Shown here: positions 1 to 64,000 of the stretch, in pieces | Layout of the letters: the number at the start of each line of letters is the position of its first letter | Position numbering within the stretch: position 1 is the stretch's first letter | Assembly (NCBI RefSeq): GCF_000688375.1 | Contig: NZ_JIAF01000001.1 | Span: forward strand, 248,001 to 312,000 | Length of the DNA stretch: 64,000 nucleotides | Reading direction: 5' to 3' | Source of the DNA: Prevotella sp. HUN102 | Lineage (GTDB): Bacteria > Bacteroidota > Bacteroidia > Bacteroidales > Bacteroidaceae | Position numbers and translations under genes: made by a program | Notes under the pieces: model-generated | Database searches by the model: none | The model's input: only the letters and a program-made list of their open reading frames with translations | Told to the model about the DNA's origin: nothing

Positions 1-320
1 AAAAGCCTTGACTGATATCGCATCAACCAAGGTTCCAATACTAAAACTAAATTAACCACTAAAAAAACTGATGCAAAGATAAGGGTTTTTCTCAATAGTT
101 GCAAACTAAAAATTACGGCTTTATTTGCACTTTTTCCCTTATCTGCTGTTTTTGGTATTTTTTTTCTTGTTTTATTGGCTGTTTTATCAATTTTTAATCA
201 TTGTGTTATGTATGAAAACGCAGAAATTGCTGATAAATTGTGATGAATTGTTAAAACTTTATTTTTCTCTCAATAAAATTTGTTTTATTCATTTTTATAT
301 CCCATTTTTGCATTGATATT
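1..320. other. AT-rich intergenic stretch left of the first IS982 copy
   Basis: No convincing gene is seen. The only long open frame (125-316, plus) is a low-complexity run of Phe, Leu and Ile with no start signal or family resemblance. Bases 2-55 on the plus strand can be read as the last 17 codons of a gene ending in TAA (ending ...ILKLN), which may be the tail of a gene lying outside the window, but this is too short to assert. Confidence 0.4.
74..106 (-). promoter_or_regulatory. Bacteroidota-type promoter facing left out of the window
   Basis: On the minus strand GTTTG (106-102) lies 20 bp before TATCTTTG (81-74), a good match to the TTTG / TAnnTTTG promoter of this phylum. A transcript would leave the window at its left edge; no start codon can be fixed in the remaining 70 bases. 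Confidence 0.4.
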
Positions 321-1365
321 ACGCCAGTTCGGGATAAGAAAGTTGTTGAAAATGTTGGTAATCTAGCTTATTTTTTGTAACTTTACAGTTGAATATCAAT
401 TAATTACAAGCAATATAAGCGATGATTACCGAAGACAAAGTTATAGAAATTTTCTGTGTTATTGATGAGTTTTGCAAGAATTTAGGCGCAGAATTGAATA
501 AAAACCTTCAAATAGCTCCCACAGACGAAGGCTACAAGCATGTCAGACACCGTAAGGGGCGTATGTGTGAAAGTGAGATTATGACCATTTTGCTATGCTG
601 CCATTTTGGGACTTTCCGAAACTTCAAACATTATTATCTGTTCTTTGTGAAAGTTCATCTTGCCCAATGTTTTCCCACCGCAGTATCCTACAATCGCTTT
701 GTGGAACTTATGCCTCGGGAGTTCTTTACAATGCTTACTTTTATGAAACTTTACGCCTTTGGCAAATGCACGGGAATCAGCTTTGTCGATAGTACTATGA
801 TACCTGTATGCCATAATGTAAGAAGATATTTCAATAGGTTTTTTGAGGGCTTTGCCAAGAGCGGAAAGGGTACAATGGGATGGTGCCATGGCTTCAAACT
901 GCATCTGCTTTGCAATGACACAGGAGAGATCATAACATTCTGTCTTACACCTGCCAACGTGGATGACAGAGATCGAAGGGTATGGTCTGTTTTTACAAAA
1001 GTACTCTATGGAAAAGTATTCGCAGATAGGGGATATATCAAGCGGGAACTCTTTGAGGGACTCTTTGAGCAGGGAATACATCTTGTACACGGACTGAAAG
1101 CAAAGATGAAAAACAAACTTATGCCTGTGTATGATAAAATCATGCTACGAAAGAGATATATAATAGAGTGTATAAATGAGTTATTGAAAAACAAGGCAAA
1201 CCTTGTACATTCAAGACACAGGTCGATACATAATTTCATCATGAACTTATGCTCGGCATTGGCGGCGTATTGTTTCTTTGAAAATAAACCGGATGGGCTG
1301 TCAGTATATTTGGAAGATAAAAGACAACTGGAACTTTTTTAAGATTTATTATCCCGAACTGGCGT
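321..1365 (+). mobile_element. IS982-family insertion sequence, copy 1 (1045 bp, complete)
   Basis: The element is bounded by 17-bp inverted repeats, ACGCCAGTTCGGGATAA at the left and its complement at the right, enclosing a single transposase gene. A second copy of identical length lies inverted at 52301-53345. The flanks (GATATT left, ACAGAG right) show no target-site duplication, so this copy may have been through recombination since it inserted, or the duplication may have decayed. Confidence 0.93.
422..1342 (+). CDS. IS982-family transposase, copy 1
   Basis: This 306-residue protein is a full-length DDE-type transposase of the IS982 family. Candidate catalytic aspartates are D123 in FVDSTMIP and D202 in FADRGYI; the C-terminal part (CSALAAYCFF) matches the usual end of the family. 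The gene fills the IS and starts 101 bp inside the left repeat. It differs from the second copy (52324-53244) at only five residues: 140 F/V, 170 I/V, 181 D/A, 185 R/Q and a C-terminal M/I. Nothing suggests inactivation. Confidence 0.93.
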   Translation: MITEDKVIEIFCVIDEFCKNLGAELNKNLQIAPTDEGYKHVRHRKGRMCESEIMTILLCCHFGTFRNFKHYYLFFVKVHLAQCFPTAVSYNRFVELMPREFFTMLTFMKLYAFGKCTGISFVDSTMIPVCHNVRRYFNRFFEGFAKSGKGTMGWCHGFKLHLLCNDTGEIITFCLTPANVDDRDRRVWSVFTKVLYGKVFADRGYIKRELFEGLFEQGIHLVHGLKAKMKNKLMPVYDKIMLRKRYIIECINELLKNKANLVHSRHRSIHNFIMNLCSALAAYCFFENKPDGLSVYLEDKRQLELF

Positions 1366-1431
1366 ACAGAGTGTGCTCGTGCGAGGATAGAGGTTTGATA
1401 GAAAGCAAGTTATGGTTGCACGTTCAAAACT

Positions 1432-1507
1432 CGCGTATTTGAAAACAAAAAATATTTTGTCGGAAATAATTGAATTATGGAGAGCATTTTGTAAAGAATA
1501 TTCGCAG
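1432..1507. repeat. Dispersed ~75-bp intergenic repeat, GAATTATG family, copy 1
   Basis: The sequence from CGCGTATTTG to AATATTCGC aligns without gaps to 38402-38476, with most positions identical, including the core AATTATG and TTTTGT. A more divergent copy lies at 21250-21325. It sits downstream of rnz and carries no open frame. Confidence 0.6.
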
Positions 1508-1551
1508 TTTTATAGACTCTGATGATTCTGTTTAAAAATCAAGCAAAAAGG

Positions 1552-1616
1552 AAATCTACGTTTTCTGCGCCATCAGCGTGAGATTTTTCTCGCAGATTTC
1601 GCAGACAACGCAGATT
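1552..1616. repeat. CGCAGAT-type long dyad, copy 1
   Basis: An imperfect inverted repeat whose arms are built from CTGCG/CGCAG blocks (left arm AATCTACGTTTTCTGCG..., right arm ...CGCAGACAACGCAGATT) around a short T-rich loop. It lies just beyond the stop of rnz and could end that transcript, although there is no clean U-tract. Related dyads lie at 56273-56336 and 56424-56489. Confidence 0.6.
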
Positions 1617-1638
1617 TTCTAAAAAGGGGCTATTGAAA

Positions 1639-2556
1639 TTATTGCACGGCTATACACTGACCTTCGTCCGATAAAAAACTGTTTGGGAACACCTCACGGG
1701 CTTCCTTCAGCAGTTGGTTTTCGTTGGAATAGCGTGCTGAATAATGCCCTAAGAGCAGTTTGCCGACCCTTGCATCGCGTGCAACGGTGGCAGCCTGTTC
1801 TGCCGTGCTGTGATAATACAGCTTTGCGTTGTCGGCCTTGTCGTTCGCGTATGTGCTTTCGTGGTAGAGAAGATTCACGCCCTCAACCATCGTGTGAAGA
1901 TTCTCCATATAGCGCGTGTCCGAGCAATAGGCATAGCTTCGTGCTGGTAGGGGTGGAGTGGTGAGTCTTTCGTTCGGAATCACTTCGCCGTCTTCCGTCT
2001 TCCAGTCGGCACCGGCTTTTATATTGTTGATTTGGCTGATGGGAATACTGTAATAATCTATCATATCGCGCCTGATATGGGGTGCCGTTTGTTTCTCCCT
2101 GAAGAGGAATCCACAACAGGCTATGCGATGATCGAGGGGAATTGTTTCCACGGTAAGGCTTTTGTCCTCGTAGATTTGAATGTTCTTTTTCGTGTCAAGC
2201 CCGTGAAAAACCACCTCGTATTCCAGTCTGTTGCAGAACATTTGCATAGAATGCTTCAAGTATTCCTCGAAGTTGGAGGGGGCGTAGACGTGCAATGGTG
2301 CCGTGCGTCCGAGCATTCCGAAGGTGGATATCATTCCCAACAGACCGAAACAATGGTCGCCGTGCAGGTGGGAAATGAATACTGCCTGAATTTTGGAGAA
2401 GTTTACGCGCGAACGTCTGATTTGAATCTGAGTGCCTTCCCCACAGTCTATCATAAAGAACTTGCCGCGAATTTCTACAATTTGGCAAGTGGAATTATGG
2501 TGCAGCGTGGGAAGGGCACTTCCACAGCCTAATATATGTACGTTGAACGGCTCCAT
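1639..2556 (-). CDS. rnz: Ribonuclease Z (tRNA 3'-end endonuclease)
   Basis: RNase Z cuts the 3' trailer from tRNA precursors in the cytoplasm, which matters here because the window's tRNA-Cys gene does not encode CCA. The 305-residue protein has the metallo-beta-lactamase zinc motif HLHGDH at residues 63-68, an early GCGSALPT strand, the later YHESTY segment and LLLGHYSARY, all typical of the family, and is of normal length. Its ATG follows directly on the stop codon of the upstream lipoprotein gene, with no gap, so the two are almost certainly translated from one mRNA. Confidence 0.95.
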   Translation of the reverse strand: MEPFNVHILGCGSALPTLHHNSTCQIVEIRGKFFMIDCGEGTQIQIRRSRVNFSKIQAVFISHLHGDHCFGLLGMISTFGMLGRTAPLHVYAPSNFEEYLKHSMQMFCNRLEYEVVFHGLDTKKNIQIYEDKSLTVETIPLDHRIACCGFLFREKQTAPHIRRDMIDYYSIPISQINNIKAGADWKTEDGEVIPNERLTTPPLPARSYAYCSDTRYMENLHTMVEGVNLLYHESTYANDKADNAKLYYHSTAEQAATVARDARVGKLLLGHYSARYSNENQLLKEAREVFPNSFLSDEGQCIAVQ

Positions 2557-3117
2557 TTATTTGGCCTTACTGCGTCCGAAAACAAAGTTTCCGTTATTGT
2601 TGCCGAGTTCCATAGAGTCGCTCAGCTCGATAATATCGAAGGTGTCTTTTGAAAGCACGAGTTTTCCGTTGTAGATTCTCCAGTTGGTCCAAGGATTCTG
2701 TTCGGCCTCTATATTTGAAAGAATCTCTCCTCCTTCCTTAATCTCGAAATCCTTGTCGAGACTTTTCCAGTTACCGAGCAGCGAAGTGAGGTTCACTGCA
2801 CTGCGAAGAATCCTGTCTCCGTATTCTTCGTAGCTGATAACGGCGAATTTATCGCCTGCAAGTTTTCCTCCCTTTACCACTTCCACGGTGTCGTCGGGGT
2901 TCTCAATAAATTCGAGCGTGTCTCCTTCGTTGGTCAGGAGCAGCAGCGAATGGTTACCACCGTCGAGCATAACGCCGTAGATGGTGGAGTCGCCGTCGTT
3001 CGTTACTTCGGTTGCCGTGGTGCTTTTTTCGATGACAGGCTTTGCCTTTTCGTTCTTACAGCCGATAAAAATGGCTGCAACCATCATCAATACCAGTAGG
3101 ACAGGTGTTTTTTTCAT
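2557..3117 (-). CDS. Predicted lipoprotein with lipocalin-like C-terminal half
   Basis: The 186-residue protein begins with a lipoprotein signal peptide ending in a lipobox (IFIGC, Cys at about residue 20), so it should be anchored in a cell-envelope membrane. The rest is rich in short beta-strand patterns; the segment from about residue 110 (LLGNWKS...) to the end resembles the lipocalin-like domains common in small Bacteroidota lipoproteins, which is a fold-level impression, not a firm family call. It abuts rnz head to tail. Function unknown. Confidence 0.75.
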   Translation of the reverse strand: MKKTPVLLVLMMVAAIFIGCKNEKAKPVIEKSTTATEVTNDGDSTIYGVMLDGGNHSLLLLTNEGDTLEFIENPDDTVEVVKGGKLAGDKFAVISYEEYGDRILRSAVNLTSLLGNWKSLDKDFEIKEGGEILSNIEAEQNPWTNWRIYNGKLVLSKDTFDIIELSDSMELGNNNGNFVFGRSKAK

Positions 3118-3147
3118 AATTCTATGCGTTTGTTTATGAGTTTTATG

Positions 3148-4041
3148 TTATTTCTTTTCAAGTTCCTTTGCTTCATTCCATAGTTTATCCATTTCTCCTA
3201 AAGTCATATCTTTCAGTTCTTTACCCATTTCCTTTGATTTCAATTCTATGTAGGTAAATCGGGAGATAAACTTCTGATTGGTGTGCTCAAGTGCGTTGTC
3301 GGGATTCAGTTTGTAGAGACGCGATGCGTTGATGACGGAGAAAAGGAAGTCGCCCAACTCCTTTGTGGAGTTCGCCTTGTCTTCTTTTGCAAGTTCGATT
3401 TTCAGTTCCTCGAGTTCTTCGGCAACTTTCTGCCATACGTCTTCTTTCTTTTCCCAATCAAACCCTACGTTTCTTGCCTTGTCCTGAATGCGGTAAGCCT
3501 TGATGAGACTGGGGAGAGAATCGGGCACTCCTGAGAGTACGGTCTTGTTTCCCTCACGCTCTTTCTGCTTGCGTTGCTCCCAAGTGCTTTCTACTTGAGT
3601 GGCAGTTGAGGGAATATTGCTGTTGCTTTCGCCGTCAGTAGTTTGTTGATTATCCAATTCGTCCTTGTAGACCACTTGTCCTTTGGCGTTTACTGCCATT
3701 CTGTCGTCGGCAATCTTCCATCCTGTCCAATCAATGAAATCGTGTCTGAACATCAGTTTGTCGGATTGAGCGTTGCAGACGTCCACGATGTCGAAGTCGT
3801 TTGTTTCACTTCCAAGAAGCGCGTAGAAAATAACGTGCTCCATCACGTCGCCCAACTCTTTGCAGATGTTTTTCTTGTCGTTTTTCATCAGGGCGTCGGC
3901 AAGCTCGAAAGTTTCCTCAATAGTATTTGGGCGCAGACTCTCGAAAGTCTGTTTTCTGTCCCACGGGCATTCCACACGCAGACGCTCCTGAACGTCCAAC
4001 AATCGGCCGAAAGCCTCTAATTTTTCTTCTTTTGTATGCAA
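3148..4041 (-). CDS. mazG: Nucleoside triphosphate pyrophosphohydrolase MazG
   Basis: MazG hydrolyses NTPs and dNTPs to the monophosphate and pyrophosphate, removing aberrant nucleotides. The 297-residue protein has the two MazG repeats: the first with CPWDRKQTFESL and the metal-binding TIEETFEL / KELGDV motifs (residues about 25-65), the second with NVGFDW, EELEELKIEL and TKELGDFLF (about 195-240). It is longer than the usual ~260 residues because of a Gln/Ser/Thr-rich linker at about residues 130-165. The gene is transcribed divergently from valS, with its own TATCTTTG element at 4101-4094. Confidence 0.93.
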   Translation of the reverse strand: MHTKEEKLEAFGRLLDVQERLRVECPWDRKQTFESLRPNTIEETFELADALMKNDKKNICKELGDVMEHVIFYALLGSETNDFDIVDVCNAQSDKLMFRHDFIDWTGWKIADDRMAVNAKGQVVYKDELDNQQTTDGESNSNIPSTATQVESTWEQRKQKEREGNKTVLSGVPDSLPSLIKAYRIQDKARNVGFDWEKKEDVWQKVAEELEELKIELAKEDKANSTKELGDFLFSVINASRLYKLNPDNALEHTNQKFISRFTYIELKSKEMGKELKDMTLGEMDKLWNEAKELEKK

Positions 4042-4093
4042 TCTTATGAAATTTAAAGTTAAAAGAAGTACAATGTACTGCTAAATTATAGTG

Positions 4094-4131
4094 CAAAGAT
4101 ACATTTTTCAACCGATTTTTTCGTAATTTTG
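4094..4131. promoter_or_regulatory. Divergent promoters for mazG (minus) and valS (plus)
   Basis: The minus strand carries TATCTTTG at 4101-4094, about 50 bp before the mazG ATG. The plus strand carries TAATTTTG at 4124-4131, about 40 bp before the valS ATG, with a T-run 20 bp upstream. Both fit the TAnnTTTG -7 box. Confidence 0.55.
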
Positions 4132-4173
4132 CATCGTTTTTAATGATAATAAAGAAATAATAATATACAAGTA

Positions 4174-6867
4174 ATGGAATTAGCAAGCAAGTACGACCCA
4201 CAAGACGTGGAATCGAAATGGTATGAGTATTGGCTCAACAACAAGCTTTTCAGTTCAAAACCTGACGGACGGGAGCCTTACACGGTGGTTATCCCTCCAC
4301 CTAATGTAACGGGTGTGTTGCACATGGGACACATGCTCAACAATACAATTCAGGATATTCTCGTGCGCCACGCCAGAATGGAAGGCAAGAACGCTTGCTG
4401 GGTACCGGGTACTGACCACGCCAGTATCGCCACGGAAGCAAAGGTTGTAAACAAACTTGCACAGGAAGGCATCAACAAGGCCGACCTAACCCGTGAGGAT
4501 TTCCTCAAGCACGCTTGGGCTTGGACAGACGAGCATGGCGGTATCATCCTGAAACAGTTGCGCAAACTGGGATGTTCCTGCGACTGGGAGCGTACTGCCT
4601 TCACGATGGACGAAACCCGTAGTGCGAGCGTTATCAAGGTGTTCTGCGACCTTTACGAGAAAGGACTGATTTATCGTGGCGTCCGTATGGTAAACTGGGA
4701 CCCCAGTGCACAGACTGCTTTGTCCGACGAAGAGGTTATTTACAAGGACGAACATTCCAAACTCTATCACTTGAAGTATTATGTTGCGCCTGAAGACCAG
4801 TCTAAGGTTGAGCGAAAGCAGGAAGAAAACGTAATGCACAAGGACGAAAAGGGATATTATGCCGTGGTGGCGACAACACGTCCGGAAACCATTATGGGCG
4901 ACTCTGCTATGTGTATCAATCCCGAAGACGGCAAGAACACTTGGCTGAAGGGCTTGCACGTTATCGTTCCGTTAGTGAACCGTTGCATTCCTATCATAGA
5001 AGATTCATACGTTGATATTGAGTTCGGAACCGGCTGCTTGAAGGTAACGCCTGCACACGACATCAACGACCACGCCCTTGGACTAAAGCACGGTTTGGAA
5101 ACGATTGATATTTTCAACGACGACGGCACATTGTCGGAGGCTGCCGGACTGTATGTAGGTCAGGACAGAATGGAGGTTCGCAAGAAAATTGCCGTCGATT
5201 TGAAAGCTGCCAATCTGATGGAACGTGTGGAAGACTACGACAACAAGGTGGGTTTCTCCGAGCGTACCAATGTGCCTATCGAGCCTAAGCTCTCTACACA
5301 ATGGTTCCTGAGTATGCAGCACTTTGCCGATATTGCGCTCGATCCGGTAATGAACGACGATATTGAGTTCTATCCTAAGAAGTATAAGAACACGTATCGC
5401 CACTGGTTGGAGAACATCAAGGACTGGTGTATCAGTCGTCAGCTTTGGTGGGGACACCGTATTCCGGCCTATTACTTCAAAGATGCCGAAGGAAAGAACG
5501 CAACGGTGGTTGCAGAAAACGATGAAAAGGCTCTGGAAATGGCGAAGGCCATCAATCCGAGCGTGAAGATGGAAGACCTTGAACAGGAAAGCGACTGTCT
5601 GGATACGTGGTTCTCAAGTTGGTTGTGGCCTATCTCCGTGTTCAATGGCATTAATGAGCCGGACAATGAAGAGGTAAGCTATTACTACCCGACAAGCGAT
5701 TTGGTTACAGGTCCCGATATTATCTTCTTCTGGGTAGCCCGTATGATAATGGCAGGTTACGAATACCGCAATACATTCCCGTTCAAGCACGTCTACTTCA
5801 CAGGTATCGTTCGCGACAACCTCGGCCGAAAGATGAGCAAGAGTCTCGGCAATTCGCCTGATCCATTGGAACTCATTGAAAAGTACGGAGCCGACGGAGT
5901 GCGTATGGGTATGATGCTTTCAGCCCCTGCCGGCAACGATATTCTCTTCGACGAGAGCCTCTGCGAGCAGGGACGCAACTTCAATAACAAGATTTGGAAC
6001 GCCTTCCGACTCGTCAAAGGGTGGGAGGTTGCAAAACTCAATCAGCCTGAAGCAAGCAAGATTGCCGTAGCTTGGTTCGACGCCAAACTGAAGGAAGTAA
6101 ATGCGGAAATGGAAGACCAGTTCAAGAGCTACCGTATTTCGGAAGCCCTGATGACCGTCTATAAGCTCTTCTGGGATGAATTTTCCAGTTGGTATCTGGA
6201 AATGATCAAGCCCGAATACGGCAAACCAATCGACAAGCAGACTTACGAGGCTACGCTCAACTTCTTCGATACGCTCCTGAAGATGCTTCATCCGTTTATG
6301 CCGTTCATCACAGAAGAACTGTGGCAGCACATTTTCGACCGCAAGGATGGCGAGAGCATTATGCTCGAGAAGCTCGAACTTGCCCTGCCTACTGCCGAAG
6401 AGCAGAAACTCATTGCCGAGGTGGAAAGCGTGAAGCAGATAGTCGGAGGCATTCGCACCATCCGTAATCAGAAGAACATTGCTCCGAAGGTGGCTCTTAG
6501 CTTCGAGGTGGTTGGCAAAAACAATTTTGAAGTCTACAACTGCGTTATCTCAAAGATGGCAAATCTCGAAACAATCAGCGTGGTAGACGAGAAGAGTTCC
6601 GACGCATCGGCGTTTATGGTGGGTACGGACAGCTTTGCAGTGCCTCTCGGAAACCTCATCGACGTGAAGGCGGAAATAGAGAAACTCGAGAAGGAACTGG
6701 CTCATTTGGAAGGTTTCCTCAAGGGAATCAAGGCGAAACTCTCCAATGAGAACTTCGTTTCTCACGCACCGGAAGCAGTCATTGCCAAGGAACGCAAGAA
6801 GCAAAGCGATTCGGAAGAGAAGATTGGTGCCATAAAGGCAAATATCGAAGAACTCCGAAAGAAATAA
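4174..6867 (+). CDS. valS: Valyl-tRNA synthetase
   Basis: This class I enzyme charges tRNA-Val with valine in the cytoplasm and edits mischarged threonine. The 897-residue protein has the HIGH-type signature HMGH at residues 50-53 following PPPNVTG, the inserted editing domain (about 190-340, with TTRPETI), the KMSKS motif at 553-557, an anticodon-binding domain, and a C-terminal coiled coil rich in Glu/Lys (about 830-897). Length is normal. It is a single-gene unit with its own promoter and terminator. Confidence 0.97.
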
Positions 6868-6892
6868 GAACATACGGAAATGATGAGCGAAC

Positions 6893-6937
6893 GGGCGGCA
6901 TCCCTCCATAATGAAGGGATGCTTGCCCATTCTTTCT
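6893..6937 (+). terminator. Rho-independent terminator of valS
   Basis: Inverted repeat GGGCGGCATCCCT ... AGGGATGCTTGCCC with a 9-base loop, followed by a T-rich run, 25 bp after the valS stop. Confidence 0.75.
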
Positions 6938-7011
6938 CAAATACACACAGCTAGTCTGCAATCCAAAGGCATTGCAAATAAGGGGATATTTAAAAACGAC
7001 ACTTGACAGAA

Positions 7012-8211
7012 ATGAAGAAATTATTTTTATATTTATTCGCATCTTTAGCATTATTTGCATCGTGTGGAGGCGACGACAACATCAGTCCGCCTATTGATGA
7101 ACCAGAAACAGACCCAAAGGCGCAGAAGACTGTAATAATGTATTATCCTTGGACAGGGCATAATACAATCAATCCTGTTACGGGAAAACCAACCAGTTCT
7201 GGTCTGTACGAATACTTCAAGAACAATATTGCCAACGTGGAAGTATCCATCAAGAAGGTCGGCTCCACGCAGAACACGCGTACATTTGTTGTCATAGCCG
7301 ACTCTCCATCGTCCGTAGACCTGTTTGAAATCAAATACAAGGACGGCAAATGCACGCGCGACACGCTTTACCATTACACAGGCGTTGCCACAAATGCCGA
7401 AAATCTGAAAGAGTATATCGCAAAAATCAAGCAAAAATCGCCATCTCCAACTTACGCAATGGTAATGGGAGCGCACGGAGACGGGTGGATTCCAAAGAAC
7501 AAAACACGAAGACGGACGAGAAGTGTTGGTGGACTTTACGCTTACGACCAGTTTGATATTTCGGAAATATCAAAGGCAATAACCGACAACGGCATCAAAC
7601 TTCAGTATTTCTGTTTCGACGACTGCTATATGGCAAACGTTGAAGTGGCTTACGAAATGAAAGAAGCCACAAGATATATCATTGCGTCTACGGCAGAGAT
7701 AATGGGAACGGGCATTCCTTATGAAGACGTGTATCAGTATATGGCTTCGCAGAATCCTGACTATAATGCCATCGTGAACGCCTATCTTTCGTTCTATCAA
7801 TCTTACGTCTATCCATACGGCAGCCTGTCTGTGATTGATTGCGACTATATTGATGAAATGGCAGGGATAATGAAACAATTCAATGCCTACAATGATGCTC
7901 CGACAGAGGCAGAACTCTCTCCTCAGGATGGATACAGAGAAGCCCGTTATTATGACTTTGCCGACTATCTCCGCAAGTACAACCGACACATTACCGAACA
8001 GGGCAGCGACAGCATAGCATACGCAGACGTGCTCTCAAAACTCGTTCCCAGCAAGGTAAAGACCAATGAACTCTTCACTGTTTACAGAGGAGGCGGGAGT
8101 CCCTATACGGTTTCGGCATATAGCGGCATCACTATCAGCGATCCGTCCACCCACAAGGACGTAATACAGAACAAGCTGAACACTCCTTGGTGGGCAGCCA
8201 CACACAATTAA
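7012..8211 (+). CDS. Clostripain-like (peptidase family C11) lipoprotein
   Basis: A predicted cell-envelope cysteine peptidase of the clostripain clan. From the ATG at 7012 it is 399 residues; a TTG nine bases upstream is less likely because the signal peptide (MKKLFLYLFASLALFASC) begins at the ATG. The lipobox FASC places the mature N-terminal Cys in a membrane. The catalytic His is in GAHGDGW (about residue 155) and the catalytic Cys in FDDCYMANVE (about 205), matching the family pattern. The substrate cannot be told; C11 enzymes usually cut after Arg or Lys. Single gene, closed by a strong terminator. Confidence 0.88.
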   Translation: MKKLFLYLFASLALFASCGGDDNISPPIDEPETDPKAQKTVIMYYPWTGHNTINPVTGKPTSSGLYEYFKNNIANVEVSIKKVGSTQNTRTFVVIADSPSSVDLFEIKYKDGKCTRDTLYHYTGVATNAENLKEYIAKIKQKSPSPTYAMVMGAHGDGWIPKNKTRRRTRSVGGLYAYDQFDISEISKAITDNGIKLQYFCFDDCYMANVEVAYEMKEATRYIIASTAEIMGTGIPYEDVYQYMASQNPDYNAIVNAYLSFYQSYVYPYGSLSVIDCDYIDEMAGIMKQFNAYNDAPTEAELSPQDGYREARYYDFADYLRKYNRHITEQGSDSIAYADVLSKLVPSKVKTNELFTVYRGGGSPYTVSAYSGITISDPSTHKDVIQNKLNTPWWAATHN

Positions 8212-8256
8212 GTCCCCTCCTCCTGCTTTGTTTGAAACATTCTGAAAACAATATCG

Positions 8257-8293
8257 AAGTCGAACCGTTGCTCCAACGGTTCGACTTTTTTTG
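8257..8293 (+). terminator. Rho-independent terminator of the clostripain-like gene
   Basis: Perfect stem GTCGAACCGTTG / CAACGGTTCGAC with a 4-base loop and a run of seven T, 45 bp after the stop codon. Confidence 0.88.
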
Positions 8294-8410
8294 TTATGAA
8301 ATTACGTTTGAAACAAATCAACAAGGATATTCCGTGCTTATAAATCCATCGTTGAGATTATAGCTTATGGAGATTTTATGTTTTCCTTATAACGTAAAAA
8401 GAGTTTTCTG

Positions 8411-9136
8411 TCAATCTGTTTGTATTTCTCCGTTTATACGTTTTCTGACAATGGAAAATGCACGTTGGAAAAGTGCAGAATCTTTTATCGTATCTGTCAT
8501 TTCTGTGAAACGGCATTTAGGAACGACAAATGTAAGTTCGTTTTCGGGTACTAACGGACGGGCTGACGGATCCAGCATTCCGATGAAGCATCGCCGACCA
8601 TTCTTGCGATTCTCTGTTACTGCAAGGCTGACTATACTCGTGCAACCGGAGCCGAAAGGAACTGCCACGGCATCGAAAGCATTATTGTCGAAGAATGCCC
8701 AAGCAGTTAAGCCGGAAAGAATGTCGAGCGTTGCCCAAAACAAAACCCCTTCAATATCGTCCATACTGCTTAGTTTGTCCATTCGCACGAAGTTCAGGTA
8801 AGGCTTCTTACTGCGTGTGATGTCAAGTTTTCCAATGTATTCTTCAACCATTTCGGGCGTTTGTTTGTAGTGTTCTGACTGCGATACAAACTGCGGTACC
8901 CGCTCTGGCATTTTATGAAACCCTGTGTATAACCCACCACCACATTTCACATTGTCGGCTGACAAGGTAAGTGGTTCTCCATCTCGAACTTTGCTGATAG
9001 CACCTATCATACACCGTGGCACTTTGCTTTCTGGATTGGCAGGCATATCGCCGTAGCCCAAAGCTATGGGTAGAGGAACTGCCTGCCCGAAAGCCTCTTT
9101 ATAAACTTTTAGAAATTCTTTATATTCATTGTTTAT
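8411..9136 (-). CDS. DUF169-family protein; start codon unclear
   Basis: The protein matches the uncharacterised DUF169 family, with the typical ALGYGDMP near the N-terminus, a CGGGLYTGF segment and a late GSGCTS motif. Homology-like sequence (NNEYKEFLKVYKEAFGQ) continues well upstream of the first possible TTG start at 9061, but the open frame contains no ATG, GTG or TTG there before a stop. The best-placed codon is ATA at 9136-9134, eight bases after an AAAGGA-like sequence, giving 241 residues. Either the ATG start has mutated, a frameshift lies nearby, or a shortened protein begins at 9061. DUF169 proteins have been discussed as tetrapyrrole or cofactor related, but no function is assigned here. 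Confidence 0.7.
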   Translation of the reverse strand: MNNEYKEFLKVYKEAFGQAVPLPIALGYGDMPANPESKVPRCMIGAISKVRDGEPLTLSADNVKCGGGLYTGFHKMPERVPQFVSQSEHYKQTPEMVEEYIGKLDITRSKKPYLNFVRMDKLSSMDDIEGVLFWATLDILSGLTAWAFFDNNAFDAVAVPFGSGCTSIVSLAVTENRKNGRRCFIGMLDPSARPLVPENELTFVVPKCRFTEMTDTIKDSALFQRAFSIVRKRINGEIQTD

Positions 9137-9217
9137 GTTCCTTTGTTTTGGCTAAGAATGGAAATTGCCATTTGTTGGAATCCTTATCTGTTAATTAGTA
9201 CAAAGGTAATAAAAAAG

Positions 9218-9249
9218 TTTTGTTTGTAGAATAATTAAAGCTACCTTTG
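9218..9249 (+). promoter_or_regulatory. Promoter of the MmcQ/YjbR gene
   Basis: TTTTG at 9218-9222 and TACCTTTG at 9242-9249, spaced 19 bp, ending 23 bp before the ATG at 9272. Confidence 0.6.
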
Positions 9250-9271
9250 TTTACAATATAATAGATGGATT

Positions 9272-9619
9272 ATGAATGTAGAAGAACTGCGCGACTATTG
9301 TTTGTCGCTCTCGCCCGAAGTGGAGGAGAAATTTCCTTTCCAGAAGTTCGGTGGTGCCAAGGATATCTTGGTGTTTTATATTGGTGGACATATGTTTTGC
9401 TATTTCGACATTAATCATACTGATTGCGTGTCGATGAAGAGTACCGAGGAAGAAGCAACACAGCTGCGCGAACAGTACGATTATATCGGATTGCCCCATA
9501 ATGCAAGCAAGAGCTATGCGCGACGATGGATAGGAATTGACATTGCGAGGGCTGATGATTCGCTCGTTAAAAGGCTTATTCTCAATTCGTTTTGCATCGT
9601 AGGCAAAAGGTCAAAATAA
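9272..9619 (+). CDS. MmcQ/YjbR-family protein
   Basis: A 115-residue protein of the MmcQ/YjbR family, small cytoplasmic proteins with a CyaY-like fold whose role is unsettled though they are often labelled DNA-binding. Visible family features are the opening VEELRDYCLSLSPEVEEKFPF, the central GGAKDILVFYIGGHMFCYFDI strand pair, and the late GLPHNASKSYARRWIGIDI block. Length is normal. It is a single gene with its own promoter and is followed by the 22-bp-unit repeat. Confidence 0.88.
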   Translation: MNVEELRDYCLSLSPEVEEKFPFQKFGGAKDILVFYIGGHMFCYFDINHTDCVSMKSTEEEATQLREQYDYIGLPHNASKSYARRWIGIDIARADDSLVKRLILNSFCIVGKRSK

Positions 9620-9717
9620 ATCATTCAAGCGTAAGAAATATATGGAAAGGAAGACCTTAATAATGATGGGCTTCGGTCGGGGATCGGGCAGTAAAAAATC
9701 AGCGATTCAAGACGGGT

Positions 9718-9806
9718 TTCCATTCTTGCGAAGATTGCGTTCCATTCTTGCGAAGATTGCAGTGCGTTTTTGCGAAGAATGAATTGCAATCTTCGCAAGA
9801 ATGGAA
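9718..9806. repeat. Four-unit 22-bp dyad element, locus A
   Basis: Four consecutive 22-bp units centred on TTGCGAAGA or its complement TCTTCGCAA. Units 1-3 point one way and unit 4 the other, so unit 4 can pair with unit 1 or 2 over about 20 bases. It lies between the convergent ends of the MmcQ/YjbR gene and the gene at 9932-10747. A 22-bp period is not a multiple of three, so this is not coding repeat. Confidence 0.85.
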
Positions 9807-9891
9807 AATGGAAAAAATACTTTGAGAATATATTGTATAAGCTGCTGATAACCAGTAGTGTTATCCTTTTTCTCCTGTATGATGAAAAAAT

Positions 9892-9931
9892 AAAGGCTTT
9901 GGAGCGAACGGACGATTGCTCCAAAGCCTTT
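9892..9931 (-). terminator. Bidirectional terminator after the 9932-10747 gene
   Basis: Stem AAAGGCTTTGGAGC / GCTCCAAAGCCTTT with a 12-base loop. It begins at the stop codon of the minus-strand gene and is flanked by A-runs and T-runs, so it could work in both directions. Confidence 0.82.
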
Positions 9932-10747
9932 TTATTCTTCTATTTCGGCGAGGCTTCTCCTGAAGTTGTGAATGAAATTGCTTGTAGTTTCCAGAGGGGC
10001 GTAATCGAAATATCGGAGACTTCGCCTGAGATTCCTTCTCAAAACCGTGCCGTTGTTCCTTACGAAGCCTGCCGAATTTTCCTTGAAGTGCCATTCCACA
10101 GTGGTTTCCTTCACGAGATTGGAAATGGTTCTGATGACGAGTTTGTATGTTCCTTTCTCCACCTGCTTCACAAAGGGAAGTTCGTCTTGCTCGAATCCGA
10201 AGAACTCCATCAGTATGCTGCCCTGCAACTGTGCCATACGGTCGAGGTGCAAGTTGGAAATCCAGTTTTCCAGTTTTACGAAATCCACTTTGTCGCCACG
10301 TGTTCTGAGGTACTGTCCGAGCCTGATAATGCCCTCAAGACTGATGCCTTTGTTGAGCATTGCATTGGTGTTGAAGACTATGATTTTGAGAATATCCACG
10401 GCTTCGACGGACGTATCGATGCTGTGCAGCTCCTTATGGATGATTTTCTGAAGTTTGTTGTTGAAGATTCCATTGCTCAGCCTTATCTCGCCTTTCTCAA
10501 TCTTCTGTTCAGGTTTTCGTTCCTCGAGGGTTTTCTGTACCTTTTCCACCAAGTCTTGCGGCAGCGTGAGGTTCTCATCGTTGGAGTTGTTGTTGATTCC
10601 CTTCACAAAGATGTTCAGCACATTCTGAATGTCTACCATCTGAAAGAGCTTGTACCACTTGAATGCAGACATCAGTTCAAGGCGCGTCTTGTCGTTGAAG
10701 GCACCTGAACGGAGGATATTGAAAAAGTTTCTTTGTATGATGTCCAT
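9932..10747 (-). CDS. Conserved hypothetical protein, 271 residues
   Basis: I do not recognise the family. The protein is soluble, rich in predicted helix, with no signal peptide or membrane segment. It opens MDIIQRNFFNILRSGAF, includes a charged stretch (EERKPEQKIEKGE) at about residues 75-87, and ends in a basic, aromatic region (NFIHNFRRSLAEIEE). Codon use looks like that of the neighbours and a strong terminator follows, so it is very probably a real gene. No partner gene is adjacent. Confidence 0.75.
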   Translation of the reverse strand: MDIIQRNFFNILRSGAFNDKTRLELMSAFKWYKLFQMVDIQNVLNIFVKGINNNSNDENLTLPQDLVEKVQKTLEERKPEQKIEKGEIRLSNGIFNNKLQKIIHKELHSIDTSVEAVDILKIIVFNTNAMLNKGISLEGIIRLGQYLRTRGDKVDFVKLENWISNLHLDRMAQLQGSILMEFFGFEQDELPFVKQVEKGTYKLVIRTISNLVKETTVEWHFKENSAGFVRNNGTVLRRNLRRSLRYFDYAPLETTSNFIHNFRRSLAEIEE

Positions 10748-10818
10748 CTCTTATTTGGTTTGACTTTACGTGATGTGTTTATGAGTAGCGTTTTGTGGAA
10801 ACGGTATAATCTCCGTGT

Positions 10819-11883
10819 TTAAATTCTTGTACGGTGATAAAAATCAATGTTTTCTTTTGAGAGCAGTTCGATAGGCATATAGTTTACAGATCGAACTTCT
10901 TTCTTTAATACCAGTGCGCTGAAGAGTGTTTCCACGCTTGAGTAGCCTTGTTGGTAGGCGTGCTGGGCAATGAGGAAGGAAATGCTGCCCTGTCGGAGGC
11001 AGTTTGCATTCTTGTGAACCATATCGTAGCCCATAATCTGGATTTCGCGGCGATTGGTTTTCAACAGAAATTCACCCACAATGTGTGCCTTTGAATTCAT
11101 CGTGATGCCGTGGTGGATTTCAGGATGCGCCTTGAAGAACTTCTCCAGAATGCCGTCGTATCGCTTCCGTTCTTCATCCAACGGGAGGTTTATCTCAAGA
11201 ATCTGCACGTTTGGGAAATGATTTTCCATATAGTTTCGGAAACCCACCTCACGGTTTTCCTGCTGTCGGCTGATCATTTTTCCGTCCTTGGTCTGCTTCA
11301 TCAGCATAATCGCCTTTTCCTCCTTGGCTATGAGCATCAGCATCCTTGCCGCAAATCTGCCGCTTTGGATGGGGTCCTGACCATAGAATGAGAGTGGTTT
11401 CAGGTCGGGCATATAGGAATCGAGAAGAATGAAGGGAATATTGTGCTTATGGAGTTCGTCGGTATAGTTCTTTGTCAGCTCCATCGTGTACGGAACGAGG
11501 ATTACTCCATCAGGATTTTCGGCAAGACTCTCTTCGTAAGTCTCAATGAAAGACTTGGAATGCAGTCTGTTGTAATACTTTATCTTTATGTTTAGTTGGA
11601 AATCGCGGCGCATTTCTATGGCTTTGAGCACTCCCTGTTCTATTTCTTCCCAGTAAGCCTCGCTGGAATGCTTCGGAATGAGGCAGTGAAAGGTGTAGCT
11701 CTTGTTGTATGCAAGGACGCTTGCATAGACGTTTGGCTGATAATTTATTTCCTTCAATACCTTTTCAACCTTCTCGAGTGCTTCTTTGGAAACGTTGGGA
11801 CGCTTGTGCAAGACCCTGTCTACCGTGCCTACGCTGACGCCCGCCTTTTCCGCAATATCTTTAATCCTAATCTTTTCAGCCAT
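10819..11883 (-). CDS. LacI-family transcriptional regulator
   Basis: The 354-residue protein starts at the ATG at 11883; upstream in-frame codons overlap the promoter and are not expected to be translated. Residues 1-60 form the LacI-type helix-turn-helix (IRIKDIAEKAGVSVGTVDRVLHKRPNVS) and hinge; the rest is a periplasmic-binding-protein-like ligand domain with YDMVHKNANCL near the C-terminus. Such regulators generally respond to a sugar. No sugar-use genes adjoin it; the divergent neighbour is the sensor kinase at 12032, so the target is unknown. Confidence 0.9.
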   Translation of the reverse strand: MAEKIRIKDIAEKAGVSVGTVDRVLHKRPNVSKEALEKVEKVLKEINYQPNVYASVLAYNKSYTFHCLIPKHSSEAYWEEIEQGVLKAIEMRRDFQLNIKIKYYNRLHSKSFIETYEESLAENPDGVILVPYTMELTKNYTDELHKHNIPFILLDSYMPDLKPLSFYGQDPIQSGRFAARMLMLIAKEEKAIMLMKQTKDGKMISRQQENREVGFRNYMENHFPNVQILEINLPLDEERKRYDGILEKFFKAHPEIHHGITMNSKAHIVGEFLLKTNRREIQIMGYDMVHKNANCLRQGSISFLIAQHAYQQGYSSVETLFSALVLKKEVRSVNYMPIELLSKENIDFYHRTRI

Positions 11884-11905
11884 ATATCCTAACTGTATTT
11901 GTATG

Positions 11906-12016
11906 CAAAAATAGTAATTAATCTTCAGAAAAGCACGATATGATTGTAACTTTTTCACTTTTAGGCAATAAAAGAGGAGTTCTTGTACCGTAATTGCGAA
12001 AACTTTTGTATTTTTG
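11906..12016. promoter_or_regulatory. Divergent promoters: regulator (minus) and sensor kinase (plus)
   Basis: TATTTTTG lies on the minus strand at 11913-11906, 23 bp before the regulator ATG, and on the plus strand at 12009-12016, 16 bp before the kinase ATG. The short shared control region could let the LacI-type protein act on both genes; no clear palindromic operator was found. Confidence 0.5.
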
Positions 12017-12031
12017 TGTCTGAATATTAGA

Positions 12032-15000
12032 ATGCGCAAAGGTAATGTAAGAATCGGTTTCGGGCTGCTTTCCACGCTTGTTGTCGTGATGGTAAGTGTC
12101 CTTTTGTCAGCTTGTTCGCAGACAGACAGAAATGCTGTGGACGAGTTGAACGAGAAAGCGTATTCCTTCCATTACAAGAATCTGGATTTGGTTTCCGTAT
12201 ATGCGAGACAGGCATACGGTGCTTCTAAGACTTACAGCGTAGGCAGGGCTGAAGCCCTCAATAATATGGCGTTCGTAGACATTATTAAGATGAATTTCAA
12301 GCGAGCAAAGCAGCGTCTGGATTCGATTCCTGAACTTACGGACAACCAAATCGAACTGCTGATAGCCGATATTCAGCAGATGCGACTGTGCCAACGCGAG
12401 TCGCGCAACAAGGATTTCTATGATTTCCGCGAACAGGCGAAGCAGAGACTGCGAAGAATAGCCGAAGAGGAGCATTTTCTGGACGATCATCAGCGCAAGA
12501 GAATGCTCTATGCTCGGTCGGAATTCAATATTGTAACGTCGGTTTATTACTATTACGTAGGACTTGGTGGACCTTTCGGCAAGGCTTTGCAGTCGATAGA
12601 TGCCGAAGAATTGCTGAAGGGCGACACGGCGCAATACCTCAAGTATCTATATAATATAGGGGCAGGTGGTGTGATTAAGGAACAATCGCAGGAGGAAGTG
12701 AATCAGAAAGAACTTGATAATCTCATCCGTTGCTACCTCCTTGCACAGCAGAACGGCTATAAATACTTTGAGGCCAACTCATTGCAGGCTATCAGCGAAC
12801 ACTTGCAGATAGCAGAGTATCGCGACAAGCTAATCGACGACAACCTCCCTGCATTCAAATACTTGAACGTTGATTCGATGCCCGACAGTTTGCTGGCAGG
12901 TAATTTTGCGCAGCGTTCATTGGATTTGTTCACTGCCTTTGGCGATAAATACCAAGTTGCCGGTGTATACAGAACGCTTGCTACCTGTTATTGGAACATT
13001 AATGACAACACTTCGGCGATAATCTGTTTGGAAAGTGCCCTGGACAAAAATCCGGAAATCGTTCAGGCTCCCGACCTTGTAGCCTCCATCCACGAGCAGT
13101 TGTGTGTTGTGTATTCCTCAATCAACGACAAGCAGAGCAGCGATTTCCACAGGAATGCCTATCTGGACTTACAGGAACAGACCCGACAGGACAGGTATTT
13201 AGAGTCGCGTGCAGGTCAGTTGGAAAAGACTTCCAAGACGCTTAACTTTATGATAATGCTCATTGTCATTCTCATTGCTATGGTTGTGCTGTTGCTTTTC
13301 ATTTTCCACAAGATGCGAAAGAGAAGAGCCAAGAAGCATTCTTTGGACGAATTGCTGAAACCCTTGCAGTTGTGGCAGGACCAGAATAAGGTTTCTATGG
13401 CAGAAATGGAGGATAAGTACGAGGCTTTGCAGGAAGACTATCAGGTGGAACTGTTGCATTTGGTGCGTAACAAGGAACGGAATCTTGAGCGACGTGCGAA
13501 GGTTGAACTCGTAAACTCCGTAACTCCTTTCATAGACCGTATGCTTCACGAGATAAAACGACTGAAAGCAGGCAACGAGAATGAGACATTGCGCAGCGAA
13601 CGATTCCAATATATCAATGAGCTTACGGATAAAATCAACGAATACAACGATGTACTGACCCAGTGGATACAACTGAAACAGGGAGAATTGTCGCTGCACA
13701 TCGAGAGTTTTCCTATTCAGAAGATATTCGATATTGTTGCAAAGGGCAAGATGGGGTTCCACTTGAAGGGCGTGGAACTCGATGTTCGGGAATCTTCTGA
13801 CGTGGTAAAGGCAGACAGAGGGCTGACATTATTTATGATAAACACGCTTGCCGACAATGCAAGGAAGTTTACGGAAAATGGCGATAAGGTTACGATAGTT
13901 TCCAAATCAGAAGCAGAATATGTGGAAATATCGGTTTCCGACACCGGAAAAGGCATACCGTCGGAAACGCTGGAGCACATTTTTGAGCATAAAGTGATTG
14001 TAGACAGCAGGGATTCAGAGTCCCACGGCTTCGGATTGATGAATTGTATCGGCATCATCAACAAGTACAAGAAGACCAGTCAGATATTCTCCGTGTGCGA
14101 GATAGGAGCTGAAAGCACGGAAGGGAAAGGCAGCAGATTCTTCTTCAGGCTTCCGAAGGGAGTTGCCAGATGCCTGTTGGCATTGCTTACGATGGTATTT
14201 CCCGTATCAATCCTTGCGTCGTCAGATGCCCATACAGAACAAAAAGACAGCACTTCTGCCCAAGTCTTCAACAACAAAGACCTGCAAAAGGCAGATGCTT
14301 ATGCTGATTCCGCATTTTACAGCAACGTAAACGGCACGTATGAAAAGACACTTGACTTTGCAGATACCTGCCGATATTACCTCAACAAGTACTATCTGTC
14401 GCTGCATCCGAACGGCAAGAATCTGATGAAGAGGGAATCAACGCAGGCTGAAATCCCTGCCGAAATCAAGTGGTTTCACGATAATCTGCCCACAAACTAT
14501 ATGGTAATCCTCGACATCAGAAACGAAAGTGCTGTCGCTGCATTGGCACTTCACGAATGGTCGCTGTACAGATACAACAACGATATGTTTACACACTTGT
14601 TCAAGGAGACCTCAGCCGACAAGACCTTGGCTGAATATTGCAGACAGATGCAGCGTTCGGAATCCAACAAGAACATTGCGGTAGCCTTGCTCATTATCCT
14701 TCTTATCTCCATTATGCCGATATATTATTTTATGTATTACCGACACCAACTGTTCTTCCGATTCTGCGTCGAGCAGTTGAAGCGAATGAATGAAATCCTA
14801 CTTGGCGATAAAACGGCAAAGGAAAAGAAGAAGGAGATAGCCGCTATTCCCACGAATAAATTTCCCGAATCGCTGCAAGACATCACAAACAAGATAAACT
14901 CAGCCCTCGACGACACCATTGAACGCGTGGAGGAAAGCAGACTGAACATCGAATTTGCCGAAGACAACCTGCACCGACTGCAATATGAGGATGAGAAACT

Positions 15001-15592
15001 GCACGTTGGCAACAACATTCTCGATAATTGCCTTTCAACCCTGAAGCACGAGACGATGTATTATCCGTCGCGCATCAAGCAACTCACGCACTGTGAAGAG
15101 AATTTGCAGACAATAGACGAACTTGCTTCCTACTACAAGGAACTCTATTCGCTGTTGAGCAATCAGGCAATGCGCCAGATTGCATCGCAGAAGTACGTAC
15201 TCAGTACCGTTGAAGTAAAGGACATCATCTCATCCAAGATGAAACTCGAGAACGAAACAATGGGGAAGACGAAGGTGCTCGGCGATACCGACTTGCTGAA
15301 ATACCTCTTCCTGACCCTCCAACGACAGGCTGCGACTGGCGATTTAAGGGTGAGCGTGGAAGAGAGATACAAAGGCTACGCCACAATCCGTGTGCATTTT
15401 CAGCAGAACAGTCTTTCAGGACTGGAGAGTTCGCAGCTTTTCTATCCCTCGGCAAAGACGCTGCCGTTCCTCATCTGCAAGCAGATTGTGCGCGAAATAG
15501 GCGAACACACCAATCAGAGAGGCTGTGGAATTTCGGCAAATATCCAAAACGAAAAAATTGTCATCGACATAACTTTAACTAAAGCAAATTAG
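12032..15592 (+). CDS. Fused double sensor histidine kinase (DUF5112-HATPase-DUF5113)
   Basis: From the ATG at 12032 the protein is 1186 residues; a TTG at 12014 overlaps the promoter. Order: lipoprotein-type signal ending LLSAC (about 22-27); a helical TPR-like sensor region; a membrane segment (about 404-426); a coiled coil; a possible phosphoacceptor box MLHEIKRL (about 505); a HATPase domain with N-box NTLADNARKF, G1 DTGKGIP and G2 HGFGLMN (about 600-700). A second signal-like hydrophobic stretch follows (about 711-730), then another exported segment, a second membrane helix (about 881-905) and a DUF5113-type part with a possible H-box LKHETMYYPSRI (about 1005) but a degenerate ATPase. 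It reads as two membrane kinases in one chain. The response regulator begins 6 bp later. Confidence 0.88.
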   Translation: MRKGNVRIGFGLLSTLVVVMVSVLLSACSQTDRNAVDELNEKAYSFHYKNLDLVSVYARQAYGASKTYSVGRAEALNNMAFVDIIKMNFKRAKQRLDSIPELTDNQIELLIADIQQMRLCQRESRNKDFYDFREQAKQRLRRIAEEEHFLDDHQRKRMLYARSEFNIVTSVYYYYVGLGGPFGKALQSIDAEELLKGDTAQYLKYLYNIGAGGVIKEQSQEEVNQKELDNLIRCYLLAQQNGYKYFEANSLQAISEHLQIAEYRDKLIDDNLPAFKYLNVDSMPDSLLAGNFAQRSLDLFTAFGDKYQVAGVYRTLATCYWNINDNTSAIICLESALDKNPEIVQAPDLVASIHEQLCVVYSSINDKQSSDFHRNAYLDLQEQTRQDRYLESRAGQLEKTSKTLNFMIMLIVILIAMVVLLLFIFHKMRKRRAKKHSLDELLKPLQLWQDQNKVSMAEMEDKYEALQEDYQVELLHLVRNKERNLERRAKVELVNSVTPFIDRMLHEIKRLKAGNENETLRSERFQYINELTDKINEYNDVLTQWIQLKQGELSLHIESFPIQKIFDIVAKGKMGFHLKGVELDVRESSDVVKADRGLTLFMINTLADNARKFTENGDKVTIVSKSEAEYVEISVSDTGKGIPSETLEHIFEHKVIVDSRDSESHGFGLMNCIGIINKYKKTSQIFSVCEIGAESTEGKGSRFFFRLPKGVARCLLALLTMVFPVSILASSDAHTEQKDSTSAQVFNNKDLQKADAYADSAFYSNVNGTYEKTLDFADTCRYYLNKYYLSLHPNGKNLMKRESTQAEIPAEIKWFHDNLPTNYMVILDIRNESAVAALALHEWSLYRYNNDMFTHLFKETSADKTLAEYCRQMQRSESNKNIAVALLIILLISIMPIYYFMYYRHQLFFRFCVEQLKRMNEILLGDKTAKEKKKEIAAIPTNKFPESLQDITNKINSALDDTIERVEESRLNIEFAEDNLHRLQYEDEKLHVGNNILDNCLSTLKHETMYYPSRIKQLTHCEENLQTIDELASYYKELYSLLSNQAMRQIASQKYVLSTVEVKDIISSKMKLENETMGKTKVLGDTDLLKYLFLTLQRQAATGDLRVSVEERYKGYATIRVHFQQNSLSGLESSQLFYPSAKTLPFLICKQIVREIGEHTNQRGCGISANIQNEKIVIDITLTKAN

Positions 15593-15598
15593 AACAGA

Positions 15599-16324
15599 AT
15601 GGAAAACTTCAAAGTTATCATAGTGGAAGACGTGCCATTGGAGCTTAAAGGCACTCAGGGCATTATCAGCAATGATATTCCGGAGGCGCAGGTGCTCGGT
15701 GCCGCACAGAACGAAACGGAATACTGGAAGCTCATCAAGGCAGAACTGCCCGACCTCGTACTGTTGGATCTCGGTCTGGGAGGCTCAACCACCATCGGAG
15801 TGGAAATCTGCCGACAGACAAAGGAACTGTATCCGGGCGTGAAGGTACTTATATTCACGGGCGAGATACTCAACGAGAAGCTGTGGGTGGACGTGCTCGA
15901 CGCAGGGGCAGACGGTATTTGCCTGAAGAGTGGCGAACTCCTGACACGCAGCGACGTTGCGAGCATAATGGGAGGCAAGAAACTTGTGTTCAACCAACCT
16001 ATTCTTGAAAAGATAGTAGACCGTTTCAAGCAAAACGTAAGCAGCGAACTGATGCACCAAGAGGCGATGATCAACTATGAAATAGACGAATACGACGAGC
16101 GTTTCCTACGACATCTTGCATTGGGCTATACCAAGGAACAGATAACGAATCTCCGTGGAATGCCTTTCGGAGTGAAGAGTCTTGAGAAGCGGCAGAACGA
16201 ACTCGTGCAGAAACTTTTCCCCGAAGGAAAGGGAGGAGTGGGCGTGAATGCAACCCGACTGGTGGTGCGTGCGCTCGAACTGAGAGTGGTTGATATAGAC
16301 AACTTATATTCTGATGAGGAATAA
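15599..16324 (+). CDS. Response regulator (DUF5932 type)
   Basis: The 241-residue protein has an N-terminal receiver domain: acidic pair in IIVEDVP, phosphoacceptor D57 in LVLLDLGLGG, switch Thr in LIFTGE and Lys in CLKSGE. The C-terminal region from about residue 150 (DEYDERFLRHLALGYTKEQI) resembles a weak LuxR-type helix-turn-helix, so it is probably a DNA-binding regulator. It starts 6 bp after the fused kinase and overlaps the next gene by 11 bp, so all three form one operon and the kinase is the obvious partner. Confidence 0.88.
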   Translation: MENFKVIIVEDVPLELKGTQGIISNDIPEAQVLGAAQNETEYWKLIKAELPDLVLLDLGLGGSTTIGVEICRQTKELYPGVKVLIFTGEILNEKLWVDVLDAGADGICLKSGELLTRSDVASIMGGKKLVFNQPILEKIVDRFKQNVSSELMHQEAMINYEIDEYDERFLRHLALGYTKEQITNLRGMPFGVKSLEKRQNELVQKLFPEGKGGVGVNATRLVVRALELRVVDIDNLYSDEE

Positions 16325-16955
16325 ACTCGGACTATTGGCGATAGTCTTCATCGTGTTGCAAGTCCTTCTCGTGATAGCATCGTGGATGATTACGGCCGCA
16401 TTCCCCGAATTGCAGTTGCATTCCCTGCTGAGCGAAGAAGGAATAAGGTGGTTTTCGCGAAACTTTGCAGACAATATGAAGACAGACGTGCTGGTTTGGA
16501 TGCTGCTCGGCGTTACGGCTTATGGAGCTTTCCGGACCAGTGGGCTTAGTTCGTTTCTATACCGAATGCTGAAGGAGCGCAGGGCATTGGGCAGTTTCAG
16601 TTACAGAGAGCGGATAGGATTCAGGGTTGTGCTTGCCGAAATCCTGTTTTTCATTGTGCTTACCCTGATGATGACGATGCTTCCACAAGCCGTTTTGCTG
16701 AGCGTTACGGGTCATTTGTTCCCGAGCAGCTTTTCGGAAAGCCTCATTCCATACCTCGCCCTTGTCGTAACGGTGTGCTCATTGTCCTATGGAGTAATGT
16801 GCGGACAGTTGAAAAGTCTGGGCGAAACCTATGAGTCGTTCTCCAGCGGCTTCAGGCTCTGTGCCCATTTGTTCCCGATTTATATCCTTATTGCAGAGTT
16901 CATAAGTTCCTTTGTCTACGTTTTTCAGAGCTACCTGCACATCTATTTGGATTAG
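16314..16955 (+). CDS. AbgT-like membrane protein (short)
   Basis: A 213-residue inner-membrane protein with about five or six predicted membrane segments. The LHSLLSEEGIRWFSRNFADN block resembles the loop found near the start of AbgT (aminobenzoyl-glutamate) transporters, but AbgT proteins are about 500 residues, so this is at most the N-terminal part of that fold and may not transport anything on its own. It overlaps the response regulator by 11 bp (ATG inside GATGAGGAATAA), implying coupled translation and a role linked to that signalling system. Confidence 0.72.
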   Translation: MRNKLGLLAIVFIVLQVLLVIASWMITAAFPELQLHSLLSEEGIRWFSRNFADNMKTDVLVWMLLGVTAYGAFRTSGLSSFLYRMLKERRALGSFSYRERIGFRVVLAEILFFIVLTLMMTMLPQAVLLSVTGHLFPSSFSESLIPYLALVVTVCSLSYGVMCGQLKSLGETYESFSSGFRLCAHLFPIYILIAEFISSFVYVFQSYLHIYLD

Positions 16956-17163
16956 GAATAAGCGAACACGAAGGCAAAAGAGCGAGAGGAAAAATTCGGA
17001 TTCGAGATAAACTGCCCAAGAAACTATTAACAAGGCGACAAGTAGACTTCCAAAATTTCAAACGTTTTCGGTCTTGCTTTTCAATATTCTTCCGCACACA
17101 TAAAGACCGCTTCCCTGTCAATCCATTCGCCTGTTCTCCTGTTTGCTTCCCCAAATGGGGAAA

Positions 17164-17201
17164 ATAAAAAAAGAACCGGAAATTCTTCCAGTTCTTTTGT
17201 G
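17164..17201 (-). terminator. Terminator of tRNA-Cys
   Basis: On the minus strand AAGAACTGGAA and TTTCCGGTTC form a hairpin with a 3-base loop followed by seven T, starting right after the tRNA 3' end. Confidence 0.8.
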
Positions 17202-17272
17202 AGGTGCCTAGCGGAATCGAACCGCTCTACACGGTTTTGCAGACCGTTACCTAACCTCCCGGCCCAGGCACC
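17202..17272 (-). tRNA. tRNA-Cys (anticodon GCA)
   Basis: The minus strand folds as a cloverleaf: acceptor GGTGCCT / AGGCACC, anticodon loop CTGCAAA with anticodon GCA, and T-arm GCGGTTCGATTCCGC. The discriminator base is T (U73), the cysteine identity base. CCA is not encoded, so it must be added after RNase Z trimming. Confidence 0.97.
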
Positions 17273-17345
17273 ATAGGCGAGCATTCATTTCCTGAATGCG
17301 AATGCAAAATTAATAATTATATTCGGTTCGACCAAATTTTTTCCA

Positions 17346-17537
17346 TCAATTTTTATGACAATATGCAACTTTGTCGTGTTTCGACATTGTTTTCTTCATT
17401 GCCTGTTCGTGTATTGCACATCCCGAGCATCCTCCGCACGGGTCGTTGGCAGTCCTGATGGTCTTTATCAGCGCACGGACAACATACAGAATTGCCAATA
17501 GCAAAACTACTGTCAGTATTATATATTGTGTCAGCAT
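17346..17537 (-). CDS. FeoB-associated Cys-rich membrane protein
   Basis: A 63-residue protein with one N-terminal membrane helix (IILTVVLLLAILYVVRALI) and a cytoplasmic tail carrying CGGCSGCAIHEQ, the cysteine pattern of the FeoB-associated family. Such proteins are usually encoded beside the ferrous-iron transporter gene feoB and are thought to assist it. No feoB is in this window, so the gene is either detached from its partner or serves another metal-linked role. It lies 19 bp downstream of the YkvA-like gene and is probably co-transcribed with it. Confidence 0.85.
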   Translation of the reverse strand: MLTQYIILTVVLLLAILYVVRALIKTIRTANDPCGGCSGCAIHEQAMKKTMSKHDKVAYCHKN

Positions 17538-17556
17538 TTGTTCCTCCTATATTTAT

Positions 17557-17964
17557 TTATACCGGATCCTCTGCGTCTTTGTCTGCAAAAATCTCATCGG
17601 CACCCTTTATCTCATCCTCATCGAACCATTGCGCGAGTTTTGAATGAGCCTTATCCTTCACGTCATCGCCAACCTCGTTCCAAATTTTGTTTATCACGAA
17701 GAGCAGAACCGTGAGGTCATCGGCCAGACCTGCAATCGGAATAGCGTCGGGAACAATGTCCAACGGCGAAATAAGATAGCCCAGCGCACCGATGATGATG
17801 GCTTTGTCCTTGAGCGAAACCTTGTCGCTCTCCATTGAATAGTAGAGAATCAACGCTGCATAGACCAGTTTCACGCCGGCACGCTTTGCTATTCTCTGTA
17901 TCTTCTCTATAAATCCTTCCTTTGAGAATTTATCTTTATATTTCTGTAAATCAGGAATTTCCAT
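17557..17964 (-). CDS. YkvA-family (DUF1232) protein
   Basis: A 135-residue protein with the DUF1232 core at about residues 50-85 (KAIIIGALGYLISPLDIVPD, then IPIAGLADDLTVL), including the SPLDIVPD signature. Members are small membrane-associated proteins of unknown function. The C-terminal tail is acidic (DEDEIKGADEIFADKDAEDP). It precedes the FeoB-associated gene and follows the gene at 18017-18463 on the same strand. Confidence 0.87.
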   Translation of the reverse strand: MEIPDLQKYKDKFSKEGFIEKIQRIAKRAGVKLVYAALILYYSMESDKVSLKDKAIIIGALGYLISPLDIVPDAIPIAGLADDLTVLLFVINKIWNEVGDDVKDKAHSKLAQWFDEDEIKGADEIFADKDAEDPV

Positions 17965-18016
17965 AGTCTCCTTTCATTTTTGCATCCTTTCGGTGCTGTT
18001 AATAAATATTGCAGGG

Positions 18017-18463
18017 TTATCTCGGATTGTAAGCCAGCACCTCATCCACGTATTCCTTTGCCATCGGATATTCGCGGTTCGTGCTGTTAATCCTTCTCCT
18101 TACGTTTACTTTCATCAGAATACGGTAGAGCAAAAACAGTACCATTCCGATTGCCAGTCCTATCAAGACTTTGCCAAAGCTCTTGAGGGGGAACATTTCA
18201 TCCTGAAATCCCGAGAGCACTATGATGGGCAGACATACCAGAAAGCCTGCTATCGTGTAGCGTGTACGTTCCGTTCCCTCGCTGTCGAGTGCCGCCTGAT
18301 ACTCAAACAGATAGTCCGAGAGTTCCTCGTAGGTAAGCCGTGAACCCATCTTTGGGAAATCGCTTTCGTTCTTATAGTTATTGATTTTGTTCTCAACCTT
18401 GTGCTGAAAATCGTCTGCAACAATCCGGTAGTTCTCGTAATGCTTCATATTGGATTTCTTCAT
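18017..18463 (-). CDS. Small membrane protein of unknown function
   Basis: From the ATG at 18463 the protein is 148 residues (a TTG three codons upstream is less likely). It has a charged N-terminal third and two predicted membrane helices (YTIAGFLVCLPIIVLSGF and KVLIGLAIGMVLFLLYRIL), followed by a basic stretch (KVNVRRRINSTNRE). No family recognised. It is the first of three small genes on this strand (with the YkvA-like and FeoB-associated genes) and starts just beyond the rnpB 3' hairpin. Confidence 0.72.
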   Translation of the reverse strand: MKKSNMKHYENYRIVADDFQHKVENKINNYKNESDFPKMGSRLTYEELSDYLFEYQAALDSEGTERTRYTIAGFLVCLPIIVLSGFQDEMFPLKSFGKVLIGLAIGMVLFLLYRILMKVNVRRRINSTNREYPMAKEYVDEVLAYNPR

Positions 18464-18480
18464 TGAAAGCAAGCCTCAAC

Positions 18481-18512
18481 TTCCTCTCCCCGAGACGGGA
18501 GAGGAAGCGAGT
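18481..18512 (-). terminator. Hairpin after rnpB, probable terminator
   Basis: CTTCCTCTCCCG / CGGGGAGAGGAAG forms a strong 12-bp stem with a 3-base loop about 18 bp beyond the rnpB 3' end; there is no clean U-tract. Confidence 0.5.
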
Positions 18513-18529
18513 ATGCCGTAAAATAGTGC

Positions 18530-18903
18530 CCCTGTAAGCCGGGTTCTGTTCCTTCATCCTCTTTCGATGAATGAAGGCGTCTGCCATTTATCTACTAATT
18601 GGGTCGCCCCAATTCTCAAGCATTCTACCCTCCATTGTGTCGTTATGAACTCGGGCGGGCTACCCTCAGACAATGGTTTACATGAACTTGCAACTCCTGA
18701 ACAGCACAGCCAGACGATCACCCGCCTGCTGGTGGTCTCTTACACCGCCTTCTCATCCTTGCCATCCTTGCAGATGGCGGTTGTTTTCTTCTGCTTACAT
18801 CTACTGTTGCCAATAGCTTCTATTTTCGGAAGCAGGATGCCCTGCGTTGCCCGGACTTTCCTCTCGCATCGGAATGATGCCAGCGGCAGAACCGGAACAC
18901 TAC
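18530..18903 (-). ncRNA. rnpB: RNase P RNA
   Basis: The catalytic RNA that removes tRNA 5' leaders. Near the 5' end the minus strand reads GAGGAAAGTCCGGGC, the nearly invariant core of bacterial RNase P RNA, and the 3' end reads AGAACCCGGCTTACAG, the other universal block. The roughly 374-nt length fits a type A molecule. Ends are estimated to within about 10 nt. It is encoded near tRNA-Cys, one of its substrates. Confidence 0.96.
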
Positions 18904-19191
18904 CTTATTAATATGCAAAGATAGTGCAAATAGCAGAAAGCACAAAATATATTATCATTTTTTGGATATTAAGTTCGATGTTCAGCCTCGCACACATACT
19001 TCATTGTTCTTTATTCATCGAACTGAATGAATGGAACTACTGCGATGGGATGTTGCGTAGATTGCCGTTGGGGTTAGCCGTTTCTCGGTGTGTTTGGGCA
19101 TTGAACCTTTGTAAAACCTTTGGTTCAAGATTGCATTTTATGCTGAAATTCACGATATTTGTAAGTCGTTGAAAATCAATGGATAAAAAAC

Positions 19192-19279
19192 GCAATCAAA
19201 TCTTGCGAAGAATGCGGCGCAATCTTCGCAAAAACGCATTGCATTCTTCGCAAGATTGCACGCCATTCTTCGGTTACTT
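19192..19279. repeat. Four-unit 22-bp dyad element, locus B
   Basis: Four consecutive 22-bp units: unit 1 carries CTTGCGAAGAATGC, units 2-4 carry the complementary TTCTTCGCAA form, the fourth being decayed (TTCTTCGGTTAC). Unit 1 and unit 3 are inverted copies over 17 bases. The flank GTAAGTCGTTGAAAATCA at 19161 is shared with locus C (31721). It lies between the divergently transcribed rnpB and htrA. Confidence 0.85.
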
Positions 19280-19551
19280 GCAAATAGTCTGTCAGTAGGC
19301 TGGCGGCAAGCATTGTTTTGCCGGGTAGGGATGGTGCCGTTTCCTCGGATAAATTCAACGGAAAACACAGGGAAGAAGAGCCTCGAGAACAGAATGAATA
19401 CCGCCCTGCGAGGTTTTTAAACAAAAGATAGCTATTTTGAATGAATGTAAATTTGTCAGCCTATCTCATTAAGAGCCGTTAAGCAAGCAAAAGTAATTGT
19501 TAAATTGGATGAAGAAAACTGACAAACTTTCAGTTTTACATTTTTTGCGTC

Positions 19552-19559
19552 TATATTTG
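19552..19559 (+). promoter_or_regulatory. Probable -7 box of htrA
   Basis: TATATTTG about 90 bp before the htrA ATG. The upstream element is not clear. Confidence 0.4.
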
Positions 19560-19648
19560 CAATCGTTTTAAACAGCATACCGGTATCTTTCAGAACAACT
19601 GGTACAAAGGTAAAAAATAATAAACAAAAAAACATAGAATAAAGTAAA

Positions 19649-21124
19649 ATGAAGGTTATGAAAAAGTTAGCACAGTATCTCGTAGGTGCATCTTGTGTCG
19701 TTGCACTTGCATTCTCCACAGGAGCTTTCATAAAGGTAAATGCTGCGAAAGCACCTGTTGCGGCTCCGGGACAGCCGGTAGACCTCACATACGCTGCCGA
19801 AAAGGCTCTTCCGGCAGTAGTGCATATCAAGTATGTTCAGAACTCAAAGACACGCACCGTCGAGGTTCAGGACGACCCGTTCGGAGGCTTCTTCGACCCG
19901 TTCGGCTTCTTCGGAAACCCGGGTGGCGGCGGTGGCACGCGCCAGCAGCAGATTCAGACGCCAAAGAGAAAGGCTACGGGCAGTGGTGTGATTATTTCTG
20001 CCGACGGATATATCGTAACCAACAATCACGTAGTGGAAGGTGCTGACGAATTGACAGTAACCCTGAACGACAACCGTGAGTTCTCGGCACGCATCATCGG
20101 TACGGACAAGAGCACCGACCTTGCACTCATCAAGGTGGATGCGAAGAATCTGCCTTTCCTCACAGTAGCCGATTCTGATAAACTGAAAGTGGGCGAGTGG
20201 GTGATAGCTGTCGGCAACCCCTATAACCTTAACAATACGGTTACTGCCGGTATCGTGAGCGCAAAGGCACGTGGTCTCGGTGCTTCAACAAATGGCGTTG
20301 AAAGTTTCATTCAGACCGATGCCGCCATCAATCAGGGCAACTCCGGTGGTGCGCTCGTGAACACGCAGGGCGAACTGGTGGGCATCAATGCTATGCTTTA
20401 TTCGCAGACTGGTTCATACACGGGCTACGGTTTTGCCATTCCTACTGCTATAATGACAAAGGTTGTAGACGATATCAAGAAGTACGGAAGCGTACAGCGT
20501 GTGGTGCTCGGCATTCAGGGCGGCGACGTACTTAACTATATCAATGCGCAGAAGGAACAGGGTAAGGAAGTTGATCTCGGTACAAACGAGGGTGTATATG
20601 TAGATAAGGTGGACGAAGACGGCAATGGTGCCGAGATAGGTCTTCAGGCTAAGGATGTTATTGTCAAGTTCGATGGCAAGAAGGTCAGCAAGATGGCTGA
20701 ACTCCAACAGGAATTGAACGGCAAACGTCCGGGCGATAAGGCTGCGATTACGTTCCTGCGCAACAAGAAAGAAATTACAAAGACCGTTACTCTGAAGAAT
20801 GCTCAGGGCACTACGAAGCTGTTGGAGCAGGTCGATATTGACGTGCTCGGTGGACAGTTCCGTCCTGTAACCGACGCAACAAAGAAGCAGCTCAGCATCA
20901 ACTATGGTCTCGAGGTGCTGAAAGTGAACAGCGGTGCTTTGCGGGAGGCAGGTATCAGCAGAGGTTTCATCATCCAAAAGGTAAACGATGCAACCGTAAA
21001 CTCTATCGAAACACTCCAGAAGCTCGTGAAATCAGCGTCTACAAGCAAGGAGCCTGTGCTCTACATTCAGGGCATCTACCCTACGGGTAAGAAGGCATAC
21101 TTTGCCGTTCCGCTTGCAGACTAA
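19649..21124 (+). CDS. htrA: HtrA/DegP-type periplasmic serine protease
   Basis: A 491-residue envelope protease/chaperone of the Do family that degrades damaged exported proteins. A signal peptide (MKVMKKLAQYLVGASCVVALAFS...) exports it. The trypsin-like domain has His in NNHVVEGA, Asp in STDLALI and Ser in GNSGGALV, preceded by a Gly/Phe-rich LA-type loop (about residues 75-100). Two PDZ domains follow (about 280-380 and 405-490). Length is normal for the family. Single gene with its own promoter and a strong terminator; stress control is expected from the family but no specific operator is visible. Confidence 0.95.
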   Translation: MKVMKKLAQYLVGASCVVALAFSTGAFIKVNAAKAPVAAPGQPVDLTYAAEKALPAVVHIKYVQNSKTRTVEVQDDPFGGFFDPFGFFGNPGGGGGTRQQQIQTPKRKATGSGVIISADGYIVTNNHVVEGADELTVTLNDNREFSARIIGTDKSTDLALIKVDAKNLPFLTVADSDKLKVGEWVIAVGNPYNLNNTVTAGIVSAKARGLGASTNGVESFIQTDAAINQGNSGGALVNTQGELVGINAMLYSQTGSYTGYGFAIPTAIMTKVVDDIKKYGSVQRVVLGIQGGDVLNYINAQKEQGKEVDLGTNEGVYVDKVDEDGNGAEIGLQAKDVIVKFDGKKVSKMAELQQELNGKRPGDKAAITFLRNKKEITKTVTLKNAQGTTKLLEQVDIDVLGGQFRPVTDATKKQLSINYGLEVLKVNSGALREAGISRGFIIQKVNDATVNSIETLQKLVKSASTSKEPVLYIQGIYPTGKKAYFAVPLAD

Positions 21125-21150
21125 TCATTATTAGCAGATATTATTATACC

Positions 21151-21191
21151 AAAAGTCCCGGCATTCCATAAGGAATGCCGGGACTTTTTTT
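21151..21191 (+). terminator. Terminator of htrA
   Basis: Perfect stem AAAGTCCCGGCATTCC / GGAATGCCGGGACTTT with a 4-base loop and T-tract; A-run upstream may make it bidirectional. Confidence 0.9.
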
Positions 21192-21249
21192 GAAGTTCTT
21201 GAAACTAATAGATGAATATCGGCTCTGTTCATCAGGTTTAATACACAAG

Positions 21250-21325
21250 CGTTATCGTGTTTTACAATTTCATTTTCTCGAAAATAAACGAATTATGGAG
21301 CGTACTTTGTAAAAATAATTCAACA
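21250..21325. repeat. Dispersed GAATTATG-family repeat, copy 2 (diverged)
   Basis: CGAATTATGGAGCGTACTTTG and flanking AAATAA / AATAATTCA match the right half of copies at 1432 and 38402; the left half is more diverged. It lies between the convergent ends of htrA and the patatin gene. Confidence 0.5.
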
Positions 21326-22171
21326 CTATAAAAACATAGTTTTGATTTCATCGAGCTTTTCCAATGCTGCTTTTCTGCCCAGTTCGTAGGTTGCCTGCAT
21401 CTCATCAGGGCTGTGGGAGATATGGCCTATCGTGAGTTTTTCCTTCGGACGAATGACGAGTGTATTGCCCTTTGCTTCCTCTTGTCTGACGAATTGCAAT
21501 TCTTTGTTATACATAATATGTCGTTCGGCAATGGCTTTAATCATTCTTGGGTAATGTCTTAACTGTAAACGGATTAAAGGCAATAGTTTGTTGGGTTCTT
21601 TTGCGTAATCGATTGGTTGTGTCAGCACGACAAGGTTGCGCTCGTAGCCTTGTTTCTGGAAGAAGTCGAGGGGAATCGAGTCGGCAATGCCACCATCGAG
21701 GAGTTTCTGTCCGTTGATGGTTACGATTCTTGAAGCCAAAGGCATAGAGGCAGAGGCGCGAATGTATTCCAGTTCTTCATAGTCGCAAGAGTGCAACTGT
21801 TTGTAGAAGGCCTTTCCCGTGCCCACGTTTGTACAGACAATCCAGAACTCCATAGGGTTCTTCCTGAATGTTTCAAAGTCCACAACGTCTTCTTTCGTCG
21901 GGATGTGGTGGTAGTCGTATTCGCCTCCGAAGTAATCTCCGGTAAGAATCAAAGAGCGAAGAGAGGCATATCGCCAGTCTTTTGCAAAACGTTTGTTGTA
22001 TCGGATGACGCGTCCGTGCTGTTTCGATTTCATATTGCAGCCGAAAGCGGCACCTGCCGACACGCCTACGGCACCATCGAAAGTGATGCCTTCCTCCATC
22101 AGAACATCCATAACGCCTGCCGAAAACAGTCCGCGCATAGCTCCGCCTTCGAGCACTAATCCCTTTTTCAT
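21326..22171 (-). CDS. Patatin-like phospholipase
   Basis: A 281-residue serine acyl hydrolase of the patatin family (RssA/YjjU type), probably acting on lipid acyl esters. The oxyanion-hole glycine block GGAMRG is at residues 9-14, the nucleophile S38 sits in GVSAG, and the dyad Asp in LLDGGIADSIP. There is no signal peptide, so a cytoplasmic or inner-face location is likely. Single gene; a TACCTTTG box on the minus strand (22204-22197) lies about 25 bp before the ATG. Confidence 0.9.
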   Translation of the reverse strand: MKKGLVLEGGAMRGLFSAGVMDVLMEEGITFDGAVGVSAGAAFGCNMKSKQHGRVIRYNKRFAKDWRYASLRSLILTGDYFGGEYDYHHIPTKEDVVDFETFRKNPMEFWIVCTNVGTGKAFYKQLHSCDYEELEYIRASASMPLASRIVTINGQKLLDGGIADSIPLDFFQKQGYERNLVVLTQPIDYAKEPNKLLPLIRLQLRHYPRMIKAIAERHIMYNKELQFVRQEEAKGNTLVIRPKEKLTIGHISHSPDEMQATYELGRKAALEKLDEIKTMFL

Positions 22172-22226
22172 CTATTATTTATCATTAATTATAGTACAAA
22201 GGTAAGAAAAATTAAAGAATTTGGTG

Positions 22227-22234
22227 TATATTTG
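22227..22234 (+). promoter_or_regulatory. Probable -7 box of the helicase gene
   Basis: TATATTTG about 100 bp before the ATG at 22334. Confidence 0.35.
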
Positions 22235-22333
22235 TAAGCAAAAGAACGCAGGAACATTGCAATGCAGGTAGTGGATTGCAGAGTTCAATACATTTATTCA
22301 TTCCCCTGAAGAGGGGTTCGCAAAGGTATTGAT

Positions 22334-25300
22334 ATGGATGATGAATTAATTAAGATTGACGAATCGAAGCTGACCAAACAGCAGATTTGGGAACGCAAGT
22401 TGTTGGATTTCTCGTTGAGGAATAATCTTTTGAACCTGAGACTGGGTTCAAAGGCTATTCCGATAGCAGCAGAAGATGTATGCCAACTGGAAAACGAACT
22501 GAGCAGCGGAGCCGATTTTGAGATTGTCTCTTCGCTGTCTGAGCAGGAACTGCTTGCCGTGGAGAAGCGACTGTATCGCGAATCCCGCACGGCTTTGGAG
22601 GAAAATGGTGCAAACACGCTTTTCCTTGCTATTGGTTTGCTGCATTGGTACGAGGATGCCAAGGCGGAAAAGGAACGCCTTGCGCCGCTTCTGCTCATTC
22701 CGGTTACGATGGTTCGCAAAAGCAGCACGAAATACGTTATCCGTCTTTTAGACGAAGATATTACTTTCAACCGTACTTTGACAGAACTGCTCAGCCAGCA
22801 GTTCAACATCAAGAATCCCGAACTGGCTGAACTGCCCGAAGACGAACAGGGAGTCGACGTGAGAAAGGTGCTCGGTATCTTTGCGGATAAGATAAAGGAT
22901 CAAGCCAATTGGAAGGTGGAAGAAGCTGCTGTGCTGTCTCTTTTCTCGTTTTCAAAGTTTGTGATGTGGAACGATATTCACAACAATGGCGAAAAGATGA
23001 TGAAGAATCCGATTATCAGCAGCATTGTTACCAAGCAGCTTTCGCAGGAAGTGGTAACGGAAGCTGCAGATATGCGACAGAAAGACCTGAACGATGCACC
23101 GTCAAAATACGCATTGCCGGTAGATGTGGACTCTTCACAGTTGGAAGGTGTCGTAGAGTCGGGCGAGGGCAGAAGTTTTATTCTTTACGGTCCACCGGGA
23201 ACCGGAAAGAGTCAGACCATTACCAACATCATTGCGAATGCGCTTTTCAACAACAAGCGTGTGCTTTTCGTGGCTGAAAAGATGGCTGCGTTGCAGGTGG
23301 TTCAGAATCGTTTGAGGAAGATTGGACTGGATCCGTTCTGCCTTGAAATGCACTCCAACAAAATGACCAAGGGACATTTGCTGGAGCAATTACAACAGGC
23401 TCTCGACCTCACGCACATCAAATCGCCGGAAGAATACAGGCAGTTGAGCGATCAGCTCTTTGCCGAGCGCAAGCAACTGAACGGATATATGGATGCCTTG
23501 CACAGAAAAGGGGCTTCCGGTCTTTCGCTCTATGACTGCATTGTTCGGTTTGAGGCATTGAAAGATGGCGAAATAGTTCCTTCTGAGAATTATCTTAATT
23601 CGGTTAATGACAATGAATTGAAGAAAAATGTTGAAGTGATTCGTCAGCTTCAGTCGGTCTTTTCTGTTATCGGTCATCCGTCAGCACATCCTCTCCGTGG
23701 GCTTACTACGACCGACGCATCATTGAACGTTCAGCAAACATTGTCAGGGAAGATTGATTCGCTCCGTCAGTTGCTTCCTTCCGTTATCGCTTTGTTCAAC
23801 AGACTTAATGCTTCTGCCGTCAATAAAGTGCCTGTTTCGCTCCAGTCTATGGATTGGCTGGACAAGCTTGTAGCACAACAGAAAGTCATTACGGCGCAGT
23901 ATGCAGAGAGTATTCTCTCGCTTGATGCAGCGCAACTGCGAAATGAGTGGACAACGGCTTGCGGCAAGTGGTTTATTCCCCGTTTCTTTGCAAAGCGCAG
24001 CGTGGTAAATAAGATGAAATCATATCGCACAGATTTCGCTTCCGACGCTATGGAGGCTCTCTTGAAGCTATTGGAAGAACGCAGCGCAACGCTGAAGACA
24101 TACGGAATGCAGCCCGGTCAGTCGGTTTTGACGGCTGCTGACATTCAGACTATCGGCAGTCTGGACGGATTGGCAGCAAAAGAGCTTTTCGACAATCCCG
24201 ATTTGAACGACATTTCTGCCCATCTCGACCAATGGCAGAAGGCTTTGCCGCAGGTGCGTGATTGGACTCAATGGTGCCTGCGAAAGGAAGAACTGCGGAA
24301 AGCGCAGCTTGAAAACGTGATACAATACATATATGACAATCCCGAAACTGATGCGATGAGCGTTGGAAATGCGTTGGAAAAGGGCGTGTATCGCCAGTTG
24401 GCAGTTCAGGCAATCGATGCCAGCCCACAGTTGCAGCTTTTCAACGGCGTGATTTTCGAGGAAACAATCGCAAAGTATCGAGATTTGGCAAAGCAATTCC
24501 AGACGATTACGAAGAAGGAACTCTACTGCCGATTGGCAGCCAACGTGCCTTCGATGGCGATTGAGGCTACAAAGTCTTCCGAAATGGGACTTCTGAAACG
24601 CTATATCGCAAGCAAGGGACGTGGCGTTTCCATCCGGAAAATCATAGAACAGCTACCGACGCTGCTCCCTCGTCTCTGTCCTTGTCAGCTGATGAGCCCG
24701 ATGAGCGTGGCGCAATACGTGGATTTGAACAACGAACCTTTCGATTTGGTCATCTTCGACGAGGCCTCTCAGATGCCTACCTCCGAAGCCGTGGGAGCAA
24801 TAGCACGAGGCAAGGCACTTATCTGTGTGGGCGACCCTAAGCAAATGCCGCCGACAAGTTTCTTCCAGATGCAGAGCACGAATGACGACGAGGCCGAAAT
24901 CGACGATATGGAAAGCATTCTCGACGACTGCATCACGCTTTCGTTGCCTGCCCATTATCTGTCGTGGCACTATCGTTCGCGCCACGAATCGCTCATTGCG
25001 TTCAGCAATGCGCAGTATTACGAAGGCCGTCTGTTCACTTTCCCGTCTGTCGATGACAGGCTTTCAAAGGTAAATTTCGTGCCGGTAGACGGTTTCTACG
25101 ACTTCGGAAAGACGCGCTGCAATCAGGCGGAAGCCGAAGCAATCGTTGAAGAAACGGTGCGCAGACTGAAGGAATATATTGCCAAGGGAGAGGGAGCAAC
25201 CTATCGTTCCATCGGTATTGTGTCGTTCTCGAAGGTGCAGCAAAACCTGATTGAAGACCTCTTGACGGACAGATTGGCGCAAGAGCCCGAACTGGAGAAA

Positions 25301-26644
25301 TATGCCTACGACGTTGAGGAACCGATTTTCGTGAAGAATCTTGAGAATGTTCAGGGTGATGAGCGCGATATTATTCTTTTCAGTATCGGATATGGCCCCG
25401 ACAAGGACGGAAAGGTCTCTATGAACTTCGGTCCGTTGAACAATAATGGTGGCGAACGCCGACTGAATGTTGCCGTAAGTCGTGCCCGTTACGAAATGAT
25501 GGTGTTTTCAACGCTCCAGCCTGAAATGATAGATCTCAGCCGTTCTGATGCAAACGGCGTGGTGGGACTGAAGAAGTTCCTCGAGTTTGCCAAGAGTGGG
25601 CGTATGGCTGTCGCTCCATCGGCTGTCGATGTTGCGAACGGGCAGAACTCAATTGTAGTTGGCCTCTCGGAAGCATTGAGGAAATCGGGCTATGAAGTAG
25701 ACGCACAAGTAGGGCGTTCTCACTTCAAAGTAGACCTTGCCGTTATCAATCCGAAGGACAAGAACAAGTATCTGCTAGGCATACTGTGCGACGGACCTTC
25801 CTATTTTGCTACGAAAACGCAGCGCGACCGTGAGATTACGCAACCCGGAGTATTGAAGGGATTGGGCTGGAATCTGCTGCGTGTGTGGGCTGTGGATTGG
25901 TTTATGAATCGCGAACAGACTGTTCAGAAAGTGCTCGACGAGCTTAAACGACTGGAAGATGCCGATAATACGGATGCGTCCGTCAAATCAGCGCAGCCAT
26001 CTGTCCCCAAGACCGAAAAGCCGCAGCAGCCTGCCGGCTTTGCAACTATGCCTTTCAGCGTGAGCGAAGACGAGATAGTTCACGCCGAAACAAAGGAAAT
26101 TCCTTATCAGGAAGCCGACATCAGGCGTGCATTCAAAGGAATGAATGCAGAGAAACTGGAGGCAAATTCGGAAAAATTGAGCGAAGATATAAGAAAGATT
26201 ATAGAAGCCGAACAGCCCGTAAATGCTTCTTGGATTGCAAAGCGCATCATAAAGACTTGGGGAATGACGCGCACTTCGCAGAGATTGACGGATATGATAG
26301 CCAATGATATTGTCCGTTTCAAGGTGGACCGAACCTATAATGAGGCTGATCCTACGGTTTGGTTGAATACTGATTCGATGAAGAATTTCGATGGTTTCCG
26401 TCAGGCTAACGGTCGTGAAATCGATGAAATACCGGGTATTGAGGTGTCGAACTGCATTGTTTTTGCCATCGAGCAGCAGGTTTCTATCCCACGGGAGGAA
26501 TTGAAGAAACAGGTAAGCAAGCTGATGGGATTCAACAGAATGGGTGCAAAGGTAGATACTGTGATTGATAATTGCCTGACGGTTCTTCTCTCGCAAGGCA
26601 AGATAACCGAGTCAGAAGGCGTTCTGAAGGTTGTTGTCCAATAG
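22334..26644 (+). CDS. Giant superfamily I helicase with nuclease-fold domain (DUF4011/DUF3320)
   Basis: A 1436-residue protein. The N-terminus (IWERKLLDFSLRNNLLNLRLG) is the DUF4011 signature. The helicase has Walker A GPPGTGKS (about 285-292), Walker B VIFDEASQMP (about 805-814), a YRSRHESLI motif and a late GERRLNVAVSRAR motif VI, with a long insert between the two RecA-like halves. At about 1125-1195 lies a Vsr/MTES_1575-like restriction-endonuclease fold (VDLAVINP..., GILCDGPSY, QPGVLKGLGWNLLRVW), and the last ~150 residues match DUF3320. Proteins of this design are proposed single-gene antiviral systems, but a housekeeping role is not excluded. It is a lone gene with its own terminator and ordinary base composition. 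Confidence 0.88.
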   Translation: MDDELIKIDESKLTKQQIWERKLLDFSLRNNLLNLRLGSKAIPIAAEDVCQLENELSSGADFEIVSSLSEQELLAVEKRLYRESRTALEENGANTLFLAIGLLHWYEDAKAEKERLAPLLLIPVTMVRKSSTKYVIRLLDEDITFNRTLTELLSQQFNIKNPELAELPEDEQGVDVRKVLGIFADKIKDQANWKVEEAAVLSLFSFSKFVMWNDIHNNGEKMMKNPIISSIVTKQLSQEVVTEAADMRQKDLNDAPSKYALPVDVDSSQLEGVVESGEGRSFILYGPPGTGKSQTITNIIANALFNNKRVLFVAEKMAALQVVQNRLRKIGLDPFCLEMHSNKMTKGHLLEQLQQALDLTHIKSPEEYRQLSDQLFAERKQLNGYMDALHRKGASGLSLYDCIVRFEALKDGEIVPSENYLNSVNDNELKKNVEVIRQLQSVFSVIGHPSAHPLRGLTTTDASLNVQQTLSGKIDSLRQLLPSVIALFNRLNASAVNKVPVSLQSMDWLDKLVAQQKVITAQYAESILSLDAAQLRNEWTTACGKWFIPRFFAKRSVVNKMKSYRTDFASDAMEALLKLLEERSATLKTYGMQPGQSVLTAADIQTIGSLDGLAAKELFDNPDLNDISAHLDQWQKALPQVRDWTQWCLRKEELRKAQLENVIQYIYDNPETDAMSVGNALEKGVYRQLAVQAIDASPQLQLFNGVIFEETIAKYRDLAKQFQTITKKELYCRLAANVPSMAIEATKSSEMGLLKRYIASKGRGVSIRKIIEQLPTLLPRLCPCQLMSPMSVAQYVDLNNEPFDLVIFDEASQMPTSEAVGAIARGKALICVGDPKQMPPTSFFQMQSTNDDEAEIDDMESILDDCITLSLPAHYLSWHYRSRHESLIAFSNAQYYEGRLFTFPSVDDRLSKVNFVPVDGFYDFGKTRCNQAEAEAIVEETVRRLKEYIAKGEGATYRSIGIVSFSKVQQNLIEDLLTDRLAQEPELEKYAYDVEEPIFVKNLENVQGDERDIILFSIGYGPDKDGKVSMNFGPLNNNGGERRLNVAVSRARYEMMVFSTLQPEMIDLSRSDANGVVGLKKFLEFAKSGRMAVAPSAVDVANGQNSIVVGLSEALRKSGYEVDAQVGRSHFKVDLAVINPKDKNKYLLGILCDGPSYFATKTQRDREITQPGVLKGLGWNLLRVWAVDWFMNREQTVQKVLDELKRLEDADNTDASVKSAQPSVPKTEKPQQPAGFATMPFSVSEDEIVHAETKEIPYQEADIRRAFKGMNAEKLEANSEKLSEDIRKIIEAEQPVNASWIAKRIIKTWGMTRTSQRLTDMIANDIVRFKVDRTYNEADPTVWLNTDSMKNFDGFRQANGREIDEIPGIEVSNCIVFAIEQQVSIPREELKKQVSKLMGFNRMGAKVDTVIDNCLTVLLSQGKITESEGVLKVVVQ

Positions 26645-26657
26645 TTTCTGAAGTGCG

Positions 26658-26706
26658 AAAGAGCCATATCAAACTCTGTTTTGAGTATTGATATGGCTCT
26701 TTTTTA
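26658..26706 (+). terminator. Terminator of the helicase gene
   Basis: Stem AAAGAGCCATATCAA / TTGATATGGCTCTTT with a 15-base loop and a T-tract; A-run upstream suggests it also serves the converging TonB receptor gene. Confidence 0.85.
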
Positions 26707-26716
26707 ATGTTGTTGA

Positions 26717-29104
26717 TTAAAACTCCACTGTTATTTTACCATTGAATTGACGGCCGGTCAGATAGTTTGGAACTGCATATTGCTGACCCGAAATGTCTGT
26801 TATCCAATAATAGGAATTGACATTGTTGATGCCTAAAAGGTTCAGACAGTCCAAGCCTAACCAAACATTACGGAAGATAGACGGCTTTGCGCCATCGTGA
26901 TTGTCGTAAAGTCGGTAGCTCATACCGATATCGGCACGTCTGTACGCTGTGGCACGGAAGGAATTGTTCTCGAGTTCCTTGTGTGGAGCAGCGAAAGGAA
27001 GCCCGTCGGCATAGGCAAGTTTCAGCGACATTCTCCATCGTGTAGTTCCCGGGAAATAGTCCGTGAAGAAAAGGTTTACGGCGAATCGCTGGTCGGTTGG
27101 CAGAGGAATGCTCTTTCCGTTCAGTTTCATTCTTGTATTCATCAGACTGAAGGTAAGCCAAGAATCAGCACCCGGTACAAATTCTCCGAAGAGTTTCAGG
27201 TCGATACCCATTGCGTGGCCGGACGCTTCGTTATCTCCATAATATGTTACCTTAACGTTATCAACGGAATAGGGAACAAGGCGCGACATTGCTTTGTAAT
27301 AGACCTCGGCAGAGAACTTGAAAGGACGATTCATCATCTGAAAACGATAGTTCATTGCCGCCAAAGCGTGGATGGAACGCTGTGATTTTATTTTCTCGTT
27401 GAGGGTTGCGTATGTTATGCCGTTAATCAGAGTGGTATCGCGAAGCTCTTTATAGAAAGGTGCCTGATAGTAAAGTCCGCCTGCGACACGGAACGACAGA
27501 TTACGGTTCCAGCCGGGAGTGATGGTAAGCGACGCTCGCGGCGACACGATGCTCTCACCGTTGAAGCCCCAATGTGCGTAGCGGACACCATAGTTCAGCG
27601 TGAAGAGAGTAGGGATGGAGTCGTTGGTCTGGAAATTCCAAGTGTCCTGAAGATACCCCTCAAATCGTTTCGTATCCAGTTTGTTCTGCGCTCTCAGCGA
27701 GTAAATCATATTCAGGTCTTTACCTGTGTGTGGAACATTGTATCCTGCTGAGTCACGGTATTCGTATTCGGCAGAATTTTCCGTGATTCTCTCTATCTTA
27801 TAGGTAGCTCCGCCTTCGATGTTATGCTTGCCTGCCCTGTGCCTCATCATCAGCTTGAGGCTTTGAACGTTGGCTTTCAGATAATCGCGCGAATGCTGCA
27901 TATAGGTTCCTACGCCGAGATTTTCGGAAGTTTCGGTCTGTGTGAGCCAATACTGTCCCTGAATGTCATAGCGTTGCTGCTCCTTTGTGGAGAATGCAGA
28001 AGCAATGAGCGAAACATCGGTCTTCGGCGAAAGGTGGTTGGTAATGCTGAATGTGCCGAAATATGTGCGGAAAACATCCTTTTCCTTGCCGTCGAAGTAA
28101 ACTTTGAATGCCTTTACATTCTCCATTGTACCGAAATTCGTCTCACGGTCTTCAGGTTCAAAATTATAATGGTTGTCGGAAATGTTACCGATGAAATCAA
28201 TCTGCCATCGCTTGCCGGGCTGCCAAGAGAGATAAGTCTGGTAATCGAGGAACGAGGGATTGTATTCTCCCTTTGTTTCCAACGAACCGAGCAGATATTT
28301 GTTCGACTTATAGCGCAGTCCGTTAGTCCAAGTAAGTTTCTTTGAGGACAGTCCGAAGTATCCACTCGCACCAAGCATCGAGAGTGAAACGGAGCCTTCG
28401 GTGCGTTTGGGGCGTTTGTAGGTAATGTCGAGCGCAGAACTCATCTTGTCTCCGTACTTTGCTTCAAATCCACCGGTTGAGAATCCCACGTTTTCCACCA
28501 TATCGGGATTGATTACAGAAAGTCCTTCCTGTTGTCCGCTGCGCACCAAGAAAGGTCTGTAAACCTCCACATTATTTATATATACGGAGTTTTCATCGAA
28601 AGTACCGCCACGAACATTATATTGCGACGACAGTTCGGAGTGAGTGGAAACGCCTGCCTGTGTCTGAATTATTTCCTCGATGGCATTGCCTGTCGCGGAA
28701 GGAGCGCGCTTGGTATTGTCCAGTTTCAATACCTCGGTAGTGCCGTGCTGCGGCGTTTTTCCCTCAACAACCACTTCCTGAAGCTCGTTGTCGTCGGCAA
28801 GCTGAACCAAAAGCGTCTGCTTGCCCTGTGGTCTTACCAAAATTCTGGTCTTGCTCTTGTAGCCGAGCATCGAGAATCTTACCTTGACGGAATCCTCACT
28901 CTGTAATTGCAGGCTGAACTCGCCCTTGAGGTTGCTCATTGCCAGTTGTCCCTGCGAAACAACCATAATGGATGCCAGCTCAATAGGGTTTCCGTCCTTG
29001 TCGGAAACCTTTCCCTGAAGCGTGAACGACTGTCCCATCGCCACGCAGGAAGTGATGAGAAACAAGCCAAGTATGATTATCTTTGAAATCTTATCGTGTA
29101 ACAT
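26717..29104 (-). CDS. TonB-dependent receptor with carboxypeptidase-regulatory domain
   Basis: An outer-membrane active transporter. From the ATG at 29104 it is 795 residues with a signal peptide (LHDKISKIIILGLFLITSCVAMGQS); an ATG nine codons upstream (29131) is possible but makes a poorer signal. A CarboxypepD_reg-like beta-sandwich follows (FTLQGKVSDKDGNPIELASI, about 20-100), then the plug (about 110-230, with GTFDENSVYINNVEVYRP) and a beta-barrel ending in Phe (FNGKITVEF), as barrel proteins usually do. There is no adjacent SusD-type lipoprotein, so this is not a polysaccharide-use pair; the ligand cannot be told. Confidence 0.92.
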   Translation of the reverse strand: MLHDKISKIIILGLFLITSCVAMGQSFTLQGKVSDKDGNPIELASIMVVSQGQLAMSNLKGEFSLQLQSEDSVKVRFSMLGYKSKTRILVRPQGKQTLLVQLADDNELQEVVVEGKTPQHGTTEVLKLDNTKRAPSATGNAIEEIIQTQAGVSTHSELSSQYNVRGGTFDENSVYINNVEVYRPFLVRSGQQEGLSVINPDMVENVGFSTGGFEAKYGDKMSSALDITYKRPKRTEGSVSLSMLGASGYFGLSSKKLTWTNGLRYKSNKYLLGSLETKGEYNPSFLDYQTYLSWQPGKRWQIDFIGNISDNHYNFEPEDRETNFGTMENVKAFKVYFDGKEKDVFRTYFGTFSITNHLSPKTDVSLIASAFSTKEQQRYDIQGQYWLTQTETSENLGVGTYMQHSRDYLKANVQSLKLMMRHRAGKHNIEGGATYKIERITENSAEYEYRDSAGYNVPHTGKDLNMIYSLRAQNKLDTKRFEGYLQDTWNFQTNDSIPTLFTLNYGVRYAHWGFNGESIVSPRASLTITPGWNRNLSFRVAGGLYYQAPFYKELRDTTLINGITYATLNEKIKSQRSIHALAAMNYRFQMMNRPFKFSAEVYYKAMSRLVPYSVDNVKVTYYGDNEASGHAMGIDLKLFGEFVPGADSWLTFSLMNTRMKLNGKSIPLPTDQRFAVNLFFTDYFPGTTRWRMSLKLAYADGLPFAAPHKELENNSFRATAYRRADIGMSYRLYDNHDGAKPSIFRNVWLGLDCLNLLGINNVNSYYWITDISGQQYAVPNYLTGRQFNGKITVEF

Positions 29105-29149
29105 ATTTTCATTAACGTGGCAAAGCTGCATTTATTGCTCTGATACTGC

Positions 29150-29187
29150 AAAATAAAACCCCACTACACCTTTACGGGCAGTGGGGA
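29150..29187 (-). terminator. Terminator of rpoD
   Basis: Stem CCCCACT / AGTGGGG with a 14-base loop followed on the minus strand by TTTTATTTT. Confidence 0.75.
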
Positions 29188-29212
29188 GTATGCTTTTAAT
29201 TTTCAACAAAAA

Positions 29213-30085
29213 TTAGCCGAGATACTTCATCAGCACTCTGGCGTTTCCACTTTCGCGGATTTTCTCAATGGCCTTTTCGCGAATCTGGCGCACACGCTCG
29301 CGGGTGAGAGCCATCTCTGTTCCAATCTCTTCCAGACCCTTTTCCTGACAGCCGATGCCGAAACACTCGATAACGATCTTGCGCTCGCGTTCCTTCAGTG
29401 TGTTCTGAAGAACAGCCTTTAAGTCGTCCGACATTGACTCGAAGTCTACGCCCTTGTCCGTTCGGGAATCATCGCCTGAAGAAAGCATATCGCTCATTGA
29501 GTTGTCATCATCATCGCTGAATGGCGCATCAATGCTCATGTGGTGATTGTCCGCACTCTGACTCTGACGGATTCGTGCTTCGTCGATACCTGTAAGATCG
29601 GCTAATTCGTGAATTGACGGACGACGGTTGTGCTTCTGAACAAACTCATTCGTTACCTGATTGATCTTAGAGATAGCACCAACCTGATTCAAAGGAAGGC
29701 GGACAATGCGGCTCTGCTCAGCGATTGCCTGAAGAATGCTCTGGCGAATCCACCATACGGCATAAGAGATGAACTTAAATCCACGAGTTTCATCGAATTT
29801 CTCGGCAGCCTTTACGAGTCCAATGTTACCTTCGTCGATAAGGTCGGTAAGAGAAAGCCCCTGATGCTGATATTGCTTTGCAACAGATACCACGAATCGA
29901 AGATTGGCTTTAATGAGTTTCTCCTTAGCTCGTTCTCCTTTTCTTCCACCCTTATGAATTTCTTGAGCAAGCTCAATCTCTTCATCAACGGTAATCATAG
30001 GTTCACGGCCAATTTCTACCAGATACTTGTCGAGAGCCTCACTGGAACGATTGGTAATACTTTTGGAAATCTTAAGTTGTCTCAT
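29213..30085 (-). CDS. rpoD: Primary RNA polymerase sigma factor
   Basis: The major sigma factor that directs core polymerase to housekeeping promoters such as the TAnnTTTG sites in this window. The 290-residue protein is the short Bacteroidota form lacking region 1.1. Region 1.2 is at about 15-50, region 2 at about 60-125 (NLRFVVSVAKQY, DLIDEGNIGLVKAAEKFD, FISYAVWWIRQSI), region 3 follows, and region 4 has the helix-turn-helix ALTRERVRQIREKAIEKIR near the end. An acidic Ser/Asp linker (SDDDDNSMSDMLSSGDDS) separates regions 3.1 and 4. Single gene with a terminator. Confidence 0.97.
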   Translation of the reverse strand: MRQLKISKSITNRSSEALDKYLVEIGREPMITVDEEIELAQEIHKGGRKGERAKEKLIKANLRFVVSVAKQYQHQGLSLTDLIDEGNIGLVKAAEKFDETRGFKFISYAVWWIRQSILQAIAEQSRIVRLPLNQVGAISKINQVTNEFVQKHNRRPSIHELADLTGIDEARIRQSQSADNHHMSIDAPFSDDDDNSMSDMLSSGDDSRTDKGVDFESMSDDLKAVLQNTLKERERKIVIECFGIGCQEKGLEEIGTEMALTRERVRQIREKAIEKIRESGNARVLMKYLG

Positions 30086-30437
30086 GAATAAAATTTATGA
30101 TTTTTGCAGCAGAAATAAATTCTAAAATGCGTAAAATGACTTACAAAGTTACAATAATATTTCCAGAAAATGAATGCTGTTAAGTTTTTTTGTCTAAAAA
30201 ATATGTCAAATTTGTGAGTGGAATGAAATCGATATTAACAGAATAATCGAAGTCTCGGTAATGATAAACTGCGCATATCGTTGACTATTAGTTATTTGTC
30301 TACATCTTGTTTCTCGAATGACAAGTTCATCTCTTTGCTTAGAACTTAGATGCAAAGTTACGAAAAAATCTTGAAATCTGCAAACAATGAGTAGAAATCA
30401 TACAGCCAAACAAACGTGTTGCTTCTATGTGTAGAGT
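30086..30437. other. 350-bp leader region of rpoD
   Basis: No gene. Two minus-strand -7 boxes reading TAACTTTG are present, at 30151-30144 and 30360-30353. The distal one is the better promoter, with GTTTG 20 bp upstream, and would give rpoD a 5' untranslated region of about 265 nt. Confidence 0.5.
30353..30385 (-). promoter_or_regulatory. Distal rpoD promoter
   Basis: GTTTG (385-381) and TAACTTTG (360-353) with a 20-bp spacer on the minus strand. Confidence 0.55.
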
Positions 30438-30455
30438 CAACCAGCAAGTGCAAAA

Positions 30456-31400
30456 TTACAACACATGTTTGAAGAACTCGCACTTTGGTGTGGAAAAGTT
30501 TAGTTTTTCCCTTGGTCTTTCATTCAATTTCTTCTGTATGGCCATAATCCTCTTGTCCGTATAGTTCTCAAAGGAATCCTTTTTAGGGATATATTGCCTG
30601 ATTAACTTGTTTGTATTCTCAATGGCTCCCTTTTGCCATAAACAATATGGATCTGCAAAGTACACAGGCACGCCCAACCATTTCGTGATATCCTTATGTG
30701 CGGCAAACTCAGGTCCGTTGTCAGTGGTAATGGTCTTCAGTCTGTCCTTGTATGGCAGCAGCAGTCTCCTGACTGCTTTTGCCAGAGGCTTCGACTGCTT
30801 CCCAAATGGCAGTTTCCGCATAAGCAACATATTGGTGGATTTCTCCACCAGTGTGAGTATGGCCCTTTGGGCAGGGTCGACGATCAGGTTCATCTCAAAG
30901 TCTCCAAATCTCTTCCCGTCCACTTCCTTGCTTCTCTCATGGATGCTCACCCTGTCCTTGACAGGAAGATGCCCACCCTTGGGGTGATGCCTGTATTTCA
31001 TCTGATGTCTTGTGTGCCCGGCAAGTTTCCCTGTCGGGTCATTGTGGATGATGTTGTAGATGGACTGATGGAACACCCTTATCCCCTCATTCACACGCAG
31101 ATACCCTGATATTTGTCTTGGAGACCATTGGTCATTAACGATATATTCCTTGATTCTCCAGACCAATTCGTCGGAGAGCCTGGAGTTGCTCACCGTTCGC
31201 CTCCTGCGCTCCATGGCCATGTCGTGCGCCTTCGTCCAGATATACTTTCCCGAGGGCGTGCTGTTGCGTTTGATTTCACGTGAGAGTGTTGCCTGACTGA
31301 TGCCGACGATGGCGGCAATTTCTTTTCTTGCGGTTTTCTTTTGAAGTAAGGCGAAAATTTGCGACCTTTGCTCCGAGATTAATTGATGGTACATAAACAA
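30456..31400 (-). CDS. IS30-family transposase
   Basis: A 314-residue DDE transposase of normal length. The N-terminal helix-turn-helix (KEIAAIVGISQATLSREIKRN, about 26-46) binds the ends. In the catalytic core D227 is in TTDNGPEF and E261 in KGAIENTNKLIR, with the usual 33-residue spacing. At the place of the first catalytic Asp (family pattern WEGDLI) this protein has FEMNLI, with N171. If the alignment is right, this copy may be inactive. The rest of the frame is intact. Confidence 0.9.
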   Translation of the reverse strand: MFMYHQLISEQRSQIFALLQKKTARKEIAAIVGISQATLSREIKRNSTPSGKYIWTKAHDMAMERRRRTVSNSRLSDELVWRIKEYIVNDQWSPRQISGYLRVNEGIRVFHQSIYNIIHNDPTGKLAGHTRHQMKYRHHPKGGHLPVKDRVSIHERSKEVDGKRFGDFEMNLIVDPAQRAILTLVEKSTNMLLMRKLPFGKQSKPLAKAVRRLLLPYKDRLKTITTDNGPEFAAHKDITKWLGVPVYFADPYCLWQKGAIENTNKLIRQYIPKKDSFENYTDKRIMAIQKKLNERPREKLNFSTPKCEFFKHVL

Positions 31401-31419
31401 TACAAAGTTAGTTAATCTT

Positions 31420-31446
31420 GGGGAGACTTCGGTCTCCCTTTTTTAA
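31420..31446. terminator. Hairpin at the promoter end of the IS30 element
   Basis: GGGAGAC / GTCTCCC with a TTCG tetraloop followed by six T on the plus strand. Lying just inside the IS end, it could stop transcription from outside from entering or leaving the element. Confidence 0.6.
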
Positions 31447-31471
31447 TTTGTATTGCCGGTTGTTGCTTTTT

Positions 31472-31535
31472 CCTCGCCGAGAGATGCAGACAACCTCTCG
31501 CTACGCTTCGAGAACGTCTGCGTCTCTCGGCGAGG
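31472..31535. repeat. Long hairpin with 13+6-bp arms
   Basis: Arms CCTCGCCGAGAGA-T-GCAGAC and GTCTGC-G-TCTCTCGGCGAGG enclose a smaller CTCTCG / CGAGA dyad. It is followed after 7 bases by a T-run on the plus strand. No gene ends here on the plus strand, so an ordinary terminator role is unclear. Confidence 0.7.
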
Positions 31536-31758
31536 GCTACTCTTTTTTGCACTTCGATTTGGAATCTTCATATGTCTTGCTGATAAATGAAACAATCAGG
31601 TATTGCCTTTTTAAACTTTTAACTCATTAGCATAAGCCAAACTTTCAATCTTTCTCGCATATCCTTTCTCTGGCAGACTGTAATTCTCAAATCAGCAATG
31701 TTTCAATTATTTGCCAATTCGTAAGTGTTTGAAAATCAGAAGCCAAATAGCGACTTTT

Positions 31759-31846
31759 CAATCTTCGCAAAAATGCAATCCATTCTATCGAAGATTGCGC
31801 TGCGTTTTTGCGAAGATTGCATTGCATTCTTCGCACAAATGAAAAT
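31759..31846. repeat. Four-unit 22-bp dyad element, locus C
   Basis: Four 22-bp units in the order TCTTCGCAA, (decayed) TATCGAAGA, TTGCGAAGA, TTCTTCGCA, that is, alternating orientation. The upstream flank GTAAGTGTTTGAAAATCA (31721) is shared with locus B. It lies upstream of the metalloprotease promoter. Confidence 0.85.
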
Positions 31847-31916
31847 TATGTTTTTACAAGTGATTTTTGGGTGTTCGTCAGACTAATGGCGAGATAAGGG
31901 TTTTTAACCAAAAAGC

Positions 31917-31948
31917 TTTTGCAGACTGACGGATTTCTGCTATCTTTG
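31917..31948 (+). promoter_or_regulatory. Promoter of the metalloprotease gene
   Basis: TTTTG at 31917-31921 and TATCTTTG at 31941-31948 with a 19-bp spacer, 25 bp before the ATG. Confidence 0.65.
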
Positions 31949-31973
31949 CATAATATAGACAATTATTAACAAT

Positions 31974-34505
31974 ATGAGAATCAACAAGACATTAGCTGTC
32001 GTTGCGTTGGCAATGACTATCGGAAGCACGGGGAGCTTTGCGCGAAGCTGTTTCTCTTCGTTTGCCGTGAACGATTCCACGGAGCAGGCAAGCAAGGAAA
32101 CGGATGGCAAGGCTGACCGGAAGAAAAACGACAAAGACGATAAGAAGGACAAGAAAGATAAACTTTCGGACTACGAAAAACTTATAAAGAAAGGTGGAAG
32201 TGTGGAAGAAGGACTCTTCACAGTTCGTCATATCGAGGACAAATGGTACGTAGAAGTGCCTGATTCTGTGCTCGGACGCTATATGCTGGCAGTAACGCGT
32301 TTCAGCTCCGTGCCACAGAATTTCGGCAAATTTGCAGGCGAGGAACTTTCCGAAGCTACCATCTACTTTGAACAGCGCGATGCAAAGACGCTGCTGCTGA
32401 AGGCTTTTGTTCAAACGCACGAAGCAAATCCCAACGACCGTATCTCTATCACGCTCGCTGCATCAACGGCTGATCCTATCATTGCAGCCCTGAAAGTGAT
32501 TGGAAGAAACAAGAAGAAAGACAAGCAACTGGTGGACATTAGTCCTTTGTTCGTGAAGGACAACAACATCGTCAGTCTGTCGGCTTCCGATGCCAAGTTT
32601 CTGAAACTGGGAGGATTGCAGGCCGACCGTACTTTCATAGACACCCTGAAGGTATATCCTATCAATCTTGAGGTGGCTTCCACGCGTACTTACGCCTCTC
32701 CAACGCCAAATAGCCCGGCATCCTATACGGGTTCGGTAACCATCGGCTTGAACACGAGCATAGTGTTGCTGCCGAAACATCCTATGCGCAAGCGATTCTG
32801 GGACAACCGTGTGGGCTATTTCACGAATCGCAGAACGGTGTTCAGCGACGATCAGAACAAGACGCAGCACGAGCAGGTAATATCCCGTTTCGAGCTTGTT
32901 CCGAAAGATGTGAAGAAATACAAGAAAGGCGAACTCGTGGAACCGGTTACACCTATTATATTTTATATAGATCCTGCCACGCCAAAACAGTGGGTTCCTT
33001 ACCTGAAAGCAGGTATCGACGACTGGAATGTGGCTTTCGAGGCAGCCGGTTTCAAGAACGCAATACAGGGAAAGGAGTGGCCGGAGGACTCGGATATGAG
33101 TCTGGACGATGCGCATTACAGCGTGGTGCGCTATCTGCCTGCCGAAATTGAGAATGCCTACGGACCACGAATTGTTGATCCACGAAGTGGACAGATCATC
33201 GAGAGCCACGTGTGCTGGTATCACAACGTGATGAATCTGCTCACAAAGTGGTATATGATTCAGTGCGGCCCGCTCGATAAGCGTGCGCAGAAAATGAAGT
33301 TTGATCCGGAACTGATGGGCGAACTCATCCGTTTTGTTTCCAGTCACGAGGTTGGACACGCGCTCGGATTGCGCCACAATATGGGTGCAAGCCACGCCAC
33401 TCCCGTGGAAAAGCTGCGCGACAAAGCGTGGGTGGAAGCCAACGGACACACGGCAAGCATTATGGATTATGCCCGTTTCAACTATGTTGCGCAGCCGGAA
33501 GACGGCATTTCAACGAAGGGTATCTTCCCTCGCATCAATGATTACGATAAATGGGCTATCAAGTGGGGGTATCAGTATCGTCCCGATTTCAAGGATGAAT
33601 TTGAAGAGAAGGAAGGGCTTCTGACCGAAACGACGAACGTGCTTGCGAAGAATCCACGCCTTTGGTTTGGTGGCGAAGGCCGGGGAGAAGACCCTCGTGC
33701 GCAGACGGAAGACCTTGGCGACGACAATGTAAAGGCAAGCGAATACGGATTGAAGAATCTGAAGCGAGTTGTAAACGGTCTTCCTGAATGGACAAAGCAG
33801 ACCAACGACAGAACGGACGATTTGAAGGAAATGTGGAAAGCCGTAAAGGATCAGTTCAATCGTTACAACAACCACGTGTTGAAGAACATCGGTGGTCGCT
33901 ACAACAACAATGTGCCCGGCAAGAAACCTTACGAAGTAGCCCCTGCAAGTAAGCAGAAGGCAGCAGTGGAGTATCTTGGGCGTAATCTTTTCGAGGCACC
34001 GATGTGGCTCTATCCGTCAAACATAATTGATATTACAGGTACTGACGTGGTTTCTGACATTGCTGGTCAGCAGCAGCGGGTTCTTTCCCGGATGATGTCG
34101 GTAGATGTGCTCGGCAATGTCTACAAATATCAGGACGGTTCTGCCGTTGCCTATCAGTTGGAAAGCTATCTCGACGACCTGTATAAGGCAGTTTGGAAAC
34201 CTTTGGCAGCTATGACCGGCAGCAATTTGCAGGCTCGTCGTCTGCTCCAGAGAGCATATATAAATAATGTGAACACTCTTCTTAATCCGGCAGAAACGCC
34301 TGCAAAGGACGCAAAGACACCAACTGCGGCAAGGCAAAGAACATTGAACTCCGACATTCAGCTCTATCTTGAACAGCAATTAGACCGAATTGAACAGTTC
34401 TGCAAGGCTCAATCTGCACAGGGAACAGGCATCAATACACGCCATTTCAAGGATTTGCTTCGCCAGATTAAGTTGGTAAAGGAAAGAAGAACCACAGTGA
34501 AATAA
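31974..34505 (+). CDS. Exported zinc-dependent metalloprotease (DUF5117/DUF4953 type)
   Basis: An 843-residue exported protein with an N-terminal signal peptide (MRINKTLAVVALAMTIGSTGSFA). A very charged linker rich in Lys and Asp (about residues 40-63) comes next, then DUF5118/DUF5117-type beta-rich domains, and a zincin catalytic domain with the extended motif HEVGHALGLRHNMG (about residues 459-472), where three His and one Glu bind zinc and activate water. The C-terminal ~200 residues are helical. Substrate unknown. Single gene with a good promoter. Confidence 0.9.
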   Translation: MRINKTLAVVALAMTIGSTGSFARSCFSSFAVNDSTEQASKETDGKADRKKNDKDDKKDKKDKLSDYEKLIKKGGSVEEGLFTVRHIEDKWYVEVPDSVLGRYMLAVTRFSSVPQNFGKFAGEELSEATIYFEQRDAKTLLLKAFVQTHEANPNDRISITLAASTADPIIAALKVIGRNKKKDKQLVDISPLFVKDNNIVSLSASDAKFLKLGGLQADRTFIDTLKVYPINLEVASTRTYASPTPNSPASYTGSVTIGLNTSIVLLPKHPMRKRFWDNRVGYFTNRRTVFSDDQNKTQHEQVISRFELVPKDVKKYKKGELVEPVTPIIFYIDPATPKQWVPYLKAGIDDWNVAFEAAGFKNAIQGKEWPEDSDMSLDDAHYSVVRYLPAEIENAYGPRIVDPRSGQIIESHVCWYHNVMNLLTKWYMIQCGPLDKRAQKMKFDPELMGELIRFVSSHEVGHALGLRHNMGASHATPVEKLRDKAWVEANGHTASIMDYARFNYVAQPEDGISTKGIFPRINDYDKWAIKWGYQYRPDFKDEFEEKEGLLTETTNVLAKNPRLWFGGEGRGEDPRAQTEDLGDDNVKASEYGLKNLKRVVNGLPEWTKQTNDRTDDLKEMWKAVKDQFNRYNNHVLKNIGGRYNNNVPGKKPYEVAPASKQKAAVEYLGRNLFEAPMWLYPSNIIDITGTDVVSDIAGQQQRVLSRMMSVDVLGNVYKYQDGSAVAYQLESYLDDLYKAVWKPLAAMTGSNLQARRLLQRAYINNVNTLLNPAETPAKDAKTPTAARQRTLNSDIQLYLEQQLDRIEQFCKAQSAQGTGINTRHFKDLLRQIKLVKERRTTVK

Positions 34506-34520
34506 TTTCGCTTATCCCTC

Positions 34521-34546
34521 AAATCCTCTCCTTTTGGAGGGGATTT
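34521..34546 (+). terminator. Hairpin after the metalloprotease gene
   Basis: AAATCCTCTCC / GGAGGGGATTT with a TTTT loop, 15 bp after the stop; no strong T-tract. Confidence 0.5.
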
Positions 34547-34677
34547 GCTGTATTATTGCGTAGTAGTATTAAACCATTTAATGCTTTTCCAATCATAGAA
34601 TCAGCATAGAGTGGATAGTGGACGACTATTTATTAATTTAAATTCCCTTAATTAAAGAGGACTAAAATAGACTTAAA

Positions 34678-35352
34678 ATGAGATATTTAATTTTATTAAT
34701 TACTTTTATGAGCACGTTAGTTACAAATGCACAAGACGTTATCAAATTGCCGGATCCGTTCGTCGGAAGTTCCAAATACGATTTAAGCCTGATGGGAGCA
34801 CTCTCTTCGCGTTCGTCCAATCGTGAATTTGGCGATGAGGAAATCAATAATCAGGACCTTTCCACCTTGCTTTGGTGTGCAACGGGAGTGAATCGTGAAG
34901 ACGTGAATAAGCTAACGGCACCTTCGGCAATCAATGCTCAGGACATTATGGTGTATGTTTGCTCGGTAAAGGGTGCTTATCTTTACGACCCTTTCAAGAA
35001 TGAACTGAAGAAAGTAACCGATGGGGATCTGCGTGTTTCCATCGCCGGCCGACAGAAAGGAATGGAAAAAGCACCCATCAGCCTTGTGCTTGTTTCCAAT
35101 CAGGCTAAGTTTGGTGGTGAAAGCACCAACGGAGCAATGATTTCCGGTGCTATGGATGCAGGTTATGTTTCGCAGAATATCTATCTTGCCTGCGCTGCTA
35201 TGGGGCTGAATACGGTAGCTCGTGCCACGATGGATAAGGAAGCATTGCAGAAAAGTCTGAAACTTACGGAGCAGCAAGTGCTTTTTCTCAATCATCCGAT
35301 AGGACACAAGCCGTTCAAGCTTCAGCAAGCTGATGGCAATGTTGCGAAGTAA
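34678..35352 (+). CDS. Exported nitroreductase-family (SagB-like) protein
   Basis: A 224-residue protein with a signal peptide (MRYLILLITFMSTLVTNAQ) followed by an FMN-dependent nitroreductase fold. Family features: the SSRSSNREFGDEEI block that contacts FMN phosphate, LSTLLWCATGVNR, APSAINAQDI and the helical MDAGYVSQNIYLACAAMGLNTV. Most nitroreductases are cytoplasmic, so the signal peptide is notable, but exported members of this subgroup are common in Bacteroidota. Electron donor and substrate are unknown. Probably a single gene. Confidence 0.88.
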   Translation: MRYLILLITFMSTLVTNAQDVIKLPDPFVGSSKYDLSLMGALSSRSSNREFGDEEINNQDLSTLLWCATGVNREDVNKLTAPSAINAQDIMVYVCSVKGAYLYDPFKNELKKVTDGDLRVSIAGRQKGMEKAPISLVLVSNQAKFGGESTNGAMISGAMDAGYVSQNIYLACAAMGLNTVARATMDKEALQKSLKLTEQQVLFLNHPIGHKPFKLQQADGNVAK

Positions 35353-35511
35353 AGGAGCATAACCTGAGTTAAGAATGAGCCGACAAGTGGATAGAGGAGT
35401 GGGGGAACAAGTAAGTTAGTTCACATTCTTCCCATATCAGCCTTGTCTTCCCTTTATTTCACTTTGCATAGACGGTAATACAACTTGTAACTTATTCATT
35501 AATTACATTGT

Positions 35512-35546
35512 ATCTCTGAGTTTGGAACAATCCATAACTCAGAGAT
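35512..35546. terminator. Hairpin between the nitroreductase and Sel1 genes
   Basis: ATCTCTGAGTT / AACTCAGAGAT with a 13-base loop lies between two converging genes, 7 bp beyond the Sel1 gene stop; a T-rich tail follows on the plus strand only. Confidence 0.6.
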
Positions 35547-35552
35547 GTTATT

Positions 35553-36194
35553 TTAATTATAGGTTGCATTGTTCTGTTCTTTTGCAACCACCGTCGTTTC
35601 AGATTCCTTTTCCTGTTGTGGAACGTTCAGGTCTTGAAGATGCCGCATTGCGTCTTCATCGCCATATTCTGCTGCCATCCTGTACCAACGTATGGCTTCC
35701 TCAAGATTTTTCTCCACGCCGTTGCCCTCCCTGTAACAGTTTCCAATAAATTCCATAGCCCACGGTTCGCAGCCATTGGCAGCCTTGAAAAGCCATTCCA
35801 ATCCCTTTTTCCTGTCGGATTCAAGGCCGCATAATCCATTGAAATAAAGAATACCTAATTTATATTGTCCCAATGCAACGCTCGAATAAGCCGATTTCCG
35901 GTACCATTCCAACGCCTTTTTAAAATCAGTTTTCACTCCCCAACCATTTTCAAAACACATTCCAACATTGTAATAGGCATCTATATTGCCTGCTTTGGCA
36001 GCCTTTACATAATACCGATACGCCTTATCGAAGTCTTCGTTATCAAACGCCTCATCGGCTTTTTCCAATAATCTGTCTGCCTTTTTCGTTGTTTTCTCAA
36101 CGCTATTCATTGCTACACGGAACGGCACTTCGGCTTGTGCCATTGCCATTTGAGGCATATATAGAATGCAAATAGCTATGAACAATATTCTCAT
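35553..36194 (-). CDS. Exported Sel1-like repeat protein
   Basis: From the ATG at 36194 the protein is 213 residues, starting with a signal peptide (RILFIAICILYMPQMAMAQA); codons further upstream are AT-rich and unlikely to be translated. It contains four or so Sel1/TPR-type repeats of about 36 residues (AYRYYVKAAKAGNIDAYYNVG, ALEWYRKSAYSSVALGQYKLG, GLEWLFKAANG..., AIRWYRMAAEYGDEDAM), a scaffold for protein-protein contact in the envelope. The C-terminal tail is charged. The partner is unknown. Confidence 0.86.
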   Translation of the reverse strand: MRILFIAICILYMPQMAMAQAEVPFRVAMNSVEKTTKKADRLLEKADEAFDNEDFDKAYRYYVKAAKAGNIDAYYNVGMCFENGWGVKTDFKKALEWYRKSAYSSVALGQYKLGILYFNGLCGLESDRKKGLEWLFKAANGCEPWAMEFIGNCYREGNGVEKNLEEAIRWYRMAAEYGDEDAMRHLQDLNVPQQEKESETTVVAKEQNNATYN

Positions 36195-36352
36195 ATTGAA
36201 TAAAAGTTTATATGTTTTTGTGAAATAACAAATTAAATAATTGAAATACAAAACTACAAATATTATTCGAGAAACTTGTTCGCTGCAAGATTATTTTTCA
36301 TAATGAGGAATGCTGAACATTCGTCAATACAATGAAAAACGAAAAAGATAAC

Positions 36353-36379
36353 GGGCAAGTCAATGATTCGACTTGCCCA
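36353..36379 (-). terminator. Terminator of the LRR gene
   Basis: GGGCAAGTC / GACTTGCCC with a 7-base loop just after the stop of the minus-strand LRR gene. Confidence 0.65.
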
Positions 36380-36394
36380 TTGATAAAATTTTTC

Positions 36395-37921
36395 TTAATT
36401 CAAGATTATTTTTCTTGTGTTCTTTTTGCCCAATGACTTGTAAGTGAGTAGATAGATTCCCGAATTTAGTTCTGAAAGATTTATTTCCTTGGCTTCTCCT
36501 TTGGCATAAACTACTCCGGAAATTGATGTAATGCACCATTGGTTGGGACGGTCGAAGTAAACATTTCTTCCTAAAATTCGGCAGCTATCAGTTTCGTTTT
36601 CTGCCTCTAAAGTATTGATTCCAGTCAGCACATCAGTGTCTTCGCCGTCTCTTATGAACCAGTTTTTCGCCGTAGCTTTCCTAATAATGTCGTCGGTAAT
36701 TTGGTTGTGTTCAGCACCTGCTTCCGTGTCCTGTGAATTGAACATAGAGAGGATGCCTCCTTCTGGTGCGGCTTCCAGACTTTCCACCAACTTGTCTGAA
36801 GCGTCAGCGTTCAGATAATTGTGGTCGATGAAAATCATTCTGAGTCCTGTGCAGCCTTTGGGCGCAAATGATGCTAACTTATTGTTGGAACAAGCTAAGG
36901 CAACCAGATTCGTAAGTCCGTCGATATTCAGTTCTGTCAGCTCGTTGTTCGACACAAAAACTTCGGCAAGTGCGATGTTCTTTGTAAGGTCCAGCTTCTT
37001 AATATGATTGAAACCACACGCCAGAATTTCCAATTCGGTCTGGTTCTCAAGGTTCAGTTCCGAAATTTCGGTATCAGAACAATACAGCTCTTTCAGGTTT
37101 CTGCAATTGCTGAAATCCAGTTTTTCGATTTTTGTATTGTTGCACACCAGCTCCTTCAGATTCTTTTTGTTGCTGATATTCAATGCTTTCAGGTTTTCAT
37201 TGTCCTTGCAATGAATCTGTACGAGATTGGGATTGTTGTCCAAATTCAGTTCCTCAAGGTCGCAATCTTCACAGCGCAGTTCCTGTAATTTGATGTTTTT
37301 AGATACGTCTAATTTCCCTAATTTGAGTTTTTTACAGTCAAATTTCTCAAGTTCCGTGCAATTTTCCACGTTCAATGCCGTAATCTTGTTGTTGTAGCAA
37401 CCCATTTCCACCAACTGGACGGCTTTGCTGAGGTCAAGGCTTTTAAGCTGATTGCCAAAGCAATAGAGCAGTTTTAAGTTTTCAGGTGTACCTAAATTCA
37501 AACTGCTTATCTGGTTTTCCTGACAATACAATAATGTGAGATAAGGATTTTTTGAAACATCCAGCGATTTCAACTGATTCATCTGACAGTCCAAAACTAT
37601 CAGTTTTGCAGCTTCTTCGCAATTTATTTCGGTAAGCTGCATTGATGCACAGCTCAATGCAAACACCTCTCCTTCAATCTGAATAGTCGGTGCATCGGCA
37701 CTTGCCTGCAAGGGCAGAAAGGCAGGTTTCTGCAAATTGTCGTTCACGGCATACTCTTTAAAAGTGCCGTCGCCCGTGTTAATCTTCACTTTCGAGTCTT
37801 TGGCAGCAATCAAAAGTCTGATAGCTTCGCCTTTAGGCATCGTGCTTTTCAGTATGATTTTTTGCGCAAAAACAGGAATGCAGAGCGCAAACAGCATAAT
37901 AATAGATAAAAGTTTTCTCAT
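36395..37921 (-). CDS. Exported leucine-rich-repeat protein with probable type IX sorting tail
   Basis: A 508-residue secreted protein. It has a signal peptide (MRKLLSIIMLFALCIPVFAQ), a short beta-rich region, then about fourteen 21-residue leucine-rich repeats (about 95-385) of the form LxxLxCxxNxLxxLDLSxN, with a Cys at a repeated position in most units. The last ~70 residues (ISGVVYAKGE, then LNSGIYLLTYKSLGKKNTRKII) fit the type A C-terminal signal of the type IX secretion system, which would send it across the outer membrane and attach it to the surface. LRRs suggest binding to host or bacterial proteins. Single gene. Confidence 0.88.
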   Translation of the reverse strand: MRKLLSIIMLFALCIPVFAQKIILKSTMPKGEAIRLLIAAKDSKVKINTGDGTFKEYAVNDNLQKPAFLPLQASADAPTIQIEGEVFALSCASMQLTEINCEEAAKLIVLDCQMNQLKSLDVSKNPYLTLLYCQENQISSLNLGTPENLKLLYCFGNQLKSLDLSKAVQLVEMGCYNNKITALNVENCTELEKFDCKKLKLGKLDVSKNIKLQELRCEDCDLEELNLDNNPNLVQIHCKDNENLKALNISNKKNLKELVCNNTKIEKLDFSNCRNLKELYCSDTEISELNLENQTELEILACGFNHIKKLDLTKNIALAEVFVSNNELTELNIDGLTNLVALACSNNKLASFAPKGCTGLRMIFIDHNYLNADASDKLVESLEAAPEGGILSMFNSQDTEAGAEHNQITDDIIRKATAKNWFIRDGEDTDVLTGINTLEAENETDSCRILGRNVYFDRPNQWCITSISGVVYAKGEAKEINLSELNSGIYLLTYKSLGKKNTRKIILN

Positions 37922-38157
37922 AATTTATAGTATTTTAGGTATGGCAAAGATACAAAATGAATATTAATCTCGCAAAAAAGTTTTTGTTTTTCTGTTATAT
38001 CTTGTTGGATTTCATCTAAAAGAATCTGATAATAGGATAAGGAAGAGACATCTATTCTGTAAAGAATGATTACTAAAAACAGTTCATTATTTTTTTGTAA
38101 AATAGAAAAATAAAGGGCAAAACAAGAGAGAAGAAGCAGCAAATTTGCCGTGATTGA

Positions 38158-38245
38158 TTTCATCTGTGCGAGGTTTGCAATGCGTTTTTGCGAAGAACTA
38201 ATTGCGTTTATCGCAAGAATACAATGCAATTATCGCACGAATAAA
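38158..38245. repeat. Four-unit 22-bp dyad element, locus D (diverged)
   Basis: Four 22-bp units with cores TGTGCGAGGT, TTTGCGAAGA, TATCGCAAGA and TATCGCACGA. The period is exact though the sequences have drifted more than at other loci. Confidence 0.75.
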
Positions 38246-38401
38246 AGGCAAAAAACGGAGCTTCGGGAGGAGAATATGGTCAGTATGGTGGTTATTTTCT
38301 TCTGTTTCGGAAGATATTTATCGCTGTTTTATTGCACAATATTGATAAGTTAAAGCGAAAATATCTGTTTATCAGTTATATAAAAATGCACACGCATAAT
38401 T

Positions 38402-38476
38402 CGCATATTTGAAAAATAAAAATCTTTTGTTCAAAATAAGCGAATTATGCAGCGTGTTTTGTCAATAATATTCACA
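38402..38476. repeat. Dispersed GAATTATG-family repeat, copy 3
   Basis: Aligns end to end with 1432-1507 without gaps, sharing TATTTG, TTTTGT, AAATAA, GAATTATG, TTTTGT and AATATTC in the same spacing. It lies just beyond the stop of the glycosyltransferase at 38501. Confidence 0.65.
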
Positions 38477-38500
38477 AATATATGTGCCAGTCAGCAAATT

Positions 38501-39607
38501 TTAATCTTGCTTTAAAAGCTGCTTATAGAATGCTTCGTATTCTTTTGCCACCTTTATATAATTATGGTGTTTCTGAACATACTCAATGCTTTCTGCTTTC
38601 AGTCGCTGAATCTGCGAGGGATTTTCAACAATCTTTTTAAGCTCTTTGTAGCAGCTTTCGTATGTCGGTTCTACATTCACGATGGGGCGAAGTCGTTTTT
38701 CGCCGATGATTTCGTAGTTTTCAGGTTCGCCTCCACCAATGCATACGATGCCACGGCTCATTGCTTCGAGTGGATTCATCGAAGGGGTGTAGCTGTAAAG
38801 TTGGTCCAGTATGAGGTCGGAACCCTCCATCATCTCAACATATTCGCTGAAAGGGATTCCATTGGCAATTTTCAGTTCAACCTTGGTGGGGTATTCATTC
38901 TCTATATCCTGTGCGGCTTTGAGCATAATGTCCGTTCCCTTGTATTCAGAACGGCTTTTGCTGATTCCAACGAAGATTTTTATCGGGAGTTCAGCCTTGC
39001 TGCAAACGGCTGCGTCCGGCTTTGTCTTTATGGGATAAGGGATGAACGTTGTCTTTTCCTTGAAGCGGGGATGATAGCACACCCAATACTCATAGAGTCC
39101 GGCAACAATGCCATTGCAGTCTTCGGCAATGTATCTGTTCAACGCCTCTTTCGGAGTGTTGAGCCAGTCTTTTCGCTCTTTCAGCGCGTCCTTGTTGGTT
39201 CGCAGCGTGCTGCCGATATTGAAATCGCTGTAACGCAACGGCATTTCTGTGCTGCAAGTGTGAACCCAATAATAGTCCATTCCGAAAGCACCGAGAACTA
39301 TTTTTCTGTTATGCTTCCTCAGATACTTGTAAATACGGAAGTGTCTTTCGGCTTTGAACTCAAAAAAAAGAGGGTTGATGAGTTGGACTATATCATAATT
39401 TCTGAACTTACAAAGAAGTGAATAAACCCTGATTAACAGACTTATACCTCCAATCTTTCCATCTTTTCTTGAAACATCAATGTCTCTCGGATAGTTTTTC
39501 CAAAAGTCTCCGTTAGAAACCACGGTTACTTCGTGGCCGAGCGTGCGCAAACCCTCAGCCAACGTCCAATGCACGTTGCTGTATTCTCCTAAAAGCAATA
39601 TCTTCAT
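38501..39607 (-). CDS. Glycosyltransferase, GT-B fold (family 4-like)
   Basis: A 368-residue glycosyltransferase expected to act at the inner face of the membrane in glycan assembly. The N-terminus (MKILLLGEYSNVHWTLAEGLRTLGHEVTVVS) is a Rossmann-like acceptor domain; the C-terminal half has the nucleotide-sugar site pattern (IFVGISKSRSEYKGTDIML, then MEGSDLILDQL, PLEAMSRGIVCIGGGEPENYE). Sugar specificity is not readable. Its ATG overlaps the stop of the upstream family 2 gene by four bases (ATGA), so translation is coupled. Confidence 0.88.
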   Translation of the reverse strand: MKILLLGEYSNVHWTLAEGLRTLGHEVTVVSNGDFWKNYPRDIDVSRKDGKIGGISLLIRVYSLLCKFRNYDIVQLINPLFFEFKAERHFRIYKYLRKHNRKIVLGAFGMDYYWVHTCSTEMPLRYSDFNIGSTLRTNKDALKERKDWLNTPKEALNRYIAEDCNGIVAGLYEYWVCYHPRFKEKTTFIPYPIKTKPDAAVCSKAELPIKIFVGISKSRSEYKGTDIMLKAAQDIENEYPTKVELKIANGIPFSEYVEMMEGSDLILDQLYSYTPSMNPLEAMSRGIVCIGGGEPENYEIIGEKRLRPIVNVEPTYESCYKELKKIVENPSQIQRLKAESIEYVQKHHNYIKVAKEYEAFYKQLLKQD

Positions 39608-40599
39608 TCTTCTTTTTTCATTCTTGGCAACACCATCAGCAGCACACGGCGACCCGATTTTGAATTGACGGCTTTTCTGAAAAGTTTATATTTCTTCGTG
39701 TAGTCTCTGTCGGGCAATGGGAAAAGCCCCTTGTCGTAGAGTTTTCTGACGGCTTTTTCAAGGTATTGTGCATCCTTTGTAAGTACGATAAGATTGTAGA
39801 GATAATCCATCGTGAGCTGCGCCACCCTTCGTTTCAATCCCTGCTGTGCCCTCGGTGGCAGCGTGTCCGTCCGTTCATTCAGTCTGCAAATCACGTCGAA
39901 GTTGTCGTTGAGACGCTTTAATACCGACTTGGTGTCTTTTCTGTGGATGACGGAGTCGCTGTGCTGACGGTAGAAATAGGCTTTTGCATCCGTGCTGATA
40001 AGTCGTTCTGAAAGTAAAAGCAACTGTGGCGTAAACTCCTCATCCTCACCGTATGAAGTATTTTCGTTGAATTTCAGGTTTATCAGTAGGTTCTTGTCGA
40101 AGATATACCCCCATATCGCCCCCTTGATGTTCTGATGGTTCAGGAAAGCTATGCCGTCTATCGGTTCGGAATCGTTCGGCTCCGAGGTGTCATCGGGGTT
40201 GCTTGTTTTGTCGAACGATACCACATCGGGCTGCCTGAATCTCAACAAGTCGAGGCAATGCTCGTATGCAGGGGAAATGAGATAGTCGTCGGCATCGATG
40301 AAATGAACATATTTTCCTTTGCAAATGTCTATTCCTATATTCCTTGCCGCGCTTACTCCGGCATTGCTTTGACGAAAGTACTTAATGCGCTGATACAATG
40401 ACAGTAAATCGTTCAAAACAGTATTGGCTGACCCATCATCGACGACAATGATTTCTTTTTCCTCATTGCTCAGCGAAAGACGGAGAATACTCTCAACGCA
40501 TTCTTTCAGCATCGGATACGGCTGATTGTGATAAGTGATGATAAAGCTGATCAAAGGATTGGCTTTAGAGGCTTGCGGAGTAATCGACTTGGTTTGCAT
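39604..40599 (-). CDS. Glycosyltransferase family 2
   Basis: A 331-residue GT-A enzyme. The opening ISFIITYHNQPYPMLKECVESIL, the IIVVDDGSAN nucleotide-binding strand, NAGVSAARNIGID and the metal-binding FIDADDYL (the DXD equivalent, about residues 99-106) are typical of GT2. The C-terminal third is basic and helical. It is the first gene of a two-gene leftward unit with the GT-B enzyme and is divergent from the flippase at 40777, so all belong to one glycan-building locus. Confidence 0.9.
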   Translation of the reverse strand: MQTKSITPQASKANPLISFIITYHNQPYPMLKECVESILRLSLSNEEKEIIVVDDGSANTVLNDLLSLYQRIKYFRQSNAGVSAARNIGIDICKGKYVHFIDADDYLISPAYEHCLDLLRFRQPDVVSFDKTSNPDDTSEPNDSEPIDGIAFLNHQNIKGAIWGYIFDKNLLINLKFNENTSYGEDEEFTPQLLLLSERLISTDAKAYFYRQHSDSVIHRKDTKSVLKRLNDNFDVICRLNERTDTLPPRAQQGLKRRVAQLTMDYLYNLIVLTKDAQYLEKAVRKLYDKGLFPLPDRDYTKKYKLFRKAVNSKSGRRVLLMVLPRMKKEE

Positions 40600-40737
40600 A
40601 GGCGTTTTCTTCCAGTTAGGTTAAGTGCGAAATTCTACTGTCCGTGCTTTGAAAATAGTGAGCTTCAGGGCATTTAAAAGCGTTTTCTCAACATTGCAGA
40701 CGATGATAATTGCACTTAGTTTCATAAATATATATTG

Positions 40738-40745
40738 CAAAAATA
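40738..40745 (-). promoter_or_regulatory. Probable -7 box for the leftward glycosyltransferase pair
   Basis: TATTTTTG on the minus strand, about 140 bp before the ATG at 40599; the -33 element is unclear. Confidence 0.3.
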
Positions 40746-40776
40746 ATAAAAACTTTTAACTTCCGTTTAAATATTA

Positions 40777-42273
40777 ATGAAAAAAACAGACGGCTATTCG
40801 CATATTGTAAGATATACCGGGCTTTTTGGTGGCGTGCAGGGATTGAACATTCTTGTAGGAATCGTGCGTAACAAGCTCGTGGCTATGTTGTTGGGCCCCG
40901 AAGGAATGGGACTTATTTCGCTGTTCAACTCCACGTTGAAGCTCGTTGGCGACTCCACGAACTTCGGTATTCCGATGAGTGCCGTAAAGAATATTTCGGA
41001 GTTCTACGACAAAGGATGCGAGGAGAAACTGAAAGAACAGATAAGGATTGTGCGTTCGTGGAGCTTGATAACCGGGCTTTTGGGTATGTTTCTCGCAATG
41101 GTGCTGAGTCCTTTGCTGAGCAAGTTTACCTTTTCTTGGCACGGACACACGCTGCACTTTGCACTCCTCTCGCCGATTGTAGCCATAACGGCTGTTACCG
41201 GAGGCGAATTGGCGGTGCTGAAAGGCATCCGAAAGCTCAAGGAACTGGCAGTAACGTCTATCTATAATGTGTTGGGCGCACTGGTAACGTCGGTTCCATT
41301 ATATTATTTTTTCCGCGAACAGGCCATTGTTCCGTCGTTGGTTATAATGGCTCTGATACAAATGTGCATTACCATCGGCTTTTCCTATAAGCTCTATCCT
41401 GTGCAACTGACGAAGAGCCGAACCGTTCTCGGCAAGGGTTTCGGAATGATGAAGTTGGGATTGGCGTTCGTTCTTGCCGGCATTTTGGGTTCAGGTGCCG
41501 ACTTCCTCATCAGGAGTTTCCTGAGCAATGTGGCGGGAATAGAAACCGTGGGACTCTTCAATGCGGGCTATATGATGACGATGACCTACGTGGGAATGGT
41601 GTTTTCGGCGATGGAAACGGACTTTTTTCCTCGTCTTTCTGGTATGAACGGAATGGATTTCAGCTTCAATCAGACGGTAAGCCGGCAGATCGAAGTGATG
41701 CTCTTGCTCGTTTCGCCCCTGTTGGTCGTCTTTGCGCTCTTCCTTCCCTTTCTTCTTCCTCTGTTATATACGGGCAGGTTTATGCCGGCATTGGGAATGA
41801 TGCAGGTGGTTATGCTTGCAATGTATTTCAGGGCGTTGAAACTGCCGGTGCAGTACATTCCCCTTGCCAAGGGCGATTCGCTGTCCTATCTGCTGCTCGA
41901 GGCTATCTACGACATCGTTCTGGTGCTGCTCGTTATGCTGCTGTTCAACAAATATGGCCTTGTAGGGGCAGGTTTCGGAATTACGATAGCGGGAATCATC
42001 GATTTCATCGTTGTTTTCGTCTATGCCAGATGGAGATACAATTACAGACCTACGGCAAATATATTCCTCTATTCAGCCATTCAGATTCCAATCGGCATCC
42101 TTACGTATGTCTGCACCTCGTCGCCAAGCCCTTTGGTGTACTGGGGAATCGGAGCATTGCTGGCGATAATGAGTATCGCCACTTCGATAACCATTCTCCG
42201 TTCAAAGGTGGGACTATGGAACAGTCTGGCTTCAAAAATTACCAATCGCTTCAGAAAAAATGGCAAGGATTAG
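40777..42273 (+). CDS. Oligosaccharide flippase (Wzx-like)
   Basis: A 498-residue inner-membrane protein with about 12-14 membrane segments, of the MOP superfamily polysaccharide exporter type. It would flip lipid-linked glycan units across the inner membrane. The N-terminal block GLNILVGIVRNKLVAMLLGPEGMGLISLFNS is characteristic of this O-antigen/teichuronic acid exporter branch. The last 14 bases overlap the following glycosyltransferase gene, so the two are translated together. Confidence 0.9.
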   Translation: MKKTDGYSHIVRYTGLFGGVQGLNILVGIVRNKLVAMLLGPEGMGLISLFNSTLKLVGDSTNFGIPMSAVKNISEFYDKGCEEKLKEQIRIVRSWSLITGLLGMFLAMVLSPLLSKFTFSWHGHTLHFALLSPIVAITAVTGGELAVLKGIRKLKELAVTSIYNVLGALVTSVPLYYFFREQAIVPSLVIMALIQMCITIGFSYKLYPVQLTKSRTVLGKGFGMMKLGLAFVLAGILGSGADFLIRSFLSNVAGIETVGLFNAGYMMTMTYVGMVFSAMETDFFPRLSGMNGMDFSFNQTVSRQIEVMLLLVSPLLVVFALFLPFLLPLLYTGRFMPALGMMQVVMLAMYFRALKLPVQYIPLAKGDSLSYLLLEAIYDIVLVLLVMLLFNKYGLVGAGFGITIAGIIDFIVVFVYARWRYNYRPTANIFLYSAIQIPIGILTYVCTSSPSPLVYWGIGALLAIMSIATSITILRSKVGLWNSLASKITNRFRKNGKD

Positions 42274-43249
42274 TATATTAGTAGCTGTCTACAACGCAGA
42301 AAAGTTTCTGAATCAATGTCTTGACTCTTTATTGAGCCAAACGCTGCAAGATATTGAAATTATATGCGTTGATGACGCTTCTAAAGACAGTTCCTTTTCC
42401 ATATTGGAGGACTATCAGAACAGGGACAGGCGCATAAGCGTGATGCGACTGGAACAGAACTCCGGGCAGGCAGTTGCACGCAACAGAGCTTTGGAAACAG
42501 CATCGGGAGAATACATTTGCTTTGTGGACAGCGACGACTGGCTTGCGCCCGATGCCTTATATAATATTGTGGAAACGTTCGATTCTGCCCCCGATACGGA
42601 TTCCGTGCTGTTCAATGTGGTCTATTATTATGGAGAGCAGCGTCAGGAAGTCTATGCTATGCCTGATTTTGAAAGCAAAACGGGCGAAAAGGCGTTCGTG
42701 GACAGCCTCACTTGGAAGATTCACGGTGTGTATGCCGTGAGGAAAGAAATACACAAAAGATTTCCTTACGACGACTCCTCGCGTGCTTACAGCGACGATA
42801 ATACGACGCGTCTGCACTACCTTAATTCGCGAAAGGTAAGGAAAAGCACAGCCACCTATTATTATAGGCAGCATTCTGATTCGGTTACGCACGCCATAAG
42901 TCCGAAGAGATTCGACTATCTTCGTGCCAACTGGAGTATGAAGAAGCAACTGGAGGGCCTGAACGTATCGGATGAAATCCTCGATATATATGAAGAGATG
43001 CGTTGGCTGAACATCGTAGGACTCTATATGTTCTACTATCTCCATCGAAACCATTTACCGCCTGAAAGCAGCGAAGAGGGTTTGGCATTGATTAAAAAGA
43101 TGTGGCAGTCGATAGAAACCGAAAGATTGCCACGCCGTTTAATGCGAAAATTCGGATATATGCCGTTCCGTGGCTGTTGGCTTCTGTTCAGATTACAGGA
43201 GGAACTCTATTTCTTTTTGAGAGGATTGCTGAAGAAAAACATTGAATGA
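42260..43249 (+). CDS. Glycosyltransferase family 2
   Basis: A 329-residue GT2 enzyme with ISILVAVYNAEKFLNQCLDSLLSQ at the start, the IICVDDASKDSS strand, SGQAVARNRALE and the metal-binding FVDSDDWL. A central YRQHSDSVTH motif also occurs, nearly the same, in the divergent GT2 at 39604 (YRQHSDSVIH), suggesting the two are related copies. It starts inside the flippase stop region (ATG of AAATGGCAAGG) and is likely part of the same small glycan pathway. Donor and acceptor unknown. Confidence 0.9.
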   Translation: MARISILVAVYNAEKFLNQCLDSLLSQTLQDIEIICVDDASKDSSFSILEDYQNRDRRISVMRLEQNSGQAVARNRALETASGEYICFVDSDDWLAPDALYNIVETFDSAPDTDSVLFNVVYYYGEQRQEVYAMPDFESKTGEKAFVDSLTWKIHGVYAVRKEIHKRFPYDDSSRAYSDDNTTRLHYLNSRKVRKSTATYYYRQHSDSVTHAISPKRFDYLRANWSMKKQLEGLNVSDEILDIYEEMRWLNIVGLYMFYYLHRNHLPPESSEEGLALIKKMWQSIETERLPRRLMRKFGYMPFRGCWLLFRLQEELYFFLRGLLKKNIE

Positions 43250-43411
43250 TGGGCGAGGAAATCTTCATCAGGATAGAATCCGATAATATACAATAAATCA
43301 TAAGAGAGTCTGTTTGTAAGACGTTTTGCAGGCAATTTGGAACTTTTACAAAGTTGATTTCCCCGGGATAGAAAGAAAAACAAGCAAAAAAAGATTTTTT
43401 TCACGATTAGG

Positions 43412-43443
43412 TTTTGTGAATAAATAATAATTTACTAACTTTG
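43412..43443 (+). promoter_or_regulatory. Promoter of pfkA
   Basis: TTTTG (43412-43416) and TAACTTTG (43436-43443) with a 19-bp spacer, 40 bp before the pfkA ATG. Confidence 0.65.
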
Positions 43444-43483
43444 TTGCGCAATTAATCTATGACAAAGACAACATAAGATATTT

Positions 43484-44461
43484 ATGGCTAAGATAAAGAC
43501 GATTGGTATTCTGACTTCAGGAGGCGATGCTCCCGGTATGAATGCAGCGATTCGTGCAGTAACACGTGCTGGTATATACAACGGATTTTCAATCAAAGGC
43601 ATTTATCGCGGCTATGACGGTCTTATTACAAACGACATAAAACCTTTTACTACGGAAAACGTAAGTGGCATTATTGGTCAGGGTGGTACGATTTTGAAGA
43701 CGGCAAGGTCTGCCGGTTTCGCAACGGAAGAAGGCCGACAGAAAGCGTATGAGAATCTTGTGAAGCAAGGAATAGATGCGCTTGTTGTCATTGGTGGAAA
43801 TGGTTCGCTCACGGGAGCGATGACTTTCGCACAGGAATATGATTTCTGCTGCATAGGATTGCCGGGAACGATTGACAATGACCTGTACGGAACGGACAAC
43901 ACCATCGGATATGATACTACGATGAACACCATTATGGAGTGTGTAGACCGTATCAGAGATACTGCGCAGAGCCACGAACGCATCTTCTTCATAGAGGTAA
44001 TGGGGCGCGATGCAGGTTTTCTGGCGCAAAATTCAGCCATTGCGAGCGGAGCAGAAGCAGCTATTATTCCTGAGGATTCAACGGATGTGGATCAGTTGGC
44101 CCGCTTTATGGAGCGGGGCATCCGCAAGTCGAAGAAGAGTTGTATCGTGATTGTCTCAGAAAGTCCTAAGTGTGGAGCTATCTATTATGCCGACCGTGTG
44201 AAGAAAGAATTTCCCGATTACGACGTGCGTGTCTCCATTCTCGGACACTTGCAGCGTGGAGGTCGCCCGTCGGCACGCGACAGAATCCTCGCAAGCCGAA
44301 CAGGTGTGGGTGCTATTGAAGCCATCTTGCAGGGGCAGCGCAACATTATGATTGGCGTAAGGAACAATGAGGTGGTGTATGTGCCGTTGTCGGAAGCAAT
44401 CCGTTCCGACAAACCTTTCGACAAGAAACTCATAAAGGTGTTGGCGGAATTGAGTATCTGA
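43484..44461 (+). CDS. pfkA: ATP-dependent 6-phosphofructokinase
   Basis: Phosphorylates fructose 6-phosphate to the 1,6-bisphosphate, the committed step of glycolysis. The 325-residue protein has [12 protein letters not shown] at the N-terminus, the GGNGSLTG nucleotide site and catalytic PGTIDNDL. Gly at the two positions that separate ATP- from pyrophosphate-dependent enzymes (in GGNGS and PGTID) argues for ATP as donor. The usual Asp of GGDGS is Asn here. It has its own promoter and lies 52 bp before atpD with no terminator between, so some read-through into the ATP synthase operon is likely. Confidence 0.95.
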
Positions 44462-44501
44462 TTAGAAACCTAAACAATCAGCAAAGAAAATAAAAATATA
44501 A

Positions 44502-46040
<1,539 letters not shown>

Positions 46041-46071
46041 ACAAGTTGTAACATAATAACAATAGTTGCTG

Positions 46072-46311
46072 ATGTTAAGTCTAAAGATAATATCACCGGA
46101 GAAGATAGTTTTCGCAGGCGAGGTAGACAGCGTTCTCGTTCCCGGCGAAGTGGGCGAGTTCGAGATTCTCAACAATCACGCACCGATTATCTCTACATTG
46201 GTTGCCGGTCGTGTGGTTTATGCCATCGGTAGCGAGAAAACGACGCTTCAGGTTCTCGGTGGATTTGTTGAAGTAAAGAAGAACGAGGTAAACCTCTGCG
46301 TTGAAATGTAA
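46072..46311 (+). CDS. atpC: ATP synthase F1 subunit epsilon (short)
   Basis: From the ATG at 46072 the protein is 79 residues and consists of only the N-terminal beta-sandwich (SLKIISPEKIVFAGEVDSVLVPGEVGEFEILNNHAPIISTL), which binds gamma and the c-ring. The C-terminal helical hairpin that inhibits ATP hydrolysis in many bacteria is absent; short forms are common in this phylum. Lies 31 bp after atpD. Confidence 0.93.
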   Translation: MLSLKIISPEKIVFAGEVDSVLVPGEVGEFEILNNHAPIISTLVAGRVVYAIGSEKTTLQVLGGFVEVKKNEVNLCVEM

Positions 46312-46337
46312 TAGCATCTAACCGTGTGGATAGGCTG

Positions 46338-46751
46338 ATGACGAATATAGATAAGATAAGTAGAACATACAATAAGATAAGTTTGTGGGTTGTTTCCGGG
46401 CTTACGCTCGCCGGATTGCTCGTAACACAGGCTTTGATGCGCTCAAACTTCATAATACCATTGGTGGTCAGTGCTGTATTCTATCTTGTCATCAACATAT
46501 TTTACGGCAAGGCTTGGAAAGCTATTGCCAGCAGTTCTCCTAATTCTTTAGGTAAGTTCTATATGGCAGGCTCGATGGCAAAGATGTTCGTAACGCTGAT
46601 GGCTGTGATAATCGGGGCTGTCGCTTGGAGAAATAACAAGGAAATGATTGTGGCATTCGTGTCAGTTTTCGTAACTTTTTATCTCGCGAACCTGATTCTG
46701 GACTCTGTCTACTTCTTTAAAGTTGAAAAAAATAATAAAATAAACAAATAA
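46338..46751 (+). CDS. AtpI-like membrane protein of the ATP synthase operon
   Basis: From the ATG at 46338 the protein is 137 residues (a GTG at 46326 is an alternative). It has four predicted membrane segments (WVVSGLTLAGLLVTQAL, FIIPLVVSAVFYLVINIFYG, AKMFVTLMAVIIGAVAW, IVAFVSVFVTFYLANLIL). Its place between atpC and atpB suggests an AtpI-like role in assembling the c-ring; the sequence itself is only weakly like AtpI. It ends 6 bp before atpB. Confidence 0.8.
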   Translation: MTNIDKISRTYNKISLWVVSGLTLAGLLVTQALMRSNFIIPLVVSAVFYLVINIFYGKAWKAIASSSPNSLGKFYMAGSMAKMFVTLMAVIIGAVAWRNNKEMIVAFVSVFVTFYLANLILDSVYFFKVEKNNKINK

Positions 46752-46757
46752 GAAGAT

Positions 46758-47858
46758 ATGAAATATTGCAAACAACTTCTCTTGTTGATGTTGCTCTTCA
46801 TTGCGCTTGTTCCGGCAATGGGACGAGATATGAATACGAAGGCAAAGGTCGATGTGGAGGAGATATTGTGGGGACATATCAAAGATTCTTATGAATGGCA
46901 TATCACTGACATTGGAGGGCACCCAGTCGTGATTCATTTGCCTATCATTGTGAAGAGTTCTACCGGATGGCATATCTTCAGCAGCAGCGAATTTGCTGAA
47001 GGACACGGCGAAAGCGACCGTCCCGGACCTTACAATCTTCTCATCAAAAATGGTAAGGATAAGAAGAATCCGAACAAGATAGTTGAAAAAATCAATGGAG
47101 AGGAAGTTGCTCCGTTTGATATTTCAATCACGAAGAATGTCTGTACGCTTTTCGTTGATGCCATCGTGTTGCTGCTTGTAATTCTGATTCCGGCAAGATG
47201 GTGCAAGAAACACAAGGCAAACGATCCTGCACCAAGTGGTTTTACGGGATTGATGCATATGTTCATTATGAACGTTCACGATGATGTTATCAAGCCTTGT
47301 ATGGGAGAGGAGGATACACGCAAGTATGGTCCGTGGCTATTGACTTGCTTCTTCTTTATCTTCTTTGCCAACCTGATGGGACTTGTTCCGTTCCCTCCGG
47401 GCGGAGGTAACCTGACAGGAAACATTGCTTGTACCTGTTTCTTCGGCGTTTGCACGTTCCTGATTACCAACTTCACAGGTTCTAAGGAATATTGGAAGGA
47501 AATCTTCTGGCCTGACGTACCTGTTTGGATGAAGTTCCCGGTACCATTGATGCCGTTTATCGAGCTGTTCGGTATATTCACAAAGCCGTTGGCATTGATT
47601 ATCCGTCTTTTTGCCAATATGCTGGCAGGTCACGCTATTGCATTGGCATTTGCAGCGATTATATTCATAATGTTTGGTATCGCAGACAATGCTGTCGTGA
47701 ATTGGTCAGCAGGCTCTGGTATCACAGTCGTAAGCGTGCTTATGAGCGTGTTTATGATGATGTTGGAAGTCCTTGTAAGCTATATTCAGGCTTTGGTATT
47801 TACGATGTTGAGTGCAGTATTCATTGCGCAGGCACACGTAAAGCACCACGAAGCATAA
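46758..47858 (+). CDS. atpB: ATP synthase F0 subunit a
   Basis: The stator channel subunit through which protons pass. At 366 residues it is about 100 longer than the Escherichia coli protein, because of an N-terminal signal-like helix (KQLLLLMLLFIALVPAMG) and a hydrophilic exported segment (about 22-125) before the usual helices. The essential Arg is R283 in ALIIRLFANMLAGH. The long form is normal for Bacteroidota. Confidence 0.95.
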   Translation: MKYCKQLLLLMLLFIALVPAMGRDMNTKAKVDVEEILWGHIKDSYEWHITDIGGHPVVIHLPIIVKSSTGWHIFSSSEFAEGHGESDRPGPYNLLIKNGKDKKNPNKIVEKINGEEVAPFDISITKNVCTLFVDAIVLLLVILIPARWCKKHKANDPAPSGFTGLMHMFIMNVHDDVIKPCMGEEDTRKYGPWLLTCFFFIFFANLMGLVPFPPGGGNLTGNIACTCFFGVCTFLITNFTGSKEYWKEIFWPDVPVWMKFPVPLMPFIELFGIFTKPLALIIRLFANMLAGHAIALAFAAIIFIMFGIADNAVVNWSAGSGITVVSVLMSVFMMMLEVLVSYIQALVFTMLSAVFIAQAHVKHHEA

Positions 47859-47894
47859 AAGAGACTATTTAAAAGTAAAATATTAATAAATTAA

Positions 47895-48149
<255 letters not shown>

Positions 48150-48219
48150 TAATGAGTAAGTGCCGTTAGGTACTGTAAGATATACTCATTAACAAATAAT
48201 GTAAGAACAAAACCAGCGT

Positions 48220-48732
48220 ATGGATTTATTAATTCCCAGTAGTGGACTTCTTTTTTGGATGACTGTTGTCTTCCTTATCGTTGCATTTATTGTGATAAAG
48301 TTCGGTTTTCCGGCAATTATCAATATGGTAAATGAGCGTAAGGAATATATCGACAGTAGTCTCCGCAAGGCTCACGAGGCTAATGAAAGATTGTCCAATA
48401 TTCAGAAAGAAGGTGAATCCGTCATGCAGAAAGCACGTGAGCAGCAGGCTCTTTTGTTAAAAGAAGCGACTGCTACACGTGACTCCATCGTAGAAAAAGC
48501 GCAAGACAAGGCACGTGAAGAAAGTGCCCGTCTCATTTCTGAAGCTAAGACAGAAATTGAAGCAGAAAAGCAGAATGCTTTCCGTGATATCAGAGGTCAG
48601 GTTGCAGAGCTTAGTGTGAAAGTTGCGGAGAAGATTCTTCACGAGCAGCTTTCAAGCGATGAAAAGCAGATGGAATTGATAGGGAAATTGCTGGATAATG
48701 TTTCTTCTACTGGAAGCAATGTAAGTAAATAA
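48220..48732 (+). CDS. atpF: ATP synthase F0 subunit b
   Basis: The 170-residue peripheral stalk subunit: one N-terminal membrane helix (LLFWMTVVFLIVAFIVIKFGFPAI) followed by a long charged coiled coil to the end, which links F0 to delta. Normal length. Confidence 0.95.
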   Translation: MDLLIPSSGLLFWMTVVFLIVAFIVIKFGFPAIINMVNERKEYIDSSLRKAHEANERLSNIQKEGESVMQKAREQQALLLKEATATRDSIVEKAQDKAREESARLISEAKTEIEAEKQNAFRDIRGQVAELSVKVAEKILHEQLSSDEKQMELIGKLLDNVSSTGSNVSK

Positions 48733-48739
48733 TAAGATT

Positions 48740-49276
48740 ATGGATATAGGTGTAATATCTGTTCGCTATGCTCGTGCCTTGCTAAAGGGAGCAACAGAGC
48801 AAAAGCAAGAAGATGAACTCTATAAGGAGATGCAGACTTTGCTTGAGAGTTATTCTCAAGTGGAACAACTGCGTTTTACTATAGACAATCCTATGCTCTC
48901 AAAAAACAAGAAGCAGGAGATTCTCGAGATAGCTTGTGGCAATCAGCCTAGTGAACTCTTGAAATCCTTTCTGGCTTTGGTTTTGAAAGAGGGACGAGAA
49001 GGGATCCTACTCTTTATTGCGAACTCTTACATCACTCTTTATAGAAAGCAGAAGAATATTATTCAAGGAAAGCTGACTACGGCTGTTCCTGTAACGCCAA
49101 GTATTGAGGAGAAGATGAAGGCTTTGGTACACGAGAATGCGCAGGGAACTGTGGAATTCAATACAAAAGTCGATCCTGATATTATTGGTGGATTCATCCT
49201 TGAGTATGATACATATAGAATGGATGCTAGCGTGAAGACAAAGCTCAATGCTGTCCTCACACAGTTAATGAAATAA
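48740..49276 (+). CDS. atpH: ATP synthase F1 subunit delta
   Basis: The 178-residue subunit that ties the b stalk to the top of F1. It starts ISVRYARALLKGA, matching the conserved N-terminal helix, and ends with the family block DPDIIGGFILEYDTYRMDASVKTKLN. Begins 7 bp after atpF. Confidence 0.94.
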   Translation: MDIGVISVRYARALLKGATEQKQEDELYKEMQTLLESYSQVEQLRFTIDNPMLSKNKKQEILEIACGNQPSELLKSFLALVLKEGREGILLFIANSYITLYRKQKNIIQGKLTTAVPVTPSIEEKMKALVHENAQGTVEFNTKVDPDIIGGFILEYDTYRMDASVKTKLNAVLTQLMK

Positions 49277-49288
49277 AGAAAATTACAC

Positions 49289-50872
49289 ATGTCAGATAAA
49301 ATAAAACCAAGTGAGGTGTCTGAAGTTCTTTTGAAGGCACTTCAAGGCATCAATGCGGAGGAGAAGTTTGATGAGGTGGGTACCGTACTGACCATCAGCG
49401 ACGGTGTGGCTCGCATTTACGGACTTCGCAACGCAGAGGCCAACGAACTCCTTGAGTTTGAGAATGGCACGATGGCTATTGTAATGAACCTTGAAGAAGA
49501 CAATGTTGGTTGTATTCTTCTCGGTCCAACTGCTGGCATCAAGGAAGGACAGAGTGTGAAGCGTACACATCGTATTGCTTCTATCCGAGTTAATGACAAT
49601 TTCTTAGGACGAGTTGTCAATCCTCTTGGTGAAGCTATTGATGGTAAGGGCGATATCGACTTGACGGATTCATTTGAAATGCCATTGGACCGCAAGGCAC
49701 CGGGCGTTATCTATCGCCAACCGGTAAAGGAACCACTTCAGACTGGTATCAGAGCGGTAGATTCAATGATTCCAATCGGTCGTGGACAGCGTGAGCTGAT
49801 TATCGGCGACCGTCAGACAGGTAAGACTGCCATTGCAGTGGACACCATCATCAATCAAAAGAGTTTCTACGAGCAGGGAAAACCTGTATATTGTATATAC
49901 GTTGCCATCGGTCAGAAGGCTTCTACCGTTGCCAACCTCGTACAAACATTGAAAGACCACGGTGCTCTCCCATACACAATCATCGTAAGTGCCACGGCAG
50001 CAGACCCTGCCGCTATGCAGTATTATGCTCCTTTTGCAGGTGCGGCCATCGGTGAATATTTCCGTGATCGTGGTTATTCTGCGCTCGTGGTTTACGATGA
50101 TTTGTCAAAGCAGGCCGTTGCTTATCGTGAAGTATCGTTGATTCTTCGTCGTCCTTCAGGCCGTGAGGCATATCCCGGTGATGTATTCTACCTCCACTCA
50201 CGCCTTTTGGAGCGTGCAGCACGTGTGAACGATCAGCAGGAAATTGCAGAGAATATGAACGACCTTCCTGAATGTATGAAGGGACACGTGAAAGGTGGCG
50301 GCTCATTGACGGCTCTTCCAATCATCGAAACACAGGCGGGAGACGTTTCAGCGTATATTCCAACGAACGTGATTTCCATTACTGACGGACAGATATATCT
50401 GGAAAGTGACCTTTTCAATCAAGGTTTCCGTCCAGCTATCAACGTAGGTATCTCCGTTTCTCGTGTAGGAGGTTCTGCACAGGTAAAGAGTATGAAGAAG
50501 GTTGCAGGTACTTTGAAGATTGATATGGCTCAGTATCGTGAGTTGGAAGCCTTCTCCAAGTTCTCTTCAGATATGGATAAGGTTACGGCAATGACATTGG
50601 ATAGAGGTCGTAAGAACAATCAGCTTCTTATTCAGCCACAATATACTCCGATGCCAGTAGGCGAACAGATTGCTATTCTTTACTGTGGTGTACACGGTTT
50701 GATGCACGCTGTACCAGTTGAAAACATCAGAGAATGTCAGGATATGTTCCTTGAAAGCCTGCGTTCAAGCCATCAGGATGTAATTGACAATCTTTCAGCC
50801 GGCAAGTTGTCGGATGAAGATATCAAGGTTATTGAAGAGGTAATGAAAAATATCTCCGGACAATTTAATTAA
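49289..50872 (+). CDS. atpA: ATP synthase F1 subunit alpha
   Basis: The 527-residue non-catalytic nucleotide-binding subunit, with P-loop GDRQTGKT (about 173-180), the arginine-finger region [11 protein letters not shown] and typical N-terminal barrel ([17 protein letters not shown]). Begins 12 bp after atpH. Normal length. Confidence 0.97.
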
Positions 50873-50884
50873 GAGAATTAGTAA

Positions 50885-51859
50885 ATGCCATCTTTAAAGG
50901 AAATTAAAAATCGAATAGCCAGTGTAAATAGCACTCGTAAAATTACGAGTGCTATGAAAATGGTTGCTTCGAGTAAACTGCACCACGCACAGGTTGCCAT
51001 TGAGAATATGCTTCCTTATGAAAGTATGCTTGAGCATATTCTTAAAAGTTTTTTGGTTTCTACTCCTGACACGGATACACCATACGATGTAGAACGCCCA
51101 GTCAGGCGAGTTGCGTTGTTGGTGTTTTCTTCCAACAGTTCGTTGTGTGGAGGATTCAATACCAATGTCGTCAAAATGTTTCAAAGCATTGTAGACGAAT
51201 ATTTGAAGCAAGGTCTGTCCAAGGACGATATCGTAGTATATCCAATTGGCCGAAAGGTAGCTGAGAAGGTAACGAAACTGGGACTTAAAAGTGCAGGAAA
51301 TTTCCAAGAACTTGCTGATAAGCCAAATTCAGAAGAATGCCAACGCATTGCCGTCGAGATAGAGAATCTTTGGATGAATGAGGAAATCGACAGGGTAGAG
51401 ATGATTTATCATCACTTCAAGAGTGCCGGTAGTCAAATTCTAACCAGAAAGACTTATCTCCCAATCGACTTGGAATCAGAATTAAATGCTGATCACGAGC
51501 GCGACTTGACTTCTAATGTTGTAACAAAGAAGACCCAAGAATATCTCAAGAAACACGGCAAGGAAGCTGAGAAAAAGGAAAAGGAAGTAGTTAAGCCTTT
51601 GAATGACGACTTCATAATTGAGCCTGATTTGAAGACGGTTTTAACTTCATTGGTTCCTAAACTTCTGCACTTGATGGTTTATACAGCTCTGTTGGACAGC
51701 AACGCATCGGAACACGCAGCCCGTATGGTTGCAATGCAGACTGCTACGGATAATGCCGATGAATTGTTGAGAGGATTAAAACTCCAGTACAACAAATCAC
51801 GACAGGCCGCCATTACTTCCGAATTGCTCGATATTGTCGGTGGTTCAGTAAACAACTAA
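50885..51859 (+). CDS. atpG: ATP synthase F1 subunit gamma
   Basis: The 324-residue central shaft. The N-terminal helix (LKEIKNRIASVNSTRKITSAMKMVA) and C-terminal helix (LQYNKSRQAAITSELLDIVGG) form the coiled coil. It is about 35 residues longer than the common form, because of a Lys/Glu-rich insert at about residues 205-245. Last gene of the operon, followed by a strong terminator. Confidence 0.96.
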   Translation: MPSLKEIKNRIASVNSTRKITSAMKMVASSKLHHAQVAIENMLPYESMLEHILKSFLVSTPDTDTPYDVERPVRRVALLVFSSNSSLCGGFNTNVVKMFQSIVDEYLKQGLSKDDIVVYPIGRKVAEKVTKLGLKSAGNFQELADKPNSEECQRIAVEIENLWMNEEIDRVEMIYHHFKSAGSQILTRKTYLPIDLESELNADHERDLTSNVVTKKTQEYLKKHGKEAEKKEKEVVKPLNDDFIIEPDLKTVLTSLVPKLLHLMVYTALLDSNASEHAARMVAMQTATDNADELLRGLKLQYNKSRQAAITSELLDIVGGSVNN

Positions 51860-51863
51860 TATA

Positions 51864-51904
51864 AGAAAAAGTCTCTTAACCTTTTGGTTTAAGAGACTTT
51901 TTTA
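51864..51904 (+). terminator. Terminator of the ATP synthase operon
   Basis: AAAAAGTCTCTTAA / TTAAGAGACTTTTT hairpin with a short loop and T-tract, 5 bp after atpG. Confidence 0.9.
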
Positions 51905-52070
51905 TTGAGCAAATACTGCGTGAAATTCTATTGTCAGAGTTTTGGTATTATGTTGAACCTGTCTTTTTCGTTGTAGTCGTTTATAGTTTGGATAAATAAA
52001 CCTTGAATCTGTTCTTGTTTTCCTTAAAACTCTAAGCCACCATCAGGCATAATTTCTTCAGAACAACTTA

Positions 52071-52300
52071 TTGTTTTCTATTTGTATAAAATCTCTCTAA
52101 ATCAAAACCGTGTTTCAAGGCTAATTCATAATAACTTTGATCAGGGGCTTCGCCAATGATTCCATAAACTTCTTTTCTGTACTCAGGATAAAATCTGAAA
52201 TCACGGGGAATAAACTTCCATGAGTCTGGATAATTTGTCCTTTGCATTTCATTCTTTCTGTTTTGCATATAAAGAAGCCTATCTGCAACAGAATATATAT
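52071..52300 (-). pseudogene. C-terminal gene remnant cut off by IS982 copy 2
   Basis: From the IS edge at 52300 the minus strand reads about 75 codons of protein-like sequence (VADRLLYMQNRKNEMQR, then IPRDFRFYPEYRKEVYG, ending ERFYTNRKQ) before a stop at 52070-52068. An ATG inside the IS makes a 106-codon chimaeric frame, but the true N-terminal part is missing: on the far side of the IS the EFR1 gene ends at once. The 5' part was therefore lost or moved. Family not recognised. Another few codons (SEEIMPDGGLEF, 52059-52024) beyond may belong to a second remnant. Confidence 0.6.
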
Positions 52301-53345
52301 ACGCCAGTTCGGGATAATAAATCTTAAAAAAGTTCCAGTTGTCTTTTATCTTCCAAATATACTGACAGCCCATCCGGTTTATTTTCAAAGAAACAATACG
52401 CCGCCAATGCCGAGCATAAGTTTATGATGAAATTATGTATCGACCTGTGTCTTGAATGTACAAGGTTTGCCTTGTTTTTTAATAACTCATTTATACACTC
52501 TATTATATATCTCTTTCGTAGCATGATTTTATCATACACAGGCATAAGTTTGTTTTTCATCTTTGCTTTCAGTCCGTGTACAAGATGTATTCCCTGCTCA
52601 AAGAGTCCCTCAAAGAGTTCCCGCTTGATATATCCCCTGTCTGCGAATACTTTTCCATAGAGCACTTTTGTGAAAACAGACCATACCCTTTGATCTCTGT
52701 CGGCCACGTTGGCAGGTGTAAGACAGAATGTTATGACCTCTCCTGTGTCATTGCAAAGCAGATGCAGTTTGAAGCCATGGCACCATCCCATTGTGCCCTT
52801 TCCGCTCTTGGCAAAGCCCTCAAAAACCCTATTGAAATATCTTCTTACATTATGGCATACAGGTATCATAGTACTATCGACAAAGCTGATTCCCGTGCAT
52901 TTGCCAAAGGCGTAAAGTTTCATAAAAGTAAGCATTGTAAAGAACTCCCGAGGCATAAGTTCCACAAAGCGATTGTAGGATACTGCGGTGGGAAAACATT
53001 GGGCAAGATGAACTTTCACAAAGAACAGATAATAATGTTTGAAGTTTCGGAAAGTCCCAAAATGGCAGCATAGCAAAATGGTCATAATCTCACTTTCACA
53101 CATACGCCCCTTACGGTGTCTGACATGCTTGTAGCCTTCGTCTGTGGGAGCTATTTGAAGGTTTTTATTCAATTCTGCGCCTAAATTCTTGCAAAACTCA
53201 TCAATAACACAGAAAATTTCTATAACTTTGTCTTCGGTAATCATCGCTTATATTGTTTGTAATTAATTGATGTTCAACTGTAAAGTTACAAAAAATAAGC
53301 GAGATTACCAACATTTTCAACAACTTTCTTATCCCGAACTGGCGT
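52301..53345 (-). mobile_element. IS982-family insertion sequence, copy 2 (1045 bp, complete)
   Basis: Same length and same 17-bp terminal repeats as copy 1 (321-1365), in the opposite orientation. Flanks are ATATAT on the left and ATTTAT on the right, not a clean duplication. It sits between the gene remnant and the last codon of the EFR1 gene, whose stop starts only 3 bp outside the element. Confidence 0.94.
52324..53244 (-). CDS. IS982-family transposase, copy 2
   Basis: A 306-residue full-length transposase, 98% identical to copy 1 (five differences). The candidate catalytic residues D123 and D202 are kept, so it should be as active as copy 1. The near identity indicates that the two copies are recent or are being homogenised. 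Confidence 0.93.
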   Translation of the reverse strand: MITEDKVIEIFCVIDEFCKNLGAELNKNLQIAPTDEGYKHVRHRKGRMCESEIMTILLCCHFGTFRNFKHYYLFFVKVHLAQCFPTAVSYNRFVELMPREFFTMLTFMKLYAFGKCTGISFVDSTMIPVCHNVRRYFNRVFEGFAKSGKGTMGWCHGFKLHLLCNDTGEVITFCLTPANVADRDQRVWSVFTKVLYGKVFADRGYIKRELFEGLFEQGIHLVHGLKAKMKNKLMPVYDKIMLRKRYIIECINELLKNKANLVHSRHRSIHNFIINLCSALAAYCFFENKPDGLSVYLEDKRQLELF

Positions 53346-53347
53346 AT

Positions 53348-54193
53348 TTATAGCTTTATTTTCTGTTCATTTTTTCTTCCGAGGAAGTATTGTCCTTTCT
53401 TTCGGGTTCTGTTTCCATATTCAATGGCGTGATGCGGACAGTGATGATAGCACGCAAAACAGGTCAGACACTTGCCATTATGAAGCCATTCGGGTTCCAT
53501 CCCCACTCCACCTCTGATGTCGTTTACCGGGCATACGTTTGCACATATCCCACATTTCACACATCTTTCGCTTTCCACTCTGAAAGGTTTATCGGAAATG
53601 AGCCAATTAGTAAATACTGCACCAACGGGTCCGGAAAAGAAACCGGGAATCGGACCTCGCATAAGTGATTGCCATCCTAATGGTTGTGCGTCGTTGCTTT
53701 TTGCGCGTTCGTTGAGCAGTTTGCAGAAAGCGGCAGTTTCTTCTTCGGTCTTCTTTAGTTTCTTTTTCTCTTTTTCGGCCGTGTCTACATCCATTCCCGG
53801 CAGTCCGACGTAGGATTCCGGCATTATGAGCGAACCTACCAAATGGAGTTCCAACGCTGTTTCAGACTTTATTTCAGCGAATTGCTTTCGGAATCTTTCC
53901 ATTGTCTTGCCGATAGTGTCGCCGGCTGTGAGCAGACAGAAACAGTAATGTGGTTTCCTCGTGTCCGTAACTTCTTCCGTGAAACTCAGTTTCTGCAGAA
54001 ATTCGGTTACAATCTTTGGAACTCTCCATCCGTGAACCGGGAAGATGAAACCGATCATTTCCTCTTCCTTGAGTTGGAAATGACAATTCCCTTTCAATGC
54101 TTCCGGAATGCTAATGAGTTTCTCGCCCGTCTGATTTGCCACCATCCCGGCTACCCACTTGCTGTTTCCGGTTCCTGAAAAATAGAATATCAT
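53348..54193 (-). CDS. EFR1-family flavodoxin/ferredoxin fusion protein
   Basis: A 281-residue cytoplasmic redox protein. The N-terminal flavodoxin-like domain opens with IFYFSGTGNSKWVAG, the FMN phosphate loop; the C-terminal part has two [4Fe-4S] cluster motifs, CVKCGICANVCPVN (about 219-232) and CLTCFACYHHCPHH (about 246-259). EFR1 proteins shuttle electrons but their partners are mostly unknown. The stop codon is 3 bp from IS982 copy 2, though the length is normal. Its promoter sits against the ATG (see the leaderless finding). Confidence 0.92.
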   Translation of the reverse strand: MIFYFSGTGNSKWVAGMVANQTGEKLISIPEALKGNCHFQLKEEEMIGFIFPVHGWRVPKIVTEFLQKLSFTEEVTDTRKPHYCFCLLTAGDTIGKTMERFRKQFAEIKSETALELHLVGSLIMPESYVGLPGMDVDTAEKEKKKLKKTEEETAAFCKLLNERAKSNDAQPLGWQSLMRGPIPGFFSGPVGAVFTNWLISDKPFRVESERCVKCGICANVCPVNDIRGGVGMEPEWLHNGKCLTCFACYHHCPHHAIEYGNRTRKKGQYFLGRKNEQKIKL

Positions 54194-54197
54194 TTTG

Positions 54198-54205
54198 CAA
54201 AGATA
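54198..54205 (-). promoter_or_regulatory. -7 box of the EFR1 gene
   Basis: TATCTTTG on the minus strand ends only 4 bases before the ATG at 54193, so the transcript probably begins at or next to the start codon. Confidence 0.55.
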
Positions 54206-54414
54206 TATATAATTTTCTGATTTCCAATTATATTAATGTATAAATTCTTCGTATTTAGAGTATGGAAACTACATTTGCTGCAACGCATTTTTCCTTCCGA
54301 CAGTAGCTGAACTCGTGTTTATAGGCGACAAACTGTCCAGTCAGAAAGAAGAAATAGAATGAATTTTTACGAGAAAAAAGAAAGAAAAAATACTGACAAA
54401 TTAAGAGAATTTTG

Positions 54415-54422
54415 TAATTTTG
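54415..54422 (+). promoter_or_regulatory. -7 box of the 54465 gene
   Basis: TAATTTTG on the plus strand, 42 bp before the ATG at 54465. This also rules out an upstream TTG start at 54420, which overlaps the box. Confidence 0.5.
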
Positions 54423-54464
54423 CACTCCTTTTTGCCCGATGGGCGCATTAAAAAATTTGATCGA

Positions 54465-55793
54465 ATGTTAGATACAGAGATGGATAGCAACGCAGTTCAG
54501 CCTGTCGCTTGGACAGAAGTTAGTTATAAACCAGAGAATTACAATGCTTTCGTTAAGATGGGCTTGTTCGACAAGACCACCGAGTTTCGTCTTTGTCGAG
54601 AGGGCGAAGAACCTAAAACCGTGCGACAGAGTTTTGTGGTTTTCCGACAAAAGGGTGCTGAAGAATGGGAAGACGATGCGCCCCTTGGACTTATCGAAGC
54701 GATGGTATTGGGCGATGATGATGAGGAAGTGCAACCGGTGGAGATAGTAAATCTTGAAATGCCTGCTGAATCATTCCTTACTATTGTCAGTCAGACGCCT
54801 GAATCCACGACTGTAAAGGCAAACTGGTGGCACGGAGAAGTGTCGATTCCGTTTGCAAAGCGCACAGACGAAGGCTTTATACTGAATAAGGCTGATTTTG
54901 CTGATGGAAAAAAGCTGTTTTGCGAACTTACTCCCGAGAATGATTCTGTGCCTTTCCAACTGGAGATAGAACTTCCTTTCGTTGGTTTCTCGCTCTTCGA
55001 TGCTGAAGGTAATATGGTTGTAGGCAATCTGGAAATCGATGCCGACGACTTGAAACACTACACTTACAAGTTTCTCGGAAACGAATCCGACGACCGTTTT
55101 GCCATCAGTTTCGACGATCTTTCGCTCGCTTATCAGTATGTATGGTACGAAGACGGCACACTTTCCATTCGCAATCAGCGCAGAAAAATGGAGAAAGTGG
55201 GAGAGACAAAGGCTACTGGTTTATTGAAAGATTTGCTCAATGATTCAAGGAACGCTTTAGTAAAGCACAAGGACACTCGATGGCGCATCACGGTTGTTGC
55301 AAAAGAAGCCGTAGCCGACGAGCGCGAGATGGCAACAGACCCTACATTGCTCGCCCGTGAGGTTTTCTCGGCAATCAAGTCGGGTAAAGAGGAGGAAAAA
55401 GCACTGACAAAACGTCTTCTCAAGATGCAAAACGAAGAGCTTTTCCAATGGTTTTGGCTAAAACAGAAAGACTGGAGCCACGAGCATTTGCTCGACCTGT
55501 TGGATATGGCAGATGCAGAATTGGATCAGCAAAAGATGCTGGAGCAGGCACTTCTCTACAATCGTTTCGATGTATTTATGCAGAAGCTCCGCAAAGCCTC
55601 TTTGCAGTTGGAGAGCGAAACTCCCGGTGATGCGTTGCAGGCGCGTAACAATAAGCGCAAGATAGCACGTGTTCAGCATCTGTACGACCGTCATTTCTCT
55701 GGCGAATCTATCCTTTGGAATGGTGATTTGGGCGTGAGAGAGGAGGTGCTGAACATTCATTGGAACTTCAGAACCTATCTTGAAATTGATTAA
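54465..55793 (+). CDS. Conserved hypothetical protein, 442 residues
   Basis: I do not recognise the family. The protein has no signal peptide or membrane helix and is acidic. The first half is beta-rich (SYKPENYNAFVKMGLFDKTTEFRL, WWHGEVSIPFAKR), the second half helical (EEEKALTKRLLKMQNEELFQWFWLKQKDW, LLDLLDMADAELDQQKMLEQALLYNRFDVFMQKLR), ending in a basic helical tail. Codon use matches the neighbours, a promoter precedes it and a strong terminator follows, so it is a real gene. Confidence 0.78.
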   Translation: MLDTEMDSNAVQPVAWTEVSYKPENYNAFVKMGLFDKTTEFRLCREGEEPKTVRQSFVVFRQKGAEEWEDDAPLGLIEAMVLGDDDEEVQPVEIVNLEMPAESFLTIVSQTPESTTVKANWWHGEVSIPFAKRTDEGFILNKADFADGKKLFCELTPENDSVPFQLEIELPFVGFSLFDAEGNMVVGNLEIDADDLKHYTYKFLGNESDDRFAISFDDLSLAYQYVWYEDGTLSIRNQRRKMEKVGETKATGLLKDLLNDSRNALVKHKDTRWRITVVAKEAVADEREMATDPTLLAREVFSAIKSGKEEEKALTKRLLKMQNEELFQWFWLKQKDWSHEHLLDLLDMADAELDQQKMLEQALLYNRFDVFMQKLRKASLQLESETPGDALQARNNKRKIARVQHLYDRHFSGESILWNGDLGVREEVLNIHWNFRTYLEID

Positions 55794-55880
55794 GCAGAGG
55801 ATTGTTTTGTAAGAATAATGTAAAATTATTCTGAAAAAACAGGCATTTTATTTTACCTGAACCAGACGAAACCAACACGA

Positions 55881-55920
55881 AAAACGGTCATTGAATTGCA
55901 AGGATTCAATGACCGTTTTT
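55881..55920 (+). terminator. Terminator of the 54465 gene
   Basis: AAAACGGTCATTGAAT / ATTCAATGACCGTTTT, a perfect 16-bp stem with a 7-base loop and T-tract. Confidence 0.88.
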
Positions 55921-56004
55921 CATTCTTCTCACAAATGGTTTGCTATCTTGCGAAGATTGGTTTGCATTCTTCGTACAAATGGAATACGTTTTTGCGAAGA
56001 ATAC
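55917..56004. repeat. Four-unit 22-bp dyad element, locus E
   Basis: Four 22-bp units with cores TTCTTCTCACAAATG (decayed), CTTGCGAAGATTG, TTCTTCGTACAAATG and TTTTGCGAAGAATA. The first unit begins in the T-tract of the preceding terminator. Confidence 0.75.
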
Positions 56005-56272
56005 AACTGATTTTTCAGCCTTTCAAAGTATAATTTAACCGTGTTTTTACGAAGAACACATCGTCAGAAAAAATCAAAAAGAATTATTGCAGAATTATAA
56101 TCGCTGATAATCAATTGTTTATAAATATGCTAAAATACGCCATAATTTTGGACGAAGGCATCTTTTTTTCAAAATACCCTCATTTTTCGGAGTGTATTGT
56201 AAACATAATTCCTAATGATACGCATTTAAACTATCCCTGTAAGGGCTCGCAAAATTCTTGTTATAAAAATTA

Positions 56273-56336
56273 ATCTGCATTATCTGCGCCATCTGCGAGA
56301 CCATTATCTCTCGCAGATGGCGCAGATTACGCAGAT
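56273..56336. repeat. CGCAGAT-type long dyad, copy 2
   Basis: Arms of 28 bases with only two mismatches (left ATCTGCATTATCTGCGCC..., right ...GGCGCAGATTACGCAGAT) around an 8-base loop, one of the longest stems in the window. Confidence 0.8.
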
Positions 56337-56423
56337 ATTTTTCTTTGCAATTCGATTTTATTCTATTTAAACTTTAGATAAACAATCTATTAATCTCTTT
56401 TAAAGGAATTTATATAAAACGAA

Positions 56424-56489
56424 ATCAGCGCAATCTGCGTAATCTGCGAGAGCCAATTTCTCTTACAGGTTTACGCAGATTGCGCTGAT
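56424..56489. repeat. CGCAGAT-type long dyad, copy 3
   Basis: Arms ATCAGCGCAATCTGCGTAA... and ...TTACGCAGATTGCGCTGAT pair perfectly over 19 bases, then imperfectly towards the loop. It lies just beyond the pgl stop and may end that transcript. Confidence 0.75.
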
Positions 56490-56515
56490 ATTTTATGATT
56501 CTGAGAGAGCAGAGA

Positions 56516-57220
56516 TTACTCTGCTGCTGCCTCGTCGGCAAATATTTCAACCTCTCTGAGTGAATGATGAACGATGTAGGCAGCAGGACCGCTGTCAGCC
56601 TCATCGGCAAACGATTGCAGAATAGGGGCTTTTGATGCGCCGGTCATCAGGAATATGATGTTCAGGGCGCGCATAATCGGCTGCCCGGTCAATGCCACTC
56701 GCTGCTGTCCACTCGTCGGATGCGTTCCAACGGCATAAACATTTTCTGTCGTCAAGAGATTTTCTTGTCCCGGAAAGATGGAAGACGTGTGGCCGTCGTC
56801 GCCTGCACCCAGAAGAACCACGTCGAAAACGGGCAACCCTTCTACTATCGGCACTTGTCTGGCTACGAGTGCTGAATATCTTTCGGCTTCTTCTTCAGGA
56901 TTGTTTTCTCCCATAATGCGAAACACATTATCGGGATTTACAGGCACACGATTGAATAAATGTTCGCGCGTCATTCTGTAATTGCTCTGCGAATCGTCAG
57001 GGGCTACGCAACGTTCGTCCACCCAATAGAAACGGATTCGCTGCCAAGGCGTGGCATCCGAAAACTCGTCAGCCCATATATCGAACATCAATGCGGGCGT
57101 ACTGCCACCACTTAACGCGATGTTGAATACTTCTTTATTGCTTGAATTTATCAGTTCGAGAATATGACGAACCAATGCTTTGGAAGTGTCTGATGGTGTG
57201 GGAAATATATTCTTTATCAT
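56516..57220 (-). CDS. pgl: 6-phosphogluconolactonase
   Basis: Hydrolyses 6-phosphogluconolactone to 6-phosphogluconate, the second step of the oxidative pentose phosphate pathway. The 234-residue protein is of the DevB/SOL type: ALSGGSTPALMFD near residue 40, the YWVDERCVAPDDSQSNYRM block, and LGAGDDGHTSSIFP. Normal length. Last gene of gnd-zwf-pgl, 21 bp after zwf. Confidence 0.95.
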   Translation of the reverse strand: MIKNIFPTPSDTSKALVRHILELINSSNKEVFNIALSGGSTPALMFDIWADEFSDATPWQRIRFYWVDERCVAPDDSQSNYRMTREHLFNRVPVNPDNVFRIMGENNPEEEAERYSALVARQVPIVEGLPVFDVVLLGAGDDGHTSSIFPGQENLLTTENVYAVGTHPTSGQQRVALTGQPIMRALNIIFLMTGASKAPILQSFADEADSGPAAYIVHHSLREVEIFADEAAAE

Positions 57221-57241
57221 ATTGCATTTAGGCAGCTTGAA

Positions 57242-58738
57242 TTACAGTTCGCAATACAAGTCTGTATTGGTAAGGTTCTTGCAGGGATTGGTCCATTCTG
57301 CACCGTGTTCTCTTACGAGTTTTTCGCTCTCGAGAGGTCCCCAAGTGCCGGCAGGATAACCATACAGATGTGCTTCGGGATGCTCTTCCCAATACTTCAG
57401 GATGGGATCAAAGAACTTCCACGATGCCTCCACCGCATCGCTGCGGGTAAAGAGTGTAGGGTCGCCCTTGATGCTGTCGTCTATCAGTCTTGCGTATGCA
57501 TCCATAATGGATTTGCCATCCATACTGTCGTAAGTGAAATCCATTGCAACCTGCTTCACGTCGAAGCCGGAACCGGGCACCTTCATACCGAGGTTCAGCA
57601 CCATTCCTTCGTTGGGTTGGATGCGAAGTGTGAGTTTGTTGGGACGTGGATGCTGCCCTAACGTTCCCTTGAACATCTGGTGTGGTGCCGCCTTGAAGTG
57701 AACCACGATTTCCGTTACCTTCGTAGGCATCTGCTTTCCTGTGCGAATGTAGAAAGGAACGCCGTTCCATCGCCAGTTGTCTATCTCCAGTTTCATTGCA
57801 ACATAAGTTTCGGTGCGCGAGTTTGGATTGACACCTTTCTCCTCACGATAGCCCTTCTTGTCGCCTTCAGTCATATATTGCCCTCGAACGATGTTTTCAT
57901 TGAAATCTTCTTCAGTGAGAGGTCTCAGCGATTCATACACCTTTACCACTTCATTACGGAAATAATCTGCATCAAACTTTGATGGTGGTTCCATCGCTGT
58001 CAGTGCAACGAGCTGTATGAGATGGTTCTGCACCATATCGCGAAGCGTACCCGTAGTGTCGTAGAAGCCACCACGGTTTTCGATTCCGAGATTCTCAACT
58101 GCCGTAACCTCTACGTAGTCAATGTAATTACGATTCCAGAGAGGTTCAAAAATGCCATTGGCAAAACGGAATGCCAGTAAGTTCTGCGCCGTTTCCTTGC
58201 CCAAAAAGTGATCAATACGATATACCTGATGTTCCTCGAATGCTGAACTGTATATCCTGTTAAGCTCCAATGCCGACTCAAGATTGTATCCGAAAGGCTT
58301 TTCAACGATGATTCGCGATCCCGGAGTGTTCAATCCAGCACGTTTCAGATGCAAAGGCACAACACCATATAGCGAAGGTGGGGTGGCAAGATAGAAGAGA
58401 AGATTGTCCGGATTTTCTGTTTTGGTGAGTTCTGCAATGCGCTGACGCAGCAGAGGATAGCCTTCTTCCTTTGCAGGATCTATTGAAAGATAATGCAGAT
58501 GTCCCACAAACTTCTTCATTGTAGACTCATCCCGTTCCTCTTCCTTCACGAAAATGTGAAGCTGTTCCAGTATGTATTTCTGATATTCTGCGTCTTCATA
58601 ATCGGTACGTGATACTCCGATGATGGAGAAATCGCCCGTAAGCCGCTCGTCTTTGAAGAGCGAATAGAGAGCAGGCATAAGTTTTCGCTTGGTAAGGTCG
58701 CCTGAAGCCCCGAATATTATCATTGAAAAATTATCCAT
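57242..58738 (-). CDS. zwf: Glucose-6-phosphate 1-dehydrogenase
   Basis: Oxidises glucose 6-phosphate to the lactone, the entry step of the pathway, reducing NADP or NAD. The 498-residue protein (ATG at 58738; an upstream in-frame ATG at 58780 is possible) starts MDNFSMIIFGASGDLTKRKL, the Rossmann dinucleotide motif, and has the catalytic RIDHFLGKE (about residues 175-183) and EKPFG. Normal length. Middle gene of the operon. Confidence 0.96.
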   Translation of the reverse strand: MDNFSMIIFGASGDLTKRKLMPALYSLFKDERLTGDFSIIGVSRTDYEDAEYQKYILEQLHIFVKEEERDESTMKKFVGHLHYLSIDPAKEEGYPLLRQRIAELTKTENPDNLLFYLATPPSLYGVVPLHLKRAGLNTPGSRIIVEKPFGYNLESALELNRIYSSAFEEHQVYRIDHFLGKETAQNLLAFRFANGIFEPLWNRNYIDYVEVTAVENLGIENRGGFYDTTGTLRDMVQNHLIQLVALTAMEPPSKFDADYFRNEVVKVYESLRPLTEEDFNENIVRGQYMTEGDKKGYREEKGVNPNSRTETYVAMKLEIDNWRWNGVPFYIRTGKQMPTKVTEIVVHFKAAPHQMFKGTLGQHPRPNKLTLRIQPNEGMVLNLGMKVPGSGFDVKQVAMDFTYDSMDGKSIMDAYARLIDDSIKGDPTLFTRSDAVEASWKFFDPILKYWEEHPEAHLYGYPAGTWGPLESEKLVREHGAEWTNPCKNLTNTDLYCEL

Positions 58739-58819
58739 TTTCTTGTGTCTTTGAGATTGAATGATGGACGATGATGCCATCTTTCATCATTTTTCATTGT
58801 GCATTATATGTTTCTAATC

Positions 58820-60295
58820 TCATACATTATATGTTCCCGACTTTGTATTGCCACCACGACCAGTCCAATTTTCGTGGAAAAATTCGCCACGTTCTTTGTC
58901 TTTCCGCTCGAAAGTATGTGCTCCGAAGTAATCTCTCTGCGCCTGAATCATATTCGCAGAAAGGTCTGTTGACGTGAGAGAGTAGAAATAATTCAATGCA
59001 GAAGAGAAAGCCGGAACAGGCAGCCCCTCTGTTAATGCAAGCGCAACAAGCTGCTTCCATCCGTTCAGCAACTCATTCATTTCGGCAGTGAAGTAAGGGG
59101 CTAGCAGCAGATGCTTTGGTTTCTCGCTGCCTTCATACGCTTTTGCAATGTCATTGAGGAATGCACTCCTGATGATACAGCCACCACGCCACATCCGAGC
59201 AATGGAAGCCATATCGAGATTCCAGTCAAATTTGTCGCTTGCTGTCTGAAGAACGGAAAATCCCTGTGCATAGCTCACGAGCTTTGATGCGTAGAGGGCG
59301 GCATAAACGTTTGACAATAATGTCTCACGGTCGGCTACCTGCTTGACATCTGACTGTGGAAAAGCCGTCGAAGCCAGTCCGCGCATATCCTTTTGAGCCG
59401 AAAGACTGCGCTCGAATACGGCCGTTGCAATCAATCCCAACGGCATACCGAGTTCCATTGCGTTGATAACCGACCACTTACCGGTGCCTTTCTGTCCAGC
59501 AGCATCGAGAATATGGTCAATCAGGTAGCTGCCGTCTGCCTCACGATGGCGCAATATCTGTGCAGTAATCTCAATCAGATAGCTGTTCAGTCTGCCCTTG
59601 TTCCATCCCTCGAATACGTCTGCCATCTCCTCGTTTGTCATACCGCCGAGGTGCTTCATTACCCAGTATGCCTCGGAAATGAGCTGCATATCTCCGTATT
59701 CAATACCGTTGTGAATCATTTTTACGAAGTGTCCAGCCCCCTGAGGACCTACCCATTGGCAGCAAGGACTGCCGTCTTCCGCCTTAGCCGAAATACTTTG
59801 GAGCACAGGCTGCACGCTTTCCCAAGCCTCTTTCGAGCCACCGGGCATAATGGATGCACCATTCAATGCACCTTCTTCGCCACCGGAAACGCCACTTCCC
59901 ACAAACAGGAAGCCTTTTTCTTCGGCCAAAGCCACACGACGGTTGGTATCTTCATAGTTTGAATTACCTCCGTCAATCATTATATCGCCCGGAGAAAGCA
60001 ACGGGAAAAGCTGTTCCATCAATTCGTCCACGGCCTTTCCGGCACGCACCATCATCATAATCTTTCGGGGTTGAGCTATTGATTGAACGAAAGATGCCAT
60101 ATCCGTATAGCCCTCAATGCTTTTACCTTTAGCCCGACCGTCCATAAAACGCTCCACAACACCTTCCTCAATCCCGGGTACTGTACGGTTATATACCGAC
60201 ACCTGCCAGCCATTGTTTGCCATATTCAAGGCAAGATTCTCGCCCATTACTGCAAGTCCGATAAGTCCGATATCCGATTTCTTCTGATTTTCCAT
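58820..60295 (-). CDS. gnd: 6-phosphogluconate dehydrogenase (decarboxylating)
   Basis: Converts 6-phosphogluconate to ribulose 5-phosphate and CO2, the third step. The 491-residue protein has the N-terminal IGLIGLAVMGENLALN dinucleotide fold, GGNSNYEDT, the substrate-binding GSGVSGGEEGA and catalytic HFVKMIHNGIEYGDMQ. It is the long form (about 470-490). First gene of the operon, with the minus-strand box TAACTTTG at 60415-60408. Confidence 0.96.
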   Translation of the reverse strand: MENQKKSDIGLIGLAVMGENLALNMANNGWQVSVYNRTVPGIEEGVVERFMDGRAKGKSIEGYTDMASFVQSIAQPRKIMMMVRAGKAVDELMEQLFPLLSPGDIMIDGGNSNYEDTNRRVALAEEKGFLFVGSGVSGGEEGALNGASIMPGGSKEAWESVQPVLQSISAKAEDGSPCCQWVGPQGAGHFVKMIHNGIEYGDMQLISEAYWVMKHLGGMTNEEMADVFEGWNKGRLNSYLIEITAQILRHREADGSYLIDHILDAAGQKGTGKWSVINAMELGMPLGLIATAVFERSLSAQKDMRGLASTAFPQSDVKQVADRETLLSNVYAALYASKLVSYAQGFSVLQTASDKFDWNLDMASIARMWRGGCIIRSAFLNDIAKAYEGSEKPKHLLLAPYFTAEMNELLNGWKQLVALALTEGLPVPAFSSALNYFYSLTSTDLSANMIQAQRDYFGAHTFERKDKERGEFFHENWTGRGGNTKSGTYNV

Positions 60296-60407
60296 CCGTT
60301 TACCTTAATTATATATTCGTATTTTATTTTACCAATCAACTGTTGAATTATCTGTGATAGCTCCTATCCTGACGAGCATTATCCTTGAAACAGTATTTCT
60401 TCATTCG

Positions 60408-60415
60408 CAAAGTTA
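60408..60415 (-). promoter_or_regulatory. -7 box of the gnd-zwf-pgl operon
   Basis: TAACTTTG on the minus strand, about 110 bp before the gnd ATG. Confidence 0.45.
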
Positions 60416-60532
60416 ATCAATTTTTTCAGCGATTCCTAATTTTTCCGATTGAAAGATTTGATGTAGCAATAGATAAAATCTATTATATGTTTGCGATTAG
60501 CGTATTACTGTCTTCGATAGTTTTGTCTGCAC

Positions 60533-60566
60533 TTTTGCGCTAATTGGAAAATAATATTTATCTTTG
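60533..60566 (+). promoter_or_regulatory. Promoter of the ABC exporter genes
   Basis: TTTTG (60533-60537) and TATCTTTG (60559-60566) with a 21-bp spacer, 20 bp before the ATG at 60587. Confidence 0.65.
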
Positions 60567-60586
60567 TGGACTAAAAATATCTTATT

Positions 60587-61960
60587 ATGTTGAAAACATT
60601 AATAACAATATGGTTTAAGCAGAAGCGAAGGAGCTTTAAGTGGCTTACGCTTTTTATGACGCTTTATTTCTACACCATATTCATAGGCAGCTTTGTTTTC
60701 GGGCTTATCGAATCGGGAATAACCTACGGAGAACTGAGGGAAATAAACTGGATAGCCATCGTTCCCGTAATTCTTGTTTCCATTATGGGTTTCGACATCA
60801 TTTCAAAACTGCTGTTCAAGCGTGGAAAAGCCACAATGGATGCGTTTCTGAAAACCCGGCCGGTGGACAAATCCTCTTGGGGAAAGTTCATCGTGGTGGA
60901 AAATCTCTTTGAAAACTGGAACATCTTCTGGGCAGTTCCAATGTCAATCGCAGCTTTCATCCTTATGCCGCTGCATCAGGCACTGGTAGCTGCCATACTG
61001 ATTATCCTCTTTTCGCTCGCCAATGGCATTGCCGTAACGGCCTTCTATACTGCCAAAGGATGGGAATACAAGATGGCAGTAGTTACCGGATGGATTTTCT
61101 GGACAGTAGTATCATCGCTGCATTCCTTCAATTTCTTCAACTTGCCTTGGGCTGTTCACGTCGGACTCTTCATTCTGATGTGCCTCTTTTCCATTTGGAT
61201 AACAGTCTATTACATCTGCAAGTTAAAGGTTTACGTAGAGCCGAAACAGGAAGAAAAGCATTCTACGAAAGTGGGTACACGCTCTCTCTATGCGATGGAA
61301 TACCGGGCTTTTTTCCGAAGCAAGCGACTGCGCTTCTTCGTCTTCTTCATATTGTTTATGATTTTCAACGCCTACTTGCAGACATCCAACGGCATTGACG
61401 AGATAGGACCGTTTATGCACTACTATGGAGTACCATTCGCCATCCTTTTTGCAAGTGCCATCTATCTGCAATTTACCTTTGCCATCGAGGGAAACTTCTT
61501 CGACGGACTCTGGAGCCGCCCTGTTCCTGTCAGGGAAATCCTTGTCAGAAAGTTTAATTTCGGTGGACTCCTCACGCTGCTTAGTGGCTTGCTCGTGCTG
61601 CCGGTATGCTGGATGAACGACATTGAGCTGCTTTTCGTCCTTTCAACCATCGTGTTGGGCATCGGATTCGCCAATCCGATATTGCTTCTCTTTGCTCTGA
61701 CTACAAAGCGAATAGACCTCTTCACAACTGGATTTATGAACTATCAGGGCAGCGACTTCTCGCTGAACTCCTTTGCCGTTACGCTGACCGTACTCGGCGG
61801 ACCGATGCTGATTCTCGCTTTCTGTCCGATGAATATAACCATTCTGCTGTACTTCATCCTCGGCGGACTGGGGCTTGCCGCACACAGACTGATTATCAAC
61901 AAGATTTCAGAACTATACATCAACAACCGTTACAAGCATTTCGAGCGATACAGAAGCTGA
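60587..61960 (+). CDS. DUF5687-family ABC transporter permease
   Basis: A 457-residue inner-membrane protein with about ten to twelve predicted membrane segments in two similar halves (for example WIAIVPVILVSIMGFDIISK and LLTLLSGLLVLPVCWM) separated by a charged loop (VEPKQEEKHSTKV, about residues 217-229). It matches the DUF5687 family, permease subunits paired with an ATPase. The ATP-binding gene follows about 110 bp later on the same strand, completing a simple exporter. Cargo unknown. Confidence 0.85.
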   Translation: MLKTLITIWFKQKRRSFKWLTLFMTLYFYTIFIGSFVFGLIESGITYGELREINWIAIVPVILVSIMGFDIISKLLFKRGKATMDAFLKTRPVDKSSWGKFIVVENLFENWNIFWAVPMSIAAFILMPLHQALVAAILIILFSLANGIAVTAFYTAKGWEYKMAVVTGWIFWTVVSSLHSFNFFNLPWAVHVGLFILMCLFSIWITVYYICKLKVYVEPKQEEKHSTKVGTRSLYAMEYRAFFRSKRLRFFVFFILFMIFNAYLQTSNGIDEIGPFMHYYGVPFAILFASAIYLQFTFAIEGNFFDGLWSRPVPVREILVRKFNFGGLLTLLSGLLVLPVCWMNDIELLFVLSTIVLGIGFANPILLLFALTTKRIDLFTTGFMNYQGSDFSLNSFAVTLTVLGGPMLILAFCPMNITILLYFILGGLGLAAHRLIINKISELYINNRYKHFERYRS

Positions 61961-62071
61961 TGCCTCCGTGCTTCTGCCCGATAACGGCATTCAGCAATTA
62001 CCTTATTAATATATAAACAACAGCCCTTCGCATTGACCCAATGCAGAAGTGGAAAACAAAATACAGAATAT

Positions 62072-62779
62072 ATGGAAATCAGAATAGAGAACCTCAAGAA
62101 GATATACGGCGAAAAGACCGTGATAGACATTCCGGAACTGGCTCTGAATCAGGGAGAACTCGTGGGACTTGTGGGAAACAACGGAGCCGGAAAAACCACA
62201 TTGATGCGGCTGATGCTCGACCTTATCAAGGCCGACGGCGGACGTGTGCTCTCTAATGGCAATCAAGTGGATGAGGACGAGGCGTGGAAGAAATACACAG
62301 GTTCATTTATCGACAAGAGTTTCCTCATCGACTACTACACACCGGAGGAATTTTTCGACTTCATCGGCAATGTCTACGGCATCGATGCTGACACCATTAC
62401 TGGGCGTCTGTCGCAATTTGAATCGCTGATGCGCGACGAAATCATCGGAACGGGCAAGTATATCCGTAATTTCTCCGAAGGAAACCGTCAGAAAATCGGT
62501 ATCATTGCGGCAATGATTATCAATCCCGATTTCCTCATTCTCGACGAACCGTTCAACTATCTCGACCCGTCTTCGCAGATAACGATAGCCAAACTGATTC
62601 AGAAAATCAACAAGGAACTCGGCACTACCGTGCTTCTTTCAAGCCACAATCTCAACTTCGTTTCCGAAATCTCCACCCGTATCATCCTGATGGAGAAGGG
62701 AATCGTGCTCAGGGACATTTCCAATGTGGATGGTTCTGCCGAGAAAGAACTTCAGGAATATTTTGAAGGTACGGAATAA
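62072..62779 (+). CDS. ABC transporter ATP-binding protein
   Basis: The 235-residue ATPase partner of the DUF5687 permease. ATG at 62072 is preferred over an upstream in-frame start because the fold begins MEIRIENLKKIYGEKTV. Walker A is GNNGAGKTT (about 36-44), the signature loop FSEGNRQKIGI replaces LSGGQ (about 136-146), Walker B is DFLILDEPFNYLDP (about 154-167), and the switch His is in SSHNLNFV. In-frame codons after the stop continue as protein-like sequence (see the remnant at 62780). Confidence 0.92.
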   Translation: MEIRIENLKKIYGEKTVIDIPELALNQGELVGLVGNNGAGKTTLMRLMLDLIKADGGRVLSNGNQVDEDEAWKKYTGSFIDKSFLIDYYTPEEFFDFIGNVYGIDADTITGRLSQFESLMRDEIIGTGKYIRNFSEGNRQKIGIIAAMIINPDFLILDEPFNYLDPSSQITIAKLIQKINKELGTTVLLSSHNLNFVSEISTRIILMEKGIVLRDISNVDGSAEKELQEYFEGTE

Positions 62780-62865
62780 TCATTTGGAGTAAGAGAGTTT
62801 ACGAGCAACAGTCCCGAGCAAATAGCTGAATGGTATGACTTCTATAAAAATGGTTTCGTGAGATA
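62780..62865 (+). pseudogene. Possible gene remnant behind the ABC ATPase gene
   Basis: Directly after the ABC stop codon and in the same frame, 27 codons (FGVREFTSNSPEQIAEW, YDFYKNGFVR) read as plausible protein before a TAA. There is no start codon or partner, so this may be the tail of a lost gene. Family unknown. Confidence 0.35.
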
Positions 62866-62893
62866 AGGTTATTTTTCAGAGATACTAAAATTT

Positions 62894-63301
62894 ATGTTCA
62901 TAACGTCAAACATAAAAGCCACGTTTCCGTGCAATTTACAGAGCGTTTGGCAAGTCGTAACATCGCTAACAGACTATTCGTGGAGAAGTGATGTTGAAAA
63001 GATAGAGGTCATATCAGACACGCAATTTGCAGAAATAACGAAGAGTGGATATAAGACAACTTTCACGGTAACAAGACAAGAACCTTTTTGTCTTTGGGAG
63101 TTTGATGTGGAGAATGACAATATGAAAGGACATTGGGTCGGTGTCTTCAGTGGCAATGAAAAGAATACTACGATTGACTTTACAGAACACATTGAGCCTA
63201 AGAAATGGTTTATGATTCCGTTTGTGAAGATTTATTTAAAATATAGGCAAGTTAAGTATGTCAGAGATTTAAGGAACGTGTTAAAAAGAGTACGACCATA
63301 G
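62894..63301 (+). CDS. SRPBCC-family protein
   Basis: A 135-residue protein of the SRPBCC (START/polyketide-cyclase-like) fold, small cavities that bind hydrophobic ligands. It opens with the typical beta-strand and helix pattern SNIKATFPCNLQSVWQVVTSLTDYSWRSDVEKIEV, then alternates strands (FTVTRQEPFCLWEFDVEND, WVGVFSGNEKNTTIDFTEHI) and ends in the long amphipathic helix (YLKYRQVKYVRDLRNVLKRV). No signal peptide. Ligand and role unknown. Confidence 0.8.
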   Translation: MFITSNIKATFPCNLQSVWQVVTSLTDYSWRSDVEKIEVISDTQFAEITKSGYKTTFTVTRQEPFCLWEFDVENDNMKGHWVGVFSGNEKNTTIDFTEHIEPKKWFMIPFVKIYLKYRQVKYVRDLRNVLKRVRP

Positions 63302-63715
63302 AGTTTTGGAAACCATTATGACAAAATACGAATTGATAATGATGCTTCTCCCTGATTATGGTCAGTTGTTGGGATTATCCTTACAGTGCTGAGCTTACTC
63401 TCCGCTTTTTTCTTGATAGGACAAGCGAACAGGCTTACAGGAAACAAGTGCAGATGCAGCGAAGTTTCCAACAGATTTATTCACAACAGCACCGTTCGGG
63501 CATTACACTCTTCTTGCTTCTTCTGTTGTTCTGAAACAGCTTTGTAAATAACTGATAATCAATAGATAAAATATCTATTTGCAAACGTGCGAAGAATGCG
63601 TTCCATTCTTCGCACGTTTGCATTGCGTTTTTGCGAAGATTGAAATGCAATCTTCGCACGTTTGGAAAACACGTGCAGGTTCGAGAAAATCAAGGGACTG
63701 AACAAGGGAAATTCT
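63302..63715. other. 414-bp region between the SRPBCC gene and uvrA
   Basis: No intact gene. 63318-63530 can be read as pieces of a membrane-like protein in shifting frames (for example LWSVVGIILTVLSLLSAFF), possibly a decayed gene. The 22-bp-unit element locus F is at 63580-63667. Confidence 0.5.
63580..63667. repeat. Four-unit 22-bp dyad element, locus F (best preserved)
   Basis: Four 22-bp units. Units 1 and 2 form a perfect hairpin with stem TGCAAACGTGCGAAGAATG (19 bp) and a 4-base loop; units 3 and 4 form a second hairpin with stem TGCGAAGATTG. It lies between the converging SRPBCC and uvrA genes. Confidence 0.9.
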
Positions 63716-64000
63716 TTATCCGTTCAGCTTCGCTGCAAGATACTTTCCTGTGATGCTTTCCTTGCGTTTTGCTATCTCTTCCGGCGTACCTGCTGCCACC
63801 AGTTTTCCTCCGTTTTCGCCTCCATCCGGACCAATGTCGATAATATGGTCGGCTGATTTGATTACGTCCATATTATGTTCTATCACGAGTACGCTATGCC
63901 CTCTCTCTATCAGCGCGTCGAATGCTTTCAGGAGTCGCTTTATATCGTGGAAATGAAGGCCTGTTGTAGGTTCGTCGAAGATGAAGAGGGTTGGTGCCTG
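63716..64000 (-). CDS. uvrA: Excinuclease ABC subunit A, C-terminal end (partial)
   Basis: The minus strand from the window edge reads 94 codons and a stop of UvrA, the damage-sensing ATPase of nucleotide excision repair. Visible motifs are the Walker [17 protein letters not shown], the switch [21 protein letters not shown], and the conserved tail [20 protein letters not shown], ending [10 protein letters not shown]. The rest of the gene lies beyond 64000. Confidence 0.95.

What the first reader, a model, noticed from the sequence alone, without database searches (positions are those of the whole stretch)
9718..63667. A dispersed element of exactly four 22-bp units with mixed orientation, at six intergenic loci
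At 9718, 19192, 31759, 38158, 55917 and 63580 the same design recurs: four consecutive 22-bp units (88 bp) built on TTCTTCGCAA or its complement, in varying orientation order. Units pair as hairpins, perfectly over 19 bp at locus F. The unit number and the period are fixed although sequences have drifted, which suggests selection on spacing (about two helical turns each). All six lie between genes, in convergent, divergent and tandem settings. A 22-bp period excludes coding repeats. Possible roles: binding array for an architectural or partition protein, RNA processing site, or a mobile REP/MITE-like element moved by a transposase elsewhere in the genome.
Basis: seen in the sequence. Interest (0 to 1): 0.72.

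Follow-up and report, generated by a model that had tools for sequence, protein, structure and literature searches.

The report
Prevotella 22-bp palindrome lattice repeats
Between its genes this Prevotella genome carries a few hundred copies of a small non-coding DNA element built of four mirror-image units spaced exactly 22 base pairs apart, and other Prevotella species carry arrays on the same 22-bp grid made of different unit sequences, so the spacing is kept while the sequence is replaced.

Summary
A lattice-free scan of 552,889 bp of this genome gave 124 of 128 neighbour spacings of exactly 22 bp and never more than four units on the lattice. Extrapolated, there are about 290 copies; 0 of 90 examined lie in predicted genes. 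Just over half (22 of 40 in the 464-kb sample) belong to an oriented element of about 139 bp ending in TTGATTTTCAANNACTTACAAA, 18-19 bp after unit 4. The 19 bp between the centres of units 2 and 3 occur in two opposite, mutually exclusive orientations (28:19, both 0, of 67), so micro-inversion explains at least part of the mixed orientation. A species-blind scan finds the 22-bp lattice with other palindromic words in most other Prevotella sampled, with no 22-bp peak at the strict threshold in other Bacteroidales families; there the unit number varies. The end motif lies in 11-bp phase with arrays at 37 of 51 places. My reading: non-autonomous dispersed elements whose units are helically phased binding sites of an unidentified dimeric protein, probably the one that spreads them. 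Protein and transposition are inferred. No RAYT (PF01797) was found in this genome.

The parts
9721..9803 (+). array A: four 17-bp units at 22-bp period, order ---+; end motif absent
19158..19295 (-). array B as full oriented element: units 19198-19280 (order -+++ on + strand), right-end motif 19158-19179 (distance 18)
   Evidence: outer edge on the 19295 side approximate
31718..31856 (-). array C as full oriented element: units 31759-31841 (order +--+), right-end motif 31718-31739 (distance 19)
   Evidence: outer edge approximate
38161..38243 (.). array D: four degenerate units (order --++); end motif absent
55921..56003 (.). array E: four units (order +-+-); end motif absent
63541..63679 (-). 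array F as full oriented element: units 63582-63664 (order -+-+), right-end motif 63541-63562 (distance 19)
   Evidence: (as L007); outer edge approximate

Best explanation
The arrays are copies of small, non-coding, non-autonomous dispersed elements of a class found across Prevotella. Shown: each unit is a 17-bp imperfect palindrome plus a 5-bp linker; unit centres lie on a strict 22-bp grid; one subfamily has a conserved right end; the segment between the opposed centres of units 2 and 3 exists in both orientations; other Prevotella carry the same grid with other palindromic words; the end motif tends to lie at multiples of 11 bp from unit centres. Inferred: each palindrome binds a dimer of one DNA-binding protein; spacing of two helical turns puts successive dimers on one face of the DNA so that they touch; that assembly, probably made by the recombinase or transposase that spreads the element, is what sets the 22-bp ruler; when protein and word change together, the word is replaced and the geometry stays. 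The flips arise from hairpin-type strand exchange between inverted unit cores, which turns the bases between them round without changing the spacing.
For: Dispersal as a unit: 40 copies align without a gap over 139 columns at unrelated intergenic places, conservation ending near -12 and +40; the end motif lies 19 bp after unit 4 in 61 and 18 bp in 6 of 67. No orientation to genes (32 against 34) and none of 90 in genes. Fixed ruler. Ruler independent of word: in pooled Prevotella samples period 22 is the top of periods 15-30 (threshold 52: own 23, next 3; eight genomes 12, next 6; starts of contigs of twenty genomes 12, next 4), while other families of the order give 1 at 22 and 3 at 23. Own word: 10 of 397 other Prevotella match its core-pair pattern, none at the 33-bp length seen in every listed own match. 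Helical phase: 37 of 51 places within 1 bp of a multiple of 11, p=2e-11 against a uniform null. Flips: CAAACGT-type arm left in 28, right in 19, both in 0 of 67, p=3.5e-6; one state's consensus is the reverse complement of the other's; linkers inverted in register, permutation p=0.001.
Against: No binding protein or transposase identified; RAYT not found. No terminal inverted repeat, and no convincing target-site duplication at the ends (best 5 of 67 for 4 bp, 3 of 67 for 5 bp, over many tried boundaries). Comparison of two sister genomes showed arrays present in one only, but no clean empty site. Unit number varies in other species, so 'four' is not a general requirement. 14 of 51 motif-array distances are out of phase, among them the first relative found, L090 (centre distance 58). 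Some genomes hold many different words, which would need several proteins. Arrays upstream of rnpB in four of six genomes hint at positional constraint rather than free movement.
Confidence: 0.48

Rival explanations
1. Self-made DNA: palindromes that form hairpins during replication are duplicated and flipped by strand slippage and template switching; the 22 bp is set by hairpin or polymerase geometry and no dedicated protein is needed.
For: Flips inside arrays; whole-unit differences, 3 against 5 units between the same flanks in sister genomes; all six window arrays fold better than shuffles as single strands, z -2.3 to -9.7; many unrelated words on the same grid. Hairpin-loop inversions of 5-50 bp are described in chloroplasts (passages of PMC12928735).
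Against: Does not explain dispersal of a 139-bp unit with a fixed outer motif, the constant number four in this genome, a ruler restricted to Prevotella in the sample, or the phase of the outer motif.
Confidence: 0.2
2. Host-selected scaffold: docking arrays for a nucleoid, partition or global regulatory protein, kept for chromosome organisation.
For: About 290 copies, all 90 examined in intergenic DNA; fixed spacing; arrays near rnpB in four of six genomes; four of five compared arrays of G003 and G026 have no gap over 88 bp.
Against: Words differ between species and within one genome; 14 of 18 and 12 of 16 arrays of G003 and G026 lie outside alignable blocks, though this partly reflects what was fetched; the oriented family has a mobile-element-like common body.
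Confidence: 0.2
3. RNA-level element: hairpins acting as transcription terminators, RNA-processing or mRNA-protecting signals.
For: Arrays can form strong hairpins; copies without the end motif are more often convergent (10 of 21 against 37 of 193 intergenic regions).
Against: The oriented family shows no orientation preference and sits in divergent regions too (15 of 66); no consensus fold in 40 aligned copies (a weak test because unit orientation varies); no Rfam match at the arrays at gathering thresholds; many words in other species are palindromes with no loop.
Confidence: 0.06
4. REP/BIME elements moved by a RAYT that was missed or lost.
For: Intergenic, many copies, palindromic, alternating orientation, species-specific sequence, as REPs and BIMEs are described (passages of PMC2817692).
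Against: PF01797 not found in this genome, which is 99.96% complete, nor in 6 of 13 other array-bearing genomes (G058, G039 and G404 of these are incomplete); no GTAG or CGTC tag beside the units in the 40-copy consensus (read).
Confidence: 0.06

Closest known systems
REP / BIME with RAYT (passages of PMC2817692 and PMC3733652 seen)
   Same: Intergenic, high copy, palindromic, species-specific units in alternating orientation
   Different: No RAYT found; no GTAG/CGTC tag seen; strict 22-bp lattice kept across different words; a conserved end motif
PINSR of Prevotella intermedia and relatives (abstract and passages of PMC4755523 seen)
   Same: Prevotella; intergenic; 177 and 184 copies; no terminal inverted repeats, no coding
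   Different: Described as one 188-bp repeat; no lattice mentioned in the passages seen. Its sequence is in a figure not held, so whether it is a member of this class could not be tested
BrickBuilt MITE of Porphyromonas gingivalis (passages of PMC4596501 seen)
   Same: Bacteroidales; intergenic element with tandem units of similar length
   Different: 23-nt direct repeats of another sequence, up to at least 18 repeats in one copy, IS5-type terminal inverted repeats
Small hairpin-loop inversions of chloroplast genomes (passages of PMC12928735 seen)
   Same: Short segment between short inverted repeats found in both orientations
   Different: There at separate loci; here inside a multicopy element

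Membership tests
REP/BIME-RAYT | Cognate RAYT (Y1 transposase, PF01797) in the genome | tested here: not met
   0 in this genome; rings in 5 of 14 control genomes; absent from 6 of 13 other array-bearing genomes
REP/BIME-RAYT | GTAG or CGTC tag at one end of the palindrome | tested here: not met
   No such tag beside the units in the 40-copy consensus (read)
REP/BIME-RAYT | Extragenic, high copy, alternating orientation | tested here: met
   0 of 90 in genes; about 290 copies; order -+-+ in 50 of 67
MITE | Terminal inverted repeats | tested here: not met
   The conserved left and right edges are not inverted repeats of each other (44 copies)
MITE | Target-site duplication | tested here: inconclusive
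   No boundary and length stand out (best 5 of 67 at 4 bp; 15 of 67 at 3 bp lies inside the element); no clean empty site
MITE | Parent transposon with the same ends in the genome | not tested
   Only the right-end motif was searched: 15 hits without a listed model match were read; 6 adjoin four units, 3 one unit, 2 have units on the other side, 4 none; no parent was seen, but a search for one was not made
PINSR | Sequence match to the 188-bp consensus | not testable with these tools
   Consensus only in a figure
BrickBuilt | 23-nt direct repeats of AGAYCATARTATCCTCTCRTRTG with IS5-type ends | tested here: not met
   Period 22, palindromic units, other sequence, no TIR (description)
Known structured RNA | Match to an Rfam family or a shared fold | tested here: not met
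   Only rnpB and one tRNA in the window at gathering thresholds; 0 consensus pairs, a weak test

The most novel reading that the evidence does not exclude
Prevotella share a class of dispersed element whose inherited feature is geometry, not sequence: palindromes on an 11-bp-phased, 22-bp grid, with the palindromic word overwritten from species to species and several words within some genomes. This would imply a family of fast-evolving dimeric DNA-binding recombinases that assemble side by side on the grid, copy the element and flip its segments.
Probability: 0.33. Interest if true: 0.82.

Novelty: new variant of a known kind. Interest (0 to 1): 0.62.

Why it matters
If true, a genus of abundant human and rumen bacteria carries a repeat class defined by spacing rather than sequence, which sequence-based repeat finders would score as unrelated families in each species. 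It would be a natural experiment on how a DNA-bound protein array keeps its geometry while its recognition word changes, and a REP-like system without a RAYT. It also shows intergenic elements whose inner segment has flipped repeatedly.

Tried and rejected
RAYT as mover: not found here, no correlation in 14 genomes. Rfam: nothing at the arrays. Promoter or terminator role of the end motif: orientation to genes is random. TSD search: nothing convincing. Empty sites in sister genomes G003/G026: arrays present in one only, junctions unresolved. Viral contigs: 8 stretches match the core-pair pattern, none holds a four-unit array. Model search of 150 Prevotella: 9 others with only weak matches, 1-2 each; of those I read two: L090 is a real array of another word, L091 has a shorter period and was not followed. 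End motif as a sure marker: part of the hits in other genomes are something else, an IS leader (L106, L130, L132, L146, L150), another repeat (G034), an inverted-repeat element (G349, G408), or no array (several in G126, G207, G300). Consensus RNA fold: none. Papers: searches showed no description of a 22-bp palindrome lattice in Prevotella; I saw listings and passages only, and the library lacks most subscription journals.

Rows dropped or biased: the 139-column alignment keeps only copies at distance 19 (40 of 44). The 67/23 split is biased because many loci were fetched with queries of the oriented family; without that bias it is 22/18 (464 kb) or 29/20 (552,889 bp). In one search the arm test used all 67 copies, the linker test the 29 with canonical centres and clear arms. 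In one search the G003, G026 and G017 regions had been chosen round rnpB, where one array each was already known. The 51 distances were typed by hand from the rows, one per place. Periods of 18 bp (7 hits at threshold 48 in the eight-genome set, 4 of them in G202, more than its 3 at 22) and 27-28 bp were not followed. At the laxer threshold 48 the other families give 5 at 22 against 4 at 23, three of the five in or near A+T-rich runs of one short contig (L239).
Full report
What was checked. The window is G000:C1:248001-312000 of a 3,318,148-bp genome in four contigs. A 1192-aa protein of the window has its nearest named relatives in Prevotella brunnea (58%) and Prevotella sp. P6B1, so the genome is taken as a Prevotella; the species is not known. 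The six arrays exist where stated. Each unit is a 17-bp imperfect palindrome (learned consensus CATTCTTCGCAAGATTG) followed by a 5-bp linker; unit orientation is set mainly by the three central bases, CGC or GCG, or CCG in the first unit.

Chance and fixity. A PWM scan of 464,000 bp (window plus 20 stretches of 20 kb) found 40 four-unit arrays at each threshold from 15 to 32 bits and none in Markov sequence. The next lattice positions on either side score negative in nearly all copies, with a few weak positives. Without assuming a lattice, 552,889 bp gave 124 of 128 spacings of 22, three of 44 and one of 54, and no cluster exceeded four units on the lattice. The density extrapolates to 286 (464 kb) or 294 (552,889 bp) copies in the genome. 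A model of the oriented element listed 150 rows, its limit (150 of 2,244 candidates scored); at least four are second-strand rows of a place already listed.

The element. Orienting copies by their flanks exposes one family: a left edge near ACGATTT, units 1 to 4, a spacer, then TTGATTTTCAANNACTTACAAA; conservation ends near -12 and +40 (44 copies). Forty copies at distance 19 align over 139 columns with no gap. In the larger set the distance is 19 in 61 and 18 in 6 of 67. In samples not chosen by this family it makes up 22 of 40 or 29 of 49 arrays. The motif with up to 3 mismatches has 98 matches in this genome against 1 for the reversed control. Of 15 hits without a listed model match that I read, 6 adjoin four units, 3 one unit, 2 have units on the other side and 4 none. 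Arrays without the motif include degenerate copies and a second subfamily.

Context. By a home-made gene caller none of 90 arrays lies in a gene. For the 66 oriented copies with both neighbours the setting is 40 tandem, 15 divergent and 11 convergent, and the right end faces a gene start in 32 and a gene end in 34. This is what an element without regulatory orientation would show. Copies without the motif are more often convergent (10 of 21) than intergenic regions of at least 100 bp are (37 of 193).

Flipping. In 67 oriented copies the arms facing each other across units 2 and 3 are anti-correlated (z -6.0). The CAAACGT-type arm is on the left in 28, on the right in 19 and on both sides in none (p=3.5e-6). 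Among the 51 copies with canonical centres, 18 are clearly in one state, 11 in the other, and 22 carry other arms. The consensus of one state is the reverse complement of the other, and the linkers are inverted in register (permutation p=0.001). The segment between opposed cores therefore inverts as a block. The same event between other cores would give the other unit orders (-+-+ in 50 of 67); that step is inferred. All six window arrays fold as single strands better than the mean of shuffles (z -2.3 to -9.7). Hairpin-loop inversions of 5-50 bp are described for chloroplasts (passages of PMC12928735).

The class across Prevotella. This genome's core-pair pattern has 89 forward and 84 reverse matches, every listed one 33 bp long; it matches in 10 of 397 other Prevotella genomes sampled, never at that length. 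The end motif with up to 2 mismatches is in 337 of 398 sampled genomes including this one, up to 58 copies in another (G357), reversed control 0-2, though part of those hits are unrelated. Beside it lie 22-bp arrays of other words: AAAAGCTAAGCTTTTG in G357, AAAAGCTATGCTTTTG in G039, AAACGGCACGTTTCG in G058, CAATCAGGCCCAAATTG in G001 and others. A species-blind score of palindromy plus neighbour similarity finds 48 places in own DNA and 0 in Markov sequence at threshold 46. In 20-kb stretches chosen by position alone it has hits in 7 of 8 other Prevotella genomes (G224 one weak hit), none in G075; of two named loci, P6B1 has one and P. brunnea none. At threshold 52, period 22 leads among periods 15-30 in own DNA (23, next 3), the eight genomes (12, next 6) and starts of contigs of twenty more (12, next 4), while 290,803 bp from 20 genomes of other families of the order give 1 at 22 and 3 at 23. 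Within what was sampled the lattice is a Prevotella feature.

Phase. In stretches not chosen by the motif, 14 of 64 arrays have it within 90 bp, against 19 of 2,000 random places. In other species, for places with both, the distance from the motif's palindromic centre to the nearest unit centre is most often 21-22 or 33; 37 of 51 places are within 1 bp of a multiple of 11 (p=2e-11 against a uniform null), 14 are not. Caveat: the motif is itself palindromic and could in places influence the register of a weak array.

Sister genomes. G003 and G026 share blocks of about 87-97% identity. In 120 kb each they hold 18 and 16 places above threshold 48 with many different words and up to nine units. 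One orthologous pair has 3 and 5 units between the same left flank and a similar right junction. Four of five compared pairs have no gap over 88 bp, with 2, 6, 6 and 10 substitutions; the fifth is the 3-against-5 pair. At least two arrays have no counterpart, but the surrounding sequence is too diverged to show a junction or duplication. Only 4 of 18 and 4 of 16 lie inside alignable blocks, partly because the fetched regions do not fully correspond.

Interpretation. A 139-bp unit copied to unrelated intergenic sites says mobile, now or once. A 22-bp ruler and an 11-bp phase independent of the word say protein assembly on one face of the helix. The flips say the palindromes take part in strand exchange. 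The simplest joint reading is a non-autonomous element whose phased palindromes dock a dimeric recombinase-like protein. Geometry and flipping are shown; protein, dimer state and transposition are inferred. Replication slippage alone and a host scaffold remain open.

Known things. REP/BIME (passages of PMC2817692, PMC3733652) is the nearest kind in behaviour, but the RAYT and tag tests fail. BrickBuilt (passages of PMC4596501) differs in unit, period, number and ends. PINSR (abstract and passages of PMC4755523) has similar setting and copy number; membership could not be tested.

Noticed in passing
window 320-1366 and 52300-53346: Two 1047-bp copies, 99% alike and in opposite orientation, each with a 306-aa ORF: an insertion sequence pair (family not determined). 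A leader like that of such an IS resembles the end motif (L106).
   Followed up: no
window 30456-31400: Transposase-like gene (HTH_38, and rve below its cut-off; IS30-like by recall) next to array C.
   Followed up: no
window 56273-56336: 28-bp inverted repeat, 93% complementary with 8 nt between the arms, about 270 bp from array E; looks like a separate hairpin.
   Followed up: no
window 18519-19280; L123 and L124 at 1301; L125 at 244: An array lies upstream of the RNase P RNA gene in this genome and, with other words, in G003, G026 and G017, but not above threshold 42 in the G010 and G038 loci: a shared position.
   Followed up: partly
G003 and G026 joined regions: The ends of a segment inverted between the two genomes lie close to arrays (G026 62909 and 74131); arrays may sit at rearrangement points.
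   Followed up: no
L217-L219 (G202) and others: Palindromic repeats at 18 bp in G202 and at 27-28 bp elsewhere also exceed neighbouring periods.
   Followed up: no
L183, L193, L202 (G034); L176, L177 (G349, G408): Other multicopy repeats carrying a similar TGATTATCA motif, one of them with inverted copies about 83 bp apart.
   Followed up: no
L042 at 8461, L053 at 12949: In two arrays without the end motif a further unit lies 53-54 bp outside the array.
   Followed up: no
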